Positions 1 to 64,000 of a stretch of 64,000 nucleotides of DNA are shown piece by piece. Source of the stretch: a virus. Each line of letters starts with the position of its first letter. Positions within the stretch are counted from its first letter, which is position 1. A program made the translations under genes and the position numbers. The stretch spans positions 62,001-126,000 of the IMG/VR virus record IMGVR_UViG_3300044729_002678, one strand, 5' to 3'. The notes beneath the pieces are model-generated. The model did no database searches. It was not told the origin of the DNA and worked only from the letters and a program-made list of their open reading frames with translations.

Positions 1-2838
1 CCAAGTAGTAGATGCTATGGATTGTGTAAATGTAGCAAAATTTTGGCCTAAAAAATAAGATGCGGTTTGGGCGGTTATTGCGTTTGAAGAACTAACTGCC
101 CAAGATGATGTTCCAAAAAGTGAACCCGTAAATGATGTTGCAGTTACACCACCTACTACTTGTAATGTGTTTGTTGGTGTTCCTGTCCCAATACCTACAT
201 TTCCACTACCGCTAACATAAATTATATTATTTACCGCAGGTGAGTCTATTTCAAGTAAGCCACTATTGGATGCTCCGCTGATATGAAGTGAAGCAGATGG
301 TGAGGTGGTTTTAATACCTAAGTTACCCGCGAAATAATTTTTATCTGTTCCTGCTTGATAGATTCCGTAAGCAGCGTTACTTTGAGTTCCGGCTGTTAAA
401 GAATCAATGTAAAGACCATATGTATTTGTAATCGTTCCTACACTATTAATAAGTGGTTGAACTTTAACCCCATACATATTAGTTATTGTTTTATTGCTGG
501 TTTGTGAATATATTTCTATTTCAAGTCCTATTGCGTTAGTAACATTACCACTACCTTCAATATTGACCCCACCTAAAAATCCAGCAACTGTATTTGCAGC
601 ACCGCTATTACCTGTTCTTCCTGAAGCATAAAATGCTCTTAATATATTTGATGTGCTTGTATTCCTATTTGTAGTAATAACATTTATGGCTCTGTGGTTA
701 ATAAAGGGCTGTGTTCCGGTTAGATACAATTCACCACTAAGAAATCCATTTGTTTGTCCAACACTCGTTGTATTGTTAGTAAATGTTACTAATCCATCAG
801 CAGATGCCTCTAATAAATAATATCTTTGTGAACTTGTAAAAGTATAATCTTCTCCTACAAATGTTCTAGCATCATCCCCAACTATTAATCCAGCAATTCC
901 AGATGAATTTTCTACTCTCAATGTGTTTGTTGCGGATGTTGCACCTGTTCCTCTAATATTCATTTTAGCAGTACCACCGGTCATTCCGATATTCCAATAT
1001 CTATTGGATGTTTCAATACGACCAGCCTCTCCACCATATGATGTAAATCCTAAATTAGCATATGAAGGTTCAAATAAACCTGCTATTGTACTGTTTGTTG
1101 CAAATGTCGGGTCTGCTGCCGTTCCACCAGCCGCAATAACTCTATTAGATGTATATATAGTACCATTTGTACCACCTGATGCCGATACATGTAATTGGTA
1201 TGTTGGGTTACTTGTCCCAATACCTACATTTCCACTACCACTTACATAGATTATGTTATTTACCATAGGAGAGTCTATTTCAAATAGAACACTATTTGAT
1301 GCTCCGCTGATATGTAATTGAGCGGATGGGGATGTTGTACCTATACCTACATTACCTGATGCGGATATAAATACCCTCGTTGTTCCTCCTGTTTCTAATT
1401 GTAAGTTATTAGTATCGTTTGTACCAATGGTCATTACTCCACCCAATGTATTTCCACCATTGAGTATTATTGCATTTGAACCATAGAATAGTCTATTAGA
1501 GTCATTTGTCCATAAATGAGTTGAACTTGGGGCGGATGTTAGGTTAGAATTGTTAAAATCTATACCTTTATAGTTTAATAATGTTCTTCCACGTAATTGA
1601 CCTAAACTTGTATATGTTTCTGCTATATATGAAGCACTACCGTGTGTAATTCCGCCATAATCATCATCTATTGTAATAATCCCCGCGCTCTGTGTAACTA
1701 CCCCATGAAATATACTTCTTCCATAGACATTAAACCCATCTATAGTAGTTGTAATAGCGGGAGTAGCCGCAGTATCTATTTTAACACCTCTAAAAGATGC
1801 CCCCATTCCACCATAAACTTCTATTATATTTCTACGATTTGCAGTTAAAGGGCCTGTTCCATCACCAACTACAAATAAATTATTTATATCCGTTTTTGTT
1901 TCATTGTAATGACCAACTACCAATTGACCTGAAGATGATGCAACAGTACCAATACCCATTACAACTGTTGCTGTTCCTCTTGCCCAAGAACCTGACCCTG
2001 CTGCAAACGAAGCTATACCATCTGCATCGGTTTCTATACCAATACTGAATGCGGCCTGTCCACTTGCTGTTGTATTGATACCAGCGGCATGTGAAGCAAC
2101 GCCTGAAGCAAGTGTTCCAATACCCTCTGCAATAGATGTATTACCTTGTGCAAGAGAAGAACTTCCTATTGCAAATGAACCTTCACCGGTAGCAGTAGTA
2201 GATTTACCAGCCGTAAACGAAGCGTTACCTTCCGCTGAAGAACCACTTCCTACTGCGAATGAACCTGTACCCGTAGCGCGGTTGTTTATACCACCTTTTA
2301 CAGCCGTATCCGAATTAATAGTGATTCCCGTGGCAGTACTGAATCCATCTTGGAATTGAATTGAACCATCGGAATCATCTATAACTAAAGAAACAACAGC
2401 TTCAGTTACAGTATAATCATAATATTCTTGAATAGATGAACTTAAATATCCAATTGAAAATTGGCGGGTTGATGCGCCTACAATAGAAGAACTATTAAAT
2501 ATAAAAGAACTATTTGATTGAGTAACAATCGTAGTTGAAGTCCCAAAAGAAAATAAATTGGAAAAAAATAAATTATCAATTACATCATATGGTATATTTA
2601 AGGAACTGGTTGCAAGATAAAATGGGCTACTTAAAGATGATGAATCCAACCAAGTCAAACTTGCACTTGAAATTGTTGTATAATTACTTAATGCGGGTGT
2701 AAATGTTATACTTCCCGTAGATATGGCGGTAATTGTATGAATAGAACTTGTGGGAACAAAAAAGCTACCAGATTTTAGAAACTGATTATTTTTTGGTATT
2801 ACTACTGCTACTTGTGAATTTGCTACTGGTATTGGCAT
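1..2838 (-). CDS. Tail fibre protein, YadA-head-like repeats (C-terminus cut by window edge)
   Basis: An open frame runs from the ATG at 2838 to base 1 with no stop, giving 946 residues here and continuing beyond the window. The start (MPIPVANSQVAVV) lies 1 base after the stop of the upstream fibre gene. Around residues 175-270 there are many repeats of the type S-x-A-x-G-x-x-(S/T)-x-A-x-G, as in YadA/haemagglutinin head domains, which form left-handed beta-roll trimers. The rest is Ser/Thr/Gly/Asn-rich fibre sequence with recurrent GNVGIGT and ASFTGSLFGTSS blocks, common in phage fibres that carry host-recognition tips. A block of about 128 bp recurs 1029 bp apart. The role in adsorption is inferred from composition and context; a C-terminal chaperone domain cannot be seen. 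Confidence 0.85.
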   Translation of the reverse strand, partial: MPIPVANSQVAVVIPKNNQFLKSGSFFVPTSSIHTITAISTGSITFTPALSNYTTISSASLTWLDSSSLSSPFYLATSSLNIPYDVIDNLFFSNLFSFGTSTTIVTQSNSSFIFNSSSIVGASTRQFSIGYLSSSIQEYYDYTVTEAVVSLVIDDSDGSIQFQDGFSTATGITINSDTAVKGGINNRATGTGSFAVGSGSSAEGNASFTAGKSTTATGEGSFAIGSSSLAQGNTSIAEGIGTLASGVASHAAGINTTASGQAAFSIGIETDADGIASFAAGSGSWARGTATVVMGIGTVASSSGQLVVGHYNETKTDINNLFVVGDGTGPLTANRRNIIEVYGGMGASFRGVKIDTAATPAITTTIDGFNVYGRSIFHGVVTQSAGIITIDDDYGGITHGSASYIAETYTSLGQLRGRTLLNYKGIDFNNSNLTSAPSSTHLWTNDSNRLFYGSNAIILNGGNTLGGVMTIGTNDTNNLQLETGGTTRVFISASGNVGIGTTSPSAQLHISGASNSVLFEIDSPMVNNIIYVSGSGNVGIGTSNPTYQLHVSASGGTNGTIYTSNRVIAAGGTAADPTFATNSTIAGLFEPSYANLGFTSYGGEAGRIETSNRYWNIGMTGGTAKMNIRGTGATSATNTLRVENSSGIAGLIVGDDARTFVGEDYTFTSSQRYYLLEASADGLVTFTNNTTSVGQTNGFLSGELYLTGTQPFINHRAINVITTNRNTSTSNILRAFYASGRTGNSGAANTVAGFLGGVNIEGSGNVTNAIGLEIEIYSQTSNKTITNMYGVKVQPLINSVGTITNTYGLYIDSLTAGTQSNAAYGIYQAGTDKNYFAGNLGIKTTSPSASLHISGASNSGLLEIDSPAVNNIIYVSGSGNVGIGTGTPTNTLQVVGGVTATSFTGSLFGTSSWAVSSSNAITAQTASYFLGQNFATFTQSIASTTW
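184..311 (-). repeat. Fibre internal direct repeat, copy 1
   Basis: Near-identical counterpart of 1213-1340, offset 1029 bp (343 codons, in frame). It encodes a segment with HISGASNSGLLEIDSP and the following IIYVSGSGNVGIGT. Confidence 0.75.
1213..1340 (-). repeat. Fibre internal direct repeat, copy 2
   Basis: Second copy of the block at 184-311. The in-frame offset suggests a duplicated fibre shaft or knob module. Confidence 0.75.
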
Positions 2839-2839
2839 T

Positions 2840-4324
2840 TTATTTCAACTTTTTAATTTCTTCTTTTAGTTCTTTTATTTCATCTAAAAGATGTTTAATT
2901 ACTGCTGCATGATATGGTATCATACTTACATAACTAACACCAAATTCATAACCTTCTTTTGATATGTTACCCTCTTCGTCTGTATGTTCTTTAATTAATG
3001 GGTTTTCTGCTATTGTAATTAAATGGTCAAATCCATTTTTCATAACATCTTGCGCAATAACCCCTACATCGTATTTACCAGTTATTGTATCTAAATTATC
3101 ACTACTTTCAGGTCTTTTCCAATTAAATGAAACAGGTTTTACATTTTCTATCAACCTTAATGCGGTTTCAATATCTATACCTTTAATATTTTCTTTTAAC
3201 CTAACATCCGATGTTGAGGATATTCCAGATGAACCAAGAGACCTAATTTCTTGCGCAGTAACAGCACCATCGGTAAATATACCCGTATTTATTACATTAT
3301 ATGGGTTAGATATTTGTTCAGGACTAATCATTACCCCCGACATAGAATTATCAGGATGTCTAATTGATGTGTAATAAGATGTATTTCCCGTTTTGGGTGG
3401 TGGGTGTCTCAATGTACCATAATTAGTAGTACCTGGAGTTGGATTATATACTTTTACAGCAATTGGTGGGGATGCGCCTCTAGATGATAGATTAAATAAA
3501 TCTTGAAACCCAATATACACAATTCCAGCTTTATTTTGGTCTCTTAACGCATCAGTATTATTTCTAAGATTTGCAGCGGTTTCGGTTGTTCTAGTAATTC
3601 TAACAGGCCCATAGAAATCGGAAATATTATTATTTGTTGGTTTTATTTCTACCAAATTTCTTAATGTGTTTGGAGTTCCATGTGGACCGAAAAAACCATT
3701 TCCAATTATTGTCGCAAACGCCAACGATGAACCAGTATTAAGAGTTCCCTTTACATGCTGACCATGACCCTCCGCAATTGTATAAGTTCCTTCTGCATGG
3801 GAATAATCACCATTTGCTTTTGTAGAAAATCCTTCAGCATGGGAATAATCACCATTTGCTAGTGTACTCAATCCTTCAGCATGGGAATAATCACCATTTG
3901 CTGTTGTAGAAATTCCTTCTGCATGGGAAGCCGTACCATTTGCATTAGTATATTGACCTTCTGCATGGGAATAATCACCATTCGCCGCATTTTGAAAACC
4001 ATTAGAAAGAGTGCCTAAAATTTGCAATGTTGCTGTTGGTAGTACTGCACCCGTTCCTATTCCGATTCTACTTCCACTTTCATAAATTGAAGAGGTTGTA
4101 ATAGTAGTGTTTCCACTCCAACGGGTTATATAATTTTGAGTTCCACTTCCACCAATAACACTACCACCGCTTACTAGCGATGATGCTGAAAAGTAGGTGA
4201 ATATGCCTGATTGTGAATTATAACCAACAATATTTGCTTGTGCGGTATTTGGTAAACCACTTGCGGTTATGTTTAATACGTGTATTGCACTACCTGATTG
4301 TAGTATCTTTTTCCATGATGGCAT
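2840..4324 (-). CDS. Tail fibre with C-terminal peptidase S74 intramolecular chaperone
   Basis: 494 aa. The first 50 residues (MPSWKKILQSGS...NITASGLP) are shared with two other fibres in this window and probably form the attachment module. Residues about 105-190 hold repeats of SHAEG-x-x-T-x-ANGDY, a YadA-head-like beta-roll. The last 120 residues have the S74 chaperone signature SDVRLKENI, then VGVIAQDV and a C-terminal coiled helix (EIKELKEEIKKLK). S74 domains trimerise fibres or endosialidases and then cleave themselves off. A receptor-binding fibre or tip is the likely role. The 153-bp gap upstream separates it from the next fibre gene. Confidence 0.9.
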   Translation of the reverse strand: MPSWKKILQSGSAIHVLNITASGLPNTAQANIVGYNSQSGIFTYFSASSLVSGGSVIGGSGTQNYITRWSGNTTITTSSIYESGSRIGIGTGAVLPTATLQILGTLSNGFQNAANGDYSHAEGQYTNANGTASHAEGISTTANGDYSHAEGLSTLANGDYSHAEGFSTKANGDYSHAEGTYTIAEGHGQHVKGTLNTGSSLAFATIIGNGFFGPHGTPNTLRNLVEIKPTNNNISDFYGPVRITRTTETAANLRNNTDALRDQNKAGIVYIGFQDLFNLSSRGASPPIAVKVYNPTPGTTNYGTLRHPPPKTGNTSYYTSIRHPDNSMSGVMISPEQISNPYNVINTGIFTDGAVTAQEIRSLGSSGISSTSDVRLKENIKGIDIETALRLIENVKPVSFNWKRPESSDNLDTITGKYDVGVIAQDVMKNGFDHLITIAENPLIKEHTDEEGNISKEGYEFGVSYVSMIPYHAAVIKHLLDEIKELKEEIKKLK

Positions 4325-4329
4325 ACTTC

Positions 4330-4378
4330 ACTCACTAATTTATAACACATTATGGTTGGATACACATACTAAGTGAGT
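4330..4378. repeat. Inverted repeat in the intergenic region between fibre genes
   Basis: The 9-base arms at 4330-4338 and 4370-4378 are reverse complements with a 31-base loop. They lie just upstream of the S74 fibre start. The site may be an RNA structure in the 5' leader; no function is assigned. Nothing else was found in the 4325-4477 gap. Confidence 0.35.
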
Positions 4379-4477
4379 AGTATATGGGCCCACTTCCTTA
4401 TTCAGGCCAATAATATGTTTTGGTTATACTCTATTATATAAGTATGGAAAAATATTTTATTATTGTTTATTTCCCCA

Positions 4478-6280
4478 CTATGAGTATATCCAAATATCGC
4501 CATTATTTTGGATATGCATATTACCAAATCCAAAAGAAGCGCTACCAAAAGTTGGTGCATTTGAATCGGATGGGGCGGCTGATGATGCGGAAACCGTTAC
4601 CATAAAATCGGTTGGAGTTACATTCATTGAACCTGTTGGTACACCCAATGCTACACCCCATCTATTTGCTAAACCATTTGCTGCACCACTACCGCTATTG
4701 AATACGAAAGCAGAACCACTACCATTTGCTCCTTCAATAATTATACCACCTTCGGATGAGGGTGTTAAAGAACCTGAACTTCTTCCTAAAACGATAAACT
4801 TATCTTCTATTGATATGTTTGATGTGTTTATTACCGTTGTATCACCGTTTACAGTTAAATCACCAGTAACAGTTAAATTATTTCGAACAGTAGTTGTACC
4901 GGTTGTAGCACCTATGGCGACTGTAGTCGCTACCCCACCAATGTTTAGGGTAGTAGCGTTTGTATTAAATATAGTAGTAGTTCCAGTTGATGTTGTTGTT
5001 ATATCACCACCATTTACTGCTAAATCCCCACCAATGGAAATATTACCACTTGCGGTTATATGTGTAAATGAGGGGGAATCTGCAAAGTCAAATGTTAATG
5101 TATCGGGTGTAGTAGCAGCACTAATCGTTATGTTTACATCGGATGATGAAATGATTAAAGTATCTGCCGAAGAATCTGCTTGCGCTGTACCAGTCGAACC
5201 ACCCAAGCCACCAACATTAATAGTTGCAAACGAATTAATACCCGTTATACTACCCGATGGTAATGTTGCTACTTTAACGAGCTCACCACCAGAACCAACT
5301 AAAGCTATATTATAGCCTGCATTGTCCGTCACCAATGGCAATCCCGATGCGGTTAGGGTTGATGTGGCTAAATTGGTAAATGTTGGAGAGTCTTTAAATG
5401 AAAAGGTTATAGTATCAATACCAGCTGAACCTGATATTAACAAGTTATTGTTTGTGTTGGAAATCCCAGCAAATGAGCCTGATGCAATACTCAAATTACC
5501 TGTTGCAGTATCTGCTATAACGGCTACACCACCAACGCTCATTGTTGCATAAGCATTTGTTCCCGCCACACTTTGTATAGAAGCGCTTAAAGCCGCAATT
5601 GTTGCTGCAGCATAATCACCAATGTATAAGTATGCATCAACATGGGTTGGTATTGTTGAAGCGCCTGCTGCAAATTGTGTTGGGTCTTGTATCCACAAAA
5701 TACCCGCAGAACAATCAACTACCCAGTCGGATTGGTCTGTGGGTTCTATTAAAATACTTCCTGAATATAATCTAGGTGTATAATTCTCGCCAAAAGCAGG
5801 TGGAACAATTTGTAATCCAAATCCACTACCAGTTAAATGATAATTATTTACATATGGAGCAGTTCCTTTTTTGGGGTTGGATGAATTACTAACACTTTCA
5901 TAACTACCTGTTAATCTAAGTGCATAAGTGTGATTTGTAGATGATATATTAATTTCACCTTGTTGTTCAATTGTTGTTCCTACTAAATCAGCTGGTGCTG
6001 TATATGGATAGTTACCACTACCAACTGCAGTCAACTGAAATCTTACATATTCTAATACAGGCTTACCACCCAATGATTGGGAATAAAGTGTATAAATGGT
6101 TGGAGCGGTTGTTGGTATTTGTGAATTTATTGGTAATTGATCAGCAAATATACTCTGTCCCCCCAATTGAACAGTTGATGAAATGATTTCATTTGGGGTT
6201 GGATTTAGTGGGGTGGTATGTGCTTTACCATCCAATCGTTTACTAACAATATCTAATTTATTAAGCTGAGTTACTGCCAT
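4478..6280 (-). CDS. Tail fibre / structural protein with shared fibre C-terminus
   Basis: 600 aa. The N-terminal 200 residues (MAVTQLNKLDIVSKRLDGK...) differ from the other fibres and may be a distinct attachment domain. The middle is low-complexity beta-rich sequence. The C-terminal 130 residues (NLTVTGDLTVNGDTT, SIEDKFIVLG, FGFGNMHIQNNGDIWIY) closely match the C-terminus of the 673-aa fibre at 8644-10665. A short AGGAA Shine-Dalgarno-like site lies 7 bases before the ATG. Function as a virion fibre is inferred from composition and position. Confidence 0.8.
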   Translation of the reverse strand: MAVTQLNKLDIVSKRLDGKAHTTPLNPTPNEIISSTVQLGGQSIFADQLPINSQIPTTAPTIYTLYSQSLGGKPVLEYVRFQLTAVGSGNYPYTAPADLVGTTIEQQGEINISSTNHTYALRLTGSYESVSNSSNPKKGTAPYVNNYHLTGSGFGLQIVPPAFGENYTPRLYSGSILIEPTDQSDWVVDCSAGILWIQDPTQFAAGASTIPTHVDAYLYIGDYAAATIAALSASIQSVAGTNAYATMSVGGVAVIADTATGNLSIASGSFAGISNTNNNLLISGSAGIDTITFSFKDSPTFTNLATSTLTASGLPLVTDNAGYNIALVGSGGELVKVATLPSGSITGINSFATINVGGLGGSTGTAQADSSADTLIISSSDVNITISAATTPDTLTFDFADSPSFTHITASGNISIGGDLAVNGGDITTTSTGTTTIFNTNATTLNIGGVATTVAIGATTGTTTVRNNLTVTGDLTVNGDTTVINTSNISIEDKFIVLGRSSGSLTPSSEGGIIIEGANGSGSAFVFNSGSGAANGLANRWGVALGVPTGSMNVTPTDFMVTVSASSAAPSDSNAPTFGSASFGFGNMHIQNNGDIWIYS

Positions 6281-6335
6281 TTTAATTCCTGTATTTTATT
6301 TATTTGACATATTTTATAGTACCACATTAATTTTT

Positions 6336-8345
6336 TTATGCTACTGTTATTTGTGTTATTCTCCCCGTCCAACCAGTTGTTGCGGTAATTCTAACTAACC
6401 AATTGGTATCCGAAGATGGTAGGCCAGGCCAGCTTTGATTTCTCATATTAATTGTTTTTGCTGTACCACTATTAATAGCAGCACCATCACCACAACCAAC
6501 ATTGTCATCAAATTGTGTATAAGATGTAGGAGCAGCCACTAACAAATCACGATATCCAGTACTCTCTGGTATTTTAATATGTATGTAGGCGTTTTGGCTT
6601 GCTAATGCGGTAGTATTAGCTACAAATCCTGAAGTCATACCAGTCCATGAAATTGTTATATTTTTTTGAGAATTACTACCATCAGATGCATTATGCAAAA
6701 ACCTTCTATACAAATATTTAGTTCCGCTCAATGCACTATAGTCTGGAACAGTACCTGCTTTATATACCGCGCCACTCATATTACCAACAACCGATGGATA
6801 AACTAACGCATTGTCAAAAAATGCCAATTCGCTTGTGAGTGTACCCAATGATGTGGTTGCATTATACACAGCAGTAGTTAAAGATGCTTGGGTATCATAG
6901 GAAGCGGATGGGACTCTGTGGCTTTCAGTTGTGAAATACTCAATTTTAGTAGTTGGTATCGATGTATTTGTATGTATGATAATTGTTGGTGTACTTATTG
7001 TTTGTGGTCCAGTTGTTTTTCCTTGAACACCAAGTGCTGTATAAGTTACTGATATTGGGTTGTTTAATGCCCTCGCATTCGTCCCAAATGTAAATGAAGA
7101 AGTTGCTTGTAAATTTGAATTGAAATTAGTAGGTGCGGGTGGTGTATATGATGTAACAGAACCCGATGTTCCTGTGGATGAAAATGTTATAGCGGTTGAA
7201 TTATAACTACAACTATAAAAACCAGGAACACTACCACTTGCAATAAAAGTAAGAGCAGTACGATACGGAATCCCCGAAATCCATTTAAGACCTGTTGGAT
7301 TAAATGAATGTGTTGAATTTGTTGGTGCTGAAAATGATGTACCTGCTTGTGCTGGATCAAAAACCCAATCTGCGTAATTTGTCATTTTCATAGAAGATGA
7401 TTGTATTACTTTTACATAATTCCATCCTCTTTGAAAAAATGATGATGTTATTGTTAAAGTACCGGTTCTATGCCTTCTATACACAAATGATAATCCCGTA
7501 TCTTTAAATGATCCGGTTTGTGCAGCAGATAAACTAAAATTATTAGCATCTGAAAAAGCGGATGTTCCTGTTGTAGTTACTTTAAATTGCTGATTGTTTA
7601 TTTCAACAATATAACTCTCACCACCATCCGCAGGAACACTAAAAGCATCCGCTGGATAGTTTGTAAACGAAGCCGAATCAGGAGTAGTACTTTCGTTTAT
7701 ATCAAATGTTAGGGAACGTGATGCTGTAAAAATACCGAGTCTATAATAAGTACTGCTTGGCGATGTTGTATTTGTAACAGCTATAAAAGATTCCCCATTG
7801 TTTACCGCAGTACTCATCGGAGCTACACTGCCAGTTCCACTTGAGCTGATGTACCCTGTCGCAACAACACCACTACCAAACGATAATCTTGTGTTTGAAG
7901 TTGTATTAGCGCTTGTTGCTAATCCTTCAAGATTTCTAACATCAGGTGCTGAAGATGGGGCTAATCCATTTAACACCTCATTAAACCTATCAATCGCAGT
8001 ACCAATTGGTGTTGTTTGTGCGGAAAAATCAGTAAAAAGACCATCGCTATAATCACTATCTTCAGCAGAACCAATTGTTATATTTCCACCAACTACAGTA
8101 TGATTTGAGGCGGTTGTGAGTGTGGTAATACCATTCCACACAGCTAGTTTGTTTGCTTCACCACCAGTACCAGCATATGTTACTGCATTTGCGGTTGCAA
8201 TTGATGATGTATCGAATTTAGTAATATTACCCGAGCCATCTATACCAAGTACTTGAGCTTGACCGGCCGTTGGTAAATTACTCGCGGTTATGTTAGTAAA
8301 ACTTCCGTCGCTACCTGATATTAATATTCGTTTCCATTCTGCCAT
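6336..8345 (-). CDS. Tail fibre protein
   Basis: 669 aa. The N-terminal module MAEWKRILISGS...NITASNLPTAGQAQVLGIDGSGNITKFDTSS is homologous to the starts of the 494-aa and 673-aa fibres. The remainder is Ser/Thr-rich, beta-rich sequence of no recognised family, ending WTGRITQITVA without an S74 or other known tip domain. A different tip on the same base fits an interchangeable receptor-binding protein. That role is inference. Confidence 0.8.
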   Translation of the reverse strand: MAEWKRILISGSDGSFTNITASNLPTAGQAQVLGIDGSGNITKFDTSSIATANAVTYAGTGGEANKLAVWNGITTLTTASNHTVVGGNITIGSAEDSDYSDGLFTDFSAQTTPIGTAIDRFNEVLNGLAPSSAPDVRNLEGLATSANTTSNTRLSFGSGVVATGYISSSGTGSVAPMSTAVNNGESFIAVTNTTSPSSTYYRLGIFTASRSLTFDINESTTPDSASFTNYPADAFSVPADGGESYIVEINNQQFKVTTTGTSAFSDANNFSLSAAQTGSFKDTGLSFVYRRHRTGTLTITSSFFQRGWNYVKVIQSSSMKMTNYADWVFDPAQAGTSFSAPTNSTHSFNPTGLKWISGIPYRTALTFIASGSVPGFYSCSYNSTAITFSSTGTSGSVTSYTPPAPTNFNSNLQATSSFTFGTNARALNNPISVTYTALGVQGKTTGPQTISTPTIIIHTNTSIPTTKIEYFTTESHRVPSASYDTQASLTTAVYNATTSLGTLTSELAFFDNALVYPSVVGNMSGAVYKAGTVPDYSALSGTKYLYRRFLHNASDGSNSQKNITISWTGMTSGFVANTTALASQNAYIHIKIPESTGYRDLLVAAPTSYTQFDDNVGCGDGAAINSGTAKTINMRNQSWPGLPSSDTNWLVRITATTGWTGRITQITVA

Positions 8346-8379
8346 ATGTTCTCACAATTTATATGTTATAATTATATTT

Positions 8380-8625
8380 TTATTTATCTTTTTTTGTTTT
8401 TTTTCCGCTCAATACAATAAATTGAGATTGTAATTTTATAATTGTATTATAGACCAATTCAACATCAGAAACTTTAAATGTTGAATCCTTTATTGCGCTT
8501 AACAAAAAGGTAATCTCTTCCAACCCCAAATCATTTTCATTTGATGTTTGTTGTTTTGTTTCCACTACAACTTCTTCTTGTTGTGGTTGAACACTCTTTG
8601 TTCTTAATTTATCTAAAATTGACAT
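8380..8625 (-). CDS. Small unknown protein within the fibre cluster
   Basis: 81 aa, MSILDKLRTKSVQPQQEEVVVETK..., charged with a Lys-rich end (SGKKTKKDK). It has one of the clearest Shine-Dalgarno sites in the window (AAAGGAG, 7 bases before ATG). It lies between two fibre genes with short gaps, so it is probably co-transcribed with them. It could be a fibre-assembly chaperone, but no family is recognised. Confidence 0.65.
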   Translation of the reverse strand: MSILDKLRTKSVQPQQEEVVVETKQQTSNENDLGLEEITFLLSAIKDSTFKVSDVELVYNTIIKLQSQFIVLSGKKTKKDK

Positions 8626-8643
8626 TTTGTAACTCCTTTATTT

Positions 8644-10665
8644 TTAAATATACATCCAAATTGTATTATTAGATGTGTTGATATGAACATTTCCAAATCC
8701 AGCAGAAGCGCTTCCATATGTTGGTGCTCCAGCGGCCGTATTTAATGGGTTTGCAGTAGATGCGCTTACACTCACCAAATAATCCGTAGGTGTTACTGTA
8801 GTAGCGTTATGGACAACATTGTTGTTTAATCCCCAACGAGCGCTTCCATCTGCGGGTACATTTGTACCATTATAAAAAAGAGCTGAACCCGTTGATATAC
8901 CACTACTACCAGATGTAGTTTGAACTATAATACCACCATCAGTTGTAGTACCGGAGCCGGATGCTAATAATATAAACTTATCTTCTATTGATATATTTGT
9001 TGTGTTTATTATTGTTGTATCACCGTTTACAGTTAAATCACCAGTAACAGTTAAATTCCCACCAACAGTAGCATTAGTTGCAACAGCCAATGTTGTACCA
9101 ATAGTGGCTGCACCACTTGTTGTAAGCGTTTGGCCTATTAATCCTGCGGATGAACTAATATTGCCTGATGCGGTTATTTGTGTTGTAGTTAAATTACCGC
9201 CAATAGTTCCATTTCCGCTTGTGTTTAGTGTCGCACCTATTAATCCTGCGGATGAACTTATGTTACCACTAGCGGTTATGTTTGTAGTTGTTATAGCACC
9301 ATTAGCAGTTAATCTGCCTGTTATAGTGCTTGTTCCACCAATAGTTTCGTTGCCTGTAATACTTAAATTACCACTTCCGCTTATGTTACCACTTGCGGTT
9401 ATGTTTGTAAAACGCGGGGAATCGTTAAATGAGAAAGTTATAACATCATCTTGGCTGGCGGATATTAACAAGTTATTGTTTGTGTTGGCACTTCCCGCAA
9501 ATGAGCCTGAATTGATAGTTAAAATATCTGCTGAACTATCGGCTGTTACTGTAACCCCACCAATTGTTATATTTGAAAATGAATTGATACCTGCTACATT
9601 ACCCGATGGTAATGTTGCTACTTTAACAAATTCACCACTAGAACTAACTAAAAGGATATGCAATCCTGATAAACTTGCGCTTGTTATTTCTGGTGTTGCT
9701 GATGCGGTTATGGTTGTGGTTGTTAATGCACCATTAGCGCTTAGTCTACCACCAATAGTTGCAGTTCCGCTTGTTGTGAGTGTAGCGCCTATTAAACCTG
9801 CAGATGAACTTATGTTACCCGATGAAGTTATTTGATTTACTACTATTGATTTAATTTCTTTACTTGATGAACCAATAACAATAGCATTATCTGCAAATGG
9901 AATTAAATCGGAATTTAATAACCCATCACCCAATGCAAAAAGACCATATACATTTACAGAATCATTAGAATCCCCTCCAAGATTTACACTACCATTAAAA
10001 TTGGTTTGTGTTGTACTACCACCAATATTTACAGTAGTAGCCCCACCTCCTAAATCAAGTTGAGTTAGATTTCCATCAAATATGCGAGCATTTCCAGTAA
10101 ATGTAGTTGTTATATCACCACCATTTACTGCTAAATCCCCACCAACAGTAGCTCCACCACTTGTTGTAAGCGTTTGGCCTGTTAATCCTGCGGATGAACT
10201 AATATTGCCTGATGCGGTTATGTTTGTAGTTGTTATAGCACCATTAGCAGTTAATCTGCCTGTTAAGGTTGATGTTCCCGTAATACTTAAATTACCACTT
10301 CCGCTTATGTTACCACTTGCGGTTATGTTTGTAAATGAGGGGGAATCTGCAAAGTCAAATGTTAATGTATCAGTTCCAGAATTAGTAGTAATCGTTAGGT
10401 TTGCATCGGATGATGAAATGATTAAGTTATCTGATGCACCATCTGCAAACACTGTTCCAGTTGAACCACCCAAGCCACCAACACTCATTGTAACGAATGA
10501 AAGAACGGATTGCCCTGTTAATGTTGCTTGTGAAACCTGTCTAACTTCACCTGCAGTACTTATTAATAACACATTTTCAGTTGTACCTGTTGGAACCTGG
10601 CTTGCGGTTACGCTTGTTAGATGGGCATTACTACCTGATACTATTACTTTTTTCCATGATGCCAT
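8644..10665 (-). CDS. Repeat-rich tail fibre protein
   Basis: 673 aa. The N-terminus (MASWKKVIVSGSNAHLTSVTASQVPTG) is the shared fibre attachment module. The body is built of tandem units containing TASGNISGSGNLSITG and TASGNISSSAGLIGxTLTTSG, repeated at both protein and DNA level (compare 9240-9410 with 10185-10330). The last 130 residues match the C-terminus of the 600-aa fibre. Such repeats favour recombination and length variation. The assignment as a fibre rests on repeats and neighbours. Confidence 0.82.
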   Translation of the reverse strand: MASWKKVIVSGSNAHLTSVTASQVPTGTTENVLLISTAGEVRQVSQATLTGQSVLSFVTMSVGGLGGSTGTVFADGASDNLIISSSDANLTITTNSGTDTLTFDFADSPSFTNITASGNISGSGNLSITGTSTLTGRLTANGAITTTNITASGNISSSAGLTGQTLTTSGGATVGGDLAVNGGDITTTFTGNARIFDGNLTQLDLGGGATTVNIGGSTTQTNFNGSVNLGGDSNDSVNVYGLFALGDGLLNSDLIPFADNAIVIGSSSKEIKSIVVNQITSSGNISSSAGLIGATLTTSGTATIGGRLSANGALTTTTITASATPEITSASLSGLHILLVSSSGEFVKVATLPSGNVAGINSFSNITIGGVTVTADSSADILTINSGSFAGSANTNNNLLISASQDDVITFSFNDSPRFTNITASGNISGSGNLSITGNETIGGTSTITGRLTANGAITTTNITASGNISSSAGLIGATLNTSGNGTIGGNLTTTQITASGNISSSAGLIGQTLTTSGAATIGTTLAVATNATVGGNLTVTGDLTVNGDTTIINTTNISIEDKFILLASGSGTTTDGGIIVQTTSGSSGISTGSALFYNGTNVPADGSARWGLNNNVVHNATTVTPTDYLVSVSASTANPLNTAAGAPTYGSASAGFGNVHINTSNNTIWMYI

Positions 10666-10701
10666 AATTAGTTTTCCATTTTTACTTTATTAACCCTTAA
10701 A

Positions 10702-10709
10702 TATAAATA
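10702..10709 (-). promoter_or_regulatory. Candidate late promoter element TATTTATA
   Basis: TATTTATA on the coding strand, 36 bases upstream of the fibre start at 10665. One of eleven similarly placed copies in the structural region. Confidence 0.4.
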
Positions 10710-10745
10710 GTTTATATTTTTTTATTCTATATTAATTTATTATTT

Positions 10746-11387
10746 TTATTCAACTCCCAAATAAAAATTTCCATCAGAACCATAATACATCCCACCAGTC
10801 ACAGCCGTTGGTGGTGTATCAAATTTACCCAATACCATTACACCCTCTGAATTTATTTGTGCTGCAACAAAACTGCCGGATTTAATAATAAAAAAATCAG
10901 GGGCTTCAGACGATATTTTGGTTTGAACTTCGTTTGATTGATTATATATTGTTACACTTGATGTAGTTAATCTGACATTTCCTAATTGTATGTATTCATC
11001 TCCACCAAAAACTTCCGTAATAACCCCAGTATCATCAACAAAACTTAAACTTCTACTTACATACACATCACTCCAAGCAGCATCAGGACTACCAACGGAA
11101 AAATCGGATGTTTTACCTGATTGAACATAGGGGATAAGTGAACCTGAATAATTTACTGAGCCTGAAAATGAACTTCTACCAATAATTAGGAGATTTCCCA
11201 ATAGATTTACATTACCATTTGTAGTGGTATTTGTAGTTACTACTTCTTCAACAGTTTCACCTAAACTACTTGATTTTTTTAAAAATAATTTACCATCAGC
11301 AGTATTGACTGCTAACTCACCTAACGCAATGGAGGCTGTTGTCGGTATGTTCCCCGATACTAAATTTCTTTTTAGTATGATTGCCAT
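10746..11387 (-). CDS. Fibre-like / short tail structural protein
   Basis: 213 aa. The N-terminus contains TASIALGELAVNTADGKLFLKK, a motif widespread at the start of phage fibre and tail-tip proteins. A GSVNYSGSLIPYVQSGKTSDFSVGSPDAAWSDVYVS segment is typical of fibre shafts, and it ends GGMYYGSDGNFYLGVE. The start overlaps the stop of the upstream gene at 11387, so translation is probably coupled. The exact position in the virion is unknown. Confidence 0.75.
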   Translation of the reverse strand: MAIILKRNLVSGNIPTTASIALGELAVNTADGKLFLKKSSSLGETVEEVVTTNTTTNGNVNLLGNLLIIGRSSFSGSVNYSGSLIPYVQSGKTSDFSVGSPDAAWSDVYVSRSLSFVDDTGVITEVFGGDEYIQLGNVRLTTSSVTIYNQSNEVQTKISSEAPDFFIIKSGSFVAAQINSEGVMVLGKFDTPPTAVTGGMYYGSDGNFYLGVE

Positions 11388-11794
11388 TAGAAAAATCCCC
11401 CGTCAACATTTTCGGTAAATAAAGAATAACTTGCCGTACCAAATAAAGAACCAGTAAACGATGGTGCAATAATGTTATTAGTAACAACAAGTGAACCTGT
11501 TATAGTTGTGTTACCATCAACTTTAAATTCAGCAAGAACATCTAAATGCCCTACGGCATCTACTGTTTGAAATCTATCACCACCATCAACATTTTCAAAT
11601 ATTTGTAAACCAGTATCACCCCTATCACCTTTTGGTCCTTTGGATGTAACAGTTACTACATGAGTTTCTTTTTGTATTACATTTACGGATGTATCTTTAG
11701 TCTTATCAGTAACAATAACCCTGTTGTCAGATTTGTTTATTTCTACCGAATTTTGAGTTGATACAACTTTAACATTTAATCTATCATTACTCAC
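11387..11794 (-). CDS. Small fibre-associated protein with collagen-like segment
   Basis: 135 aa. An N-terminal beta-rich stretch is followed by a short collagen-like GPKGDRGDTG at about residues 53-62 and by fibre-like sequence (APSFTGSLFGTASYS). Collagen-like triplets trimerise fibres. ENVDGG occurs twice (near 67 and 129), perhaps a small repeat. It overlaps both neighbours by a few bases, forming a coupled trio with 10746-11387 and 11791-12180. Confidence 0.72.
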   Translation of the reverse strand: MSNDRLNVKVVSTQNSVEINKSDNRVIVTDKTKDTSVNVIQKETHVVTVTSKGPKGDRGDTGLQIFENVDGGDRFQTVDAVGHLDVLAEFKVDGNTTITGSLVVTNNIIAPSFTGSLFGTASYSLFTENVDGGFF

Positions 11795-12180
11795 CTAGTT
11801 ACCTCTTTCGAAAGCTTTACAAGTCCTTCCAATAATCTCGTAACTATACCACCATTACTCTGCAATTCTATATCATATACACCTTCGGCGAAGTTTAAAT
11901 TTGATGATGATGCAGCAGAAATAAACAAACCAATACTACCCGATGTTCTTGGTAGAACAACCGATGCTGATTCTGGGGTAAGGTTTAATCCTGTCCCATC
12001 ATTAGAAAGTGTATTAGTAATACTTAAATATGTTGTGGATGAATCAACCGAAGGTCTTATTTGCATTCTTGCACTGTATCCAGTTAAGTCAACAGGCTCA
12101 CCATTAGAATCTTTCCATTCTAATAATAAATCCGTTGTCGAACCCTGTTCTATGGTCAATAAATATCTTCCAGCTGCCAT
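11791..12180 (-). CDS. Structural protein of the fibre/baseplate periphery
   Basis: 129 aa. Starts MAAGRYLLTIEQGSTTDLLLEWKDSNGEPVDLTGYSARMQIRP and later has AEGVYDIELQSNGGIVTRLLEG. This layout resembles small beta-sandwich proteins at the head of phage fibre or baseplate-periphery operons (BppU N-terminus-like); I infer this from pattern only. It has a good Shine-Dalgarno site (TAGGAG) and a TATTTATA element upstream, so it is a likely first gene of the fibre transcript. Confidence 0.7.
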   Translation of the reverse strand: MAAGRYLLTIEQGSTTDLLLEWKDSNGEPVDLTGYSARMQIRPSVDSSTTYLSITNTLSNDGTGLNLTPESASVVLPRTSGSIGLFISAASSSNLNFAEGVYDIELQSNGGIVTRLLEGLVKLSKEVTR

Positions 12181-12199
12181 TTTATACTCCTATTATTAA

Positions 12200-12207
12200 T
12201 ATAAATA
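12200..12207 (-). promoter_or_regulatory. Candidate late promoter element TATTTATA
   Basis: Coding-strand GATATTTATATTA, 19 bases before the ATG at 12180 and followed by TAGGAG. It abuts the PhoH stop codon. Confidence 0.45.
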
Positions 12208-12208
12208 T

Positions 12209-12868
12209 CTAATATTCATATAATAGTTTAAATATTTCATCTAAAGCGGGATGTCTATGATTATCTTTTAATGTTACGGTGTAAACAAACCCACTTGGTT
12301 TTAATTTTGCTACTTCATGAATAGCAGAATCGTTTGCTGACTTTAAATCTATTTGTTGTGGGTCTCCACACAATATCATTTTTGAATTCTTACCCAATCT
12401 ACCCAACACCATCGCTAATTGAGATTTTGTAAGATTTTGAAATTCATCAATAATACAAACACATTCATCAAAAGTTCTTCCTCTAAAATGCGTAAGGGAT
12501 ACCAATTCTATTTTTTCATCCTGCTCCATTTTATCCAATACCGATGATTTATCATAAACTTTTCGCATATTAGAACGAATAGGAACTAACCACGGCTCTA
12601 ATTTTTCTTCCAAAGAACCTGGTAAAAATCCATTATCTTCATTAGAAACGGTGGGACGCGTTACAACAATTTTGTTATATTCTCTCTTAAAAAAGGAATC
12701 TAATGCTATTTGACACGCAAGTAATGTTTTACCACTACCAGCTTTTCCTAAAATAAAATTGAAGGGATGATTTAAGATATTTTGTTTTGCTACTTTTTGT
12801 TCTTCGGAAAGTGTAATTGAAAACTTTATATCACCTTTTGGAACTCTTTTTTCGGTATTTTCTATCAT
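12209..12868 (-). CDS. phoH: PhoH-like ATPase
   Basis: 219 aa from the ATG at 12868 (MIENTEKRVPKGD). A longer frame begins 22 codons earlier, but those codons cross the terminator at 12905-12943 and the candidate promoter at 12892, and AAAGGG precedes 12868, so I prefer the shorter form. Walker A is GKAGSGKT at residues 41-48 and Walker B is CVCIIDEFQN at about 140, followed by LGRLGKNSKMILCGDPQQ, the PhoH/RecD-like sensor region. PhoH proteins are NTPases, possibly acting on RNA, common in marine and freshwater T4-like phages; their phage role is unsettled. Confidence 0.93.
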   Translation of the reverse strand: MIENTEKRVPKGDIKFSITLSEEQKVAKQNILNHPFNFILGKAGSGKTLLACQIALDSFFKREYNKIVVTRPTVSNEDNGFLPGSLEEKLEPWLVPIRSNMRKVYDKSSVLDKMEQDEKIELVSLTHFRGRTFDECVCIIDEFQNLTKSQLAMVLGRLGKNSKMILCGDPQQIDLKSANDSAIHEVAKLKPSGFVYTVTLKDNHRHPALDEIFKLLYEY

Positions 12869-12891
12869 AATGTAACCCTTTATACTTTTAA

Positions 12892-12899
12892 TATAAATA
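12892..12899 (-). promoter_or_regulatory. Candidate late promoter element TATTTATA upstream of phoH
   Basis: Coding-strand GATATTTATATTA, 23 bases before the preferred phoH start and immediately after the capsid-gene terminator. This fits a new transcript start there. Confidence 0.45.
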
Positions 12900-12904
12900 T
12901 CCCA

Positions 12905-12943
12905 TAAAAAACAAAAGGGGATGATTTTCATCATCCCCCTTTG
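12905..12943 (-). terminator. Rho-independent terminator after the major capsid gene
   Basis: On the minus strand a stem of AAAGGGGGATGAT paired with ATCATCCCCTTTT around a GAAA loop is followed by GTTTTTT. It begins 28 bases after the capsid stop codon and is the strongest terminator I found. Confidence 0.9.
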
Positions 12944-12970
12944 AAAACACTTTAACTATTATGTGATTGA

Positions 12971-14611
12971 TTAAGCACCACCAATAGTTTCCAATCCGTT
13001 CACATATACTTTACCATAGAACTCACCTCTGACCATTTCTTTGGCGTAGCGAGTCATTACACCCTTACGAGGAGTAAAGTTTTTGTAATCGTACACAAGA
13101 GGCGTCATAATCAATGGAATGTATGGAGCGTAAACAGCACCAGTTTCCAAGAATTGTGTTCCTCTGTAACCCATCAAAATCAAGTTTTCTTGCATATATG
13201 GGTTCTTATAAACCTGATATCTTTGTGCGAAAGAACCTACTTTGGTCATACCAAATGCAAATTGTCTTTCATCACCAGTTCCATCAGCAGTGTATCCTGG
13301 AATTGATTCCAAAATAGTAGCAACATCAGGAGAACATACTAAGAAGTTTGCACCACCACGCATTGTCTTAGCGTGAATTTGGTTAGAAACTCTCTGCAAT
13401 ACAGTTCCCAAAGTTGCGAACCAAGTACCCTGAATGTAAGCTGCTACATTAGTAGTGTTCGCATTTGTGAATGTAGTTCCATTCCATTCCTGTCCGATTT
13501 TTGCAGACCAGTAACCTGTAGTCAATGCGTTCTGAATCAACATGTCCAAAATCTCAAAATCAATCTCTTGTGATACATATTCAGATAACATTGAAGTTAA
13601 TTCTGCTTCTGCATCAATAGAGTGATATGCGTTCAAGTCCTGCGCAAATTCAGGTGTCCATTGTGCTTTCAACTTACGAGTTTTAGCAACAATTGGAACT
13701 GAACGCATTTCGATGTTCAATTCTGGGATTTCCAAATCCGTTTCAGGATTTGCTGCCATTTGTGTTTTTGATACCTCAAAATCACCACGAGTTACATCAG
13801 TTGGTTGTTTTTGGTATCTGATAGTAGCCGCTGTGGCGCCTGTTGCACTTGTAACTTTACAAACGAAAGCAATTTGAGTATCGGTTGAGTTTACAGTTGT
13901 AAATTGTGGGTAAAATGTTTCAATGTTAGTACCACTAATTGTAAACGCACGAACACCTTCCAAATCAGGACGAGTAAACGAACCTGTACTGAATGTTAAT
14001 TTTTGGAAAACACCACCAGCCGTTGAAGCAGACCATGCGGTATCATAGTTAAAATCAGCAGCTGAAATAGAAGCTGTTACCATAGCTGTGTCTGTAGGAG
14101 CCGCAGCTTTTGTAGAAATTGCTGATGTAGCATCATCGTTGATAGTGTAACCAAAACGACCAGCGCCATACAAACCACCTGAGGCTTGGTTGGCTGTTTC
14201 GGTAATACCAAATACTGAGTCGGCTTGTGAATTTTTACCAGAACCGGTTGTAAAACCAGGCTGACCTGTTCCATACTTAAAATCTAAATAGAAAATAAGA
14301 CCGGATGGGAGATTCATAGGTTGAACTGAAACAAACTCTTTCGCAGCGATTTCAGAGAAAATACGGCGAACAAGCGGAAGGGCTACGCCATTCCACTCTT
14401 CAGAGTTGTTGAACATTGATGTGGCAGAAGCTTCAGTTACTAACTGCTTTGCCTGATTTTCCAAAAGTTGAGCCATGTTGTTGATTTCGGTCTCATTGGT
14501 AATTTCATCTAAAAGACCGGTTTTTTTCCACTTGGCTACTAAACCTTTGGCTTCTTTACGAAGAACTCTTTCGAATCCTGCGCTTTCTTTTAAAATGCTA
14601 TTTATATTCAT
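12971..14611 (-). CDS. Major capsid protein, T4 gp23-like
   Basis: 546 aa, similar in length to T4 gp23 (521). The N-terminus MNINSILKESAGFERVLRKEAKGLVAKWKKTGLLDEI leads to QLVTE at residues 56-60, followed by ASATSMFNNSEEWNGVALPLVRR. LVTE before Ala fits the [L/I/V]-x-E cleavage rule of T4-type prohead proteases and lies near the T4 site (residue 65). Later blocks include LEIPELNIEMRSVPIVAKTRKLKAQWTPEFAQDLNAYHSIDAEAEL, typical of gp23. It follows the scaffold gene, as in T4, has an AAAGGA ribosome site, and is closed by a strong terminator. Confidence 0.95.
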   Translation of the reverse strand: MNINSILKESAGFERVLRKEAKGLVAKWKKTGLLDEITNETEINNMAQLLENQAKQLVTEASATSMFNNSEEWNGVALPLVRRIFSEIAAKEFVSVQPMNLPSGLIFYLDFKYGTGQPGFTTGSGKNSQADSVFGITETANQASGGLYGAGRFGYTINDDATSAISTKAAAPTDTAMVTASISAADFNYDTAWSASTAGGVFQKLTFSTGSFTRPDLEGVRAFTISGTNIETFYPQFTTVNSTDTQIAFVCKVTSATGATAATIRYQKQPTDVTRGDFEVSKTQMAANPETDLEIPELNIEMRSVPIVAKTRKLKAQWTPEFAQDLNAYHSIDAEAELTSMLSEYVSQEIDFEILDMLIQNALTTGYWSAKIGQEWNGTTFTNANTTNVAAYIQGTWFATLGTVLQRVSNQIHAKTMRGGANFLVCSPDVATILESIPGYTADGTGDERQFAFGMTKVGSFAQRYQVYKNPYMQENLILMGYRGTQFLETGAVYAPYIPLIMTPLVYDYKNFTPRKGVMTRYAKEMVRGEFYGKVYVNGLETIGGA

Positions 14612-14642
14612 TTTTATATCCTTTGTTTAATAGTTTATACAA

Positions 14643-15734
14643 TTATTTTTTGATGTTAGCAAGCTTTTGGAATCTTGTAGCCAACGAAGAACCTTCGGTT
14701 ATGATACCAGCAGGTTTTGTTCCTTTGGTTGGTTTAGATGCAAATGATTCTCTAACAAATCTTTTTTGTGATTTTTTAGCAACATTAAGGTTTTCACCCA
14801 ATGTAGCAAACACTAATTTTACTTCTCTCAAAGATGAAGCACGGTCAAAGTTTTCTACAACTTTAACTTTTTGCTTTTCATTCAAATCAAAGTTTCTGAA
14901 AAGTTTGTTTGTGTAAAGTAGTTTTGCATTCAAAAGGTTTACTTCGTTAATGGTGTTCTTTAACGATTTAATTACTTTATATGCTTCTTCCAAATCACTC
15001 TTCATTTCTTCAGCCTCTTCTTCAGTCATTCCACCCTCTTCTTCATCTGCTGGCTCTTCACCATTCATTTCTCTAAGGGCCCTAATAACTTCATTCAAAT
15101 CAACTTCTTCATCGCCACCTTCTTCTTCAAAGAACTCACCAGTTCCTTGTTCATCTTCGGTTTCAGAATCGTAGTTAGCAACTTTATTATCACCTGCGCC
15201 AATTTCAGATGACTCTAATTCTTGTAATCTTTTTGATACTCTTTCACGAATTTTTTTCAATTCTGTGATTTCTGGGTTTTCTTCTTCAGCGGGCTCTCCT
15301 CCCATTTCACCTTCTAATTCTCTGATAATTGATTCTAAGTCTAAATCACCCATTTCATCATCATCATCTTCTTCAGCAGGTTCTTTGGTTTCAAATTCAC
15401 CACCCATTTCATCTTCTTCTTCAACAGGCTCGTCGGTTTCAAATTCACCACCCATTTCATCTTCTTCTTCAACAGGCTCGTCGGTTTGAAATTCACCACC
15501 CATTTCATCTTCTTCACCCATATACTCATCGGTTGTTGCAAACTCTTCTTCTTCCCCCATTGGAACTTCTTCATCTTCTAACTCTTCAGCAATTTTGTGA
15601 GACAACATTGATTGGAGTCTTGGAGTGAATGCTTCCTCAAGGGCGATTTTTGCATTTGCTAATGCTGTTTCTTTAACGGCTTTAGCATCGGCGATTGCTT
15701 CTTTAAGCAAATCTTTATTGCCTTTATTTTTCAT
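14643..15734 (-). CDS. Prohead scaffold (core) protein, T4 gp22-like
   Basis: 363 aa, highly acidic. The N-terminal helix KETALANAKIALEEAFTPRLQSMLSHKIAEELEDEE is typical of prohead core proteins in T4-like phages. Residues 75-122 hold three 16-residue repeats with the core DEMGGEF-x-T-x-EP, encoded by a 48-bp DNA repeat. Coiled-coil helices follow, and the C-terminus (LREVKLVFATLGENLNVAKKSQKRFVRESFASK...) is conserved in core proteins. It lies directly upstream of the capsid gene, has an AGGAGA ribosome site, and should be degraded by gp21 after assembly. Confidence 0.9.
   Translation of the reverse strand: MKNKGNKDLLKEAIADAKAVKETALANAKIALEEAFTPRLQSMLSHKIAEELEDEEVPMGEEEEFATTDEYMGEEDEMGGEFQTDEPVEEEDEMGGEFETDEPVEEEDEMGGEFETKEPAEEDDDDEMGDLDLESIIRELEGEMGGEPAEEENPEITELKKIRERVSKRLQELESSEIGAGDNKVANYDSETEDEQGTGEFFEEEGGDEEVDLNEVIRALREMNGEEPADEEEGGMTEEEAEEMKSDLEEAYKVIKSLKNTINEVNLLNAKLLYTNKLFRNFDLNEKQKVKVVENFDRASSLREVKLVFATLGENLNVAKKSQKRFVRESFASKPTKGTKPAGIITEGSSLATRFQKLANIKK
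15372..15515 (-). repeat. 48-bp tandem repeat inside the scaffold gene
   Basis: Three copies of a 16-codon unit (EEDEMGGEFxTxEPVE). The DNA of the first two copies is nearly identical, so copy number may vary among relatives. Confidence 0.8.
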
Positions 15735-15802
15735 TTAATCTCCTAAATTTTTTTGGAAAAGTAAGATTATTATAAATCTTAATAATTGTTATAATAATTT
15801 TA

Positions 15803-15825
15803 GTTCCACAATAGTGTGTTGGAAC
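15803..15825 (-). other. Hairpin between bS21 and scaffold genes
   Basis: GTTCCACA pairs with TGTG-TT-GGAAC (two-base bulge) in the 134-bp gap 15735-15868. It has no U-tract on the minus strand, so it looks more like an RNA leader structure or processing site than a terminator. Confidence 0.4.
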
Positions 15826-15868
15826 ATTAATTTGATAATAAATAGAGGAGTTTTTTAAAAACGATATT

Positions 15869-16126
15869 TTATTCTGCTTTACTTTTCAGATATTGTTTTC
15901 TAATGGCCAATTCCATTTTTTTTCTTTTTTCTATTGATTTTGGTACGAATTCAGTTCTTTCTTTCAAAACATCCATCATTCCGCTATCTTTAACCATTTT
16001 TTTGAAAAGTCTTAATGCTGCTTCAACATTATTGTCTACCACTTTAACTGCCATTCCCCTACCAGGAACATACATTAACTCTCTTCTAATTTTTTTCTTT
16101 TTTGGTCTTTCTTCGTTTTCGTTCAT
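15869..16126 (-). CDS. rpsU: Ribosomal protein bS21 homologue
   Basis: 85 aa. Residues 27-80 match bS21: AVKVVDNNVEAALRLFKKMVKDSGMMDVLKERTEFVPKSIEKRKKMELAIRKQ, with the alternating hydrophobic/basic helices and KR-K pattern of the family. An extra basic N-terminal stretch (about 25 residues, RPKKKKIRREL) is unusual. Phage-encoded bS21 is known from some large and T4-like phages, where it is thought to replace the host protein on the 30S subunit near the anti-Shine-Dalgarno. It sits in the head operon, implying late expression. Its own start has no clear Shine-Dalgarno (AAAAAAAAGTT before ATG). Confidence 0.88.
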   Translation of the reverse strand: MNENEERPKKKKIRRELMYVPGRGMAVKVVDNNVEAALRLFKKMVKDSGMMDVLKERTEFVPKSIEKRKKMELAIRKQYLKSKAE

Positions 16127-16141
16127 AACTTTTTTTTAAAA

Positions 16142-16462
16142 TTAAACTATTTGTAAATTGTATATTGATTCAGTAACCAAACCATTTTTAGTTCTGATTA
16201 ATGCTTTTTCTTTTTTTATTTCTACCACAACCCCACCATACTCCTTATCAAGTATCATAACAGGAGAACCAACTTCAATTAAGTTTGCATCTTCTATTAT
16301 TGTATTTTCCGATATATCATCTAATACAACCTTAAAAGCACGAATTGCTTTTGAAATACCTGTTTTTTGTTTTTTGGGTAATTTATTAATATCCTTTAAA
16401 TTATCTTTTATAAAATCAGAAAATTTAAGTGATAAGTTTTGTATAATGTCTATTGCTGGCAT
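16142..16462 (-). CDS. Unknown head-cluster protein with SH3-like C-terminus
   Basis: 106 aa. The helical N-terminal half (IIQNLSLKFSDFIKDNLKDINKL) is followed by a small beta-barrel-like segment (VGSPVMILDKEYGGVVVEIKKEKALIRTKNGLV) resembling KOW/SH3-type folds. It has an AAGGTAA ribosome site and lies between the cargo polyprotein and bS21. No family is recognised; a prohead-core or translation-related role cannot be distinguished. Confidence 0.65.
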   Translation of the reverse strand: MPAIDIIQNLSLKFSDFIKDNLKDINKLPKKQKTGISKAIRAFKVVLDDISENTIIEDANLIEVGSPVMILDKEYGGVVVEIKKEKALIRTKNGLVTESIYNLQIV

Positions 16463-16476
16463 GAGTTGTTACCTTT

Positions 16477-18243
16477 TTATTTTTTATGTGATTTAAATCC
16501 CTGTCCCTTCATCCACCAAGCCAATGCCCAAGGATTATCAATACCCGGTTCATCTTTCATCGCTTTTACTGTTTTTTTCCATCCTTCGGGTGCAACTTCG
16601 TTGGTTACTTGTTTATTTTCCACAAATGGTTTAAAAGCCGAAATAACTTTATCTGCTGTCATTTTATCAAATTTGCTTTGCATTGCAACATCACCAACTT
16701 TGTATAATTTCAACAACTTTTCTGCTGTTTTCTTATCAACTTTTGTAGAACCAACGCGGGAAGTAGAACCATCTACTACACTCTTTAACAAGTCAGATAA
16801 TTTTACATTTGCTTCATTTACTTTTTTTTTTAAAATAAGATTTGATAGTTTCATTTCACCAACAAAATCTTTTGCATTTTCTTTATCTTGCGGGTCTACA
16901 TCGGTTACTTTATAAGTCTTACCACCAACAGTGAAAGTATCCTCACCTGCTGCAATTGCTCTTGCTCTTTCAGCACCAAATTCATTACCTTCATCCATTA
17001 CGATTTCTGCATCACTCAATTTTCCTTTAACAAGACCACTTACAGTTTTAATTACAACTTCGTTACCTTTAACAGAATAAACCATTCCTGTCTTATTTTG
17101 TGATTTAAGATGGACGGTATCTCCAAACTTTGGTTTTTTTACTTCCTTCACTAAATTTTGAAATTTCATCAATACAATTGCGTAATTACCCACTTTTCTT
17201 TCTGCACCAGCTGCGTATTTTTTATTTACAATTGCAATAGTGTTCCCAGATACTTTAATTATATACATTGGTATCATTTCAGTTGAGAAATCATATTTAA
17301 TTCCTGCTTTTTTCAATTCAGAACCAACGTTCATAAATGATGATGCGTTTTTAACTGCCGCTTCAATTTTATCTAAATCAGCATCGTATTTACCTTCGTT
17401 TACTGATTCTTTAATAACATTCTCCATTAATCCAATTGCAATATCTTTAACTTCTCTTTCTGCACCAGCTGCATATTTTTTATTTACAATTGCAATAGTG
17501 TTTCCAGATACTTTAATTCTATACATTGGTATCATTGAAGTTGAGAAATCATACTTTACACCAATTTTCTTTAATTCAGAACCAACGTTCATAAATGATG
17601 ATGCGTTTTTAACTGCTGCTTCAATTTTATCTAAATCAGCATCATACTTACCTTCATTGATTGATTTTTTGTTTATTAATTGACTTAATTTCATGTTTTC
17701 TCCTACAAAATCTTTTGCATTTTCTTTATCTTCGGAATCTACATCCGTTACTTTAAATGTTTTATCACCAACTTGGAATGTATCTTCACCTGCTGCAATT
17801 GCTCTTGCTCTTTCAGCACCAAATTCATTACCTTCTTTTATTTCGTAATATTTACCCAATATCTCACCAATTTCATCATAAGACGATTCCAACCTTTGCT
17901 GGAGAGTTGATACTTCTTTGATAGTGTTTGTAAAAATCTTAAAAGATTCGTTCATAGATTTCATATGACGAGAAACAGTTACCTTATCAAACCAATCACC
18001 AGTTTCTTGTAAAGTTAATTTATGAGCGGTTTCAACAATCTTTTTAATGTTTTGGTATGCTTCCATCAAATTACCATTATGGTAAATTGCCTCACCAATT
18101 TTTCGGTATGAAGCAACTGCCTCAACAAAAGCCCTTTTTTCTTCATTGGTCATTTTTGTATCATCCAAATCTTCCTCACCAATGTTTAATCTACGATAAT
18201 CCATATGCTGTGATTCTTTTAATAAGTTAAATAGTTTTTTCAT
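16477..18243 (-). CDS. Multi-domain putative capsid-cargo protein with internal protease sites
   Basis: 588 aa. It begins MKKLFNLLKES, a possible leader ending L-x-E at residue 10. Module A, EFGAERARAIAAGEDTF...GKTxKVTDV, occurs at about 139-168 and 420-449. Module B, EGKYDADLDKIEAAVKNASSF, occurs at 197 and 283 (86-residue period, nearly identical DNA). Each A copy is followed by a Met-led segment resembling a leader (MKLSQLINKKSINE at 184-197; MKLSNLILKKKVNE at 464-477). SINE, SVNE and KVNE fit [I/L/V]-x-E prohead-protease sites. A short domain from about 551 (GWKKTVKAMKDEPGIDNPWALAWWMKGQG) ends it. It lies two genes downstream of gp21. Cargo role and processing are inferred. Confidence 0.8.
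   Translation of the reverse strand: MKKLFNLLKESQHMDYRRLNIGEEDLDDTKMTNEEKRAFVEAVASYRKIGEAIYHNGNLMEAYQNIKKIVETAHKLTLQETGDWFDKVTVSRHMKSMNESFKIFTNTIKEVSTLQQRLESSYDEIGEILGKYYEIKEGNEFGAERARAIAAGEDTFQVGDKTFKVTDVDSEDKENAKDFVGENMKLSQLINKKSINEGKYDADLDKIEAAVKNASSFMNVGSELKKIGVKYDFSTSMIPMYRIKVSGNTIAIVNKKYAAGAEREVKDIAIGLMENVIKESVNEGKYDADLDKIEAAVKNASSFMNVGSELKKAGIKYDFSTEMIPMYIIKVSGNTIAIVNKKYAAGAERKVGNYAIVLMKFQNLVKEVKKPKFGDTVHLKSQNKTGMVYSVKGNEVVIKTVSGLVKGKLSDAEIVMDEGNEFGAERARAIAAGEDTFTVGGKTYKVTDVDPQDKENAKDFVGEMKLSNLILKKKVNEANVKLSDLLKSVVDGSTSRVGSTKVDKKTAEKLLKLYKVGDVAMQSKFDKMTADKVISAFKPFVENKQVTNEVAPEGWKKTVKAMKDEPGIDNPWALAWWMKGQGFKSHKK
17325..17675 (-). repeat. 258-bp tandem duplication in the cargo gene
   Basis: Two nearly identical DNA copies encode the start of module B, offset 258 bp (86 codons). 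Most differences are single third-position changes. Confidence 0.8.
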
Positions 18244-18257
18244 TTCATTTCCTTTTT

Positions 18258-19202
18258 TCAGTAAGAACCTGGTCTATTACCTTTTTTCATAGAAGTTGCC
18301 CAAATACCAATCATCTTTTTAATATCGGCGGGAATTTCTTTATCATAAATAGTTAGTTTACCATCTTTTCCTATATGGGCTATCGTTTCATAATCACCAT
18401 CTTTTTCTTCTGCCCTATTCCAAATAGTTAAACCATTACCCAAATATCCAGACCCAATATCGTATTTTTTAGCTTCGTTTAGTAATTTTTCCGAATATAC
18501 AGTCATACCGGTGTTGTCCTCAATTGTAAATATATAACCCGGTATATTTGTAACCTTTTTCATATGTTCAAACTTTGCAGGAATTTCATTTTTTGTTTTT
18601 ACCTGTGTTTGATAATACACTTTTTTATTAAACGATACTACAATAGTCCAAGGACCTGTTTGAGAACCCTTTTTAATACCGGCCATCATTTTTGCTGAAT
18701 TAGTAGCTTCGTTTACTGATTCTTTGATATATTTCATAGAAGAGTTTGAACCATCGGTAAAGAATACATTATCACCATCAATCATTTTTACTTTTCTTTT
18801 GAATGGGCCTTTTTTACCTAAAGCTGCTTCCCAATGTGGATTATCAACAACTTTAACCATTTGACCAACTTTGATTTCTTTTTTTACTGATTCTTGAAGC
18901 TTTTTAATTAGCTTATTTTGAATTGGATTATTCGGTTTTCCAGACACCGCAGTCACAAAATCCATTCTGTCTGAAAGTTTTCCCTTCTTAACAAATTGGA
19001 AAACTTTTTCGATATCCAAATTGTGAGTATCAACAAACTTTTGAACTGCATCTTTATTTAAACCGGTAAGTCCACCAATTTCCATTGCGGTTCTCGAAGC
19101 GGACTCTAATTTTAAGCTTTTTTGTGTGTTTTGAACTGCCACCAAATTCATTTCTTTTTTTGCAATCTCTCTAATCATTTTTTTGAGTTGTTCTAATTTC
19201 AT
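18258..19202 (-). CDS. Putative capsid-cargo protein with leader and internal protease sites
   Basis: 314 aa from the ATG at 19202, which overlaps the gp21 stop as ATGA; a TTG four codons earlier is also open but less likely. The leader MKLEQLKKMIREIAKKEMN resembles the leaders of other head-region proteins. Candidate [L/I/V]-x-E sites are KLE at 31-33, VNE in KESVNEATN near 165, and LNE in KLLNEAKKYD near 245. These separate three segments: one SAP/UBA-like helical (TAMEIGGLTGLNKDAVQKFVDTHNLD), one with GQMVKVVDNPHWEAALGKKGPFKRKV (KOW-like), and two beta-rich. Function is unknown. Confidence 0.78.
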   Translation of the reverse strand: MKLEQLKKMIREIAKKEMNLVAVQNTQKSLKLESASRTAMEIGGLTGLNKDAVQKFVDTHNLDIEKVFQFVKKGKLSDRMDFVTAVSGKPNNPIQNKLIKKLQESVKKEIKVGQMVKVVDNPHWEAALGKKGPFKRKVKMIDGDNVFFTDGSNSSMKYIKESVNEATNSAKMMAGIKKGSQTGPWTIVVSFNKKVYYQTQVKTKNEIPAKFEHMKKVTNIPGYIFTIEDNTGMTVYSEKLLNEAKKYDIGSGYLGNGLTIWNRAEEKDGDYETIAHIGKDGKLTIYDKEIPADIKKMIGIWATSMKKGNRPGSY

Positions 19203-19837
19203 TTTGTTTCCCAATTTTTAGGACATTCGCAATATCCACCAATTTCACAAATAATATCTCGCATTATACTATTAGCAGTTTCATATTTATTCACTTTTGA
19301 ACCCCTACTAACACCCTCATTAACGGGTTTCATAAAAGCCCCATGAGTAGATGGGTTACTTACAAAATCCCAACAAATTAAATCAAAATCGTTTTCTACA
19401 GCAACAGTACCATCTTCTCTAATTTGACGAACTGAACCCATACCCCGTGAAGATATTCCTACCGTACAACCTGCTTCTATCAATTCTTTAAGTATTCTGC
19501 CCGATGGGGTATTTAGTATTTCTACTTTACCAACAACATCTTTACCATTCCACCATACATCTCTAATAATATGTGAAGTATTTTTTAATTCCACAACCGA
19601 TGATTCTGGGTGGTCTAACTCACCATATGCACGATTTTCTGTTATCTCTCTACCCTTATATTTATCAACCTCACGCTTCAAAATATTTTCGGGATATATT
19701 CTACCATTTTGGTTTTTTTCATTTGCCCTTTGAAGAACACCAGTTACAATTAATCTACCATTACCATTCATAGCAGCTTCTTTAAGCTGTTGTGGTTTTA
19801 CATCAAATACAATAGTATCAATTAATAGTTGTTTCAT
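19199..19837 (-). CDS. Prohead core protease, T4 gp21-like
   Basis: 212 aa from the ATG at 19837, one base after the upstream stop; a GTG three codons earlier (19846) is the alternative. Peptidase family U9/S80 signatures are present: NGRIYPENILKREVD, catalytic His76 in GELDHP, and catalytic Ser129/130 in VGISSRGMG, followed by FDLICWDFVSNPSTHGA. T4 gp21 uses His85 and Ser140 with the same spacing. It matures head proteins by cutting after [L/I/V]-x-E and should process capsid, scaffold and the neighbouring cargo proteins. Confidence 0.95.
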   Translation of the reverse strand: MKQLLIDTIVFDVKPQQLKEAAMNGNGRLIVTGVLQRANEKNQNGRIYPENILKREVDKYKGREITENRAYGELDHPESSVVELKNTSHIIRDVWWNGKDVVGKVEILNTPSGRILKELIEAGCTVGISSRGMGSVRQIREDGTVAVENDFDLICWDFVSNPSTHGAFMKPVNEGVSRGSKVNKYETANSIMRDIICEIGGYCECPKNWETK

Positions 19838-19838
19838 A

Positions 19839-20366
19839 TCAGGCACCCAATTGTCTTATTTTACTTGAAATTCGGTTTAATCGCTCTGATATTTTAGAAA
19901 AATTGTTTCTTGTTTTTTTCCAATAAGCACCAGATGAAATACCCATTTCTGTCTTTAGTTTTATATTTTGATTCACTAAGTGTTCAACCTCATATATCTT
20001 TCTATTAATTTCTTTAATAGCCTTATTAATTTTATATTGTGGGGAACCTGTTTCATCTTTTCGGTATTGACGATAGTTCATTTCATTGATGACATCCTCA
20101 ATCTTTTTTTCCCAATTTTCTAAAAAATTTCTTTTTACATTTTTTACTTTTTTATACCCCAACACCTCAATATGGTCATTATCCATATCTCCTTTACTTT
20201 TCGCAAAAGCATGTGGAGTTCGTGGTGGACCAGCACCGCCATCCAAATTACCGGTAACATTTTGTTCACCCAAATCCTCATCATCCTTTTCATCGGGATT
20301 GACGATTTCCTCTTCTTCTAATTGCTTAAATTTTTTATCAAGCTCTTCAATTAAAAACCTACTCAT
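19839..20366 (-). CDS. Unknown head-module protein
   Basis: 175 aa. An acidic N-terminus (LDKKFKQLEEEEIVNPDEKDDEDLG) and a Gly/Pro-rich linker are followed by a helical, basic C-terminal half (KINKAIKEINRKIYEVEHLVNQNIKLK...SERLNRISSKIRQLGA). The start codon overlaps the upstream stop (TAATG). Its position between portal and protease genes suggests a prohead-core or head-completion part. No family is recognised. Confidence 0.7.
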   Translation of the reverse strand: MSRFLIEELDKKFKQLEEEEIVNPDEKDDEDLGEQNVTGNLDGGAGPPRTPHAFAKSKGDMDNDHIEVLGYKKVKNVKRNFLENWEKKIEDVINEMNYRQYRKDETGSPQYKINKAIKEINRKIYEVEHLVNQNIKLKTEMGISSGAYWKKTRNNFSKISERLNRISSKIRQLGA

Positions 20367-21205
20367 TATTGAACACCCTTTAATTCGTTTAACAATTGAT
20401 AGTATCTTAAAAGTCCAAGTGCTTGAACCTCCGATACGATTTTTGCGTTGGATAAATTATCAATCAACCCAATAACCTCTTTTAACTTAATGGAAGAAAC
20501 TTTATCAGTAATTTTAAACTTTGAGAATTCATTTTTAAGTTTTTTACTTTCCCTTAAAATAAATCTTTTTAAATTGCCTGAATTATCAATATTGTTAATA
20601 TAATTTCTAAGAACCAATTTTTGTTCGCTGGTTAGTTCTTTATACTTATCATTAAATTTATCAACTAAAAACTTATAAGCCAATAACCTAACATCTTTTG
20701 ATTCTTTACTATACAAATCAGTATTTTCTTCTTTTATAGGTTTTTTTGTTTTTGTTATATTTTCTAAAATTTGATTTTTACATTCAACCCATTCTTTTGG
20801 ATATGTATTTTCTTGATTCTCAAATAGTTTATATATAGTGGCAAGTGATTTATAGTTATTTACCCTATACTTAAAAAAATCTTTAGCATCAAACTTTTCA
20901 TTTATTGATTTAATAAGATTATATTTTTCTTTTTTTAAATTGGTTTCATTTAATTTTTTTCTTTCAACCAAAATAATATTAAGAAACTCACTTGCTTTGT
21001 ATGTATTATCAAAATTTTCTTTGACAAGATATTGATACATTTTAAGTTCTTTACTTAATTCACTACCCTGCTTAAAATGCTTTTTAATTATAGATAATCC
21101 TATTGAATTTTTTTCATTCAAAGTATCAGATGCAATCTGCCTAACAAGAAGTTCAAATAAAACCCCAGTGTTTTTAAATTTAGAATGCTTTAATTTAGTG
21201 TTCAT
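20366..21205 (-). CDS. Unknown helical head-module protein
   Basis: 279 aa, Lys/Asn-rich and mostly helical (MNTKLKHSKFKNTGVLFELLVRQIASDTLNEKNS...). It has a leader with a clear AGGATAA ribosome site and a TATTTATT element upstream. It lies just after the portal gene. Similar-sized proteins occur near the portal in distant T4-like phages, but I cannot name a function. Confidence 0.72.
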   Translation of the reverse strand: MNTKLKHSKFKNTGVLFELLVRQIASDTLNEKNSIGLSIIKKHFKQGSELSKELKMYQYLVKENFDNTYKASEFLNIILVERKKLNETNLKKEKYNLIKSINEKFDAKDFFKYRVNNYKSLATIYKLFENQENTYPKEWVECKNQILENITKTKKPIKEENTDLYSKESKDVRLLAYKFLVDKFNDKYKELTSEQKLVLRNYINNIDNSGNLKRFILRESKKLKNEFSKFKITDKVSSIKLKEVIGLIDNLSNAKIVSEVQALGLLRYYQLLNELKGVQ

Positions 21206-21230
21206 TTATAATTATCCTATCTTATCAATA

Positions 21231-21238
21231 AATAAATA
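21231..21238 (-). promoter_or_regulatory. Variant late promoter-like element TATTTATT
   Basis: Coding-strand GTATATTTATTTATTG, 25 bases before the start at 21205. One base differs from the TATTTATA element. Confidence 0.3.
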
Positions 21239-21250
21239 TACAAAATTTAA

Positions 21251-23152
21251 TTAAACATCGTTATTTAATATGTTTCTTTCATCCAACATATCAAATTTTT
21301 GGTTTTTTTCATCGGTATCTGTCAACAATGACTCAACTATAATTTTTTTAGTTTTTATTTTTGAATTTTGTAAGCTTGTTTTTAACTGCATCCCTTCAAC
21401 AGAAAGTGGTGATTTCCTAAATGTATGGTATGCTTTTTCAGGTTTTATATCCGTTTCATATCCCATTGCGTTTCTTCCAAAAGAACTATCATCAGTTCCA
21501 GCAATACTACCCTCTTCCGGTCTACCAGCCCCTTCAAATCCACCAGGAGGTGAACCACCTTCATTATCACCAGAAGCAGGTTGCCCTCCCGCTTCTGCCG
21601 ATTGTTGTGATAATGCTGCCAAATCATGCGGAGTTCCAAACGATTCACCAGTCTTAATTGGGTCATTACCCTCAGTTTCAATTTGGGACTGTCTAAATCC
21701 TAATTTCAAATCGTTAATAACTTTAACCTGTTCTGCTTTCCACTCATCATCGGACATGTTAAATATATTTTTATATACCCATTCTTGTGAAAGTAGTTTT
21801 GATGTTTTTATATCCGATGCCAATCGCACATTTTCAATCCAAAGAGCAACCTTTTCTTGCTGATAAATTATTGATGGTGGTGTTAATTCTAAATAGAAGT
21901 TAGATAAGGCCTCATTTTCGTATCCCTGTGCATACAAATGTATGATTGCTATTTTTGTCAATTCGGATAAAACAATTTTTTGTACCCGCTCAATACTCCT
22001 AGCAAAACGAATATCTTGTTGAGCAAGCGTCGCTTTACCCTCTACACCCTCTTCATAACCAATAAATGCTTTTGGAACTTTAAGAGCGGCCTGCATTCGG
22101 TTTTTAAGATAATTTATATCCTCAATACCAGTGAATTCCATTCCACCCAAAGTATCAATTTGAGTACCACTTTGACCACCTCTTACGGGTAAATAATAAT
22201 CTTCTAACATATTTTGTATGTTAAATTTAAGATTATAATCACCAGTAGCTTCATCTACATAAGGAACTTTTTTCATTTGGTCTATAATGTTCCTAACATG
22301 CTGGTCTACTTCATTTGGTGGTATGTTACCAACATCAATTTTAAATACCCTTTTTTCAGGAGCACGCATAATACGATGAATTAACATCGCATCTTCCATA
22401 AGGGTTAATTGTTTCCAAGTTTTTCTAGCAGGTTCTAATAAGGAACGACCATAAGGTAAAAAGTTTGTGTCTGAAAATAACCTAAAATGGGCTATTTTAT
22501 AAAATGGAATATAATTTTGTATATCGTTGCTAGATTTTTGATAATTAAATCCGGTAGCACCACCACCCATCGTTGTCATTTTAAATCTAACTTCATATGG
22601 GTTATCGGAATTAAACCCCTCTTCTCTTTCAATTTCATATGCTGATATTGGTGATACATTTACAATACCAATACCCTCTTCAATATCTAAGTTAAGATAG
22701 TAATCGCCATATTTATTCATCCCTCTAATCCACGCCCAAAGATTAAATTCTATATTAAGGACATCATAAAAAAGATTTTGTAATATTTTTTTAATATTTT
22801 CATCATCCGAATTAATCCTCAATACATCCCCAAGATCGTTCTTGAGTGTGCATTCATCCGAGTAAATATCTAAAACGGATGCAATAATTGAATCTTTATC
22901 CATCGCCTCATAATCAGTATAAAGTTCTAACCGATTGGATGAATAATTGTATTGATTATTGTAAGTTTCCCAATTTTGACGAGATGAGTGTAATCTACCA
23001 AATCTATCGTAGTAGGAAGTTCCTTTTATATTACCCTGCGATTGTAATCGTTGTGTATCAATAGCCCTAGTTTTACCCTTACCAATTCTTCTTACTACAA
23101 CCTGAGTTGAAAAGAGTTTTTGTAATCTACCGAATAAAGATTTATCTGCCAT
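21251..23152 (-). CDS. Portal vertex protein, T4 gp20-like
   Basis: 633 aa. Portal features include NRLELYTDYEAMDKDSIIASVLDIYSDECT near the start, FNLWAWIRGMNKYGDYYLNLD, the MRAPEKRVFKIDVGNIPPNEVDQHVRNIIDQMKK block, GGMEFTGIEDINYLKNRMQAALKVPKAFIGYEEG, and the ATLAQQDIRFARSIERVQ segment. It is longer than T4 gp20 (524), with a Gly/Pro-rich C-terminal region near 500-560. It follows the large terminase, so packaging-motor parts are adjacent. It has no Shine-Dalgarno; TATTTATA lies 3 bases from the ATG. Confidence 0.95.
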   Translation of the reverse strand: MADKSLFGRLQKLFSTQVVVRRIGKGKTRAIDTQRLQSQGNIKGTSYYDRFGRLHSSRQNWETYNNQYNYSSNRLELYTDYEAMDKDSIIASVLDIYSDECTLKNDLGDVLRINSDDENIKKILQNLFYDVLNIEFNLWAWIRGMNKYGDYYLNLDIEEGIGIVNVSPISAYEIEREEGFNSDNPYEVRFKMTTMGGGATGFNYQKSSNDIQNYIPFYKIAHFRLFSDTNFLPYGRSLLEPARKTWKQLTLMEDAMLIHRIMRAPEKRVFKIDVGNIPPNEVDQHVRNIIDQMKKVPYVDEATGDYNLKFNIQNMLEDYYLPVRGGQSGTQIDTLGGMEFTGIEDINYLKNRMQAALKVPKAFIGYEEGVEGKATLAQQDIRFARSIERVQKIVLSELTKIAIIHLYAQGYENEALSNFYLELTPPSIIYQQEKVALWIENVRLASDIKTSKLLSQEWVYKNIFNMSDDEWKAEQVKVINDLKLGFRQSQIETEGNDPIKTGESFGTPHDLAALSQQSAEAGGQPASGDNEGGSPPGGFEGAGRPEEGSIAGTDDSSFGRNAMGYETDIKPEKAYHTFRKSPLSVEGMQLKTSLQNSKIKTKKIIVESLLTDTDEKNQKFDMLDERNILNNDV

Positions 23153-23155
23153 AAG

Positions 23156-23163
23156 TATAAATA
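23156..23163 (-). promoter_or_regulatory. Candidate late promoter element TATTTATA at the portal start
   Basis: Coding-strand TTATATTTATAC ends 3 bases before the portal ATG. If it is a promoter, the transcript would be leaderless or nearly so. Confidence 0.4.
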
Positions 23164-23171
23164 TAATTTTT

Positions 23172-24755
23172 TTAAAATAACCAACCTAAATCAACATCAT
23201 TACCACGAATATCTTTCATAATATATGGATTTTGGCCTGAGTTTTTACTTGAGAATACCGTTATTTGATTTCCAGATACACGGGTGATACTACTTAAAGC
23301 ATTTCTTGTTAAGTTCATACCTTGCTGTCTTAACTTCAATGCGGTATCTCTAACCCAAAGACCTGTAGAAAATGATATAACCAAATCATCATTATATCCC
23401 CTTTGTGCCTCTGCTTTTGACCCATTCCATATAAAAACAAATAACTCATCCAACAATCGTTTAGAGTGAATTATTGGTGATTTTTCTCTCATATAAGTAT
23501 CTAATTTAGATACTATTAAAGGCCTCGTTTTTTGTGTCATTGAAAATCCTGGCACCATATCTTCTTTTTGCTTTAAATCCCATCCCCTCCTTAAATGAAT
23601 ATCTTCATCTATATATCCCAACTCCCTATACGAATAGTAAAGATTTCCATAATTACGGTCAATTACTTCCTGAATAACAGCCCATCCAATATTTGCATTT
23701 TCAATCACCAAAAGGGCGTTGTTCCATTCTGCTGCTACCGATGATAAGAAAGCACCATATTGTTTTGTTTCTATTTTACCTTTGTATTCCGCCACCTGCT
23801 CTAACTGCTCAACATCAATCACATGAAAAGCAGAATAATCTGCTCCATCTCCCCTTGCAACATCCGCCACAACTATATAATCTTTTGAATAGTTAGGATA
23901 ATCCCATATCCAATAATTTGCATCAAATCCACGCTTCTCAATAGGTTCTGTTACATGCGTTTCTTTATACCACTCCAATACAGAACCATCAACGACTGTG
24001 TAACCTGATGAAATAAAATCAGTATCACATTCTTGAGCAGCACCCTTTTCCCCCAATAATCTTGTTTGTTCATCTCTCCATCTTTGATTTCTTTCGGGGT
24101 GAACCGTCCAGTGTAATCTCGTTGGATGCCATTTATCACCAGCTTCTCCCTGCTGCCAAACTTTATGGAAAAAATTACCAACCCCATTTGGTGTTGAAAG
24201 AACTATTGCACCACCACCAGTTGAAAGTGTGGATTGTGCAGATAACCAAATCTCTTCAATACCTTTGATAAATGCGGCCTCATCTATAATCAATAAAGAA
24301 AGTGCTTCAGAACGTCCTGCGGTTTCAGTCGCAGAAACTGCTTTGATTTGAGAACCATTTTTTAATCGAAGTGATAATTTATTATCTTCAGCAGCACCCA
24401 CCTTTAACCAACTTGGTAGATTATCATACATAAATCTAACCTTTGTAACCAAGTTTTTTGCTACATCTTGCGTTGTTGCAATTACAAGAACATTCTTATC
24501 TCTATGAAATATCATCAACCAAGTTGCGTATCCAGCTGAAATAGTTGATATACCTAATTGGCGGGATTTTAGAATAACATTAAATCGGTGGGTTTTAAAA
24601 GAATCAATTAAATCTTCTTGGAAATCATATAGGTTAAATAATATTTTTCCCCTATGCGGGTGCTGTATGTAACAATATTTTTTAAAAAAATATATTGGGT
24701 CTTTCGCACACTTTACATACTCTTCTGATATTAATTCTTTTAAAGTTTTCGGCAT
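23172..24755 (-). CDS. Terminase large subunit, T4 gp17-like
   Basis: 527 aa. ATPase domain: Walker A variant LKSRQLGIS at 62-70, Walker B LLIIDEAAF at 154-162, coupling motif LSTPNG at 186-191. Nuclease domain: VVADVARGDGADYSAF with Asp298, VIENAN with Glu352, and a late Asp in YNDDLVIS near 455, the RNase H-like metal triad. It is slightly shorter than T4 gp17 (610). It cuts and pumps concatemeric DNA into the prohead through the portal encoded next to it. A separate small subunit was not recognised. Confidence 0.95.
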   Translation of the reverse strand: MPKTLKELISEEYVKCAKDPIYFFKKYCYIQHPHRGKILFNLYDFQEDLIDSFKTHRFNVILKSRQLGISTISAGYATWLMIFHRDKNVLVIATTQDVAKNLVTKVRFMYDNLPSWLKVGAAEDNKLSLRLKNGSQIKAVSATETAGRSEALSLLIIDEAAFIKGIEEIWLSAQSTLSTGGGAIVLSTPNGVGNFFHKVWQQGEAGDKWHPTRLHWTVHPERNQRWRDEQTRLLGEKGAAQECDTDFISSGYTVVDGSVLEWYKETHVTEPIEKRGFDANYWIWDYPNYSKDYIVVADVARGDGADYSAFHVIDVEQLEQVAEYKGKIETKQYGAFLSSVAAEWNNALLVIENANIGWAVIQEVIDRNYGNLYYSYRELGYIDEDIHLRRGWDLKQKEDMVPGFSMTQKTRPLIVSKLDTYMREKSPIIHSKRLLDELFVFIWNGSKAEAQRGYNDDLVISFSTGLWVRDTALKLRQQGMNLTRNALSSITRVSGNQITVFSSKNSGQNPYIMKDIRGNDVDLGWLF

Positions 24756-24764
24756 TGGTTTTTA

Positions 24765-25367
24765 TTATTTACTTATTTTCCAATAAACTTTTCCTGTAAA
24801 GTTTGGTACTAAATTATTATCAAAACCAATTCCAAGTGCATATGCTTTTTTCTTTTTTGTTTTTAATAATAATTCACCATTTAAAACCATAAAATTTTTA
24901 TTTGCGGTAATACCTGTTCCCAAATAAACTTCTCTTTTATTTACTAAAATCGTATTTGTTACAATTTTTGTGGGTATTAAAATATTTGAAATATGCTGCC
25001 GTGCTTCAATTTGATTTTTTGAAATAGTATCTTTCATCACAATATAACCAAATGTATCCACAGCAATTGTATCTTCGTAATAATATTTTGCGTAGTAATC
25101 TCTCAAAAGAGACATAGTATCTATTGGTTCATTTTGATTAATAAAAATACTATCTATATCAACTACAACTTTATCTTTCCATTCTGGGGCATAAACCTCC
25201 GATTCAGTATTAATAGTATCGTATTTATACTCTATCGTTGTTACTGTATCAATTATGGGTTCGTTATTGAAAATATTCTTAACAAAACCCATAGGTAATT
25301 TATCCCTAAGTAAAAATAGGGCGATTAACAATATTATTACAGATATAATAATTTTAGACAGTTTCAT
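24765..25367 (-). CDS. Membrane-anchored protein of unknown function
   Basis: 200 aa. One N-terminal membrane segment (about 5-20, IIISVIILLIALFLL) is followed by a long extracytoplasmic region rich in Asp/Thr and beta strands, ending GELLLKTKKKKAYALGIGFDNNLVPNFTGKVYWKISK. The architecture recalls DUF6808-type proteins of Bacteroidota phages and could fit an envelope-spanning protein, but I see no lipobox or holin/endolysin partner. The start overlaps the previous gene by 14 bases. Confidence 0.65.
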   Translation of the reverse strand: MKLSKIIISVIILLIALFLLRDKLPMGFVKNIFNNEPIIDTVTTIEYKYDTINTESEVYAPEWKDKVVVDIDSIFINQNEPIDTMSLLRDYYAKYYYEDTIAVDTFGYIVMKDTISKNQIEARQHISNILIPTKIVTNTILVNKREVYLGTGITANKNFMVLNGELLLKTKKKKAYALGIGFDNNLVPNFTGKVYWKISK

Positions 25368-25611
25368 TATTTTTTTTCTGCTTTTTTTGTCTTGATTTAT
25401 AATTATTTCTTCTTTTTGGTTTTGGTTTTACTTCTTCTGTTTTCACTTCTGGTGATAATTGACCCACAGATGCTTTTGCAGATGTAAGTGGTTTGATTTG
25501 TGTTTTTAATGGTTCTATCTTTACAATTTCTAATGTTTCAGGTAAATTTATTATTTTTTTACCCATAAAAAATCGATCGAACGAACTCAATAACTTTTTT
25601 AAAATGCTCAT
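25354..25611 (-). CDS. Small basic protein
   Basis: 85 aa with a strongly basic tail (KPKPKRRNNYKSRQKKQKKNN). It has one of the best ribosome sites here (AGGAGG, 8 bases from ATG) and TATTTATA upstream, so it probably begins a late transcript that includes the next gene. The tail suggests nucleic-acid binding, which is inference only. Confidence 0.6.
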   Translation of the reverse strand: MSILKKLLSSFDRFFMGKKIINLPETLEIVKIEPLKTQIKPLTSAKASVGQLSPEVKTEEVKPKPKRRNNYKSRQKKQKKNNETV

Positions 25612-25629
25612 AACTTTTCCTCCTATTAT

Positions 25630-25637
25630 TATAAATA
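25630..25637 (-). promoter_or_regulatory. Candidate late promoter element TATTTATA
   Basis: Coding-strand GTATTTATAATAATAGGAGG, 18 bases before the ATG at 25611 and joined to an AGGAGG ribosome site. Confidence 0.45.
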
Positions 25638-25652
25638 CTGATTTTAATTTTA

Positions 25653-26588
25653 TTAAACTAATTTTGATATAAGTTCATTTGCTTTACCTATTAACAAATC
25701 ATTATATGAACTGTTTGTTATTATTGGTAGAGCTGCTATTATATCTTTTTTGGATTGAATATACATTTTTGATTTTGGGCTGTTTTCAAACTTTTTTGCG
25801 CCCCAAAGATGATAGATTGATTTATTTAATAACTCCTGTGCTTCTTCGGGTTCACCATCTAAATTAAAAGAATAAAACGATTTATTGGTGTATATAACTG
25901 GAACTAATGCTTTTGTTTTTACGTTCTTAACCCCCTTTGATAATGCGGCTAAAAACCATTGCTCCAATGTAATTTGAGCGGAAGATGCGGCATACATCTT
26001 TTTTTTCTCATCTGTCATATTTTTTATTTCACCACTCGCACCCAATACAAATTTAAAATACTTAGAAACATATTCTTTTTTAAATTTCTCATTTTTCATA
26101 CCAACTACCGCACAATTCATTGGAAAAGAATCTATAAATAGTTGTTTAAGTTTTTCATCCCATCTCCAACTAGATGAATGTTCAATATCTAATGGATTCC
26201 CATATGTGAATGGTGATTCTCTATGTAAATACAATAAATCACAATCATCCATTTCTTTTTTTAGGTTTTTATATAATACCAAATCAGTATCATAAATAAC
26301 AAAAGGCGCTTTTAATTTAGACATAGCCCATATTTTAGGGGATGCCCAAAAATTATTAGAAATCATTTCATATGGATAATCATCAAAATAATGGGTAATA
26401 ACTTTATCGTATAATGGGGTTATATTCCAATTATCATAAAATTCTTTTGATTTTTTATCGGTAATTAAATAAAGTGGTGTATTTGAATTGTAAATTTTGT
26501 GTACTATACACGAATACATTTGAACCAATAACTCAAAACTTCCAGGCGGTCTATCATCGTTGACCAAAAATACATGATACGCATTCAT
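25653..26588 (-). CDS. Glycosyltransferase-like protein (DUF6734-type)
   Basis: 311 aa. It shows an N-terminal nucleotide-sugar-transferase-like layout: PLYLITDKKSKEFYDN, then KLKAPFVIYDTDLVLYKNLK with a D-x-D motif (Asp-Thr-Asp near 99-101) that in GT-A enzymes binds metal and sugar nucleotide. ITLEQWFLAALSKG and IYHLWGAKKFENSP near the end resemble bacterial capsule/LPS glycosyltransferase-like proteins of Bacteroidota. It may modify DNA, virion protein or host envelope; the substrate cannot be read from sequence. It is unusual inside a head/cargo region. Confidence 0.65.
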   Translation of the reverse strand: MNAYHVFLVNDDRPPGSFELLVQMYSCIVHKIYNSNTPLYLITDKKSKEFYDNWNITPLYDKVITHYFDDYPYEMISNNFWASPKIWAMSKLKAPFVIYDTDLVLYKNLKKEMDDCDLLYLHRESPFTYGNPLDIEHSSSWRWDEKLKQLFIDSFPMNCAVVGMKNEKFKKEYVSKYFKFVLGASGEIKNMTDEKKKMYAASSAQITLEQWFLAALSKGVKNVKTKALVPVIYTNKSFYSFNLDGEPEEAQELLNKSIYHLWGAKKFENSPKSKMYIQSKKDIIAALPIITNSSYNDLLIGKANELISKLV

Positions 26589-26602
26589 CGAAACTTATTT
26601 AG

Positions 26603-26610
26603 TATAAATA
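26603..26610 (-). promoter_or_regulatory. Candidate late promoter element TATTTATA
   Basis: Coding-strand CATATTTATAC, 14 bases before the ATG at 26588. Confidence 0.4.
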
Positions 26611-26625
26611 TGGATTAAAAAGTAA

Positions 26626-26895
26626 TTAATCCAATTCTTTTATCATTACTTTTAATGGTGTTTTTCCCTTTAGTATCCTATGATATGTTTCTTTTTGTAT
26701 GGTAAATACATCCCCAACTTTAAGTTCTATTGGTAGTTTATTATCAGATTGAAAATACCAACCTTTTCCATCAACTACTTCAACCAATCTTGTTTTTTTA
26801 TCTCTATGCCATACTAATTCTGAATTATCTACATCCGTATCAAAAGACCGGTAGATAATACTTTTAGATTTGGTTTCTGCGTATGGTTTACTCAT
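26626..26895 (-). CDS. Small cupin-like protein
   Basis: 89 aa. The sequence SELVWHRDKKTRLVEVVDGKGWYFQ...LPIELKVGDVFTIQKETYHRILKG follows the cupin pattern: a His-led strand, a G-D-x-x-x-I-x-x-x-x-x-H second motif, and a small beta-barrel. Such short cupins are frequent in T4-like phages of aquatic bacteria but their ligand is unknown. It ends 2 bases before the next gene's region and is likely co-transcribed with the 585-aa cargo protein upstream. Confidence 0.75.
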   Translation of the reverse strand: MSKPYAETKSKSIIYRSFDTDVDNSELVWHRDKKTRLVEVVDGKGWYFQSDNKLPIELKVGDVFTIQKETYHRILKGKTPLKVMIKELD

Positions 26896-26896
26896 T

Positions 26897-28654
26897 TTAC
26901 CAATATGAATTTATATCCTCACCACCACCGATTTTAGACCAATGGCGGGGTAAATTACAACTCCAATAACCTGGTGTAGTTTTATCTTTCTTATCAGGAC
27001 AATTGTGCCTGTCTGAAAATGCTTTTCTTGCTTCTGGGTTATTTATTTTTGCAGTTAACCCACCCTTTACATCGCCGAAAGTTACTTTTCTAATATTATC
27101 ACTTTCTGGGTCTTTTACATAAACTACATATTTTTTACCTTCACCTGAATTTCTTTTGGGTGAATTTAATTCTACTTCTTGTCCCTGATATTCTGCTTCG
27201 GTTAAAATTGGAAAATCTAAAAGAACTTTTTTTCCCTCATAAATACCAACCTTACCTAAATCGGAATCTAAAAACCATTCATCGCTTTCATTCATTGGTA
27301 TAAATTCACCCTTTTTCCAAAGAGTTCTACATTCATTTACCAACTTAAAGAATTTGGGAGAACCATACCTGTAAATATTTTCTGATATTGGTTTTTTGTT
27401 TTTTATGTGATATTGAAGCCCCTCACTCAAGTTTTTTTTTACTTCACCCAACGGATTACCATTTACATTTAATTCACCATTTAGGTAATGTTTCGCATTT
27501 ACCATTAGAGTTTTTGCACTAACAATATCAGATTGCCACCAATGTGGAAAATCAATCTCTTCTTCCGCATTATCAAATTGCCCTAATAATTCATATAATT
27601 CTTTTGCATATTTTGCGATACGAAAAAGGTCTGCTTTTAACATATTTGGTTCATCGTCTTGATGTCCTACATCTATATCCTCTGTCAAACTTTTTAACTT
27701 CTTTAACTTTGTTGTTAAATCAGCCATATCTTTCAAATGGGCTTTTTGCGCAGGGGTTCTATCACCCTGTGGAATTTTTGTAAACTCCACCGTTTTTTTG
27801 GCGTTATCTTTTAATTTTTTTTGGATTGATAACATCTCCTTTTTTTGTTTTTCAGTACCCTTTCCCACTTTTTTAACTGAAGAAACCGATGGTTCATCAT
27901 CATCAACTTCATTTATAACAGGGTATTTCTTACCACCAAATTCAAACTCTTTCAATCCTTCTTTTCTTGCTTTAAAAAGTGCCCCAGTAAAAGCATTTCC
28001 CTCGTTTACTGATTCTTTTTTCATTTTTCTTTTTTGTAGAACTAATTGTTGAATTTGTGAAAATATGGATTGTATATCCTTATCTAATTGTTTTTCATCT
28101 GCGCTCATTGGTGATTCAATATCTACATTGGAGTAAAGTTTTTTCTTTTTTGCAATTAATACATCCACCTTTTTAATTAAATCATTTTTTACTTTATCCA
28201 AATCTTTTATTATATCTTCGGTAGTATTTTCTTTTATTACCCCCTCCCGCCTATTCAACAACTTAAACGCAATGGTCTGCATTTTCATAAGTCCTGCGTT
28301 TACAAATTGGTCCCTATTCTCCTGTTTCTTCAATTGGTCATAAACGGATATGATAGCGGATGCTGAGTATGAATCTACTTTCATCTGCTTTCCGGTCTTA
28401 GGGTCTTTAACTGATTTATAACCTGACCTCATAACATCTCTTAGTTGAGTTATTACCGGCGGTTCATTCTTTGCTTCATTTACTACCCCTTCTTCGGTTT
28501 TCCAACCCCCACCAGCTGCTTTGTATTGTTTTGCTGCCCAGGCATTGGCGTAGGCACTTGGATATACGTCAAACTTTTTTTTTGCCTGCGATTTATAGTA
28601 AGACCATTTTGAAGGGTCGGTTGGAACATTCTTTTCTACCAATTGTTTTTTCAT
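26897..28654 (-). CDS. Multi-domain putative capsid-cargo polyprotein
   Basis: 585 aa from the ATG at 28654 with GAGG upstream; a TTG four codons earlier is less likely. Residues 10-53 (PTDPSKWSYYKSQAKKKFDVYPSAYANAW...GGGW) resemble DUF5872. A GNAFTGALFKARKEGLKEFEFGGKKYPV module (219-246) is related to module A of the 588-aa protein. The last 90 residues (VVYVKDPES...VTFGDVKGG...DRHNC...YWSCNLPRHW) match a module known from cyanophages and large algal viruses. Candidate [L/I/V]-x-E cuts: VVNE60, SVNE218, VINE249, SLTE325, NLSE411, PISE425, ILTE486, several at domain edges. Packaging and processing are inferred. Confidence 0.8.
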   Translation of the reverse strand: MKKQLVEKNVPTDPSKWSYYKSQAKKKFDVYPSAYANAWAAKQYKAAGGGWKTEEGVVNEAKNEPPVITQLRDVMRSGYKSVKDPKTGKQMKVDSYSASAIISVYDQLKKQENRDQFVNAGLMKMQTIAFKLLNRREGVIKENTTEDIIKDLDKVKNDLIKKVDVLIAKKKKLYSNVDIESPMSADEKQLDKDIQSIFSQIQQLVLQKRKMKKESVNEGNAFTGALFKARKEGLKEFEFGGKKYPVINEVDDDEPSVSSVKKVGKGTEKQKKEMLSIQKKLKDNAKKTVEFTKIPQGDRTPAQKAHLKDMADLTTKLKKLKSLTEDIDVGHQDDEPNMLKADLFRIAKYAKELYELLGQFDNAEEEIDFPHWWQSDIVSAKTLMVNAKHYLNGELNVNGNPLGEVKKNLSEGLQYHIKNKKPISENIYRYGSPKFFKLVNECRTLWKKGEFIPMNESDEWFLDSDLGKVGIYEGKKVLLDFPILTEAEYQGQEVELNSPKRNSGEGKKYVVYVKDPESDNIRKVTFGDVKGGLTAKINNPEARKAFSDRHNCPDKKDKTTPGYWSCNLPRHWSKIGGGEDINSYW

Positions 28655-28667
28655 AATTAACCTCAAA

Positions 28668-29162
28668 TTATGGTGTATAATTAGATATGTTCATTTTAAC
28701 AAATGTTTCAATATCTTTTGGTGATAATACCTGCTGCATTTCAAATCCAGAAAAAGCCCGCGTACCTAAAAATACAAATCCTTTTGCGGTTTCATAGTTC
28801 GCAGGAATATCATCATCAGTATTAACAAATTCAGATGGTAAATAAGTTACCAAAGCGTTAAATACCGAATGGTGTGGCCCAATTTCCGGATTTGGTTTTA
28901 CCGATATCGGTTGATTTCCTATCCTAAATTTTCTAATCATTAAACCATACCCCTTACCAGGATTTTGGTATCTTCTAAACCAATTATCTTTTTCTAAACG
29001 ATAAACAGCAGTTTTTCCATCTACCTTTCTCATAAGAATCAATCTTATCATAGATTCGTTTGGTGGATCGGTTGGCATGTTTCTAAAATCTTTAACACTT
29101 GCTTCAGTTAAAACTGATTTTATTGATTCTCTAATCAATTTTCTTAATTGGGATTGTTTCAT
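28668..29162 (-). CDS. Putative capsid-targeted internal protein
   Basis: 164 aa. The 20-residue leader MKQSQLRKLIRESIKSVLTE ends in L-T-E and is followed by ASVKDFRNMPTDPPNES. The leader matches position by position that of the next gene upstream in transcription (QLxxLI...V[L/I]xE). This is the arrangement of T4 internal proteins, whose N-terminal capsid-targeting sequence is removed by gp21. The mature part is beta-rich (AVYRLEKDNWFRRYQNPGKGYGLMIRKFRIG) and belongs to no family I recognise. GGAG lies 10 bases before the ATG. Confidence 0.75.
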   Translation of the reverse strand: MKQSQLRKLIRESIKSVLTEASVKDFRNMPTDPPNESMIRLILMRKVDGKTAVYRLEKDNWFRRYQNPGKGYGLMIRKFRIGNQPISVKPNPEIGPHHSVFNALVTYLPSEFVNTDDDIPANYETAKGFVFLGTRAFSGFEMQQVLSPKDIETFVKMNISNYTP

Positions 29163-29166
29163 TTTT

Positions 29167-29511
29167 TTATGCTCCGGTTTTTACATATACAGGCGTTTGC
29201 CCTTTTTCTTTTTCATTTCCTTTTTTGGCATCCCCACCCTTTTTTTGAGCTGCCCGTTTTCTTCTTACAAAACTTGCTATCCCATCCTTACCCAACTTTT
29301 GGGCTTTTTCTTTGGATAAGCAAGCAGAATATGGTTCTCCCTCTTCCGCATCACCACACTTACCAAGTTTTTCACCTGTGGTAGAATATCTATCCCAACC
29401 ACCACCAGTAGTTGAGCCGGTTTTACCCTTGCCAAACCATTTTCTTAAATCTTCTACAATAACTTTTCTTACTGCTGATTTAATTAGGTGCTCAAGTTGT
29501 GGTTTCTTCAA
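29167..29511 (-). CDS. Putative capsid-targeted small basic protein (DUF6321-like)
   Basis: 114 aa if started at the TTG at 29511, which has GGAGAAAG upstream and gives a 20-residue leader LKKPQLEHLIKSAVRKVIVE like that of the neighbouring 164-aa protein; an ATG at 29556 would add 15 residues and deepen the overlap with the previous gene. The mature part GGGWDRYSTTGEKLGKCGDAEEGEPYSACLSKEKAQKLGKDGIASFVRRKRAAQKKGG has two Cys and a conserved W-RY-G-GKCG-GE-SACL-KAK pattern seen in virion proteins of cyanophages and giant viruses. It is probably packaged, perhaps DNA-binding. Confidence 0.72.
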   Translation of the reverse strand: MKKPQLEHLIKSAVRKVIVEDLRKWFGKGKTGSTTGGGWDRYSTTGEKLGKCGDAEEGEPYSACLSKEKAQKLGKDGIASFVRRKRAAQKKGGDAKKGNEKEKGQTPVYVKTGA

Positions 29512-30094
29512 GTTCTTTCTCCAATTTTCCAATATAATCAACTCGTAACTTTTCAAAATCAGTATCTACTTTTGATAGAACATCTTCTATATTAACTCCA
29601 TTCCATTCTTCAACCGAACCATTTTCGTTGATGAACTTCATTTTTAACGCAACTTTAAGGGCCTCTTTTTCAAATTGAGCCTGCTTTAACCATGCTTTCG
29701 CATTCTCAAGCATTTTTCTTTTTTCATATCTATCATACTCTCCACTTATTCTTAGTTTTGATTCCATACTTAATACACAATCAAAACACATGCCGTGAAA
29801 AGCACGCATTTTTTCATCCAATCTTTTTGGGTTTTTACAGTCGCAAATTTCCTTCATACAATTAGGAAACTTTCTCAAGTCCTCCCTTAATTGATGAAGC
29901 TTGCCGAGCTTTACTTTATATCCGGCTTTTTGCTCCCACATATCCCCATTCTCATCTTCCCATTGTTCACCAACTGAACGACGAACATAAGTAGGTGAGT
30001 TTTCAAAACCAACGGTTGTTTTTGTTTGCGTTTTATGAACACCCGCCAACATTTCAGTAACCGCTTTTGTATTTTTTAATTTACTATTTCCCAT
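29492..30094 (-). CDS. Unknown protein with cysteine cluster
   Basis: 200 aa. A possible zinc site is formed by CMKEICDC near 79-86 and HGMCFDC near 100-106. The C-terminal half is helical (RYEKRKMLENAKAWLKQAQFEKEALKVALKMKF). The N-terminal MGNSKLKNTKAVTEMLAG is unlike the cargo leaders. It overlaps the next gene by about 20 bases. Similar Cys-cluster proteins occur in T4-like phages near head genes; function is unknown. Confidence 0.7.
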   Translation of the reverse strand: MGNSKLKNTKAVTEMLAGVHKTQTKTTVGFENSPTYVRRSVGEQWEDENGDMWEQKAGYKVKLGKLHQLREDLRKFPNCMKEICDCKNPKRLDEKMRAFHGMCFDCVLSMESKLRISGEYDRYEKRKMLENAKAWLKQAQFEKEALKVALKMKFINENGSVEEWNGVNIEDVLSKVDTDFEKLRVDYIGKLEKELEETTT

Positions 30095-30103
30095 AACTTT
30101 TTA

Positions 30104-30111
30104 TATAAATA
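30104..30111 (-). promoter_or_regulatory. Candidate late promoter element TATTTATA
   Basis: Coding-strand ATATATTTATATAAAAAG, 9 bases before the ATG at 30094. Confidence 0.4.
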
Positions 30112-30116
30112 TATAA

Positions 30117-32462
30117 TTAATAGAATAAACCTAAAATTTGATTAATCGGAGCGAAAACTCCAGTAAGTTTCAGAGTATTGCCTTTATATACAAAAACAAT
30201 TCCTTCTTTTGGAACAATTTTATTTACACCACCAATCGCTTCTAATCTTTCTAATTCCATTTTAAGCTTAGCAACTTTCTTAGGGTCTCCACCCGTTTTA
30301 ACATCTTTAATAGTTTGGTCTAATCTCGTTTTAATACTACGAATTGCTTCATCGGGATTTACAGTTAGTACTGAACTCATAAATGATAATACCTCAGAAC
30401 CAACACCCAAAAATATATCCTCAAATGGTCGAATATTATCTTTTGATATTTTTTGGTGGTCGTTTTTATCCACACCCAATGCCCATTGTAATACTTTTTC
30501 CGATTTAATTGTTTTGTTACTTAATCCAAAACCTTTATTAAAGAATGCCCACCTTCTTATTAATCCGTCTTTTGTTTCTTTATCTAACTTTTCAGGTGAA
30601 TTTTTTTCTATGTAATCATCCCACCAAGCCTGATGATACTCTGCCATACCATAGCTATCTTTTAACCCAAATTTAGATTGTAATTTTTGCAACATCCCCA
30701 AAAACTTTGGTTGTAATTGTTTTAAGCTTTCCTCTTTTGGTAATTGAGTAACGGGTGGTCCTTGTATGGTATATTTGTCTTGAACATGCTGATTTACTTG
30801 TTTAATCATCCCAGCTAATACGGTAGCATCAGATTGCTCTGCTCCAATTGCCACACCACTATCATCGTATTCAGTTGTGTTATGAAATACTAATAGAGCC
30901 TGACCATAAGGTATTACATTTACGGAGGTTGGATAAATAACCTCTAAGTTCATAAATTTCTTACCCTGCTTAAATATTTTGTCCCGTTGTGCTTTGGATA
31001 AACTACCCATTGCTTTTTCTAAATCTTTCATAGCAAAGTTGTAAGCATCAGTTAATCCACCTCTACCAGCAAATTTAGTAGCAACATCCTTTATGGACAT
31101 TGCGTTTTCACCACTATTTGCTAAATGCCCTTTATTTCTTGCAGCAATTAATCCCCTATCATCTCTCCAGCTAATAGCAAGTGCTTGGCCATCTGTTTTT
31201 TCTCGAGTCAGTTCAAGTTCACCATTTAGGGCTTTTGTTATTATGTTTTTTAAATCACCAAAAGTTAAATTTAATTCATTATCAAATGGATGATTCATAT
31301 GACCGTATGCACCACCTTCGGTTAAAAAGTTGGAAAACCTTTTACCAATAGTTTCCAATAATTTATATTGTTTTTTATCTAATATTTCTAGTTTTTTACC
31401 AAGTACCCACTCAACAACCTCATAACCCATTCCTCTATATACTTCTTTTAAATCAACATCTTCTAATCCAGTTATTTCAACCTCCGGCGCATTTTGGGTA
31501 GTATCTAACGGAGATGTTGCCAGGTCAGCAGTTAAATAATCTTCGGTTTCAGGAATATCCAACAAATCATCCATTGTGAATACCTTTCTCCTACTTACAT
31601 ATTGATAAAAATCACCAGTACCTTTTGCACTTTTTCTAACCATTACATCTGCTTTTGGAAAATGCATTTGGGTATATCCACCATTTACAAACCAATAATC
31701 ATTTTTTTGTGCACCTTTTCCTAGTCCTAATATTCTTTCTTTATTATCTGGAACATAAATTGCATCAGGTTCTCCTGCATCCGCACCATATCCGCCACCT
31801 AATGTCGATTCAATTAGGGGAACTATATTATAATTTTGTAAAAAATTGGTTACTATTTCGTTTACACCACCCAACCTTTTAGAAATCATATTAAATATTT
31901 CCTGATTCCATTGTGGGTATGCTTTCTTAAAACCGGCTTTCTTTTGTGAATCGCTCCCCTTCGATAACCAATTACGAACATCAGTTCCACTTATTGGATT
32001 CTTTTGAGAAGGTGATACATACACATACCCATGGTCTTTATAACCAAATGCGGGTTTGAAACCATCGCCCGAATGAAATTTCTTAAAATACTTTCCACCA
32101 AGTCTTGCAGCGTCTTTCTCACCAACAACAGTTACAAATGCGGTTGTTTCATCTGAAAACTTTTTTAGTATTTCCGTTGGATTATATGGATTTTTTACTT
32201 GAACAATTTTGTTGGGTGGAACACCAAACATTGTGGTCATTATTTTTTTCTTCTCCAAAAAATTGAAAGGGTCTTTTGGTCCACCACTTTTGTTGGATGT
32301 CCCAATGAATACATTTTCTTTACCGAATTTTGATACTAAATGCGCATATGTTGCGTAATGCCCTTTATGAAATGGTTGAAATCTACCCGCGTAAACTACA
32401 ACAGTCTTATTTACTTCTTCGGTTAATACAGATTTAACCCATTCTTTTATTAAATTTCCCAT
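30117..32462 (-). CDS. Nucleotidyltransferase / ligase-like fusion with capsid-targeting-like leader
   Basis: 781 aa. The leader MGNLIKEWVKSVLTE ends in L-T-E at residue 15. Residues 20-190 are a HIGH-type nucleotidyltransferase: GRFQPFHKGHY (26-36) and NPISGTDVRNWLSKG (155-169, the ISxTxxR motif of NMN/pantetheine adenylyltransferases). A middle domain (219-382) carries GADAGEPDAIYVPDN. From 383 a covalent-nucleotidyltransferase-like region has REKTDGQALAISW (K-x-D-G, Lys422) and FMNLEVI (503-509), as in ATP-dependent RNA/DNA ligases. Candidate cuts VNE202, LIE218 and LTE382 lie between domains. It may repair NAD or nucleic acid after injection; that is inference. Confidence 0.8.
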   Translation of the reverse strand: MGNLIKEWVKSVLTEEVNKTVVVYAGRFQPFHKGHYATYAHLVSKFGKENVFIGTSNKSGGPKDPFNFLEKKKIMTTMFGVPPNKIVQVKNPYNPTEILKKFSDETTAFVTVVGEKDAARLGGKYFKKFHSGDGFKPAFGYKDHGYVYVSPSQKNPISGTDVRNWLSKGSDSQKKAGFKKAYPQWNQEIFNMISKRLGGVNEIVTNFLQNYNIVPLIESTLGGGYGADAGEPDAIYVPDNKERILGLGKGAQKNDYWFVNGGYTQMHFPKADVMVRKSAKGTGDFYQYVSRRKVFTMDDLLDIPETEDYLTADLATSPLDTTQNAPEVEITGLEDVDLKEVYRGMGYEVVEWVLGKKLEILDKKQYKLLETIGKRFSNFLTEGGAYGHMNHPFDNELNLTFGDLKNIITKALNGELELTREKTDGQALAISWRDDRGLIAARNKGHLANSGENAMSIKDVATKFAGRGGLTDAYNFAMKDLEKAMGSLSKAQRDKIFKQGKKFMNLEVIYPTSVNVIPYGQALLVFHNTTEYDDSGVAIGAEQSDATVLAGMIKQVNQHVQDKYTIQGPPVTQLPKEESLKQLQPKFLGMLQKLQSKFGLKDSYGMAEYHQAWWDDYIEKNSPEKLDKETKDGLIRRWAFFNKGFGLSNKTIKSEKVLQWALGVDKNDHQKISKDNIRPFEDIFLGVGSEVLSFMSSVLTVNPDEAIRSIKTRLDQTIKDVKTGGDPKKVAKLKMELERLEAIGGVNKIVPKEGIVFVYKGNTLKLTGVFAPINQILGLFY

Positions 32463-32467
32463 ATGAA

Positions 32468-32475
32468 TATAAATA
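32468..32475 (-). promoter_or_regulatory. Candidate late promoter element TATTTATA
   Basis: Coding-strand TTATATTTATATTCAT, 5 bases before the ATG at 32462, another near-leaderless arrangement. Confidence 0.4.
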
Positions 32476-32495
32476 TAAGATTATTGATTAATCAA

Positions 32496-34274
32496 TTATG
32501 ATGTATATGATGATGAATAATATGGTAAAAATATTATAACATCTGCTAGCCCAGAACCACCCGAATAATCATTTTTTAATTTAATTTGTAGATATCCATC
32601 TGGGTCGGCCAAAATACCCACAACATCAAGCTCACTTCTATTTGGATTTCTAATTATCGGAATATCACCATTCGTCCAATCGGTTTTATTTTGGTCGTTC
32701 AAAGTTTCTGGTACTGGTGGGGTTGTTCCTCCCCAAATAGTACCTGTTAAATCTAATCCCAATCGATCATATTCGGTTTCAGTAATAACATCCGAAATAT
32801 TTGTTGATAATGTGTATGCGCTGTTTGCAGTAGTAGTTGTTGTTACTAAGCTACTACTTACTGATGTCAATGTAGAATTAGTTGTTACTAAACTACTACT
32901 CACCGATGTCAATTCGGAGTTAGTTGTTATTAAACTACTACTCACATCAATAACAATATCACTTAAAGATGATAAAGATTGGCTTAATTCGGTGATATCA
33001 CCGCCACCAGTTGATTGAGCATTATATCCTTGAAAATAATGGTTATATAATACCGACTCGTAGTTTGCAAAATCGTTTAGAGAATTTAAATATTCAACCT
33101 TTATATCATTTGCAGTATTTTTATTTGGTGGGTTAAAAATAAATGTATAAGTTGATTCGGTTAAATTTGTTTTTGTATCAGAATAGATATCTGTCAAAGA
33201 ACCTGTTATAGGTTCGTTTATTAATTTTGTTCCAATTAACTGATACTCGGTTGTAGCATCCCCCGTTGCTTTTGATTTAATATAAACATTTATTTTATCA
33301 ATATTACCTACAAGTGGATTTATATTCTTTACTGTGATATGTGCTAGTGATTGAGAAAATGTGGTAGCAGAACCAGTATTAATAGTTTCTAAAATAAAAC
33401 TACCCGTAGAAAATGCGGTAAATGTTTTTTGTAATGATTCGGTTTTAGTTATTACCGATGCCGTCAATGGTCTATCAACCCTAAATTTTCTGCTTGTTAA
33501 AAAAGATTGTATGGATGCAGTATAACTTAATGGTTTTAACATACCAGCACTTATTTCTGCTGATGTAAGTTGTGGTGTTAATGAAACATTTTGTAAATTA
33601 ATTTTTATTTGACCACCAACCGAATTTTGATTTAATTGATATGATGGTGTTTCTAAAAAAACATTTTGACCTGAAAAATCAGATGAGTAAACAATAGTTT
33701 GATTGATAGATTGTGTTACTAATTGTAATGAAGTTTCTGCTGGTATTTCTTTATAAAACGATAGTGATTCAGATACAGTTATAGTTGGCGCTGCATTCTG
33801 ATTAAAGAAAACAATTGGAGATTCGGTTCTAACATCCCTACTTATAGAAAATCGTCTACGCCACCTAACATTTAAAACATTTTTAAATTCTTCTGGTATA
33901 TCTCCACCAACAGCCGTTCTTTCGGCTATTCCACACAATATAATTTCACCAACACCATTTGGGGTGTTGTAGGAATCATCTCTTTCACCATAAACCCAAG
34001 CCGAAATATATCTTGATAAATCTCCTGGTTCGTAATCAGGTATCTCATAATATATTGATTCACCATTTATATCTAATATCTCAATGTATATTTGTGAATT
34101 TGCTTTTAATGTAAATCTACTTGGTTTTATTCGTATGGCATTTTTACCCCTACCAAAAAAAGATGGAAATTCTTTAATACCAAAATATTCATCAGATGTT
34201 GATGAATTATCTTCTATATAAACAGGTATTAATTTTAAATTTTCTTTAAATCTTTTTTTAAACTCTAACGGCAT
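32496..34274 (-). CDS. Tail/baseplate structural protein with SSSLVTTNS repeats
   Basis: 592 aa. The N-terminal domain (RFKENLKLIPVYIEDNSSTSDEYFGIKEFPSFFGRGKNAIRIKPSRFTLK...) is followed by beta-rich structural sequence. About residues 435-470 contain three units of L-x-T/S-x-x-SSSLVTTNS-x, probably a short coiled or beta repeat shaft. It ends with a beta-rich tip (SSYTS). A GGGAG ribosome site precedes the ATG. It looks like a baseplate-linked fibre or wedge part; no exact T4 counterpart can be given. Confidence 0.75.
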   Translation of the reverse strand: MPLEFKKRFKENLKLIPVYIEDNSSTSDEYFGIKEFPSFFGRGKNAIRIKPSRFTLKANSQIYIEILDINGESIYYEIPDYEPGDLSRYISAWVYGERDDSYNTPNGVGEIILCGIAERTAVGGDIPEEFKNVLNVRWRRRFSISRDVRTESPIVFFNQNAAPTITVSESLSFYKEIPAETSLQLVTQSINQTIVYSSDFSGQNVFLETPSYQLNQNSVGGQIKINLQNVSLTPQLTSAEISAGMLKPLSYTASIQSFLTSRKFRVDRPLTASVITKTESLQKTFTAFSTGSFILETINTGSATTFSQSLAHITVKNINPLVGNIDKINVYIKSKATGDATTEYQLIGTKLINEPITGSLTDIYSDTKTNLTESTYTFIFNPPNKNTANDIKVEYLNSLNDFANYESVLYNHYFQGYNAQSTGGGDITELSQSLSSLSDIVIDVSSSLITTNSELTSVSSSLVTTNSTLTSVSSSLVTTTTTANSAYTLSTNISDVITETEYDRLGLDLTGTIWGGTTPPVPETLNDQNKTDWTNGDIPIIRNPNRSELDVVGILADPDGYLQIKLKNDYSGGSGLADVIIFLPYYSSSYTS

Positions 34275-34289
34275 TTGTATCTCCCATAA

Positions 34290-37200
34290 TTATAAGTATT
34301 TTATAGATGAAAAAGAGTTTACTTTATTAATATCAATTATCTGGTCTACCATATCCCTCGTTTTATCTATATGGGATATTGTAATAATAAAATCAAATTG
34401 AGTTTTTAAATAATCAAATAACAAATACAAAGAATTAAAATTATCAGTATCCAAAGAACCAAATCCCTCATCAATAGCGATAAAATTTGGATGAGGTAAG
34501 TTGGATACATTGATTAACGCAGTTCTAATTGCGATAGAACTTACAAACTTTTCCATACCACTAGTCAATTCTAATGGCCAATACTTATCATCTCCATAAC
34601 AAATATATGAATTGATATTTTTACCATCAGTGTCCAATATAATTTGGAAATCTACAATTGGTTGAAGTATATTGTTTATTTCTACTTCCAGCTTTGGTAA
34701 TATTTCTGATATCAACCCATATGGAATACCATCTCTTTTTACAGCTGATAAATAATACTCATATCCGGCATACTTTATTTCCATCAAATTTAATTTTTCA
34801 ATAGATTGATTCACCGTTTCAATTATATTTTGTTGAACCCGTAAACCCCCCAATAAATCAATCAAATTATTTGTAGCATTCGCAAGTTCGGATTGAACCC
34901 CTTTTCTTTTTTGCTTCAAATCATTAATTTCTTCAGTTAATATCCTATTGAACTCAACAGATTTTTCTTGCTTTTTAGCCCTTTCAATATCATCAACCAA
35001 TTTTTCATATCTTGTTTCAATCTTTGTATAATCGGATTTATAATCGTTTAATTGAGATAATAGTAAGTAATATTTGCTATTGGTTTGTTGCTCCTTTTCT
35101 TTGATTTGGTTTACCTTTTCTAAATCGGATTTCACATCACAACCACGCTGCGCTTCTATTTTTTCACTCAACTGGATTTTTAACTCATCAATTTTTGTGT
35201 TTAACGAATTTATCTTTTTTTCTAACTCCAAACTTTGTTGTGCAAATGGTGTATTTTTATTATTTACACAATGTTCACAATTATCATCGTATGTAAAAGA
35301 ACCAATACCTTCTAAATGCTTTTTACTGTGCGATAAATCAATTTCATACTTTGATACAGTTCCCCTTATTAAAGAAATATCACGCTCTAAAATACGCCAT
35401 TCATTATCTTTTTGTTTTAATTCTTCTAAATTATATTGAGTATAAAAATCAGAAATCCTAGAAAGTTTTTCTTGTAATGGAACTAAATCTGCTTCCATAT
35501 CTCTAATGGTGTATGATATTACTTTGCTATCATTTTTACAGTCAATCAGTTCATTGTTAAGCGATTCTAAATTTAATGTTCCATCCACTACAACCAACTT
35601 AGTAGATTTATTTTCAATATTTTGATTCAATATGTTTAATTGAGATTCTAATTCAACTTTTTCAGATTCCAATTTAGAAATAGAACCTGTCATAGCTTGA
35701 ACATTCAATTCAGCAGATGATAATTTTGTTGGAAAATCTTGTCCCTTATAATCTTTCAATAGGGTTGATAATTCTTTTATTTCTTCACTTGCCACAGAAT
35801 ATAACTGCTCAAACACATCCATATCCAAAAATTGAGCAAGTAGTTCTTTTCTTTCTTTCTGCGATTTATCAATAAAACCTGAATTATTAAATTGAGTAGA
35901 AAGAGCAGTCAATATAAAATCATCATATGTTCCCACATACTGCCTGATAACCGAGTTTGTATCCCTTCTTTCATCACCATTCAAACTTTCAATATCACCA
36001 GCATCATTGTAAGTATAAAACTGAGTATCAACTTTTACAGTTCCTTTTTTTGTAGATTTATTTGCTTTTCTTTCAATAACATAATCCCTCCCATTCAACT
36101 CGAAAATAAACTTACAATAAAAGTTGTTTTTAGAATAATTCATTACATCAACTGCTTTTGATGTCCTCGAACACTTATCAAAAATACAAAAAGATAAAGC
36201 ATCCCACAAAGATGATTTACCACTTGCGTTTGGCGCAAAGACACCATACGCACCTTTCATATTTTGAAAGTTTATATAGTTATCTTCACCATACGAAAAC
36301 ATATTTGAGAACTCAAATACCTTTGGTATCCAAACCGAACTTCTTATTGAATATGGATTTACAATTTTTGAGTTTATATCAGCGTTAATACTCTTTACAA
36401 CTTCCAATGTTTCAGTATCAATTCCAAATTTTGATATTAAATAATCTTCCAACAATTTGTTTTGAAAACCAACATCTCTGACATTGTATAAAGTTATTTG
36501 CTCTCTTTTACCAACATCATTCGTAGATAATACTTTTTGAATACTTAATTCTTCTACTTCGTATTTCTTTTTTAATTGTGTTATAATCTTATTTAATTGG
36601 GTTGTTGTAGTATCTTTTACCCGCAACCTTAATCTGGGTTTTGGTGGAATGTATCCATTTGTAGTTATTTTACCACCATCAATATCTATCGTTCCATACC
36701 CATACGCATTCTCAATATGAACGAATGTAGAGGACTTTGTTTGTATATCCCATACCAATATACCATGTTCAGGATAAATTGATTCTGAGTGGTTCTGTGA
36801 AATCAGGGAGCCTGGATATTTTATTGTATGCACTCCCCCAACCGAATTGTTGGGAACGTGGATATCCCCCAAAAGAACTAAGTCATATCCATTAAAAGAT
36901 TCTACCGTAACTTTTTTATTATCAATTTTAAAACCATGTTCGGTTTGTATTCCATCAACCGGCCCATGAAATAAACCTATCTTAAATTCACCATCAACAT
37001 CTGAGCTGGGTATAAATCCATCCGAACCATCAAAAACGGATTTGTGTACAAAAGTAACACCACCAAATTCAAATATTGTTGTGTTTTTATAGTAATGTAA
37101 ATTTGGGTGATTTAAAGCTTGGACAATTGGTGAAAGAGCATCTAATCGTGAAGGATTATTTAAGTTTGCATCATGATTACCAGGAATCAAAATTGTAGGC

Positions 37201-37430
37201 ATGATATCAGATAAACTTCTTAAAAAGTTTTGCGTCATATCAACTACTTCAGGTGTCATATCAGTTTTAGCATGAACAATATCGCCTGCAAGAAGGATAA
37301 TTGAATCATCATCCCTTACCGATTTTAGATAATCATATAAACGATTAAACACCAAACTATATTCTTTATGCCTTTTTAAATTTCGGATATGAATATCTGC
37401 TATGTGATAAATCTTATTTAACTTCTTCAT
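34290..37430 (-). CDS. Fused SbcD/SbcC-type recombination nuclease (T4 gp47-gp46 fusion)
   Basis: 1046 aa. Residues 1-350 are the Mre11/gp47 metallophosphoesterase: ADIH (11-14), LAGDIVH (47-53), PGNHD (83-87), LFHGP (153-157), LGDIH (187-191). Residues 365-1046 are Rad50/gp46: Walker A APNASGKSS (399-407), long coiled coils with a zinc hook C718-E-H-C721, ABC signature ELTSGMEKF and Walker B NFIAIDEGFGSLD near the end. In T4 these are two genes; here one frame encodes both with no stop between. The complex processes DNA ends for recombination-dependent replication and host DNA breakdown. It overlaps the primase gene by 4 bases. Confidence 0.95.
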   Translation of the reverse strand: MKKLNKIYHIADIHIRNLKRHKEYSLVFNRLYDYLKSVRDDDSIILLAGDIVHAKTDMTPEVVDMTQNFLRSLSDIMPTILIPGNHDANLNNPSRLDALSPIVQALNHPNLHYYKNTTIFEFGGVTFVHKSVFDGSDGFIPSSDVDGEFKIGLFHGPVDGIQTEHGFKIDNKKVTVESFNGYDLVLLGDIHVPNNSVGGVHTIKYPGSLISQNHSESIYPEHGILVWDIQTKSSTFVHIENAYGYGTIDIDGGKITTNGYIPPKPRLRLRVKDTTTTQLNKIITQLKKKYEVEELSIQKVLSTNDVGKREQITLYNVRDVGFQNKLLEDYLISKFGIDTETLEVVKSINADINSKIVNPYSIRSSVWIPKVFEFSNMFSYGEDNYINFQNMKGAYGVFAPNASGKSSLWDALSFCIFDKCSRTSKAVDVMNYSKNNFYCKFIFELNGRDYVIERKANKSTKKGTVKVDTQFYTYNDAGDIESLNGDERRDTNSVIRQYVGTYDDFILTALSTQFNNSGFIDKSQKERKELLAQFLDMDVFEQLYSVASEEIKELSTLLKDYKGQDFPTKLSSAELNVQAMTGSISKLESEKVELESQLNILNQNIENKSTKLVVVDGTLNLESLNNELIDCKNDSKVISYTIRDMEADLVPLQEKLSRISDFYTQYNLEELKQKDNEWRILERDISLIRGTVSKYEIDLSHSKKHLEGIGSFTYDDNCEHCVNNKNTPFAQQSLELEKKINSLNTKIDELKIQLSEKIEAQRGCDVKSDLEKVNQIKEKEQQTNSKYYLLLSQLNDYKSDYTKIETRYEKLVDDIERAKKQEKSVEFNRILTEEINDLKQKRKGVQSELANATNNLIDLLGGLRVQQNIIETVNQSIEKLNLMEIKYAGYEYYLSAVKRDGIPYGLISEILPKLEVEINNILQPIVDFQIILDTDGKNINSYICYGDDKYWPLELTSGMEKFVSSIAIRTALINVSNLPHPNFIAIDEGFGSLDTDNFNSLYLLFDYLKTQFDFIITISHIDKTRDMVDQIIDINKVNSFSSIKYL

Positions 37431-38362
37431 TTTCTCCCAAACATTTTGTGTTCAACCAACTTTAATAAATCAAGCGGAGGTGTATTATATATTTTAGTGT
37501 TTATTTTGTCATACCCCAATTCAGATGCATCTTCTTTATCCAAATCAACCAAATGTGATTGAATACCAAATCCCATAAGTTTTTCACACAACTGAATAGA
37601 ATTTTGGATAGCATCTTTATCAAGACACACATACACTTTGGATACTTTTTTATCTAATATCTTTTTTTCTAACTTTTGCGGAATGGTTTTACCAAAAATT
37701 GGTATTGCGTTCCTACGAATAGAGATAGCATCAAAGACACCCTCACAAATTACAATTGCTTCATTCCAATTTATAAATAAATCAAAACCAATAATATCTT
37801 TTGATACTTTTGGGTTCTTATGCTTTTGTGGTGTATCGTAAAAAGCCCTACTGACAAAGTAATTTAATATACCCTCCGAATCATAGGATGGAATTATTAT
37901 CCTATTAGAATATACACCCTCTTCACAATAACCTATATTGTATTTAACAATATCACCAGGTCTTATACCCCGTCCCAAAACATAATTAAGAGCATGATTA
38001 TAAATTGGTGATTTTCTATTTTCCCATAATGGATGAAACTCTTTTGGCAATTCCACCCTTTCTATAACATCATTATATTCCCTCTGAGTTACAAATCTAT
38101 CAACTTTACTTAAAATAGAGTTGTGTTCATCCCAAACCTCTTTTGATACACCCAGCTTCTTAAAAAGAGAACGGATTGTTTTTCCTTTCTCGTCTGAAAT
38201 CCAACAGTGCCAACGATTTTCACCATTTTGGGTTTTAATATTTATTTCAAGCTTTGGTTTATAGTGGTCTGTAAATGGTGAGTAAAAAGCATAATTATCC
38301 CCAGTAGTTTTTTTACTCTTTCCCAATACCCGTTCTAAAAGCTCAAGCAGTCTTTCTTCCAT
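37427..38362 (-). CDS. DNA primase, T4 gp61-like TOPRIM protein
   Basis: 311 aa. The N-terminal region (NYAFYSPFTDHYKPKLEIN...NRWHCWISDEKGKTIRSL) is CHC2-like but with most Cys ligands missing. An RNA-polymerase-like segment (RIIIPSYDSEGILNYFVSRAFYD) and a TOPRIM core follow: EAIVICEGVFDAISI (catalytic Glu) and VYVCLDKDA (Asp-x-Asp). It makes RNA primers on the lagging strand with a gp41-type helicase not present here. AAGGGG precedes the ATG. The primase sits beside gp47/46, endonuclease I and Mom-like genes. Confidence 0.88.
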   Translation of the reverse strand: MEERLLELLERVLGKSKKTTGDNYAFYSPFTDHYKPKLEINIKTQNGENRWHCWISDEKGKTIRSLFKKLGVSKEVWDEHNSILSKVDRFVTQREYNDVIERVELPKEFHPLWENRKSPIYNHALNYVLGRGIRPGDIVKYNIGYCEEGVYSNRIIIPSYDSEGILNYFVSRAFYDTPQKHKNPKVSKDIIGFDLFINWNEAIVICEGVFDAISIRRNAIPIFGKTIPQKLEKKILDKKVSKVYVCLDKDAIQNSIQLCEKLMGFGIQSHLVDLDKEDASELGYDKINTKIYNTPPLDLLKLVEHKMFGRK

Positions 38363-38957
38363 AACCCCTTAAATCATATGTATAAATATGTTTCGGTAAA
38401 TTAGTAATTATTTTTACACCGGAATCACCAGCTTTATATCTCTTGTTTATTTCAACACCATACGGCCTATCCAACATAGAAAGTGTTCTAATGTGAAATG
38501 ATTTTCCATCAACCTCCAAAGATTTTGATGGGGATGTTTCACCTAAATAATTAAAATTAGAAGCCCGATATATAACACCACTATGCCCTTGATTTTGGTC
38601 TGCGTAACTTATAATATATTCCCAATCCGTATTTTTCTTTAACCACTTAATTGTTTTGGATATAAAATAGGACTCTGCGTTTTTGGGTGTATCATCAACC
38701 AAACACAATCTTCGTAACTCCAATACCTTATCAGGACGAGTGGGGTGATAAGTCTGCCCAGCAGTTGGGCCGGCAGGACGGGTGTAAATGCAGACACCAA
38801 TTATTTCAGGCATTCCAAAATTTCCTTCACGCAATAAAATAAAAGCGTGTTTTGTTTGTATATTGACATAATCCGAGTAGTGCCATCTTTTCAAGAAAGC
38901 ACGAATGTTAGAATTAAATGTAGTATGCTCTACTGCGTATGTTTTTATTATACCCAT
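38343..38957 (-). CDS. Mom-like DNA-modifying acyltransferase
   Basis: 204 aa from the ATG at 38957 (a GTG two codons earlier is also open). The central and C-terminal sequence ELRRLCLVDDTPKNAESYFISKTIKWLKK (80-108) and IISYADQNQGHSGVIYRASNFNYLG (115-139) is the hallmark of the phage Mu Mom family, GNAT-fold enzymes. Mu Mom converts adenine in DNA to N6-methylcarbamoyl-adenine and blocks many restriction enzymes. Here it overlaps the primase gene by 20 bases and lies among DNA-metabolism genes. The chemistry in this phage is inferred from the family. Confidence 0.85.
   Translation of the reverse strand: MGIIKTYAVEHTTFNSNIRAFLKRWHYSDYVNIQTKHAFILLREGNFGMPEIIGVCIYTRPAGPTAGQTYHPTRPDKVLELRRLCLVDDTPKNAESYFISKTIKWLKKNTDWEYIISYADQNQGHSGVIYRASNFNYLGETSPSKSLEVDGKSFHIRTLSMLDRPYGVEINKRYKAGDSGVKIITNLPKHIYTYDLRGYGRKTA
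38381..38388 (-). promoter_or_regulatory. Candidate late promoter element TATTTATA before the primase gene
   Basis: Coding-strand ACATATTTATACATATG, inside the 3' end of the Mom-like gene and 18 bases before the primase ATG. It may be coincidental because the sequence also codes for protein. Confidence 0.25.
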
Positions 38958-38986
38958 TCCCACACAATATACAACAGAAAATCTAA

Positions 38987-39406
38987 TTATCCAAATAAAA
39001 ATGATTTTGGTTCTTCATTTATCCACTCTTGTGGTATATCTTTATTAGACCACTTAAATCCATTTTTATCTGCCCACATTCCATATGTAGTTTTTGATTT
39101 TTTAGTTAATTTTGCGTTTGGGTTCTGAAATACAAATCTAATATCTAAATCAGGTTTTTGCTGTTTTATCAAAAGATGTTTTTTTCTATCTTCTAATGTG
39201 AATCTTCCTTTTGTTTCCACGAATATTCCGTTTGGTAATCTAAAATCAGGCTTATATGTGTGATTTGTAGCAGGTTTAGTATATTGTATTTGATGCTTTT
39301 CATATTCACCATCAATACCCTTACTTTTTAATTCATCCGAAACTTTATCCTCAAGACCGGAGCGATGCCCCTTAGTCCTTTGGATATGACCCCAATTTTT
39401 TCCCAT
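38987..39406 (-). CDS. Endonuclease I-like Holliday junction resolvase
   Basis: 139 aa. RSGLEDKVSDELKSKG, then YKPDFRLPNGIFVETKGRF (catalytic D and E-x-K of the restriction-like fold), RKKHLLIKQQKPDLDIRFVFQNP, SKTTYGMWADKNGFKW and IPQEW match the T7 endonuclease I (gp3) family. It resolves branched DNA before packaging, the job of gp49 in T4. No gp49-like gene is seen in this window. It is preceded by a gene of a different class, so it may have its own promoter. Confidence 0.9.
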   Translation of the reverse strand: MGKNWGHIQRTKGHRSGLEDKVSDELKSKGIDGEYEKHQIQYTKPATNHTYKPDFRLPNGIFVETKGRFTLEDRKKHLLIKQQKPDLDIRFVFQNPNAKLTKKSKTTYGMWADKNGFKWSNKDIPQEWINEEPKSFLFG

Positions 39407-39408
39407 AA

Positions 39409-40293
39409 CTAATCTATATCAAACTTCACATTTATAAATAAATCCGTAATTACACTTTTCTTTAAAGGTGCACCTAATTTAGCAACAGCCATCATTTCAT
39501 CGTTATCATTATATAATCCAATCGTTGTAATATATGGAGAAAATACGGATGATGTTGTAAACCCTGCTCTACTTCCAAAAGAACCACTAACTAATGATGT
39601 TGGGTGAGTAGATACATTAAACTCATCTTTACCAATATGACAGGTTATATTTGTTTCATCAATTGTTTTTGTTGCTTTATAATTTAAAACAAACCCACGA
39701 TTTGATGTGTAATCCCATTCACCATTACCCAAAAAAGTGTTTTGATTAATTGATGAGGTGTTAGTCATTACAATCAAACCCTCCCTATAAAAAATATAAC
39801 CATATGTTGCTGATGATGATACAATAGTTCCAAAATTAGAATCTATTTTAGAATCGGTATAATATCTAAAATCGGTGGATGAACCATAATAATTTGTTAT
39901 ATTAACTGATTTAGGTTTTATTTCATACCCAAACTTATAAACAGGAACTGATAAAATTGATGCTGTTGGGTGTAGTGTTAATCTTGAATCATCTGCAAAA
40001 TGCGTTTGATACAAGCTTCTCCATAAAGTTTTTTGATAAATACCACTCAAACCATCATAGGTAGAACTTTGTGTTAAATCGGTAGAGGTAAATTCAAACG
40101 CACCACTAACATGCGGTTTAATAGCTCTTAGGGTTGAAATACCAAACGATGTATAATGATTTGAATCGGTTACTTCATACCTTTTATGTGCAATAAATTC
40201 TCTTTCTTGAGAAAATAATTGATTTATTCTTTTAAACCCAACATTAATGGTTTCGGAATTACTTCCTCTTAATACAATTTTTTGTTCTGCCAT
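39409..40293 (-). CDS. Virion structural protein, paralogue of the next gene
   Basis: 294 aa. The C-terminal block SPYITTIGLYNDNDEMMAVAKLGAPLKKSVITDLFINVKFD is shared with the 358-aa protein at 40307-41383. The start MAEQKIVLRGSNSETINVGFKRINQLF differs. Beta-rich and Ser/Thr-rich, it lies between DNA-processing genes and tail genes. A tail or neck component is likely. Confidence 0.75.
   Translation of the reverse strand: MAEQKIVLRGSNSETINVGFKRINQLFSQEREFIAHKRYEVTDSNHYTSFGISTLRAIKPHVSGAFEFTSTDLTQSSTYDGLSGIYQKTLWRSLYQTHFADDSRLTLHPTASILSVPVYKFGYEIKPKSVNITNYYGSSTDFRYYTDSKIDSNFGTIVSSSATYGYIFYREGLIVMTNTSSINQNTFLGNGEWDYTSNRGFVLNYKATKTIDETNITCHIGKDEFNVSTHPTSLVSGSFGSRAGFTTSSVFSPYITTIGLYNDNDEMMAVAKLGAPLKKSVITDLFINVKFDID
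39433..39440 (-). promoter_or_regulatory. Candidate late promoter element TATTTATA before endonuclease I
   Basis: Coding-strand TTTATTTATAAATG, 26 bases before the ATG at 39406, inside the 3' end of the preceding gene; it may be coincidental. Confidence 0.25.
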
Positions 40294-40306
40294 TAATTAT
40301 CATTGT

Positions 40307-41383
40307 TTAGAAATCTAATTTTACTTTTAAAAGAATTTCATTAGCATATGATTTCAAAATAGGTTGTGATAATTTTGCAACCGCTAACATTTCATTTGTA
40401 TTATTATACAAGCCAATTGTTGTAATGTATGATTTTGGGTCATTTACAAAAGTTGGTTGTGATAGTGTATATCCCCCATTTGCGGAAGATGTTACATACG
40501 ATGGGTTATTACTAAAATTAAATTTACTGTTTCTTACTCTTAAAAAGTAATATGTGGATTTAACTTCTTCTTCATTTCTGGCTTTAAAAGCGTTGTTTGT
40601 AGAATCAACAGCAGCCGACCTACTGATAGCAGAGAATAACTTAAATGAATTGTTTCCATTGTTATTTGATGATGTGTCTGTTCCCAATGAGGCAGATGCA
40701 TCAAGCGCAGTGCCTGATAAAACAATTACCCCTCTTTGTGGATAAACCCGTCCATATGTTAGTGTAGAAGCTACCGTATTAACCCCTGTTGCCAATGAAC
40801 CTGATACAACATTGTAATATTCTTGTTCAGCCGATGATAACTGTGTTACATCCGCTGAATCATCTATCAATTTTATTTGCTTACCAGAACCACTTATTGT
40901 TAATTCCCAATTACCTCTATCCAATTTATCTTTTAATCTACTTCTTTTGAAATTAACGATGTATATAGAATTTTCATCACCAACGCCTGTAAAATTAAAT
41001 TTAACAGTTGATGATGGTAATAAGGTTTGTTGATATTGTGCGTAAATAGCACGAGATGGTGAATCTGCAAAACCTATACCCGCAGCAGTAGAACCCAAAG
41101 AACCACTACCGAGAGCATGGCCGTATGCTATTGAAAATTGAACCTCTCTCGTCGAATCAGTCCCAACTTTATCATAAACATCATAGTAATAATTACCCGA
41201 AGAAGCGCTTTGTGCAGAAGAGGTAAAAAATGTTGCTAATGATGCTGCATTACCACTAAACAACCCACGCGTTACTCGTTGTGAATCATCCTGATAAATA
41301 TCATCTGCTATTATTTGTTCAAATGTAAATAATGAACCAGCACTAGCACTTGAGCTTCCTAATTGTATTGTTTTAGTTGCCAT
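40307..41383 (-). CDS. Virion structural protein, paralogue of the 294-aa protein
   Basis: 358 aa. The C-terminus YITTIGLYNNTNEMLAVAKLSQPILKSYANEILLKVKLDF matches that of the preceding paralogue. NRGNWELTISGSG-like and VYPQRGVIVLSG segments look like beta-sandwich repeats of tail proteins. A TAGGAA ribosome site lies before the ATG. Role unknown, structural by context. Confidence 0.78.
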   Translation of the reverse strand: MATKTIQLGSSSASAGSLFTFEQIIADDIYQDDSQRVTRGLFSGNAASLATFFTSSAQSASSGNYYYDVYDKVGTDSTREVQFSIAYGHALGSGSLGSTAAGIGFADSPSRAIYAQYQQTLLPSSTVKFNFTGVGDENSIYIVNFKRSRLKDKLDRGNWELTISGSGKQIKLIDDSADVTQLSSAEQEYYNVVSGSLATGVNTVASTLTYGRVYPQRGVIVLSGTALDASASLGTDTSSNNNGNNSFKLFSAISRSAAVDSTNNAFKARNEEEVKSTYYFLRVRNSKFNFSNNPSYVTSSANGGYTLSQPTFVNDPKSYITTIGLYNNTNEMLAVAKLSQPILKSYANEILLKVKLDF

Positions 41384-41406
41384 TTATATATTCCTATTTT
41401 TTTATA

Positions 41407-42009
41407 TTAAATACCTCTAACAGTTGTGGCTTGTGTTGTTGTTGATGTAACAGTTGGTGTAACCGTTACATTTATATCAACTCTACCACCAGTTACATTA
41501 CCAACAACAATTATTTTTGTTGATTGTGTTGTTTCAGGTATCAATTTATTAACAGCCGTAAATCGGAAACTTTCATTATTAATAACTTCAATAGTCCCCA
41601 ATGTATCATCCAACAATGTTACAGTGTAAGGTTGTAAATCACCACTAATAGTAAAGATAACCGAACCACCCGCTGCTGGTAACACACTTTGTTGTGGAAC
41701 ACTTATACTAGCCGGCGTAACAGAAAAAATTGGAACGGATGTTGCGTTCTTTGGTAAAGTTAATAATTTATATCTTAACGCAAAATTTTCATCGGTAATT
41801 GCTTCTAAAACAGGCATATTCTCAATTATCTCACCATAGTAATCCGAACCCAATGAGTGTGCGGTATTCCATAGTGTATAATCAACTTCATCATCACCCA
41901 AAGCGAATTTGGTAATTTCAAAGTTTCCACGGCCGGATGCTAAATACTCTCTACCTTTTTTTGTTAATATAGCATCAACAGTTACCGATGTATTATCTAA
42001 ATATCCCAT
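41407..42009 (-). CDS. Virion structural protein
   Basis: 200 aa. The first 50 residues (MGYLDNTSVTVDAILTKKGREYLASGRGNFEITKFALGDDEVDYTLW) form a conserved N-terminal module in T4-like phages of aquatic bacteria. The C-terminal part is an Ig-like, Thr/Val-rich beta domain (GGSVIFTISGDLQPYTVTLLD...GGRVDINVTVTP). AGGAA and an upstream TATTTATA make it a likely first gene of a late unit. Confidence 0.75.
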   Translation of the reverse strand: MGYLDNTSVTVDAILTKKGREYLASGRGNFEITKFALGDDEVDYTLWNTAHSLGSDYYGEIIENMPVLEAITDENFALRYKLLTLPKNATSVPIFSVTPASISVPQQSVLPAAGGSVIFTISGDLQPYTVTLLDDTLGTIEVINNESFRFTAVNKLIPETTQSTKIIVVGNVTGGRVDINVTVTPTVTSTTTQATTVRGI

Positions 42010-42031
42010 ATAATTTCCTACTTTTATTTCT

Positions 42032-42039
42032 TATAAATA
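42032..42039 (-). promoter_or_regulatory. Candidate late promoter element TATTTATA
   Basis: Coding-strand CTATATTTATAAG in a true intergenic gap, 22 bases before the ATG at 42009 and followed by GTAGGAA. Confidence 0.45.
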
Positions 42040-42067
42040 TAGATTTTTTAAATTTAATTCCAATTAG

Positions 42068-45000
42068 TTACACAATTAATCTACCAGCGGAGGCTGCGCC
42101 AGTTGTAATTGGTATTGTTGTTGTTGTGGGTGTAGATACTGTCGCATCTTGTACCGATACATTTTGTGGTGCTACTCCCAATACAAATGGGTCTGCTGTA
42201 AATATTTCTACACTTGATTTTCCATCAATTGATGTTACCCCACTATTACAACCATTAAATCTTAGATTTTGCAAGCTTGCAGGCAATTCATCGGTTTGAG
42301 TTGGTGCGGGTACTAATGATGATGAATAATAATTACCAATTGATGCTGATAATGAAGATGAATAAAAATATTGTGTTGTATTTGCGGTCATAGATAATCT
42401 TTGACCCATAATAGAACTAGTGGCTGAATAATTCCAGTAACCATTTGTGGTTGTTAAAGAATATACCCCACTACTTGCTGAAAGAATTGGCGTTGTGTAT
42501 TGATATGTTGATTGTAAATGAGCATCTTTCCAGTCTATATCCGCTAAATAATCATTCTTACTTCCAACTATACTTTGTGGCAGTAAACTAATATTAGCTA
42601 AGTAATCATTTTGGGTGTGTGATATTTTATCACCCCTTTTATATTTGTTTCTTTCCAATATGTGTGGTTCTAACAATACACCACCAATGTATTCGTTTCT
42701 AGCAGGTATTAATTGTTTAACTTGCTCAAATATACTATGGTCATATATAGAAAGCATTTTCAACAACAACCCAATAGCAGTTCCCCTTTTTTGAGCAGAA
42801 CCTGATGCCGCCGTTAAATTAACATATTTATCAAAATATTTTGTAGCCCTATATCTTAATTGCGGATAATCTTCATTGAATCTATCATCTGGGTCTCCAA
42901 CCCAATCATCTACCTCAAAATATCCCTCTGAATTATATATATCATTATTCACAACATCAGTTGAACTAAAATACAACGCTACTAAATTTGAATCAAATGG
43001 AGCGTAATCATATTGAGATACTTCCGCTGTTTTATCAACATCCAATGATGAACTTAAAACTGAAGATTCAATTCTTACTTTGTTGTTATTTAAATTCAAC
43101 GCACCAACAGATGGTATTTTTGTAAATTGAGTATCAACCTCACCAACTAAATCAGATGATATGTGATTTGGTAATGATGCGGTTAATGGTGAACCTCCAG
43201 AGGTTGTTTTAAAAAATTGATTAGGATGTGATGATGATATCGTAGTTGGTAATGATGTAAACCCACTATCAGGAAATATTCTATAAACCAAATTTTTATA
43301 TGAAAATGTGCTGTTTAAATCAGTTGTATTATCATCCGAAAAATATGCTTCAGTATTCTTTGCATGCTCTTCAAATATTTCTTGTGAAAGCGATGATGAA
43401 TAATATCTTATTTCTTGAATTGATGCGGTTGCTGGCATCCCAAACGTAGAGGACCCAATAATAAATTGAGTTGAATTATTAAATATAGCTGTAGAATCAC
43501 CAGTAGTAGATGTGGCTGATAAAGATGCAAGTACATTTCCAAAATCATCTTTAAATGCTGCGTAAATTGTTGTTGAATTATTTGAATTATTTAAAACTAT
43601 GCCAAAAGAACCATCTCTTCTACTTTTATAATTCATATAAGATGAACTCATTATTAGTGAGGCGCCGTGTTTTCCAAGTATTCTAGCTTGGCCACCGGAA
43701 TAGTTCCATTCAAAAACTATATCAGTTGCACCCCCAGTTAATCTACCTATTGTAAAATCACCCAACGGCATTTTACCAATTACTTCAATTGAATTAGGTC
43801 TACTACCATTAATAGTTCCAAATGGATTTCTTATTGTTTTAGAATCAGTTGTTTCTACTTTATATATAAATCTTTCCGATTCATATATATTGGGTTCATC
43901 AACAACTTTCGGTCCGCCGAACTCCCGTATTTTCAAAAGCGTTTCAGGTATACCATAACACGATAAAAGGGCTTTAATAGAACGGGCTGTTCCCTTTGAT
44001 TTGTAAATATATGGTAAGTTATTTAATATTCTACGCCAAACCTCTGCTCTTATTTTTTGTTTTGGTTTTGTTTCCAATCCGCCAATCGTTGTTGAACGAT
44101 TTCCAGATGTATCAGTTCCTAAAACATATTCCCATAAATTAGCTTGCCCCCAACCATTGGATAAATTCCACCCCATTGATTTTGCAACATCGTATAATAA
44201 TTCATCCGACATACCATCATTTGGATGTTCCTCTCGCTTATTAATGTTTGTTAATGATTCAACATATGTCCATAAAATGTCAAAATGCTGTCCAATCATA
44301 TTAACAAATAATAAATAATCTTGGTTTAACGGGTCCTCTTTTAATGAAATCGGAATTAAATTTATAAGAGCAGATTCATTCTGCGAATCATATAATGATG
44401 CTGAACTATAAACTCCTTCATACCAACTTTCGGCTTGTGAGCTAGTTGTTGGGTAAAATACAATTGGATATGTGGATTGTTTTGGATAAGGTACAATCGT
44501 ATTTGTTGATGTTGAATAATGGGTGTATAATGAAGCGCTTACACTTTCATACATCCATTTTTCAAATCCATCAAAACCACCAATTAAAGTATCTCTACGA
44601 GAGATTGATTGAGATATGTTTGTTAATGCATGAGAACCTGAAACTTGTTGTAGTGTTTGTATTCTAGCATTATATGTTTCAATTGTTTGTAATTTGTAAA
44701 AAAAATTATCAACTCTTTCGGTTGCGGATGAATAATGAACAAACTTAGAAAAATCAGAATAATCTATGTTTAATTTTATGTTTCCAAAAGAACCGCTGAA
44801 ATATGAATCTATTATTTGCTGCGATGTTGGTAAATTTGCGCCCAATAAATCATTCCATGTTTGAAAATCAGTTCCATCAGATTTACCGAATTTATCTAAT
44901 TCAATATTAAAGTTTGGTTCTAGAACTTGTTCGGGTTCTACTTCACTAAATTGATTATAAACTATAATTTTTTCAACATAAGATTTCTGCAATCTTCCAT

Positions 45001-45697
45001 CAATAGAAAACCTATCACCAATGTTTATAGTATCGCTGATTGGTGTTACTAATTTTATATAAACCTCGCTTATAAAATCATCATCGCTTCCGTTAAGGTC
45101 GCCAATAAACTTTATACTAGCGACATCAGATATATTATTATTACCAAAATTTAAAATGAATTCAGGCCTATTTTTTGTAAAAATATAATTACTATCGCTT
45201 TGAACCCCACTTTGAATTTCTTTTATTAAATACATTGGTGGATTTTGCAATATACCATTGGCTTTTATTTCGGTTCTATCAGAAGAAATTTCCCCTATTG
45301 TTATATTGTTTGTATCCAACCCACCAAAAAAATTGTATAATGGATTATAAACAAGTGTATATACCCCAAAATCAAACCCAGCCTCTCTAATATCTTTTTC
45401 AGGAGAAAATGCAAACGAAGTATTTTGTGTTTGTATAAATTTTTTATCGTAAACCGATTTTAATAAATTATTTTCAGTATCGTATATATGTAATTCCAAA
45501 GAAGCCGGTATTTCAAAGGAAATAGGAAATGTTGAAAAGTTATCAGTTTTTTGTTTAAGTCTTAATTTAAGGAGGCTATCATCAGGTGATAGTTTTAAAT
45601 TATAGGAATTAATTTTAGTAGCTTGCGCAAAAGTTTCACCATACACCGGTTTGGTATCTAAAACTTCATTTACATTTACAAATCTATCTAAAGACAT
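42068..45697 (-). CDS. Large baseplate/tail protein with gpI-like and LamG-like regions
   Basis: 1209 aa. A beta-rich N-terminal half precedes a helical region near 500-600: YDVAKSMGWNLSNGWGQ...EVWRRILNNLPYIYKSKGTARSIKALLSCYGIPETLLKIREFGGP, resembling the P2 gpI-type tail family. A concanavalin/LamG-like region follows (GRLTGGATDIVFEWNYSGG...IQEIRYYSSSLSQEIFEEHAKNTEAY), which often binds sugars. The C-terminus ends in another Thr-rich beta tail. It may combine the roles of T4 gp7/gp10-type wedge proteins; the exact equivalence is not established. Confidence 0.78.
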   Translation of the reverse strand: MSLDRFVNVNEVLDTKPVYGETFAQATKINSYNLKLSPDDSLLKLRLKQKTDNFSTFPISFEIPASLELHIYDTENNLLKSVYDKKFIQTQNTSFAFSPEKDIREAGFDFGVYTLVYNPLYNFFGGLDTNNITIGEISSDRTEIKANGILQNPPMYLIKEIQSGVQSDSNYIFTKNRPEFILNFGNNNISDVASIKFIGDLNGSDDDFISEVYIKLVTPISDTINIGDRFSIDGRLQKSYVEKIIVYNQFSEVEPEQVLEPNFNIELDKFGKSDGTDFQTWNDLLGANLPTSQQIIDSYFSGSFGNIKLNIDYSDFSKFVHYSSATERVDNFFYKLQTIETYNARIQTLQQVSGSHALTNISQSISRRDTLIGGFDGFEKWMYESVSASLYTHYSTSTNTIVPYPKQSTYPIVFYPTTSSQAESWYEGVYSSASLYDSQNESALINLIPISLKEDPLNQDYLLFVNMIGQHFDILWTYVESLTNINKREEHPNDGMSDELLYDVAKSMGWNLSNGWGQANLWEYVLGTDTSGNRSTTIGGLETKPKQKIRAEVWRRILNNLPYIYKSKGTARSIKALLSCYGIPETLLKIREFGGPKVVDEPNIYESERFIYKVETTDSKTIRNPFGTINGSRPNSIEVIGKMPLGDFTIGRLTGGATDIVFEWNYSGGQARILGKHGASLIMSSSYMNYKSRRDGSFGIVLNNSNNSTTIYAAFKDDFGNVLASLSATSTTGDSTAIFNNSTQFIIGSSTFGMPATASIQEIRYYSSSLSQEIFEEHAKNTEAYFSDDNTTDLNSTFSYKNLVYRIFPDSGFTSLPTTISSSHPNQFFKTTSGGSPLTASLPNHISSDLVGEVDTQFTKIPSVGALNLNNNKVRIESSVLSSSLDVDKTAEVSQYDYAPFDSNLVALYFSSTDVVNNDIYNSEGYFEVDDWVGDPDDRFNEDYPQLRYRATKYFDKYVNLTAASGSAQKRGTAIGLLLKMLSIYDHSIFEQVKQLIPARNEYIGGVLLEPHILERNKYKRGDKISHTQNDYLANISLLPQSIVGSKNDYLADIDWKDAHLQSTYQYTTPILSASSGVYSLTTTNGYWNYSATSSIMGQRLSMTANTTQYFYSSSLSASIGNYYSSSLVPAPTQTDELPASLQNLRFNGCNSGVTSIDGKSSVEIFTADPFVLGVAPQNVSVQDATVSTPTTTTIPITTGAASAGRLIV

Positions 45698-45721
45698 ATT
45701 CTATTTCTTTCTGATTAGAAA

Positions 45722-46048
45722 TTATTGCATTTCAATAGGGTTATTACCTAACGATGGGTCATTTGTTATTATACCACCACCACCAATACTATTATTGGTA
45801 GTAGAAGTTGTAGGAGTGGTAGTCTGATTATTTTGGTTATTACCTAATATCTGAAAAAACTCAGTACTTCCCGAAATAATTTCCGGCGAAACATCTTCAA
45901 CATTTGTTGGGATAATTTGTAAAAAAGAAAGATTTTCAAATTTTCTAACAAAATTATTCAACTCAATTACACCATAAGTATCATTTGAATCTGATAATGA
46001 ATATGATAGAATTCTTCCTTGATTGTTTCTTTTTATTTCTCTTTCCAT
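45722..46048 (-). CDS. Small unknown protein between baseplate genes
   Basis: 108 aa (MEREIKRNNQGRILSYSLSDSNDTYGVIELNNFVRKFENL...). The second half is Thr/Asn/Gly-rich low complexity. Its ATG overlaps the upstream stop, so it is translationally coupled to the 364-aa gene. Probably a minor baseplate part; no family recognised. Confidence 0.65.
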   Translation of the reverse strand: MEREIKRNNQGRILSYSLSDSNDTYGVIELNNFVRKFENLSFLQIIPTNVEDVSPEIISGSTEFFQILGNNQNNQTTTPTTSTTNNSIGGGGIITNDPSLGNNPIEMQ

Positions 46049-47142
46049 TATCTAACTACCTTAAAATAAAAATCATTATCGTAATACTTTTCCAGACCAT
46101 CAGAATCTATTCTAAAAACAAATTTATAATATCTTTCAGGTTGTAATGAATTAAACCAAAAATCAAAATAATTGCTCGTAGAATCACATTCAATCTTTGT
46201 ATAAGTAGTATCAAATGGGATAATTTCTAATTCAGTTTCAACATCTATTAATGACCAATAAGAGGATGTTGGTAAATATTTTACGGTAGATAATGCACCA
46301 CTATTACCAAATGTCCTTTGTGGATATCTTTCTCTACCATAAACCCGAATCCTATCTTTTGAATCTTGTTTATATTCGGATTTTAATCCCTTTGTATATA
46401 AAACAATATTTTCCGAAGTCAATGCAGAAAGTGAGCCTGTTTGAAATTGAGAATCATTCCATTTAACTTCTAATGTAGGCACCCATATGGTATGTGTTTC
46501 GGTTGAAAAGTATTTTGATACACCATACTTAATTGATGATGTTTCATCGGTATTAGACCTTTTAATTATAAACCCATTATTTTGTCTACTACCATTTAGA
46601 ATATCATTTACATATTGAGTTATTTCTATATTTAAATCCGAAACATTTCTACTGAAAGATTGCGAATAAATAGTCCCATTAACAGAGGATGTAAACCATG
46701 TTCCACCACCTGCATTAATTGACCAATATGAGCCTGAATTTATTGGTGATTGAACACTCCAACTAACATTTGTGTTTCTATAAACCCAGTTTGAATCATT
46801 TTCATTGTGAGGTGTATCGGGCAAAGAACCGACACCTTCCGACCAACTTTGTGATATTGGGTAAATATACAAATCATATTCAGAAGGTATTTCTCTTTCA
46901 TCGGATGAAATAAGGTTTAAATAATATTTTATACTACCAGATATTGTCCCATTATTGATTGATTGTGATATTTGAGATAAGTTAAATTGTATCAATATCC
47001 TACTACTACCCAATAGAGTTGTATCATCGGTATCAAAAAATTTACCTACTTCCAATATTTCATCTTTTCCCACATTTTGTAATTTTCGTGTAGAATCTTC
47101 ATATATTGTAGTATCTTTTTGAGGATATATTCTATAAATCAT
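46048..47142 (-). CDS. Baseplate-region structural protein (DNRLRE-like N-terminus)
   Basis: 364 aa. The start MIYRIYPQKDTTIYEDSTRKLQNVGKDEILEVGK resembles DNRLRE-type beta-sandwich domains (D-T-T-I-Y, N-x-G-x-x-x-L-x-V-G). The middle has SWSEGVGSLPDTPHNENDSNWVYRNTNVSW. GGGAG precedes the start. It lies between gp6-like and gpI-like genes, where T4-like phages often encode gp8-type wedge proteins; that equivalence is inference. Confidence 0.75.
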   Translation of the reverse strand: MIYRIYPQKDTTIYEDSTRKLQNVGKDEILEVGKFFDTDDTTLLGSSRILIQFNLSQISQSINNGTISGSIKYYLNLISSDEREIPSEYDLYIYPISQSWSEGVGSLPDTPHNENDSNWVYRNTNVSWSVQSPINSGSYWSINAGGGTWFTSSVNGTIYSQSFSRNVSDLNIEITQYVNDILNGSRQNNGFIIKRSNTDETSSIKYGVSKYFSTETHTIWVPTLEVKWNDSQFQTGSLSALTSENIVLYTKGLKSEYKQDSKDRIRVYGRERYPQRTFGNSGALSTVKYLPTSSYWSLIDVETELEIIPFDTTYTKIECDSTSNYFDFWFNSLQPERYYKFVFRIDSDGLEKYYDNDFYFKVVR

Positions 47143-47152
47143 TTATTTCTCC

Positions 47153-49084
47153 CTAAAATAACGGAACTACTTTACCTCTAATATCCAAATCAGGATACTT
47201 TACTTCAAAAATTGATGGGTCTTTTGCTGGATAAATAATACCATTTCGTGTCGCTTTTTTAATATCATAGATATGTGATGAATATACCCCATTGTATTTA
47301 TTTACTATTTGTAAACCACCCACACCATTTAAATCAGGTCTTACCACAGTCTGAACACCATCTACCCTATCTAACAAAACATAGATATCTGATAATAATA
47401 TCGGTCTATTAATTTGGGCATCAGGTATACTGAAATACTTTTTTAATTCATTAATACACCTTAATAATACTTCATTAGAATTATAATTTGGTAAAACTAC
47501 TACTTCAAAATTAATACCAATATTGATAATGTACACATCTTTAATATTTACAGCATCTGTCAACATTCTATAATAAGAAATATAATTTTTAAGGTTTTGT
47601 TTTGTTGCACTATTCAAAGGTGCTAAGTTTCCGTTTGAATTATATCCACAAGTATATAAATTAATAGCAAGTGGATTTGGTATTTGAAGAGAACCTGCGG
47701 ATGCAACACCACTTACCATTCTATTGTAAGATTTAATTTGATAATCGGGTGCTACATATGCTTTTGCAACAGCTCCGAATTGAGCCGGCATTGCATACGC
47801 TCTAACAACATAATCTTCTGCGGTTACTAATCTGTTTTGGGATGCAAAAAATGCCATAGTGTTATTTCTAACATCTTCAACACTATCTTCTACCTTACCA
47901 CCACTAGCAGCCTCTTCGTTTATTACCGCAACCGAATTTTTTATAGTGTTCCATTGTGCCGTATTTGTTGGAGTTGTTTCATTTTCAAACTCTATGTTTA
48001 TTATTTGAGTTAAATCTTTTGATATTACATTATCAGCAACCCCCTGACCAACTCTATATGTTACAGTCAATGTTGTATTTGCTGGTGCAACTCCATATGT
48101 TTTTGTGTAAAGAAAATTAGATGGGTCTATTGTTTGTGATAAATCAGTCTTTGCTTTATACAAATTAGAACCAACATTATCTGGATTTGGTAATATTTCT
48201 TCATCGGCATTTGATGATACCCCTGCTCCAAATTGCATTGTTATAGAACCATTTTCATCAACCCGTGTAATAAATCTTTTCGGTATTTTTTTTAACCTTA
48301 AAAGATATGGGGTTTCGGAACTGTATTGGTTTAAGTTTAATGTGTAATCTGAATTATTTGGTATTTGCTCAAAAACAGTATCTTGTGCTAAATAATCTAC
48401 TTTAGTCCAAGTATCACCATCACCATCAACGATTTTTATAACATCAATGATTCCAGTATCATCTATTTTAATTTTATCATATGGTTTTGGTGAACCAAAT
48501 GTAAAATCAGCCGTTTTTTCTTCCCCACTAATTACACTTACACTTTTTTTGAAAAGATATAAAACAGGCTCATCTGTTGTTTCATTTATTTGATAAACCG
48601 ATATTTCCGTTGGGTCAAATGATGATGAAAAAGCAAAATCTACTTTTCTAGTGGTATTAAAAACAACATTTGCATTTTGTGTAGATGAAACCTGCATACC
48701 CTCTTTTATTTTTAGGGCGTAATCTAAATCAGGTCTAACATTGTTTCCCGTACCAATGGCTGGGATTAATTGATATACTATTAAATTAGTTGTGGCGGGT
48801 GAATATAATTTTGGTTTATATCCAAGCGATTGAGCTAATTCAAATAAATTCGTAGTTTCTTTGGCCTGTGTAACAATTGATTCTCTCAATTGAACATCGG
48901 TGTAGTATGATAAAACATCCCCAACATACGATGCCATCTCCATAAACATCATACCAGGAGATGATTCATTAAAATCATTATAGGTATTTGGGTAGTATTG
49001 CTTAGCAAAGTCTACGAGGTTTTTCCTAAACTCGGAAAAATCCCTACCTATTAAGCTAACTTCTTTTTTTGAATCATTTAACAT
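47153..49084 (-). CDS. Baseplate wedge protein, T4 gp6-like
   Basis: 643 aa, close to T4 gp6 (660). The N-terminal block FSEFRKNLVDFAKQYYPNTYNDFNESSPGMMFMEMASYVGDVLSYYTDVQLRESIVTQAKETTNLFELAQSLGYKPKLY is diagnostic of gp6/gpJ-like wedge proteins, as is the AMPAQFGAVAKAYVAPDYQ region. A TAGGAG ribosome site precedes the ATG. With gp25 next to it, it should form the inner wedge ring. Confidence 0.92.
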   Translation of the reverse strand: MLNDSKKEVSLIGRDFSEFRKNLVDFAKQYYPNTYNDFNESSPGMMFMEMASYVGDVLSYYTDVQLRESIVTQAKETTNLFELAQSLGYKPKLYSPATTNLIVYQLIPAIGTGNNVRPDLDYALKIKEGMQVSSTQNANVVFNTTRKVDFAFSSSFDPTEISVYQINETTDEPVLYLFKKSVSVISGEEKTADFTFGSPKPYDKIKIDDTGIIDVIKIVDGDGDTWTKVDYLAQDTVFEQIPNNSDYTLNLNQYSSETPYLLRLKKIPKRFITRVDENGSITMQFGAGVSSNADEEILPNPDNVGSNLYKAKTDLSQTIDPSNFLYTKTYGVAPANTTLTVTYRVGQGVADNVISKDLTQIINIEFENETTPTNTAQWNTIKNSVAVINEEAASGGKVEDSVEDVRNNTMAFFASQNRLVTAEDYVVRAYAMPAQFGAVAKAYVAPDYQIKSYNRMVSGVASAGSLQIPNPLAINLYTCGYNSNGNLAPLNSATKQNLKNYISYYRMLTDAVNIKDVYIINIGINFEVVVLPNYNSNEVLLRCINELKKYFSIPDAQINRPILLSDIYVLLDRVDGVQTVVRPDLNGVGGLQIVNKYNGVYSSHIYDIKKATRNGIIYPAKDPSIFEVKYPDLDIRGKVVPLF

Positions 49085-49093
49085 TTAATACTC

Positions 49094-49528
49094 CTACGCT
49101 ATTGATAATTCACCTTGACTATCAACTTCTAAAATTATTGTTTGGTTAGAACCTTGTTCAGTTACTTTGAATGAAACTTTTATACTTACTTTATTAAAAT
49201 CCGGTTCAGAATTAACTTCTACCTTTTGTAATAAAATGTAAGGTAGCCAAAAATTAATATCCTCCGATAAAGATTCTTCTAAATTGGAATCTAATTCACT
49301 ATCCATATTTTCAAAAAGAAGTGAATATATATCCGAACCAAAAAGTGGTTGGAATACTCTCTCACCTTTTCTGGTTAGTAAAAGATTTTTCAAATTGGAA
49401 ACTGCTTGCTCTTCAGTCGTATAACTAAGTTTAAATATAGGACTGCCACCCAATGGTAGCATTACACCAACTGCTTTATTTGGTTTTAAATCAATCGGAT
49501 TATACCTATATTCTATTCTGTTAGCCAC
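49094..49528 (-). CDS. Baseplate wedge protein, T4 gp25-like
   Basis: 144 aa, near T4 gp25 (132). The GPW/gp25 signature is seen: SNLKNLLLTRKGERVFQPLFGSDIYSLLFENMD. It binds the sheath-initiation side of the wedge. The start is GTG at 49528 (MANRIEYRYNP) with GAGGAT upstream. It is followed by gp6 with a 9-base gap. Confidence 0.92.
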   Translation of the reverse strand: MANRIEYRYNPIDLKPNKAVGVMLPLGGSPIFKLSYTTEEQAVSNLKNLLLTRKGERVFQPLFGSDIYSLLFENMDSELDSNLEESLSEDINFWLPYILLQKVEVNSEPDFNKVSIKVSFKVTEQGSNQTIILEVDSQGELSIA

Positions 49529-49531
49529 TTA

Positions 49532-50029
49532 TCATCCTCTTTTTTTATTGTTTATAGCCTGCATCAGTTGAGAATAATCTTTGGTTAAAGCATTTACAAC
49601 CGCCTCACCATGTGGTGTTTGTGATAATCTATCCATTGATATCGCATTACCATCAACATCTTGTACTACACTATTTGCAGTATTCATAGTATTGTTCATA
49701 GAACCAAATCCCTGTGCCATATCCGATGTAAACGAATGACCACCATTAATATCTCTCCACTCACCACTTTGATAAGTTTCATTCAATACAGATGATAATA
49801 CAGAATTACCCCCAAATAATTTATTTTGTTTTGGTTTTTGTTTTGTTTCAAAGAGGTGTTCAACATCCAAAGGGTCTTTTTCTACAAAAGATGTTTTTGT
49901 AATATGAGTTCCCCTTTTCAATTCTTTTAAGATAGATTCTTTCAACTGCTTTCTTTCTAAAGCAAGTTGTTTTTTAACTTCACTTTCAATAATGAGTTTT
50001 ATTGCCTGAATTAATTTTGCTGTGTTCAT
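49532..50029 (-). CDS. Unknown protein between baseplate genes
   Basis: 165 aa. The helical basic N-terminus (KLIQAIKLIIESEVKKQLALERKQLKESILKELK) is followed by a Gly/Asn-rich stretch with GGHSFTSDMAQGFGSMNNTMNTANSVVQDVDGNAI. Proteins with this layout flank gp5/gp25 in other aquatic T4-like phages. A baseplate-hub accessory is possible. Confidence 0.7.
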   Translation of the reverse strand: MNTAKLIQAIKLIIESEVKKQLALERKQLKESILKELKRGTHITKTSFVEKDPLDVEHLFETKQKPKQNKLFGGNSVLSSVLNETYQSGEWRDINGGHSFTSDMAQGFGSMNNTMNTANSVVQDVDGNAISMDRLSQTPHGEAVVNALTKDYSQLMQAINNKKRG

Positions 50030-50032
50030 AAT

Positions 50033-50040
50033 AATAAATA
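50033..50040 (-). promoter_or_regulatory. Variant late promoter-like element TATTTATT
   Basis: Coding-strand TTATATTTATTATT directly before the ATG at 50029. Confidence 0.3.
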
Positions 50041-50060
50041 TAATTTTTTATAATAATTAG

Positions 50061-51005
50061 TTATCCTATACCTTGTTTAAGTTTTAGTAATATACTAGCA
50101 ATTTGTGGATGAGCGGTTGTTGCATTTCCTACTACTGGGAAAGTTCCCCTAGCTAATGTTTCTATCGCTGATATAATTAAATTAATTGTAGTGGTGTATT
50201 CCGATGTAGATATTGCTATATCTTTTTTTGACGATATAATTATATTATCTTTTTTACTATTAAAAATTAATCTATCGGAATTTATTATAACTTGCGGATT
50301 TGAAAATTGAGATATATTAGAAACTGATGTTCTATTTGATGGTGTAATCCCAACTTTTTGATTAGAAGTCATCCAAATAGATGAATCATCTTTATTTATA
50401 TCCTCCAAAACAAATTTATCGTAACCCTTTTTATTACTTTCGTTTTGAGTATTCCTTAAAATTGTTATTGGTTTATTTGGATTTGAAGATTGCCATGTTG
50501 GTAATCTTTGTGCATCACTTTCATTTGGTGTGTATCCAAAACGAATGGATTGACCAAATCTACCTTCAAATATAGTATCACCTATGTAGGGTTGTAATTG
50601 TGATAAATTACTAATTTCAGAAAACCCTTTACCAAAATTTTGATTATTATCTTCTACCGAAGAATTGTTTGGTATTGTTTGGGATGTATATGTAGTAGCA
50701 TTAAAAGATTGTGCAGTATTTACAATAGATTTTGGTAATGGGTTATTATTTATAGCTCTTTGTAAAAAAGTTGGCGACATATAATAATAGTCATATCCAC
50801 CAGAAAGAGGGCCCGATGTTGCCCCCATACCATTTATTAAATAAACTTGTTCTCCAATAATTGGAACTGATTTGATATAAGGATTTAATGGATATGCAAA
50901 TTCAGTTGAGGCGTTACCAAAAGACCTTTTAATAGAAACCCTTATTTTGTAAATATCATTTGGATTTCCATCTTTCAAAAAAACTTCAGTTACTTCACCA
51001 AGCAT
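50061..51005 (-). CDS. Baseplate hub/spike protein, T4 gp5-like without lysozyme
   Basis: 314 aa. The N-terminal OB-fold-like region (LGEVTEVFLKDGNPNDIYKIRVSIKRS...YPLNPYIKSVPIIGEQVYLINGMG) fits the gp5/VgrG-type hub. GDTIFEGRFGQSIRFGYTP and PQVIINSDRLIFNSKKDNIIISSKKDIAISTSE form a short spike-like repeat region with regular IxxxxxxI spacing. No lysozyme domain is present, unlike T4 gp5. It overlaps the next gene by one base. Confidence 0.82.
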   Translation of the reverse strand: MLGEVTEVFLKDGNPNDIYKIRVSIKRSFGNASTEFAYPLNPYIKSVPIIGEQVYLINGMGATSGPLSGGYDYYYMSPTFLQRAINNNPLPKSIVNTAQSFNATTYTSQTIPNNSSVEDNNQNFGKGFSEISNLSQLQPYIGDTIFEGRFGQSIRFGYTPNESDAQRLPTWQSSNPNKPITILRNTQNESNKKGYDKFVLEDINKDDSSIWMTSNQKVGITPSNRTSVSNISQFSNPQVIINSDRLIFNSKKDNIIISSKKDIAISTSEYTTTINLIISAIETLARGTFPVVGNATTAHPQIASILLKLKQGIG

Positions 51006-51364
51006 TATTCATCCTCATCCTTTTTCAGAGATTCTATTTTAGAATCAATATCATCTTTTGCTTCCAATAACTGGCGCTTTTCTTCTTCAGATAATAAGAG
51101 TCCACCATCACCATCTGCTTTATCTAAAAGTTTTTGAGCTATTGCAGCCATTCTAACCAATTGGTCATCGTTCTTTACCGAAACTTCTAAATATTCTTTA
51201 ATAAGTGGAACAACAACTGAAGCATCATTTAGGTTTTTAACCAATGGTTCTAACTGAGCAATCAGTAATTTAATCTGTCTATCTTTTTTACGGGAATTAT
51301 CGTAAATATCTTTTAATAAAGATGAAAACGATGTTCCTTTAAATATATCATCATCCTTTGTCAT
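51005..51364 (-). CDS. Unknown coiled-coil protein
   Basis: 119 aa, acidic and helical with Leu heptads (FSSLLKDIYDNSRKKDRQIKLLIAQLEPLVKNL...SEEEKRQLLEAKDDIDSKIESLKKDEDE). AAAGGT precedes the ATG, and it overlaps both the sigma-factor gene and the hub gene, so it is translationally coupled. It could be a co-regulator of the sigma factor (T4 gp33-like role) or a hub chaperone; neither is shown by sequence. Confidence 0.65.
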   Translation of the reverse strand: MTKDDDIFKGTSFSSLLKDIYDNSRKKDRQIKLLIAQLEPLVKNLNDASVVVPLIKEYLEVSVKNDDQLVRMAAIAQKLLDKADGDGGLLLSEEEKRQLLEAKDDIDSKIESLKKDEDE

Positions 51365-52082
51365 AATACCTTTCTACATTGTGATTTAATTTAAGAATAC
51401 CCTTTTTTGAATAATCCGTATTTAATTCCACAAAAATTATTTTCATTTTACCTATAACCCTTGTAATATATTGCGTACTTACTCCTGTCCTATCTCTTAT
51501 AAGTATGTAAAGAGCCTTTTTGTTGTATGAGTATAAATCTCTTCTATTTCTAAATAACTCATTTACCGAATCAGCTATCTTTCTATCTCTATCCTTTATA
51601 AAGATTTTATCTAAATTACAATCAATATATTCGGTATAAAAATCCATAAAATCTGATTTTTCTTCCAATAACTCATACCCAGCCACCTCATTGGGAACAT
51701 TTCTTCCAATATCAACAGAATCCAATTTTTCATGTATTTTCATCTTTGAATAATTGGCGTTGTTTTCATTAAATAAAAAATTACGCGCTATGACTGTAAA
51801 GTAAGAAAATGCTTTTCCTTTTTCACCTTTAAACTTATGCATTTTTTCATTTAAAAACGCAACTACAGATGCTTTGGTATCTTCATACCCATCATCAAAA
51901 TAATAAGTTTTATAGGTGTGTATTACATTCTCTGCCAATTTATCAAATGGGTATTCTATAAATCTGTTATAGATTTTATTTTTTAAACTTTGATTATCAC
52001 AATTATTAAAAGCGTTTATTGCAATTTCAGTTATATTTGTAAAATATCTTTTACTTTGCGGATTCTTCCGTTTTCTCGCCAT
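51351..52082 (-). CDS. Late-promoter sigma factor, T4 gp55-like
   Basis: 243 aa (T4 gp55 is 185). The segment FDKLAENVIHTYKTYYFDDGYEDTKASVVAFLNEKMHKFKGEKGKAFSYFTVIARNFLFNENNANYSK is the gp55-type sigma region 2 signature that binds RNA polymerase clamp and the -10 element. A C-terminal region (YNKKALYILIRDRTGVSTQYITRVIGKMK) looks like an HTH. In T4, gp55 directs late transcription at TATAAATA. Here it likely serves the structural genes that follow downstream. Confidence 0.9.
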   Translation of the reverse strand: MARKRKNPQSKRYFTNITEIAINAFNNCDNQSLKNKIYNRFIEYPFDKLAENVIHTYKTYYFDDGYEDTKASVVAFLNEKMHKFKGEKGKAFSYFTVIARNFLFNENNANYSKMKIHEKLDSVDIGRNVPNEVAGYELLEEKSDFMDFYTEYIDCNLDKIFIKDRDRKIADSVNELFRNRRDLYSYNKKALYILIRDRTGVSTQYITRVIGKMKIIFVELNTDYSKKGILKLNHNVERYYDKG

Positions 52083-52362
52083 AATACATATCCAATTCTT
52101 CTATTATACTATACATTTCTCTAAATACATAACCCGTCTCATCATTTGCTTCAAACGAACCAATTTTATCTATTGATTTCATTCGTTCCATAGCATTCTG
52201 AATCTTCTCATCCATAAATTGGATTACCTTTTGTGATTCATCGTATTGCTTTTCCATCTCATCAAAATTATCATCTGCCGTTTCTAATTTCCTTAAAAGA
52301 TTCCAAACAAAAAACCCTAACCCAATATCGGTTAAAAGTAATAAAATTAAAATTGTAACCAT
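52051..52362 (-). CDS. Small membrane-anchored coiled-coil protein
   Basis: 103 aa. A single N-terminal membrane segment (VTILILLLLTDIGLGFFVWNLL, 2-23) is followed by an acidic coiled-coil (KLETADDNFDEMEKQYDESQKVIQFMDEKIQNAMERM). GGAGG lies 10 bases before the ATG, within the previous gene's tail. The last 30 bases overlap the sigma-factor start. It may interact with the membrane protein at 53858-54877; function unknown. Confidence 0.7.
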   Translation of the reverse strand: MVTILILLLLTDIGLGFFVWNLLRKLETADDNFDEMEKQYDESQKVIQFMDEKIQNAMERMKSIDKIGSFEANDETGYVFREMYSIIEELDMYYGEKTEESAK

Positions 52363-52366
52363 ACTA

Positions 52367-53167
52367 TCAATCCTCCATTATATCTTTAAATGCGTCAAAC
52401 ACCAAATCTACTTTTGGTTTATCCTCTTCAGATTTACCATTCATTATTTTTTCAAATTTGGATAAATTTTTACCTGGTGTTTGAATAGTACCTCTAGTTC
52501 CTTTTAGTTTTTTACCATCATTAACCCACCTATTATATTCATATTTTGAAGCCATAAAATCGGCCTGATGTAGAATATGGGGTAAAAATGTTTTTAATTG
52601 ATTTTCAGGATTAAAACTTTTATAATAACTTTCAGTTGAAGAGTCATACAAACCATCAGTCAATCTAATAGCAAGATATTCTTCCTCACTACAACTTACT
52701 CCAAAGTGATTTAACAAAAAGAATGTTCTATCGTGAATTTCCATCCAATGTAAATTTGGGTTTGATTTATAAATCTTTCCCTGATTTTTTACATGCCACT
52801 CAGAATCATTTTTTTTATACCAATCATCATTAACCGAACCAACCTTACCCAAATCGTGATGAAGGGCTGAAAATATAATTGATTCTCTTGTAATATCCTC
52901 AGTAACCATATCCAACTCTTTCCATAAATCAAACACTTTTAATGCGTTTCTCGTTACTCTTAAAATATGGTCAATATAACCACCAGGAAAAGCATTGTGA
53001 AAATGCTCAAATGATGAAGCAGGTGTATAGATAATCCTTTCTTCTAAATGGTCATACATTTTGTTTAGGGCATCCAATCGGTCACCACTAAACTCCTGAT
53101 TAATAAGTTTTCTAAACTTTTTGTAATTTTCCAGCAATTCGTCTGGAGTAAAAAAATCAAAATACAT
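52367..53167 (-). CDS. HD-domain phosphohydrolase
   Basis: 266 aa. The HD motif is formed by YIDHILRV (His67), ALHHDLGKVGS (His104, Asp105) and a late Asp in YLAIRLTDGLYD near 181. Such enzymes hydrolyse nucleotides or phosphodiesters with metal. HD hydrolases occur in T4-like phages and, as DatZ, in phages with 2-aminoadenine DNA; this one is longer than DatZ and its substrate is unknown. It lies 2 bases from the ClpP-like gene. Confidence 0.85.
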   Translation of the reverse strand: MYFDFFTPDELLENYKKFRKLINQEFSGDRLDALNKMYDHLEERIIYTPASSFEHFHNAFPGGYIDHILRVTRNALKVFDLWKELDMVTEDITRESIIFSALHHDLGKVGSVNDDWYKKNDSEWHVKNQGKIYKSNPNLHWMEIHDRTFFLLNHFGVSCSEEEYLAIRLTDGLYDSSTESYYKSFNPENQLKTFLPHILHQADFMASKYEYNRWVNDGKKLKGTRGTIQTPGKNLSKFEKIMNGKSEEDKPKVDLVFDAFKDIMED

Positions 53168-53169
53168 AA

Positions 53170-53796
53170 TTAAATAATTTTATCAATGATACCCAATTCT
53201 AATGCTTCTTTGGATGATAGGAACAGGTCCGATTGTTGGTTTGATGTCCACCACTCTTTTGGTTTTTTTGTAAATTCTGCCATTAAAGAATTACATTCAT
53301 CCTCTAATTGGTCTGCAAACTTTGCGTTAGATTTTACATCACTCAATTTACCTGCTGCGAAAGTAGATAATTGGTGAACCATAATTTTTGAGTGCTTTGA
53401 TGCAACTCTAACCCCTGTACCAGATGCCAATAAGAGAGCAGCGGCTGACATTGCAATACCTCTACACACAATATTAAATTTAATTTCAGTATGGGTTCTA
53501 ATATAATCAATAATACCCAAACATTCCATTACATCACCTCCACCGGAGTTAAGTAGTATTGTAATCACATCCGTATTAGGGTTTATTTTTTTAAGTAAAC
53601 GTGTTTTAGCAATAAATTCTGCTAACAACCCAATTTGAATTTCATCGTTGATTACAATAATATTATCACTAATATCAATACCATAATCAAACTCCCTAAA
53701 ATATTGTTTATAAGGGTCATCTTCACTATTCTCTTTCGTGTTGATATAATTTACATTTTTTACTGTTTGGTCGCTGACCGAATATAGTTCATCCAT
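53170..53796 (-). CDS. ClpP-like serine protease
   Basis: 208 aa. ClpP/crotonase-fold features: TILLNSGGGDVMECLGIIDYIR (oxyanion hole, 79-100), catalytic Ser117 in GIAMSAAALLLASG, catalytic His141 in KIMVHQLS, and EALELGIIDKII at the end. The N-terminal 35 residues are atypical. No phage ClpX is visible. It may act in head maturation, host protein turnover or with host ClpX. A TTTG-N20-TATATTGT promoter-like site lies upstream. Confidence 0.88.
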   Translation of the reverse strand: MDELYSVSDQTVKNVNYINTKENSEDDPYKQYFREFDYGIDISDNIIVINDEIQIGLLAEFIAKTRLLKKINPNTDVITILLNSGGGDVMECLGIIDYIRTHTEIKFNIVCRGIAMSAAALLLASGTGVRVASKHSKIMVHQLSTFAAGKLSDVKSNAKFADQLEDECNSLMAEFTKKPKEWWTSNQQSDLFLSSKEALELGIIDKII

Positions 53797-53823
53797 TTTT
53801 ATTTAATTTAGTTTAAATTTATT

Positions 53824-53855
53824 ACAATATACGAAAAAAATGATAATATTCCAAA
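53824..53855 (-). promoter_or_regulatory. Bacteroidota-type promoter candidate (imperfect)
   Basis: Minus strand: -33 TTTG (53852-53855), 20-base spacer, -7 TATATTGT (53824-53831; consensus TAnnTTTG). It lies 28 bases before the ClpP-like ATG. Confidence 0.45.
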
Positions 53856-53857
53856 TT

Positions 53858-54877
53858 TTATCGCTTATATCTATCTGCTCCAGTTACTTTATATGAGTGT
53901 AATGGTGGTGTTGGGTTGGGGTTGGCATTTTCATTGTATAGATTAACACCTTCCTCAGTTGTTGGTTCAAATACCACATCCGGCTTTTCTTCAATCGGAG
54001 TTTTAATTTTAGATTCAATCTCTCCTACAACATCTTCTTTTTTTTCAATAAATTTTAAATCTTCATCGTTTTCTGAAATAGTTTTTTGGATATTTTCTTT
54101 TAATTCTTTTACAAGTTTATTTAAAGCAATAACCATTGCGATTGCAAGTGGGTCGAATACCAATACAATTAATAAGGTAAACCAATTTACAATTTTATCC
54201 ATACCCCACCCAGTTAATTTATCCAAATATCGTAAAGGACCAATTTCAGCCGCAACATCATTATTAGATTCCTTATCCAAAATAACTAAATCCAACGATG
54301 TCAACGAATCATTCATCGCTTCTATTTTTATGGTTAATTCATCCCTCTGCTTAATAGCAGTTTTTAATTCAGAACTCAACACCTTTCGTTGTGAAACCGC
54401 ACCTCGTTCGGTTAATGAGTTATTACTTGCCAACCCACCCCTAAGTGATGATATGGATGTTTCCAATATTCTTTTTTCTTGATTGTAATCCGTAAGCTGC
54501 TCTTTAAACCTCGTTCTTTTAATATCTACCACACCAACTTCTTTGTTTAAGATATTAAACTTATCGCTTGTAGTTTGATACGCTGATGTTAAAAAACCAT
54601 ATATACCCAATGATGTAATCATCATAAGAACCACAACCGCTGATGTTAAATACCATTTTAACCAACCAATAGTTTTCCAATAATTGTGGAGATAGGATGC
54701 TAATATCAATTTAGCAAATTCCAAAGAACCCGCCATAATAATTACTTCGGTTCTAGCTCCAGCAAACAAAGAACTTAATCCAAAAACAGAATAGTATGCA
54801 GCAGAACCTGCGAGACTGAATGTTGATAAAATCATTAAAGTTATGAAACCATTTTTTCTCGTAAAAAATTTTTTCAT
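53858..54877 (-). CDS. Multi-pass membrane protein with coiled coil
   Basis: 339 aa. Membrane segments at about 12-33, 42-62, 74-95 and again near 224-250 (WFTLLIVLVFDPLAIAMVIAL) flank a coiled coil (105-205, KEVGVVDIKRTRFKEQLTDYNQEKRILETSIS...). The C-terminal tail is acidic and Pro-rich. Similar proteins occur in T4-like phages of marine and freshwater bacteria and are annotated only as membrane proteins. A role in envelope remodelling or superinfection exclusion is possible but not shown. No Shine-Dalgarno. Confidence 0.8.
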   Translation of the reverse strand: MKKFFTRKNGFITLMILSTFSLAGSAAYYSVFGLSSLFAGARTEVIIMAGSLEFAKLILASYLHNYWKTIGWLKWYLTSAVVVLMMITSLGIYGFLTSAYQTTSDKFNILNKEVGVVDIKRTRFKEQLTDYNQEKRILETSISSLRGGLASNNSLTERGAVSQRKVLSSELKTAIKQRDELTIKIEAMNDSLTSLDLVILDKESNNDVAAEIGPLRYLDKLTGWGMDKIVNWFTLLIVLVFDPLAIAMVIALNKLVKELKENIQKTISENDEDLKFIEKKEDVVGEIESKIKTPIEEKPDVVFEPTTEEGVNLYNENANPNPTPPLHSYKVTGADRYKR

Positions 54878-54948
54878 ATTTTTTCCATTTTTTTAACTTT
54901 ACTAACTTTCCCAGTTGTATTTATTATCAAAACCTTTTTTGTTAAAAT

Positions 54949-54972
54949 AGTTACTTGTAAAAATAAGTAACT
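54949..54972 (-). terminator. Perfect 8-bp inverted repeat (possible terminator or operator)
   Basis: Arms 54949-54956 and 54965-54972 (AGTTACTT/AAGTAACT) around an 8-base loop, in the 143-bp gap between the UV endonuclease stop and the membrane-protein start. It is followed on the minus strand by ATTTTAAC, so it may be a weak terminator. A TATTTATT-like element also lies in this gap near 54983. Confidence 0.4.
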
Positions 54973-55020
54973 TGTTAATATAAAATAAATATAAAAAAAA
55001 TGATAATAAGTTCAAACGGG

Positions 55021-55914
55021 TTAATTATGCCCATACTTATTCAAATAAGTAAGAACTGCTAATTCTTTCATTTTTGCTTCAACTTCAATATCCAAATCAT
55101 ATCCATAAGTATTAATCTTATCAAAAATATAATCGGAATGGGCTTGTGGCATTTTACCAATAGCAGATTCTGAATAATGAACTACGGGTTTAATACCTTT
55201 CGGCCAAGTTGACATAGCCATTTCCAAAGCTTCTCTTTCTGATAAATCACCTGTACAAAATTTGTGGTGGTGATAATCAAATACAATAGGAATACCAATT
55301 TGTTTGTGTATATACATCAGGTCTTTTACTGAATACATACTTGCTTTATCATCATTTTCTACCGTCAGCCTGGTTTTAACCGAGTCAGGTAACCTATCAA
55401 AGTTTCGGCAGAACCTATCCATCGCTGAAACCTTATCCCCATAGACACCATTACAATGGATATTGATTACATTATAGGGGGTTCTACTCAACCCCATAAG
55501 GTCAAACACCTCCCCATGCAGCGAAAGGTCTGTTATGCTGTTTAGAACCACCTTTTCGTTGGGTGAAACAAGCACATTAAAGGGGCCAGGATGAGATGTA
55601 ATTCGTTGCCCATAGTTGGATACCAATACCCCAATACCCTTCAAGAGATTGGATATAGGAGCAAAATGCGGCATGGATGATAGTTGGTATTCAGATGACC
55701 AGGGGAATAGGTTAGAAGTGATTCTAAAGAGTTTTATACCCTGTTGTTCATTCCAATTAATGATTTCTACCAAGTCTCTGGTGTTTTGTAACCCCAATTC
55801 AGAAGCCCTATCAATACCCTCTTTTAAGAAGGTCTTTTTAATCATACTCCTATTTGTGGTAATCTTTTTCTTGCCCAATGTCATATTGATGCAAGCATAT
55901 CCTAAATTTGACAT
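55021..55914 (-). CDS. uvsE: UV damage endonuclease (UVDE family)
   Basis: 297 aa, the full length of bacterial UvsE/UVDE. Family blocks: SNLGYACINMTL at the start, FRITSNLFPWSSEYQLSSMPHF, RITSHPGPFNVLVSP, YNVINIHCNGVYGDK, RLTVENDDKASMYSVKDLMYIHKQIGIPIVFDYHHHKFC (Glu/Asp/His metal ligands of the TIM barrel) and KPVVHYSES. It nicks 5' of pyrimidine dimers. T4 uses DenV instead, so this is an alternative repair enzyme. It follows two tiny genes behind a strong host-type promoter. Confidence 0.94.
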   Translation of the reverse strand: MSNLGYACINMTLGKKKITTNRSMIKKTFLKEGIDRASELGLQNTRDLVEIINWNEQQGIKLFRITSNLFPWSSEYQLSSMPHFAPISNLLKGIGVLVSNYGQRITSHPGPFNVLVSPNEKVVLNSITDLSLHGEVFDLMGLSRTPYNVINIHCNGVYGDKVSAMDRFCRNFDRLPDSVKTRLTVENDDKASMYSVKDLMYIHKQIGIPIVFDYHHHKFCTGDLSEREALEMAMSTWPKGIKPVVHYSESAIGKMPQAHSDYIFDKINTYGYDLDIEVEAKMKELAVLTYLNKYGHN

Positions 55915-55923
55915 AATAAGTTT

Positions 55924-56025
55924 TTATTTTTTGCGTGGTAGTTTTACATATATCCACAGCAATATAGGTGAAAATATAATAAGTAAAAGGAGTGATTGGA
56001 GTCGTTGTTTAACCCCTAACTTCAT
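55924..56025 (-). CDS. Tiny single-pass membrane protein
   Basis: 33 aa: MKLGVKQRLQSLL...IYVKLPRKK. Residues 11-27 form a hydrophobic helix flanked by basic residues. It overlaps the preceding small gene by 17 bases and ends 9 bases before the UVDE ATG, so it fits neatly into the operon. It could be a holin-like or regulatory peptide, or a chance frame. Confidence 0.45.
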   Translation of the reverse strand: MKLGVKQRLQSLLLLIIFSPILLWIYVKLPRKK

Positions 56026-56164
56026 CAGTAACTCCGTTATTAAATTCTAATAGAATTAGTTCTGCCGTTTCAGCATCAACCCACCCGGCCATCTCCGTCA
56101 AATCACCTACCCAATATTTACCATACTTTTGTGGTAAATCACATATACCTAAAAATGTTTTCAT
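56009..56164 (-). CDS. Small unknown protein at the head of the UVDE operon
   Basis: 51 aa: MKTFLGICDLPQKYGKYWVG...DAETAELILLEFNNGVTDEVRG. It is preceded by a consensus Bacteroidota promoter 25 bases upstream and an A/T-rich leader without Shine-Dalgarno. The sequence has charged, ordered composition and a natural start. No family recognised. Confidence 0.6.
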   Translation of the reverse strand: MKTFLGICDLPQKYGKYWVGDLTEMAGWVDAETAELILLEFNNGVTDEVRG

Positions 56165-56188
56165 AATTTTTAATTTTTATTTTGTAAT

Positions 56189-56220
56189 CAAAGATAATCA
56201 TAAAATCCCAAAGTTCCAAA
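56189..56220 (-). promoter_or_regulatory. Bacteroidota-type promoter, consensus match
   Basis: Minus strand: -33 TTTG (56217-56220), 20-base spacer, -7 TATCTTTG (56189-56196), a full match to TAnnTTTG. It drives the 51-aa gene, the tiny membrane gene and UVDE. Confidence 0.7.
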
Positions 56221-56231
56221 TTATTTTGGGA
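56206..56231 (-). terminator. Inverted repeat after the PurZ-like gene
   Basis: TCCCAAA (minus strand, 56225-56231) pairs with TTTGGGA (56206-56212) around 12 bases, then TTTTAT. It may terminate the PurZ-like transcript and overlaps the next promoter's -33 box, so it could also be an operator. Confidence 0.45.
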
Positions 56232-56242
56232 TAAATATATTT

Positions 56243-57244
56243 TTATATATCAAATGGGGTATAACTAAAAGTTATATTTAGTACCGATGGACATTTCGTA
56301 TTTATGATAGATTTTATATTTACCTCAAATGTATCCAAAGATTGGAATTTTATTATTTCACCACCATAAACAAAATTTAATTTACCGCATTTTTCTAATA
56401 TATCAACCTTATTAAAAATTAAGTTGGTTACACCATTTATATTAATTGCTTTAATAAGTAAATCGATATCCAACCAATTTACTTGTCTACCCCTACCAGT
56501 GGTAGCACCATATTCATCCCCTAATTCTCTTATTTTGATAAATATTTCATCATCACCCTCAAAGTTTTTAGCACCTACATAAGTTCTATATGCTTTTGCT
56601 ATACCATAAACCTTTCTAATCTTTTGTGGTGGAACTCCATTCAATAAAGCAGAACCAACCGTACAATGCGATGATGTTACATATGGGTAATCTCCCCAAT
56701 CAATATCTAACTCGAATCCCTGCGCACCCTCAAATAAAATTTTAGATGGGTCTGAATTATGTAGTTCTTCGTAGATATCAATTATATATTTAGAATGTAA
56801 TTTATCCCCAGCTCTAATTCCCCTCCTTGCATATTTATCCCTATACGCAGGCCCATTACCTGTTTTGGTTGTTCCGATGTGAGTATCTTTACTATCCTCC
56901 ATCAGGTGTTCCGGCTGAATTAAATGAACTCTTTTATCAATATGAAGATAATCCGAAACATTAATACCATTATCTTCTAACTCTTTCCACTCTTTACATA
57001 AATCTATAAAATTAACTACACAACCAGGACCTATAATTGATTTTATTCCATAAAATACACCGACGGGTATGTAGTGGGTTACAAATTTTTTCCCTTTATG
57101 ATAAACAGTATGACCGGCGTTTCCACCACCATTGTATCTAATTACATGAGTATATTCACCGCTCTTACAAAGTGAATGTGCAACCTTACCTTTACCAGTA
57201 TCACCTGCTTGTAAATCTACAATTACATCAGCGTATTTTATCAT
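56243..57244 (-). CDS. Adenylosuccinate synthetase homologue, short PurZ-like form
   Basis: 333 aa from the ATG at 57244 (a TTG nine codons earlier is also open), far below cellular PurA (about 430) and close to phage PurZ. Motifs: DLQAGDTGKGK (10-20), the GDEGKGK loop with catalytic Asp15 kept but Glu replaced by Thr16; NAGHT with His45; GTTKTGNGPAY (124-134); ARRG; FEGAQG (171-176); TTGRGRQVNW (248-257); NKVD (278-281), the guanine-reading motif. PurZ couples aspartate to dGMP on the route to dZTP; typical PurZ replaces the loop Asp. This enzyme is intermediate, so the substrate (IMP or dGMP) is open. No DpoZ or MazZ in the window. Confidence 0.85.
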   Translation of the reverse strand: MIKYADVIVDLQAGDTGKGKVAHSLCKSGEYTHVIRYNGGGNAGHTVYHKGKKFVTHYIPVGVFYGIKSIIGPGCVVNFIDLCKEWKELEDNGINVSDYLHIDKRVHLIQPEHLMEDSKDTHIGTTKTGNGPAYRDKYARRGIRAGDKLHSKYIIDIYEELHNSDPSKILFEGAQGFELDIDWGDYPYVTSSHCTVGSALLNGVPPQKIRKVYGIAKAYRTYVGAKNFEGDDEIFIKIRELGDEYGATTGRGRQVNWLDIDLLIKAININGVTNLIFNKVDILEKCGKLNFVYGGEIIKFQSLDTFEVNIKSIINTKCPSVLNITFSYTPFDI

Positions 57245-57254
57245 ACATAACTTA

Positions 57255-57282
57255 TTTAAAAAATAACCCAAGGGCGCGGGTT
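57255..57282 (-). terminator. Weak terminator after hsp20
   Basis: AACCC/GGGTT stem (57265-57282) followed on the minus strand by ATTTTTTAAAT. It lies between the Hsp20 stop and the PurZ-like start and is flanked by a 15-bp direct repeat (57244-57258 and 57282-57296). Confidence 0.45.
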
Positions 57283-57289
57283 ACATAAC

Positions 57290-57706
57290 TTATTTAATTT
57301 TTAAACTTTTTGGTTTTGATTCTTCAGCGAATGGTATTACAATTTTAAGTAACCCATTGTGCATTGTTGCATCGGCTGAATTCAAATCATACTTTCGGGC
57401 AACTTTATATCCCAAATTAAAGGAACGTTTTGATATACCTTTATGAATATAATTTACCTCACTATTGGTTTCTTCTTTTTTAGAATGAGAAATCCTTAAT
57501 AGGTCTCCCTCAATATTGATATTAATATCTTCTTTGGTTAGACCTGTTCCTGCTACCTCAAAACATAAACCATCTTTGGTTTCATAGATATCTACGGGAT
57601 GTCCGATTTTTACATCCATAGCGGGAGCGAAATACGAATCGGTTGTGAAAAAGTTTTTCACCAAAATATCAAATGGTGAAAATGGAAATTCTTTGATGTG
57701 TGTCAT
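57290..57706 (-). CDS. Small heat-shock protein Hsp20
   Basis: 138 aa. Alpha-crystallin domain from about 38: PVDIYETKDGLCFEVAGTGLTKEDININIEGDLLRISHSKKEE...IHKGISKRSFNLGYKVARKYDLNSADATMHNGLLKIVIPFAEESKPKSLKIK, with the A-x-x-x-N-G-L-L-x-I motif and a C-terminal I-x-I-like tail (LKIK). Hsp20 is a regular accessory gene of aquatic T4-like phages and may hold phage or host proteins during infection. A promoter with a palindromic spacer lies about 100 bases upstream. Confidence 0.93.
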   Translation of the reverse strand: MTHIKEFPFSPFDILVKNFFTTDSYFAPAMDVKIGHPVDIYETKDGLCFEVAGTGLTKEDININIEGDLLRISHSKKEETNSEVNYIHKGISKRSFNLGYKVARKYDLNSADATMHNGLLKIVIPFAEESKPKSLKIK

Positions 57707-57803
57707 AATAGTCCTTAAATCTATTTTAATTGTTAAACATAATTTTAATTTTGACCCCTTTCGGTAGTCGGTTGCGCCCTTAGGTTATATTTTATATTTA
57801 TTA

Positions 57804-57836
57804 CAAATATTATACCAACTATGGTTGGTTGACAAA
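57804..57836 (-). promoter_or_regulatory. hsp20 promoter with palindromic operator-like spacer
   Basis: Minus strand: -33 TTTG (57833-57836), -7 AATATTTG (57804-57811). The same DNA also reads TTGTCA-N15-TATAAT. The spacer contains a perfect inverted repeat, ACCAAC-CATA-GTTGGT (57814-57829), a possible operator. Confidence 0.6.
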
Positions 57837-57839
57837 TTG

Positions 57840-58238
57840 TCAGTTTAAAGACATTGGTGGTATTTGTCCAATGATAATATATGTATTGTAAGTAGTTTTT
57901 TTAACTTTACTGCTGGTTAAATATTTCAATATAAAACCATCAAGCCATAATTTATTAAGAGCCTGTTGTAATGAAAATTCTTCTGAATTAGATTCAATAT
58001 GAATTAATTTCAATACCGTATCAGAAACAGGGTTGGTTTCCATATGATGATTAATAGCACCAAAGGATGATTTATTCGCACCCTCTAATTCAGATTCAAT
58101 ATCTTCATCATCACCTAACTTATCAAAAAACCCCGAATACATATCGGAAAAATAAATAAGTTTATCTCTTGCCGATAATCCTTTGTAAAAATCATATTCA
58201 TTCTTATCCCAAAAAGATTCCAAATTTACATTATCCAT
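57840..58238 (-). CDS. Unknown early-block protein
   Basis: 132 aa (MDNVNLESFWDKNEYDFYKGLSARDKLIYFSDMYSGFFDKLGDD...). The acidic N-terminal half is followed by a helical LQQALNKLWLDGFILKYLTSSKVKKTTYNTYIIIG. It shares an operon-like arrangement with 58251-58721. No family recognised. Confidence 0.62.
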   Translation of the reverse strand: MDNVNLESFWDKNEYDFYKGLSARDKLIYFSDMYSGFFDKLGDDEDIESELEGANKSSFGAINHHMETNPVSDTVLKLIHIESNSEEFSLQQALNKLWLDGFILKYLTSSKVKKTTYNTYIIIGQIPPMSLN

Positions 58239-58250
58239 ACCTATAAATAG

Positions 58251-58721
58251 TTAATTTTTTTTGAATTCTTGGTTTAACCAAAATAAAACCTCTTTTGAAA
58301 CGGCGGTATTTTCTTCTGTTATATATTCATCCAAAATCCAAGTAACTTCTTCTAATACCGAATTATTATTGTAATAAGTTTTATTTAGAATTAATTGTAA
58401 TTTATCTCGCATTTGTTTTTTATACAAATCATCAATAATTACATCAGTTTTAAAAAACTTTTTTTTAAGATTCTTTTTTATTAAAGTAAAATATGGTTCT
58501 TTTTTATTTTTTAAAATCTCACAACAATTTTCAATATATTCTGAAAAAGATACATCTTTATTAATTAATAAAGGTTCTTCGTTGGTTAGGTTTAATGCAC
58601 CCGTAATGTTTTTTTCAGATATTTCAAACCCATCCTCATCAAATTGACCGTATCCACCAAACAATGCCTTTTTTATTTTATCAAATTCGGTTGTTGCTTG
58701 GATTGAGCCGGTAATATACAT
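58251..58721 (-). CDS. Unknown early-block protein
   Basis: 156 aa, Lys/Glu/Asn-rich, mostly helical (MYITGSIQATTEFDKIKKALFGGYGQFDEDGF...EEVTWILDEYITEENTAVSKEVLFWLNQEFKKN). No Shine-Dalgarno at the start. 12 bases from the next gene and 4 from the previous one, so probably co-transcribed. No family recognised. Confidence 0.62.
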   Translation of the reverse strand: MYITGSIQATTEFDKIKKALFGGYGQFDEDGFEISEKNITGALNLTNEEPLLINKDVSFSEYIENCCEILKNKKEPYFTLIKKNLKKKFFKTDVIIDDLYKKQMRDKLQLILNKTYYNNNSVLEEVTWILDEYITEENTAVSKEVLFWLNQEFKKN

Positions 58722-58725
58722 TTTA

Positions 58726-59031
58726 CTAATTAAAAATATTTAACCTAAATTTTTTATCAACTGTATGTAATGCGTCTTGAAGAGTTTCAATAATTTTTTC
58801 TGCTTCCGCTTTTGTAACCACCATTTCAGCATTACCTATCTTTAAACTACCGATTTCGGTAAATGGTTTTACAGGATAATCCGATGGTTTTAATTCAGGA
58901 TTTAATTGTAAATCAATACCCGAAAAATTCTTTCCAGCATATTTTTGAAATTTGGCTTCTTGCTTTTGAGTTACACCAAAAGAATTATTTACAAAATTTT
59001 TAATTGGTGCGTTTTTATATTTACTACTCAT
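58726..59031 (-). CDS. Unknown early-block protein
   Basis: 101 aa. Ends with EMVVTKAEAEKIIETLQDALHTVDKKFRLNIFN, an amphipathic helix pattern. KFQKYAGKNFSGIDLQLNPELKPSDYPVKPFTEIG may be a short beta region. No family recognised; a transcript from 59031 downwards is likely. Confidence 0.62.
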   Translation of the reverse strand: MSSKYKNAPIKNFVNNSFGVTQKQEAKFQKYAGKNFSGIDLQLNPELKPSDYPVKPFTEIGSLKIGNAEMVVTKAEAEKIIETLQDALHTVDKKFRLNIFN

Positions 59032-59085
59032 AACTTAATTGGTTTAATTGTTATACAGTAATAAATACAAAAAAATAATTAATTA

Positions 59086-59418
59086 TTATGTTTTTTTAAT
59101 CCTTTTATTTCGATTTGAAACTCTACCAAATTTGACTTCATCAAAATCCATAATCATTTTATCGGGGTGGGTTCTATTGATATTTTGAGTTGTCTTAATA
59201 GACTCGTTTGCCCAAAACCACGCCCTTTCTAATGTTTTTTGTGGGGGTATAAAATTTTCTTCACCAATATACCCATCCACGCCATTATAAATTCTATAAA
59301 GACCCTCAGTTGTAATTACCGATTTTGCTTTTGGATATTTTTTTAGAATCCGTTTTTTAATTCTATCGGTAGCTGAATTAGCCGATACTATCTTCTTTAC
59401 TTTCTGATTGCTTTTCAT
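59086..59418 (-). CDS. Unknown basic early-block protein
   Basis: 110 aa, Lys/Arg-rich at both ends (VKKIVSANSATDRIKKRILKKYPKAKS ... RVSNRNKRIKKT). The centre IGEENFIPPQKTLERAWFWANESIKTTQNINRTHP suggests a small DNA- or RNA-binding protein, by charge only. It overlaps the 80-aa gene upstream by 41 bases. Confidence 0.6.
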   Translation of the reverse strand: MKSNQKVKKIVSANSATDRIKKRILKKYPKAKSVITTEGLYRIYNGVDGYIGEENFIPPQKTLERAWFWANESIKTTQNINRTHPDKMIMDFDEVKFGRVSNRNKRIKKT

Positions 59419-59620
59419 TGAAAATTTGGGTTAATCGTTTATTAATTAAAAAACCATTTGCTATTTCTTTGTTTAATGAACAATTTTCTATTAATCTACC
59501 ATCTTCAAGTTTTACATCGTAGGCGTTACTGTTCTTAATTTTATTTTTTGAAACTATTTTACCTACCCGAAAATCTTTGTAAACGGCTACTACTACAATA
59601 TCACCTATACCATACACCAT
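59378..59620 (-). CDS. Small SH3/Tudor-like protein
   Basis: 80 aa. MVYGIGDIVVVAVYKDFRVGKIVSKNKIKNSNAYDVKLEDGRLIENC reads as a compact beta-barrel (KOW/Tudor-like), often a nucleic-acid or peptide-binding fold. Its end overlaps the next gene. 2 bases separate it from the DUF4494-like gene. Function unknown. Confidence 0.62.
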   Translation of the reverse strand: MVYGIGDIVVVAVYKDFRVGKIVSKNKIKNSNAYDVKLEDGRLIENCSLNKEIANGFLINKRLTQIFNEKQSESKEDSIG

Positions 59621-59622
59621 AA

Positions 59623-59826
59623 TTAGTTTCCGATTACATTTAAGATTTTTGTTTGTGTAACGGAACTAACTTCAAATTCCAATGGAGAGCTTTGTAGAAA
59701 AGCTGTGATATGGGCTTCTGCATCAGTAACCGATACTGCTTTTACCAAATACTGTTCAGTATTCTTTTTAATTTTACCATTACCATTGTCGGTTTCGACT
59801 TTTACTTTTACTAAATAATACATCAT
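59623..59826 (-). CDS. DUF4494-like protein
   Basis: 67 aa. MYYLVKVKVETDNGNGKIKKNTEQYLVKAVSVTDAEAHITAFLQSSPLEFEVSSVTQTKI matches the DUF4494 pattern: K-V-K-x-x...TEQYLV-A-S-x-T-x-AEA-I...FEV-S-x. This family is found mainly in Bacteroidota and their phages, so it is a useful host marker. Function unknown. The first or second Met may be the start. Confidence 0.78.
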   Translation of the reverse strand: MMYYLVKVKVETDNGNGKIKKNTEQYLVKAVSVTDAEAHITAFLQSSPLEFEVSSVTQTKILNVIGN

Positions 59827-59830
59827 AATT

Positions 59831-60100
59831 TTATTTTTTTAAATTGTTTACAACTTTTTCACATGCTTTTACGAAGTTTTCTTTTCCCCATTTACCTAAT
59901 TGAGTGTGGTGAGAATGTGATATTGAATCTCCACTAACAGCAGAAGATATATAAGCAAATCTTTTTAACTTATAGCCTGATAGTGGGGATGAAAACTGCT
60001 TTAAGTATTCGGCTTTACTATCCAAGTATTCAAAAAAATCATCCTTTGATAAAGAATCAATTTCTTGATTTGTTAGCGGTTTATTTGGGTTATATATCAT
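59831..60100 (-). CDS. Unknown early-block protein, possibly from a leaderless transcript
   Basis: 89 aa from the ATG at 60100 (MIYNPNKPLTNQEIDSLSKDDFFEYLDSKAEYLKQ...). A TTG two codons earlier falls inside the -7 box at 60104-60111, so 60100 is preferred. The promoter would start transcription at or next to the ATG. His-rich SHSHHTQLGKWGKENFVKACEKVV in the C-terminal half. No family recognised. Confidence 0.6.
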   Translation of the reverse strand: MIYNPNKPLTNQEIDSLSKDDFFEYLDSKAEYLKQFSSPLSGYKLKRFAYISSAVSGDSISHSHHTQLGKWGKENFVKACEKVVNNLKK

Positions 60101-60103
60101 ATA

Positions 60104-60134
60104 CAAATATACAAAATTATTTTGTAAATTCCAA
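60104..60134 (-). promoter_or_regulatory. Bacteroidota-type promoter
   Basis: Minus strand: TTGG (60131-60134), 19-base spacer, TATATTTG (60104-60111, full match to TAnnTTTG). The ATG at 60100 is 3 bases beyond the -7 box. Confidence 0.65.
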
Positions 60135-60176
60135 GTTTTATGTATTTAAATTTGATAATAATGTTTACCACAATGT

Positions 60177-60500
60177 TTAGTGTTTAGTTTCTTCAATTAG
60201 TTCTCCGTCTTTCCAATGACGGGTTTTGGTAATGTTTCCCTGTTCATCAAATTCCTCCTCAATTCCATCCGCCTTACCTTCTTTGTATGGGGTTCTCCAA
60301 TGGATTTTTCCGTTTTCATAGAACATTTCCTCAATTCCATCCTTCTTATCCTCTTTGTATGAGGTTCTCCATCGAATGTTTCCGTCCGCATAGAACCACT
60401 CCCAAATACCTTCTTGTTGCTCTTTTGAGTTTAGTTGTCCTTTGACCCATATATTTCCGTTGTCATAGTATTCAATGTAGGGTGTGAGTTTGTTTTTCAT
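60177..60500 (-). CDS. YwqK/MORN-repeat protein, short
   Basis: 107 aa from the ATG at 60500; a TTG eight codons earlier lies in the upstream gene's end. It is one MORN-like block: TPYIEYYDNGNIWVKGQLNSKEQQEGIWEWFYADGNIRWRTSYKEDKKDGIEEMFYENGKIHWRTPYKEGKADGIEEEFDEQGN. Repeats of the form NGNIxWRTPYKEGKxDGIEExF occur 3-4 times. It is a near copy of each half of the adjacent 264-aa protein. YwqK-type proteins are sometimes called antitoxins, but evidence for that here is absent. Confidence 0.82.
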   Translation of the reverse strand: MKNKLTPYIEYYDNGNIWVKGQLNSKEQQEGIWEWFYADGNIRWRTSYKEDKKDGIEEMFYENGKIHWRTPYKEGKADGIEEEFDEQGNITKTRHWKDGELIEETKH

Positions 60501-61130
60501 AGGTTTAGTGTTCAGTTGTTTCAATTAGTTCTCCATTTTTCCATAGAGTGGTTTCTACGATGTTTCCTTGTTCATCAAATTCCTCCACAATTCCATCTAT
60601 CTTACCCTCTTTGTAAGGGGTTCTCCATTTGATATTTCCGTTTTCACCAAAAACCTCCTCAATGCCATCCTCCTTATCCTCTTTGAATGGGATTCTCAAT
60701 CTGATGTTTCCGTTAAAATCGAACAACTCCCAAAGACCTTCTTCTTGTCCTTTGGAGTTCTTTTGTCCTTTGATATACACATTCCCGTTGCGGTGATATT
60801 CAATGTGGGGTGTGAGTTCGGGTTCAGTTGTTTCAATTATTTCTCCATCTTTCCATAGATAGGTTTCGATGATGTACCCTTGTTCATCAAACCACTCCTC
60901 AATACCATCTATCTTACCCCGTTTGTATGGGGTTCTCCGTTGGATGTTTCCGTATTTATAGAAGAACTCCTGAATTCCATCCTCCTTACCTCCTTTGTAA
61001 GGGGTTCTCCAATGGATGTTTCCGTTTGTATAGAAATACTCCCAAAGACCTTCTTCTTGTCCACTGGAGTTCTTTTGACCTTTAACCTGTACATTTCCGT
61101 TGGGGTGGTATTTAATGTGGGGTGTGAGTT
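60200..61130 (-). repeat. Three tandem MORN blocks, about 312-328 bp apart
   Basis: Units begin near 61128, 60816 and 60488 (minus strand). The last unit is in its own gene, split off by a stop, a 4-base gap and a new ATG, so a triplicated gene has broken into two. Confidence 0.78.
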
Positions 61131-61299
61131 CTGCATTTTCCGACTTGGATTGAATGTTTGTGTAAATATCGAAAATCTCGTCTATGGTGTATAGTTTGTT
61201 TTTGTAAAAACGACAAACACCTGCTGTGTGCTTTGCTTCGTCTGTGTGGATTAATACCCACCTTGCGAATTTAACTTGCTCGTTCATTTTGTTTTTCAT
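60505..61299 (-). CDS. YwqK/MORN-repeat protein, double block
   Basis: 264 aa. Residues 1-50 (MKNKMNEQVKFARWVLIHTDEAKHTAGVCRFYKNKLYTIDEIFDIY) are an N-terminal module seen in Bacteroidota phage early genes. Two MORN blocks follow at 57-157 and 161-264, each with ELTPHI-x-YH-x-NGNV-x-x-KGQKNS then NGNIxxRxPxKxxKxDGIxExF units. MORN repeats bind lipids or make beta-hairpin sheets; a host-interaction role is possible. Confidence 0.82.
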   Translation of the reverse strand: MKNKMNEQVKFARWVLIHTDEAKHTAGVCRFYKNKLYTIDEIFDIYTNIQSKSENAELTPHIKYHPNGNVQVKGQKNSSGQEEGLWEYFYTNGNIHWRTPYKGGKEDGIQEFFYKYGNIQRRTPYKRGKIDGIEEWFDEQGYIIETYLWKDGEIIETTEPELTPHIEYHRNGNVYIKGQKNSKGQEEGLWELFDFNGNIRLRIPFKEDKEDGIEEVFGENGNIKWRTPYKEGKIDGIVEEFDEQGNIVETTLWKNGELIETTEH

Positions 61300-61309
61300 A
61301 GTGTAAAGT

Positions 61310-61960
61310 TTAGTAAATGTATTGACCGACCCATTGTGTTAGGCCATCTGAGGTGGTGGTCTTTCTTTTAAAAATTCTAACCGCGTTGTCTCCAAATTGC
61401 TCATAACTATCTATTGCAGTGCACTCAAAAGCAACAGGTGTCTTTGGTTGTTGGAGGGATTGGATTAACTCTCCATAAAACTTATAAAACTTTACTGCAT
61501 ACTCACCTGAAGTTATTTTTCTATTTTCTTCTGAAAAAATGATAGCTTTGTGTATGGCAGTTTTAAGTTGTTCCTCTGTGTACTTGTACTTCTCTTTGGC
61601 TTTGTTGTAGCCTACAATAAATGATGAAACCTCATAATCAGTAACTCCAACTTTTTTATATGAACTTTTAAATTCCTCAGCCAACTTCACAACATCATCT
61701 TCAAGTGGTGGTAGTAAGTCAACACCTTCAAGAACAGGTGAGTTGTTGAGTGGTAAATGGGATATGATTTTCTTACAATAGTCCATGTGTATTTGGCCGT
61801 TGCCTTCAAATAGGAATTGTTCGTTGTAGTAATCATTGACTTTCCTTATGTCTAACACTTCCAATTCAGAGCAGTCAACAAGCACTGTGTCTCCAATAGC
61901 AATCTCTGAATCATCTACCACCAATAGGTAGTTGTCTGTTTTAATGATGCTGTGTGTCAT
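61310..61960 (-). CDS. Unknown protein common in Bacteroidota phages
   Basis: 216 aa. The N-terminal half (IKTDNYLLVVDDSEIAIGDTVLVDCSELEVLDIRKVND...CKKIISHLPLNNSPVLEGVDLLPPLEDD) matches a repeated domain found in Flavobacterium-group phages. The helical second half (EYAVKFYKFYGELIQSLQQPKTP) is followed by a beta tail. A/T-rich leader without Shine-Dalgarno. Function unknown. Confidence 0.75.
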   Translation of the reverse strand: MTHSIIKTDNYLLVVDDSEIAIGDTVLVDCSELEVLDIRKVNDYYNEQFLFEGNGQIHMDYCKKIISHLPLNNSPVLEGVDLLPPLEDDVVKLAEEFKSSYKKVGVTDYEVSSFIVGYNKAKEKYKYTEEQLKTAIHKAIIFSEENRKITSGEYAVKFYKFYGELIQSLQQPKTPVAFECTAIDSYEQFGDNAVRIFKRKTTTSDGLTQWVGQYIY

Positions 61961-61965
61961 AACTT

Positions 61966-62391
61966 TTATTTTTTAAGTTCCAAACTTTTTTGATAATAAT
62001 AATTATAAAGTTCTTCTAAATTCATTGGCTCTTCATTCATCATTTCATTCCACATATCAATCCCAAACTTTTTTTGTAGTTCATTCCTAAGAGAATTCAA
62101 TATACGCATTTCATCTAACTCACCCTCAAACTCAAGCTTTAAAGCACGAACCCTATCCATTCTACTCGCATCCCGTGCTATTTCTAATCTATCTGAATTA
62201 GAATCACCCCCATATTTTTTATAGGCGAGCTCGTAAGCACGATTTGCTTTTTTTCTGGCTTCAAATGCTTGAAGAAAAAATTCCGATAAATCGAAATCAC
62301 CATTTTGTATTTTATCAAAAAGATGGGAGTTAAAAGAAAGGGGCCGTTTTTTCGGCCCCCGTCTCCACCACTTAAACTTATTATAACCCAT
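61966..62391 (-). CDS. Unknown helical protein; start near a terminator-like hairpin
   Basis: 141 aa from the ATG at 62391 (MGYNKFKWWRRGPKKRPLSFNSHLFDKIQNGDFDLSEFFLQ...). Longer forms starting up to 62454 overlap the AAA gene more. A GC-rich hairpin plus T-rich tail (62339-62362) lies within codons about 11-18. The body is helical and charged (EARKKANRAYELAYKKYGG...ASRMDRVRALKLEFEGELDEMRILNS). No family recognised. Confidence 0.6.
   Translation of the reverse strand: MGYNKFKWWRRGPKKRPLSFNSHLFDKIQNGDFDLSEFFLQAFEARKKANRAYELAYKKYGGDSNSDRLEIARDASRMDRVRALKLEFEGELDEMRILNSLRNELQKKFGIDMWNEMMNEEPMNLEELYNYYYQKSLELKK
62335..62362 (-). terminator. Rho-independent terminator-like hairpin after the AAA ATPase gene
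   Basis: Minus strand GGGGGCCG-AAAAAA-CGGCCCC then TTTCTTTT. It starts 37 bases after the AAA stop codon but lies inside the first codons of the next gene, so it may act as an attenuator. Confidence 0.6.
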
Positions 62392-62398
62392 ACTAATT

Positions 62399-63682
62399 TT
62401 AGAAAGGGTTTTGTACCGGAGTAGCTTCTTCAGTATTAAAGAGGTTTTCTTCACCTACCTTAATAAACTTTTGAACATACTGCTTCATAAACACACGCTC
62501 CGATTGAGCACCACCCGTATTATCAAAGAAGGGATAGATAGCAATTTCAGCAGCCTCCTGCAAATTAAACCCATCATACAACAGCGAACCAATCTCCACC
62601 GCAGTTCGGGTAGATAATGAGTTGGTCAACTTCGGCGATTCGGATTTAACCTCATCACGAGTCATTGAAGTAATTTCGGCTACACTATCAATCAAAGATT
62701 TTGATACAGATGGATACATCATAGAGAGCAATTCAGCCTCTTCATCTTTTGTGAGAGATTCCATCTCAATCACCGTAAATCGGTCAAGTATCGCACGGTC
62801 AAGCAATCGTGTCGCTGTATATTCATTACCAATATTAGCGGAAGCGATAAACGAAACACCATCAGCCACATTGATAGTGGGTGAATCAGCGGCTTCATCA
62901 AGTCGGAGATAGCGTTGACCCGGATCGAGAACAGTCATTAGAATGTTCCATGCTTCGGGGTGAGCCCTCGTAATCTCGTCAAGTACCACCACAGTGTTTG
63001 GTGTTTGGATTGCTTTTACAAATGGTGATTGATTAAACACCGTACCTTTAGTGGTATCAAATTGAGTATTACCAATCAAAGTGCTGCGAGGGTCTTGGGT
63101 AGCTCCCAAGTTGATGATAAAGGTATTGTAACCATCAATAGAACTAGCCGCTGCTTTAGCCGCCATAGTCTTACCACAACCAGCCGCACCTGTCATCATA
63201 ATGTTCTTACCACGAAGAATATTTCGAACCAAATATTTCCACTTTAATTCCGGCATAAACAACATCTTTGGTTTTAAGGATGCCGCCTCATTGTGGATGA
63301 AGTTCAAAACATTTTCAGGCATAACAACCGGCGCAACTGCTGCCGGAGTATTAACCACCGGAGGAGCGGTAGATACAACATCCATAGAATATTGGGCCAA
63401 CCCACCATTTGGTTTATTGAAATTTAAGACCGGAGAATTATCGGTAACTTTTGAAGCGGGAACACGCCCAAAACAAAGTTGACCGGATGTAAACGAACCC
63501 TTTACCCTAACTTTGAAACGAAATTTATCAGGGTTTTTAGCGGCCTGTTTTGCCCTACGATTGAGCGAACTGCCTGGCTCATTAAGAGCAGGGATGTTGA
63601 ACATGACCCCAGCGGAGTCTTTGAACAATAGTACACCATTGCTTTCAACGATAGTACCGAAAACGAATCTTTGATTTTTCAT
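62399..63682 (-). CDS. MoxR/CobS-like AAA ATPase
   Basis: 427 aa. An N-terminal beta-rich domain and a Pro/Val-rich linker to about 130 are followed by the AAA core: Walker A GAAGCGKT (165-172), Walker B VVVLDE (231-236), sensor-1-like FIASAN, and LDRAILDRF (arginine finger region). CobS-like ATPases are frequent in T4-like phages; they usually act with a VWA-domain partner, and a likely partner ends at 63811 just upstream. The complex may insert metal or remodel proteins. A Bacteroidota-type promoter precedes it. Confidence 0.88.
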   Translation of the reverse strand: MKNQRFVFGTIVESNGVLLFKDSAGVMFNIPALNEPGSSLNRRAKQAAKNPDKFRFKVRVKGSFTSGQLCFGRVPASKVTDNSPVLNFNKPNGGLAQYSMDVVSTAPPVVNTPAAVAPVVMPENVLNFIHNEAASLKPKMLFMPELKWKYLVRNILRGKNIMMTGAAGCGKTMAAKAAASSIDGYNTFIINLGATQDPRSTLIGNTQFDTTKGTVFNQSPFVKAIQTPNTVVVLDEITRAHPEAWNILMTVLDPGQRYLRLDEAADSPTINVADGVSFIASANIGNEYTATRLLDRAILDRFTVIEMESLTKDEEAELLSMMYPSVSKSLIDSVAEITSMTRDEVKSESPKLTNSLSTRTAVEIGSLLYDGFNLQEAAEIAIYPFFDNTGGAQSERVFMKQYVQKFIKVGEENLFNTEEATPVQNPF

Positions 63683-63722
63683 AATAATTTGATTTGGGGG
63701 TTAAGGGGTTTAAGTTACAAAG

Positions 63723-63753
63723 TAAAGATAAGGAAGAAATAGCAAATATCCAA
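63723..63753 (-). promoter_or_regulatory. Bacteroidota-type promoter before the AAA ATPase gene
   Basis: Minus strand TTGG (63750-63753), 19-base spacer, TATCTTTA (63723-63730; one mismatch to TAnnTTTG). It is followed by a short A-rich leader without Shine-Dalgarno. Confidence 0.55.
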
Positions 63754-63810
63754 GCTTTTTATGTTAAATTATCGTTAAATTTATCCACATTTTGGGGTAA
63801 AGTGTCCATT

Positions 63811-64000
63811 TTATTGGACACCTACCTCAAATTTAGCATTCAGGGTTTTGGCCAGGTCAATTACTTCGGTCACATTCACGAACCTGGCATCCTTACCATA
63901 CATTTCAGAAAACACATCCATATTATAATCACCACCGCCCGAAGATACATAGTAGGATAAAACACTAACACCACCCATCTTCATTTTATTTATTTGGGCG
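63811..64000 (-). CDS. C-terminal end of a possible VWA/CobT-like protein (cut by window edge)
   Basis: The frame enters at base 64000 and stops at 63811: KMKMGGVSVLSYYVSSGGGDYNM...DARFVNVTEVIDLAKTLNAKFEVGVQ, about 62 residues. The GVSVLSYYVSS and FVNVTEVIDLAKTLN pieces fit the last strand/helix of VWA domains in CobT/CoxE-like partners of MoxR/CobS ATPases, and the adjacent AAA gene supports this. The rest of the protein is outside the window. Confidence 0.55.
   Translation of the reverse strand, partial: AQINKMKMGGVSVLSYYVSSGGGDYNMDVFSEMYGKDARFVNVTEVIDLAKTLNAKFEVGVQ

What the first reader, a model, noticed from the sequence alone, without database searches (positions are those of the whole stretch)
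16477..32462. Capsid-cargo polyproteins cut by the prohead protease
Proteins at 16477, 18258, 26897, 28668, 29167 and 30117 begin with short leaders, several of the type M-K-x-x-QL-x-x-LI...V-[L/I]-x-E, ending in the [L/I/V]-x-E rule of T4 gp21. Many have further such sites (VNE, INE, LTE, LSE, ISE), several at domain boundaries, and two internal stretches in the 588-aa protein look like leaders that have become internal (MKLSQLINKKSINE, MKLSNLILKKKVNE). T4 has single-domain internal proteins with such leaders; here several cargo domains seem strung together and would be released by cutting, a packaged polyprotein system.
Basis: partly seen in the sequence, partly recalled or inferred. Interest (0 to 1): 0.83.

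Follow-up and report, generated by a model that had tools for sequence, protein, structure and literature searches.

The report
Phage capsid cargo polyproteins, swappable modules
A T4-like phage and many of its relatives appear to make long chains of small protein modules, joined by the cutting signal of the phage's own head protease, so that one gene would load several separate proteins into the virus head; the modules are traded between phages like beads on a string.

Summary
The bare [LIV]-x-E rule barely separates these proteins from the rest of the phage (19.5 vs 15.4 sites per 1000 aa). The extended junction S-[VI]-N-E does: 4 in the six proteins (0.07 expected), 1 in 42,627 aa of the rest. 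In IMG/VR relatives the same ~80-aa modules recur in different proteins and orders, joined by ESVNE|, ESINE| or ESVVSE|. Homology breakpoints fall on [LIV]xE in these proteins (58% vs 25% by chance) and not in other proteins. One module, EYQG, is preceded by [LIVM]xE|[AGS] in 46 of 46 contexts, with P2 free; in two small non-T4 phages the stand-alone protein starts at that residue. The rule matches this phage's capsid site QLVTE|A, aligned with T4 gp23 65|66; the T4 His85/Ser140 positions of its gp21 homologue are conserved. Best explanation: capsid-targeted cargo polyproteins cut by the gp21-type protease and delivered with the DNA. Cleavage and packaging are inferred. A cyanophage virion holds an NMNAT and a DUF3008 protein (PMC9602691). 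I found no published description.

The parts
16480..18243 (-). 588-aa cargo polyprotein, about 8 predicted products. Predicted cuts after aa 10, 137, 197, 283, 367, 418 (MDE, weak), 477 and 549 (TNE, off the rule, weak)
   Evidence: sequence, module map, relatives with other orders, invariant M1 and E10 in a 13-row alignment
18214..18243 (-). N-terminal leader MKKLFNLLKE|S, same form as T4 gp24 MAKINELLRE|S
   Evidence: E10 invariant; T4 sequences read
17833..18213 (-). Module A (SQHMDYRR...LGKYYEIKE|). In phage Mel-JY01 a separate 154-aa gene next to the protease ends at LGKYYEINGKK-stop
17653..17832 (-). Module B copy 1 (GNEFGAERA...) plus internal leader MKLSQLINKKSINE|
17395..17652 (-). 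Module C copy 1 (GKYDADLDK...) ending in ESVNE|
   Evidence: module family with 12 members, 7 different left and 10 different right neighbours
17395..17409 (-). Linker DNA GAATCAGTAAACGAA (ESVNE)
   Evidence: conserved spelling
17143..17394 (-). Module C copy 2, ending in LVKE|
16990..17142 (-). Module D (VKKPKFGDTVHLKSQN..., short beta-rich piece)
16813..16989 (-). Module B copy 2 plus internal leader MKLSNLILKKKVNE|
16480..16812 (-). C-terminal modules (ANVKLSDLLKS..., then VAPEGWKK...WALAWWMKGQG)
18261..19214 (-). 318-aa cargo polyprotein: leader plus module to ESVNE| (aa 169), ATNSAKMM module to LLNE| (aa 247), AKKYDIGSGYLG module
   Evidence: the ATNSAKMM module sits inside the 588-type protein in L008
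18708..18722 (-). Linker DNA GAATCAGTAAACGAA (ESVNE)
19202..19846 (-). gp21-family prohead protease; T4 His85 and Ser140 positions conserved; own putative C-terminal site PVNE|G
26900..28666 (-). 589-aa cargo polyprotein: leader MKKQLVE|, then about 7 modules; predicted cuts VVNE 64, VIKE 146, SVNE 222, LTE 329, LSE 415, LTE 490
   Evidence: relatives
26900..27196 (-). EYQG module ('HVA1 family' in some phages), released N-terminus predicted at AEYQG
   Evidence: 46 of 46 contexts preceded by [LIVM]xE|[AGS]; stand-alone homologues start MATYKG, MAKYQG
28001..28015 (-). Linker DNA GAATCAGTAAACGAG (ESVNE)
28671..29162 (-). 164-aa single-domain leader protein, MKQSQLRKLIRESIKSVLTE|A
29170..29556 (-). 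129-aa single-domain basic leader protein, ...AVRKVIVE|D
30120..32462 (-). 781-aa protein: leader (LTE15|), NMNAT-like domain, long flexible linker, LTE382|, ligase-like C-terminal part (GGAYGHMNHPF...EKTDGQ; 'ligase-like' is a reading of the motif, not a database hit)
   Evidence: E15 and E382 invariant among 9 relatives; low-confidence segments 1-14 and 199-396
12974..14611 (-). Major capsid protein gp23 homologue with cleavage site QLVTE|A that calibrates the protease
   Evidence: alignment to T4 gp23 65|66

Best explanation
These are capsid cargo polyproteins. A short N-terminal, T4-like capsid-targeting leader brings the whole chain into the prohead core. The gp21-type protease, which also matures the capsid protein, then cuts after aliphatic-x-Glu joints (in this clade mostly ESVNE| or ESINE|), removing the leader and releasing several small, mostly basic domains that stay in the head and enter the host with the DNA. 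Shown by sequence: leaders, modular joints, shuffling, and match to the capsid cleavage site. Inferred: cutting, packaging, injection and host takeover or counter-defence roles.
For: gp21 homologue with the T4 His85/Ser140 positions conserved. The MCP site QLVTE|A aligns exactly with T4 FLTE|A; relatives read LVSE, LLDE, IVSE, LISE, so V at P3 is accepted. S[VI]NE: 4 vs 0.07 expected, 1 in 42,627 aa elsewhere. Homology breakpoints on [LIV]xE 58% vs 25% null (z 10), alignment ends peaking exactly after the Glu; control proteins 9% vs 24% null. 133 nonidentical proteins with joints, median internal segment 81 aa, 44 of 54 module families with more than one neighbour. EYQG module: 46/46 contexts, P3 only L/I/V/M, P1 only E, P2 many residues; non-T4 phages CRP-902 and Aegir start the protein there. 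In the 781-aa family the two Glu residues invariant in all nine rows are E15 (leader) and E382 (between the domains). Separate-gene forms with a leader where others have a joint. Modules basic: 77% pI>8 vs 46% of size-matched proteins. Virion mass spectrometry of cyanophage S-SCSM1 detected its NMNAT (leader MKSFLQFLKE|) and a DUF3008 protein (PMC9602691).
Against: No mass spectrometry of this phage or its near relatives; no cleavage seen. Bare [LIV]xE density is near background. Some predicted joints (MDE 418, VTNE 549, VKE 367) are weak. The S-SCSM1 NMNAT is only distantly similar to the window's (BLAST E 0.025), so virion evidence is by analogy for that part. AlphaFold confidence is modest (mean pLDDT 54 and 52).
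Confidence: 0.78

Rival explanations
1. Ordinary multidomain virion or core proteins: only the N-terminal leader is cut, and the modules stay covalently linked. ESVNE is a flexible linker inherited through domain shuffling, not a protease site.
For: Linker DNA is nearly identical across unrelated flanks (61% one spelling vs 4% expected), so part of the ESVNE identity is descent, not selection.
Against: Joints outside the ESVNE type have different sequences and still keep aliphatic-x-Glu and a small P1' (46/46 for EYQG; LTE/LLE/LME/LIE before GGAYGHM). Stand-alone homologues start at the same residue. The capsid site obeys the same rule.
Confidence: 0.13
2. Scaffold or core proteins: the chains are internal scaffolding that the protease chops to peptides which leave the head, as with T4 gp22, gp67 and gp68.
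For: The genes lie beside protease, scaffold and MCP genes. T4 core proteins are also cut many times by gp21 (PMC9026906).
Against: Cuts lie between modules, not inside them. Modules are mostly basic, whereas the gp22-like scaffold is acidic. Enzymes such as NMNAT are included, and an NMNAT and a DUF3008 protein survive in cyanophage virions.
Confidence: 0.05
3. Polyvalent-type injected proteins processed by another protease (an own metallopeptidase domain, or in the host after injection), with gp21 only removing the leader.
For: The multidomain injected-protein concept is established (PMC5512222). A weak M91-like peptidase hit in the immuto 907-aa protein (E 0.006).
Against: No peptidase domain in the window proteins. 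The joint motif equals the gp21/MCP rule.
Confidence: 0.04

Closest known systems
T4 internal (ejection) proteins IPI, IPII, IPIII and Alt with capsid targeting sequences, cut by gp21
   Same: Short N-terminal leader ending in [LI]xE (T4 IPII/IPIII MKTYQEFIAE|, gp24 MAKINELLRE|, read), gp21-family protease, head gene neighbourhood, basic small products
   Different: T4 makes one mature domain per leader; here one chain carries up to about 9 modules with protease-type sites at the joints, and modules move between chains
Phage and plasmid polyvalent proteins (Iyer et al. 2017, PMC5512222)
   Same: Several unrelated domains in one chain, presumed injected with DNA
   Different: Different domains; no metallopeptidase found here; processing would be by the prohead protease at regular joints, which that paper does not describe in the passages I read
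Giant phage (phiKZ, SPN3US) head proteins processed by prohead protease
   Same: Related protease cuts many internal head proteins after a short motif ending in Glu (SPN3US AXE); E proteins enter the cell (PMC7411985)
   Different: Described cuts remove propeptides; no strings of exchangeable modules
Polyproteins of eukaryotic viruses
   Same: One precursor, virus protease, several products
   Different: No homology claimed; here the products would be optional cargo released inside the capsid

Membership tests
T4-type internal proteins processed by gp21 | gp21-family protease encoded nearby with catalytic residues | tested here: met
   PF03420 2e-32; T4 H85 and S140 positions conserved
T4-type internal proteins processed by gp21 | Short N-terminal propeptide ending in aliphatic-x-Glu | tested here: met
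   Six of six window proteins; 55% of 145 cargo N-termini vs 9% shuffled
T4-type internal proteins processed by gp21 | One mature domain per propeptide | tested here: not met
   588-, 318-, 589- and 781-aa proteins carry 2 to about 8 modules; met for the 164- and 129-aa proteins
T4-type internal proteins processed by gp21 | Present in the virion and injected | not testable with these tools
   Only indirect: NMNAT and DUF3008 protein in S-SCSM1 virion (PMC9602691)
T4-type internal proteins processed by gp21 | Actually cut at the predicted sites | not testable with these tools
   Needs N-terminomics or in vitro assay
Polyvalent proteins | Two or more domains of disparate activity in one chain near virion genes | tested here: inconclusive
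   Modular chains met, but most modules have no known activity
Polyvalent proteins | Carries domains of the published polyvalent set such as MPTase, ArdC, MuF-C | tested here: not met
   No such Pfam, PHROG or NCBIfam hit in the window proteins
Viral polyprotein | Precursor with virus-protease sites at domain joints | tested here: met
   Breakpoints at sites, 46/46 EYQG contexts, calibrated by MCP site
Viral polyprotein | Separate mature products demonstrated | not testable with these tools
   No proteomics held

The most novel reading that the evidence does not exclude
A cassette system: the joint is both protease site and recombination seam. A near-constant 15-base word, GAATCAGTAAACGAA, embeds the cut site between otherwise unrelated modules, so that homologous recombination at the seam swaps cargo modules in frame between phages and every swap yields a correctly cut, packaged product.
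Probability: 0.4. Interest if true: 0.9.

Novelty: new variant of a known kind. Interest (0 to 1): 0.8.

Why it matters
If true, dsDNA phages use capsid-released polyproteins, and the cut rule gives a way to read head cargo directly from genomes: cutting at [LIVM]xE|[AGS] joints splits proteins of unknown function into dozens of small module families that are predicted to be injected at time zero. That would point to a large reservoir of untested early host-takeover or counter-defence proteins in marine and freshwater T4-like phages, and offers a ready-made scheme for packaging several proteins in a phage head.

Tried and rejected
Bare [LIV]xE enrichment: rejected as evidence. First breakpoint tests without a sharpness filter gave diluted signals; the seeds had been merged into longer representatives, repaired. 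Whole-model Foldseek of the 588-aa model: no match with E below 0.001, so no fold assigned. Pfam, PHROG and NCBIfam name almost none of the modules. Nucleotide-level selection on the linker: 13 orthologous pairs show linker codon identity 0.91 vs flanks 0.87, so no special constraint seen; common descent of the linker is preferred (small sample, partly biased by loci fetched with that word). S-SCSM1 virion list vs leaders: most virion proteins are tail parts, so leader counts there are uninformative apart from ORF91. Literature searches for phage polyproteins found no matching report in the held library; subscription papers and preprints are not covered.
Full report
WHAT WAS CLAIMED. The window is bases 62001-126000 of a 161,618-base IMG/VR record of a T4-like phage. 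It encodes a gp21-family protease (19199-19846), a gp23 major capsid protein (12971-14611) and, among genes of the same strand, the six proteins.

CHECK AGAINST CHANCE. The bare rule is not informative. The six proteins have 50 [LIV]xE sites against 36 in shuffles, the rest of the phage 658 against 560, and the reversed motif is just as enriched in the six. The extended form is informative: S[VI]NE occurs 4 times (0.07 expected), ES[VI]NE 3 times (0.01 expected), and S[VI]NE once in 42,627 residues of the rest of the proteome. Leaders are real as a class: 80 of 145 complete cargo-type N-termini from relatives carry [LIVMF][LIVM]xE in residues 4-20, against 12.6 in shuffles.

CALIBRATION OF THE PROTEASE. 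T4 gp21 cuts after L/I-x-E (PMC9026906). Aligning capsid proteins, the T4 gp23 cut FLTE|A (residue 65) falls exactly on QLVTE|A in this phage and on LVSE|A, LLDE|A, IVSE|A and LISE|A in relatives. So V at P3 and A at P1' are very probably used by this clade's protease. The T4 His85 and Ser140 positions are conserved (that these are the catalytic residues of gp21 is from my own knowledge). The protease itself carries PVNE|G near its C-terminus, ESVINE|S in relative L014. T4 gp24 begins MAKINELLRE|S and IPII/IPIII begin MKTYQEFIAE, the same form as MKKLFNLLKE|S here.

MODULES ARE SHUFFLED AND THE JOINTS ARE THE SITES. Relatives of the 588-, 589-, 781- and 318-aa proteins were fetched from IMG/VR. 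In them the same modules appear in other proteins and orders; for example L042 encodes 899 aa with joints ESVVSE|, ESVNE|, ESVVNE|, ESIVSE|, ESVINE|, ESVVNE|, and L231 has 702 aa with six exact linker words. Cutting 133 nonidentical proteins at strict joints gives internal pieces of median 81 aa (IQR 64-103) and 54 module families with two or more members, 44 of them with more than one kind of neighbour. A few of those families come from unrelated head proteins with a chance SINE. Without using joints to define modules, homology breakpoints found by all-against-all BLAST lie near [LIV]xE in 58% of starts (25% expected, z 10), with alignment ends peaking directly after the Glu; in all other proteins of the same loci the figure is 9% against 24%.

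SELECTION ON THE RULE, NOT JUST INHERITANCE OF A LINKER. The C-terminal EYQG module of the 589-aa protein occurs in 46 distinct contexts, each preceded by [LIVM]xE|[AGS], with about a dozen different P2 residues but only aliphatic or Met at P3 and only Glu at P1. In non-T4 phages CRP-902 and Aegir the same domain is a separate gene that starts M-A-T-Y-K-G and M-A-K-Y-Q-G, the residue where the predicted cut would free it. In the 781-aa family, of ten [LIV]xE sites in the window protein, Glu is invariant in all nine rows only at the leader (E15) and between the domains (E382); E382 is read as LTE, LME, LLE, LIE or VAE, the last in a row cut off and misaligned there. Module A stands alone in phage Mel-JY01 and stops where the window continues IKE|GNEF. 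The SFGFG module is a separate leader gene in L018 and internal, leader retained, in L014, which is how leaders can become internal.

STRUCTURE. AlphaFold2 of the 588-aa protein (12-row alignment) is of modest quality (mean pLDDT 54), but the two C modules reach about 80-90 and the low-confidence stretches 182-199, 276-284, 358-418 and 466-479 contain the joints 197, 279/283, 367 and 477. In the 781-aa model the leader (1-14) and 199-396, which holds joint 382, are low-confidence parts around a confident NMNAT-like domain.

PACKAGING. Not tested here. Supporting published data: virion mass spectrometry of T4-like cyanophage S-SCSM1 found an NMNAT (ORF91, leader MKSFLQFLKE|) and a DUF3008 protein (ORF93), with neighbours ORF89, 90 and 92 (PMC9602691), and that paper cites NMNAT-like proteins in two further cyanophage virions. 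DUF3008 is the first module of the L042 string and, by sequence, of L231. The NMNATs are only distantly similar. Released modules are mostly basic: 77% with pI above 8, against 46% of size-matched phage proteins, as the T4 internal proteins are described to be.

LINKER DNA. Among 89 distinct ESVNE joints collected before any search by that word, 61% are spelled GAATCAGTAAACGAA, against 4% expected from codon usage, while flanking nucleotide identity is at background on both sides. The joint thus travels with the modules or is the seam at which they recombine. Thirteen orthologous pairs give no sign of extra nucleotide constraint.

MECHANISM. Most likely: the leader binds the prohead core, the chain is enclosed, the protease activated on closure cuts leaders and joints, peptides leave, and folded basic modules and enzymes stay with the DNA and are injected. 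Shown: leaders, joints, shuffling, match to the capsid site. Inferred: cutting, packaging, injection, function. The NMNAT may rebuild NAD early in infection; that is a guess.

NOVELTY. T4 internal proteins, giant-phage propeptides (PMC7411985) and polyvalent proteins (PMC5512222) are each partly similar; none, in what I could read, describes strings of exchangeable cargo modules with prohead-protease joints. I rate it a new variant of a known kind.

Noticed in passing
L053:4418-6601 and L052:1-2148: An intein-like insertion (PF14890, E 5e-6) interrupts the KWSYYK module of the 589-type polyprotein right inside ...KFDVYP/SAYANGW.
   Followed up: partly
L008:2-1183 and 1203-3527: Terminase/portal region of relative L008 carries intein-like sequence (ECSDNHPF...), and its portal ORF is 774 aa instead of 633.
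   Followed up: no
L115:7148-11206, L114:2-3922: An HD-type phosphohydrolase domain (PF01966) is inserted between the NMNAT and the ligase-like part, giving a 1352-aa chain.
   Followed up: partly
L388:435-1124 (Roseobacter phage CRP-6): The EYQG-type domain is fused to what looks like an HK97-type prohead protease.
   Followed up: no
L004:6817-7086 (own phage, outside the window): Another leader protein, MKVKLSEVKKVLKKHNINE|GIF..., 89 aa, among tail genes.
   Followed up: no
L126:10519-12471 (Melnitz-3), L124:4436-5998 (S-SCSM1): Cyano- and methylophage relatives seem to use a different joint, (E)EVELDE| or EIDE|, at module borders, suggesting clade-specific joints under the same rule.
   Followed up: partly
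window 14643-15734: The scaffold-like protein contains tandem acidic repeats (EDEMGGEFETDEPVEE, near copies).
   Followed up: no
L125:14611-17358 (LR756508, 484-kb uncultured phage): The NMNAT-ligase fusion also occurs in a huge phage, with an extra N-terminal ParB-like looking piece.
   Followed up: no
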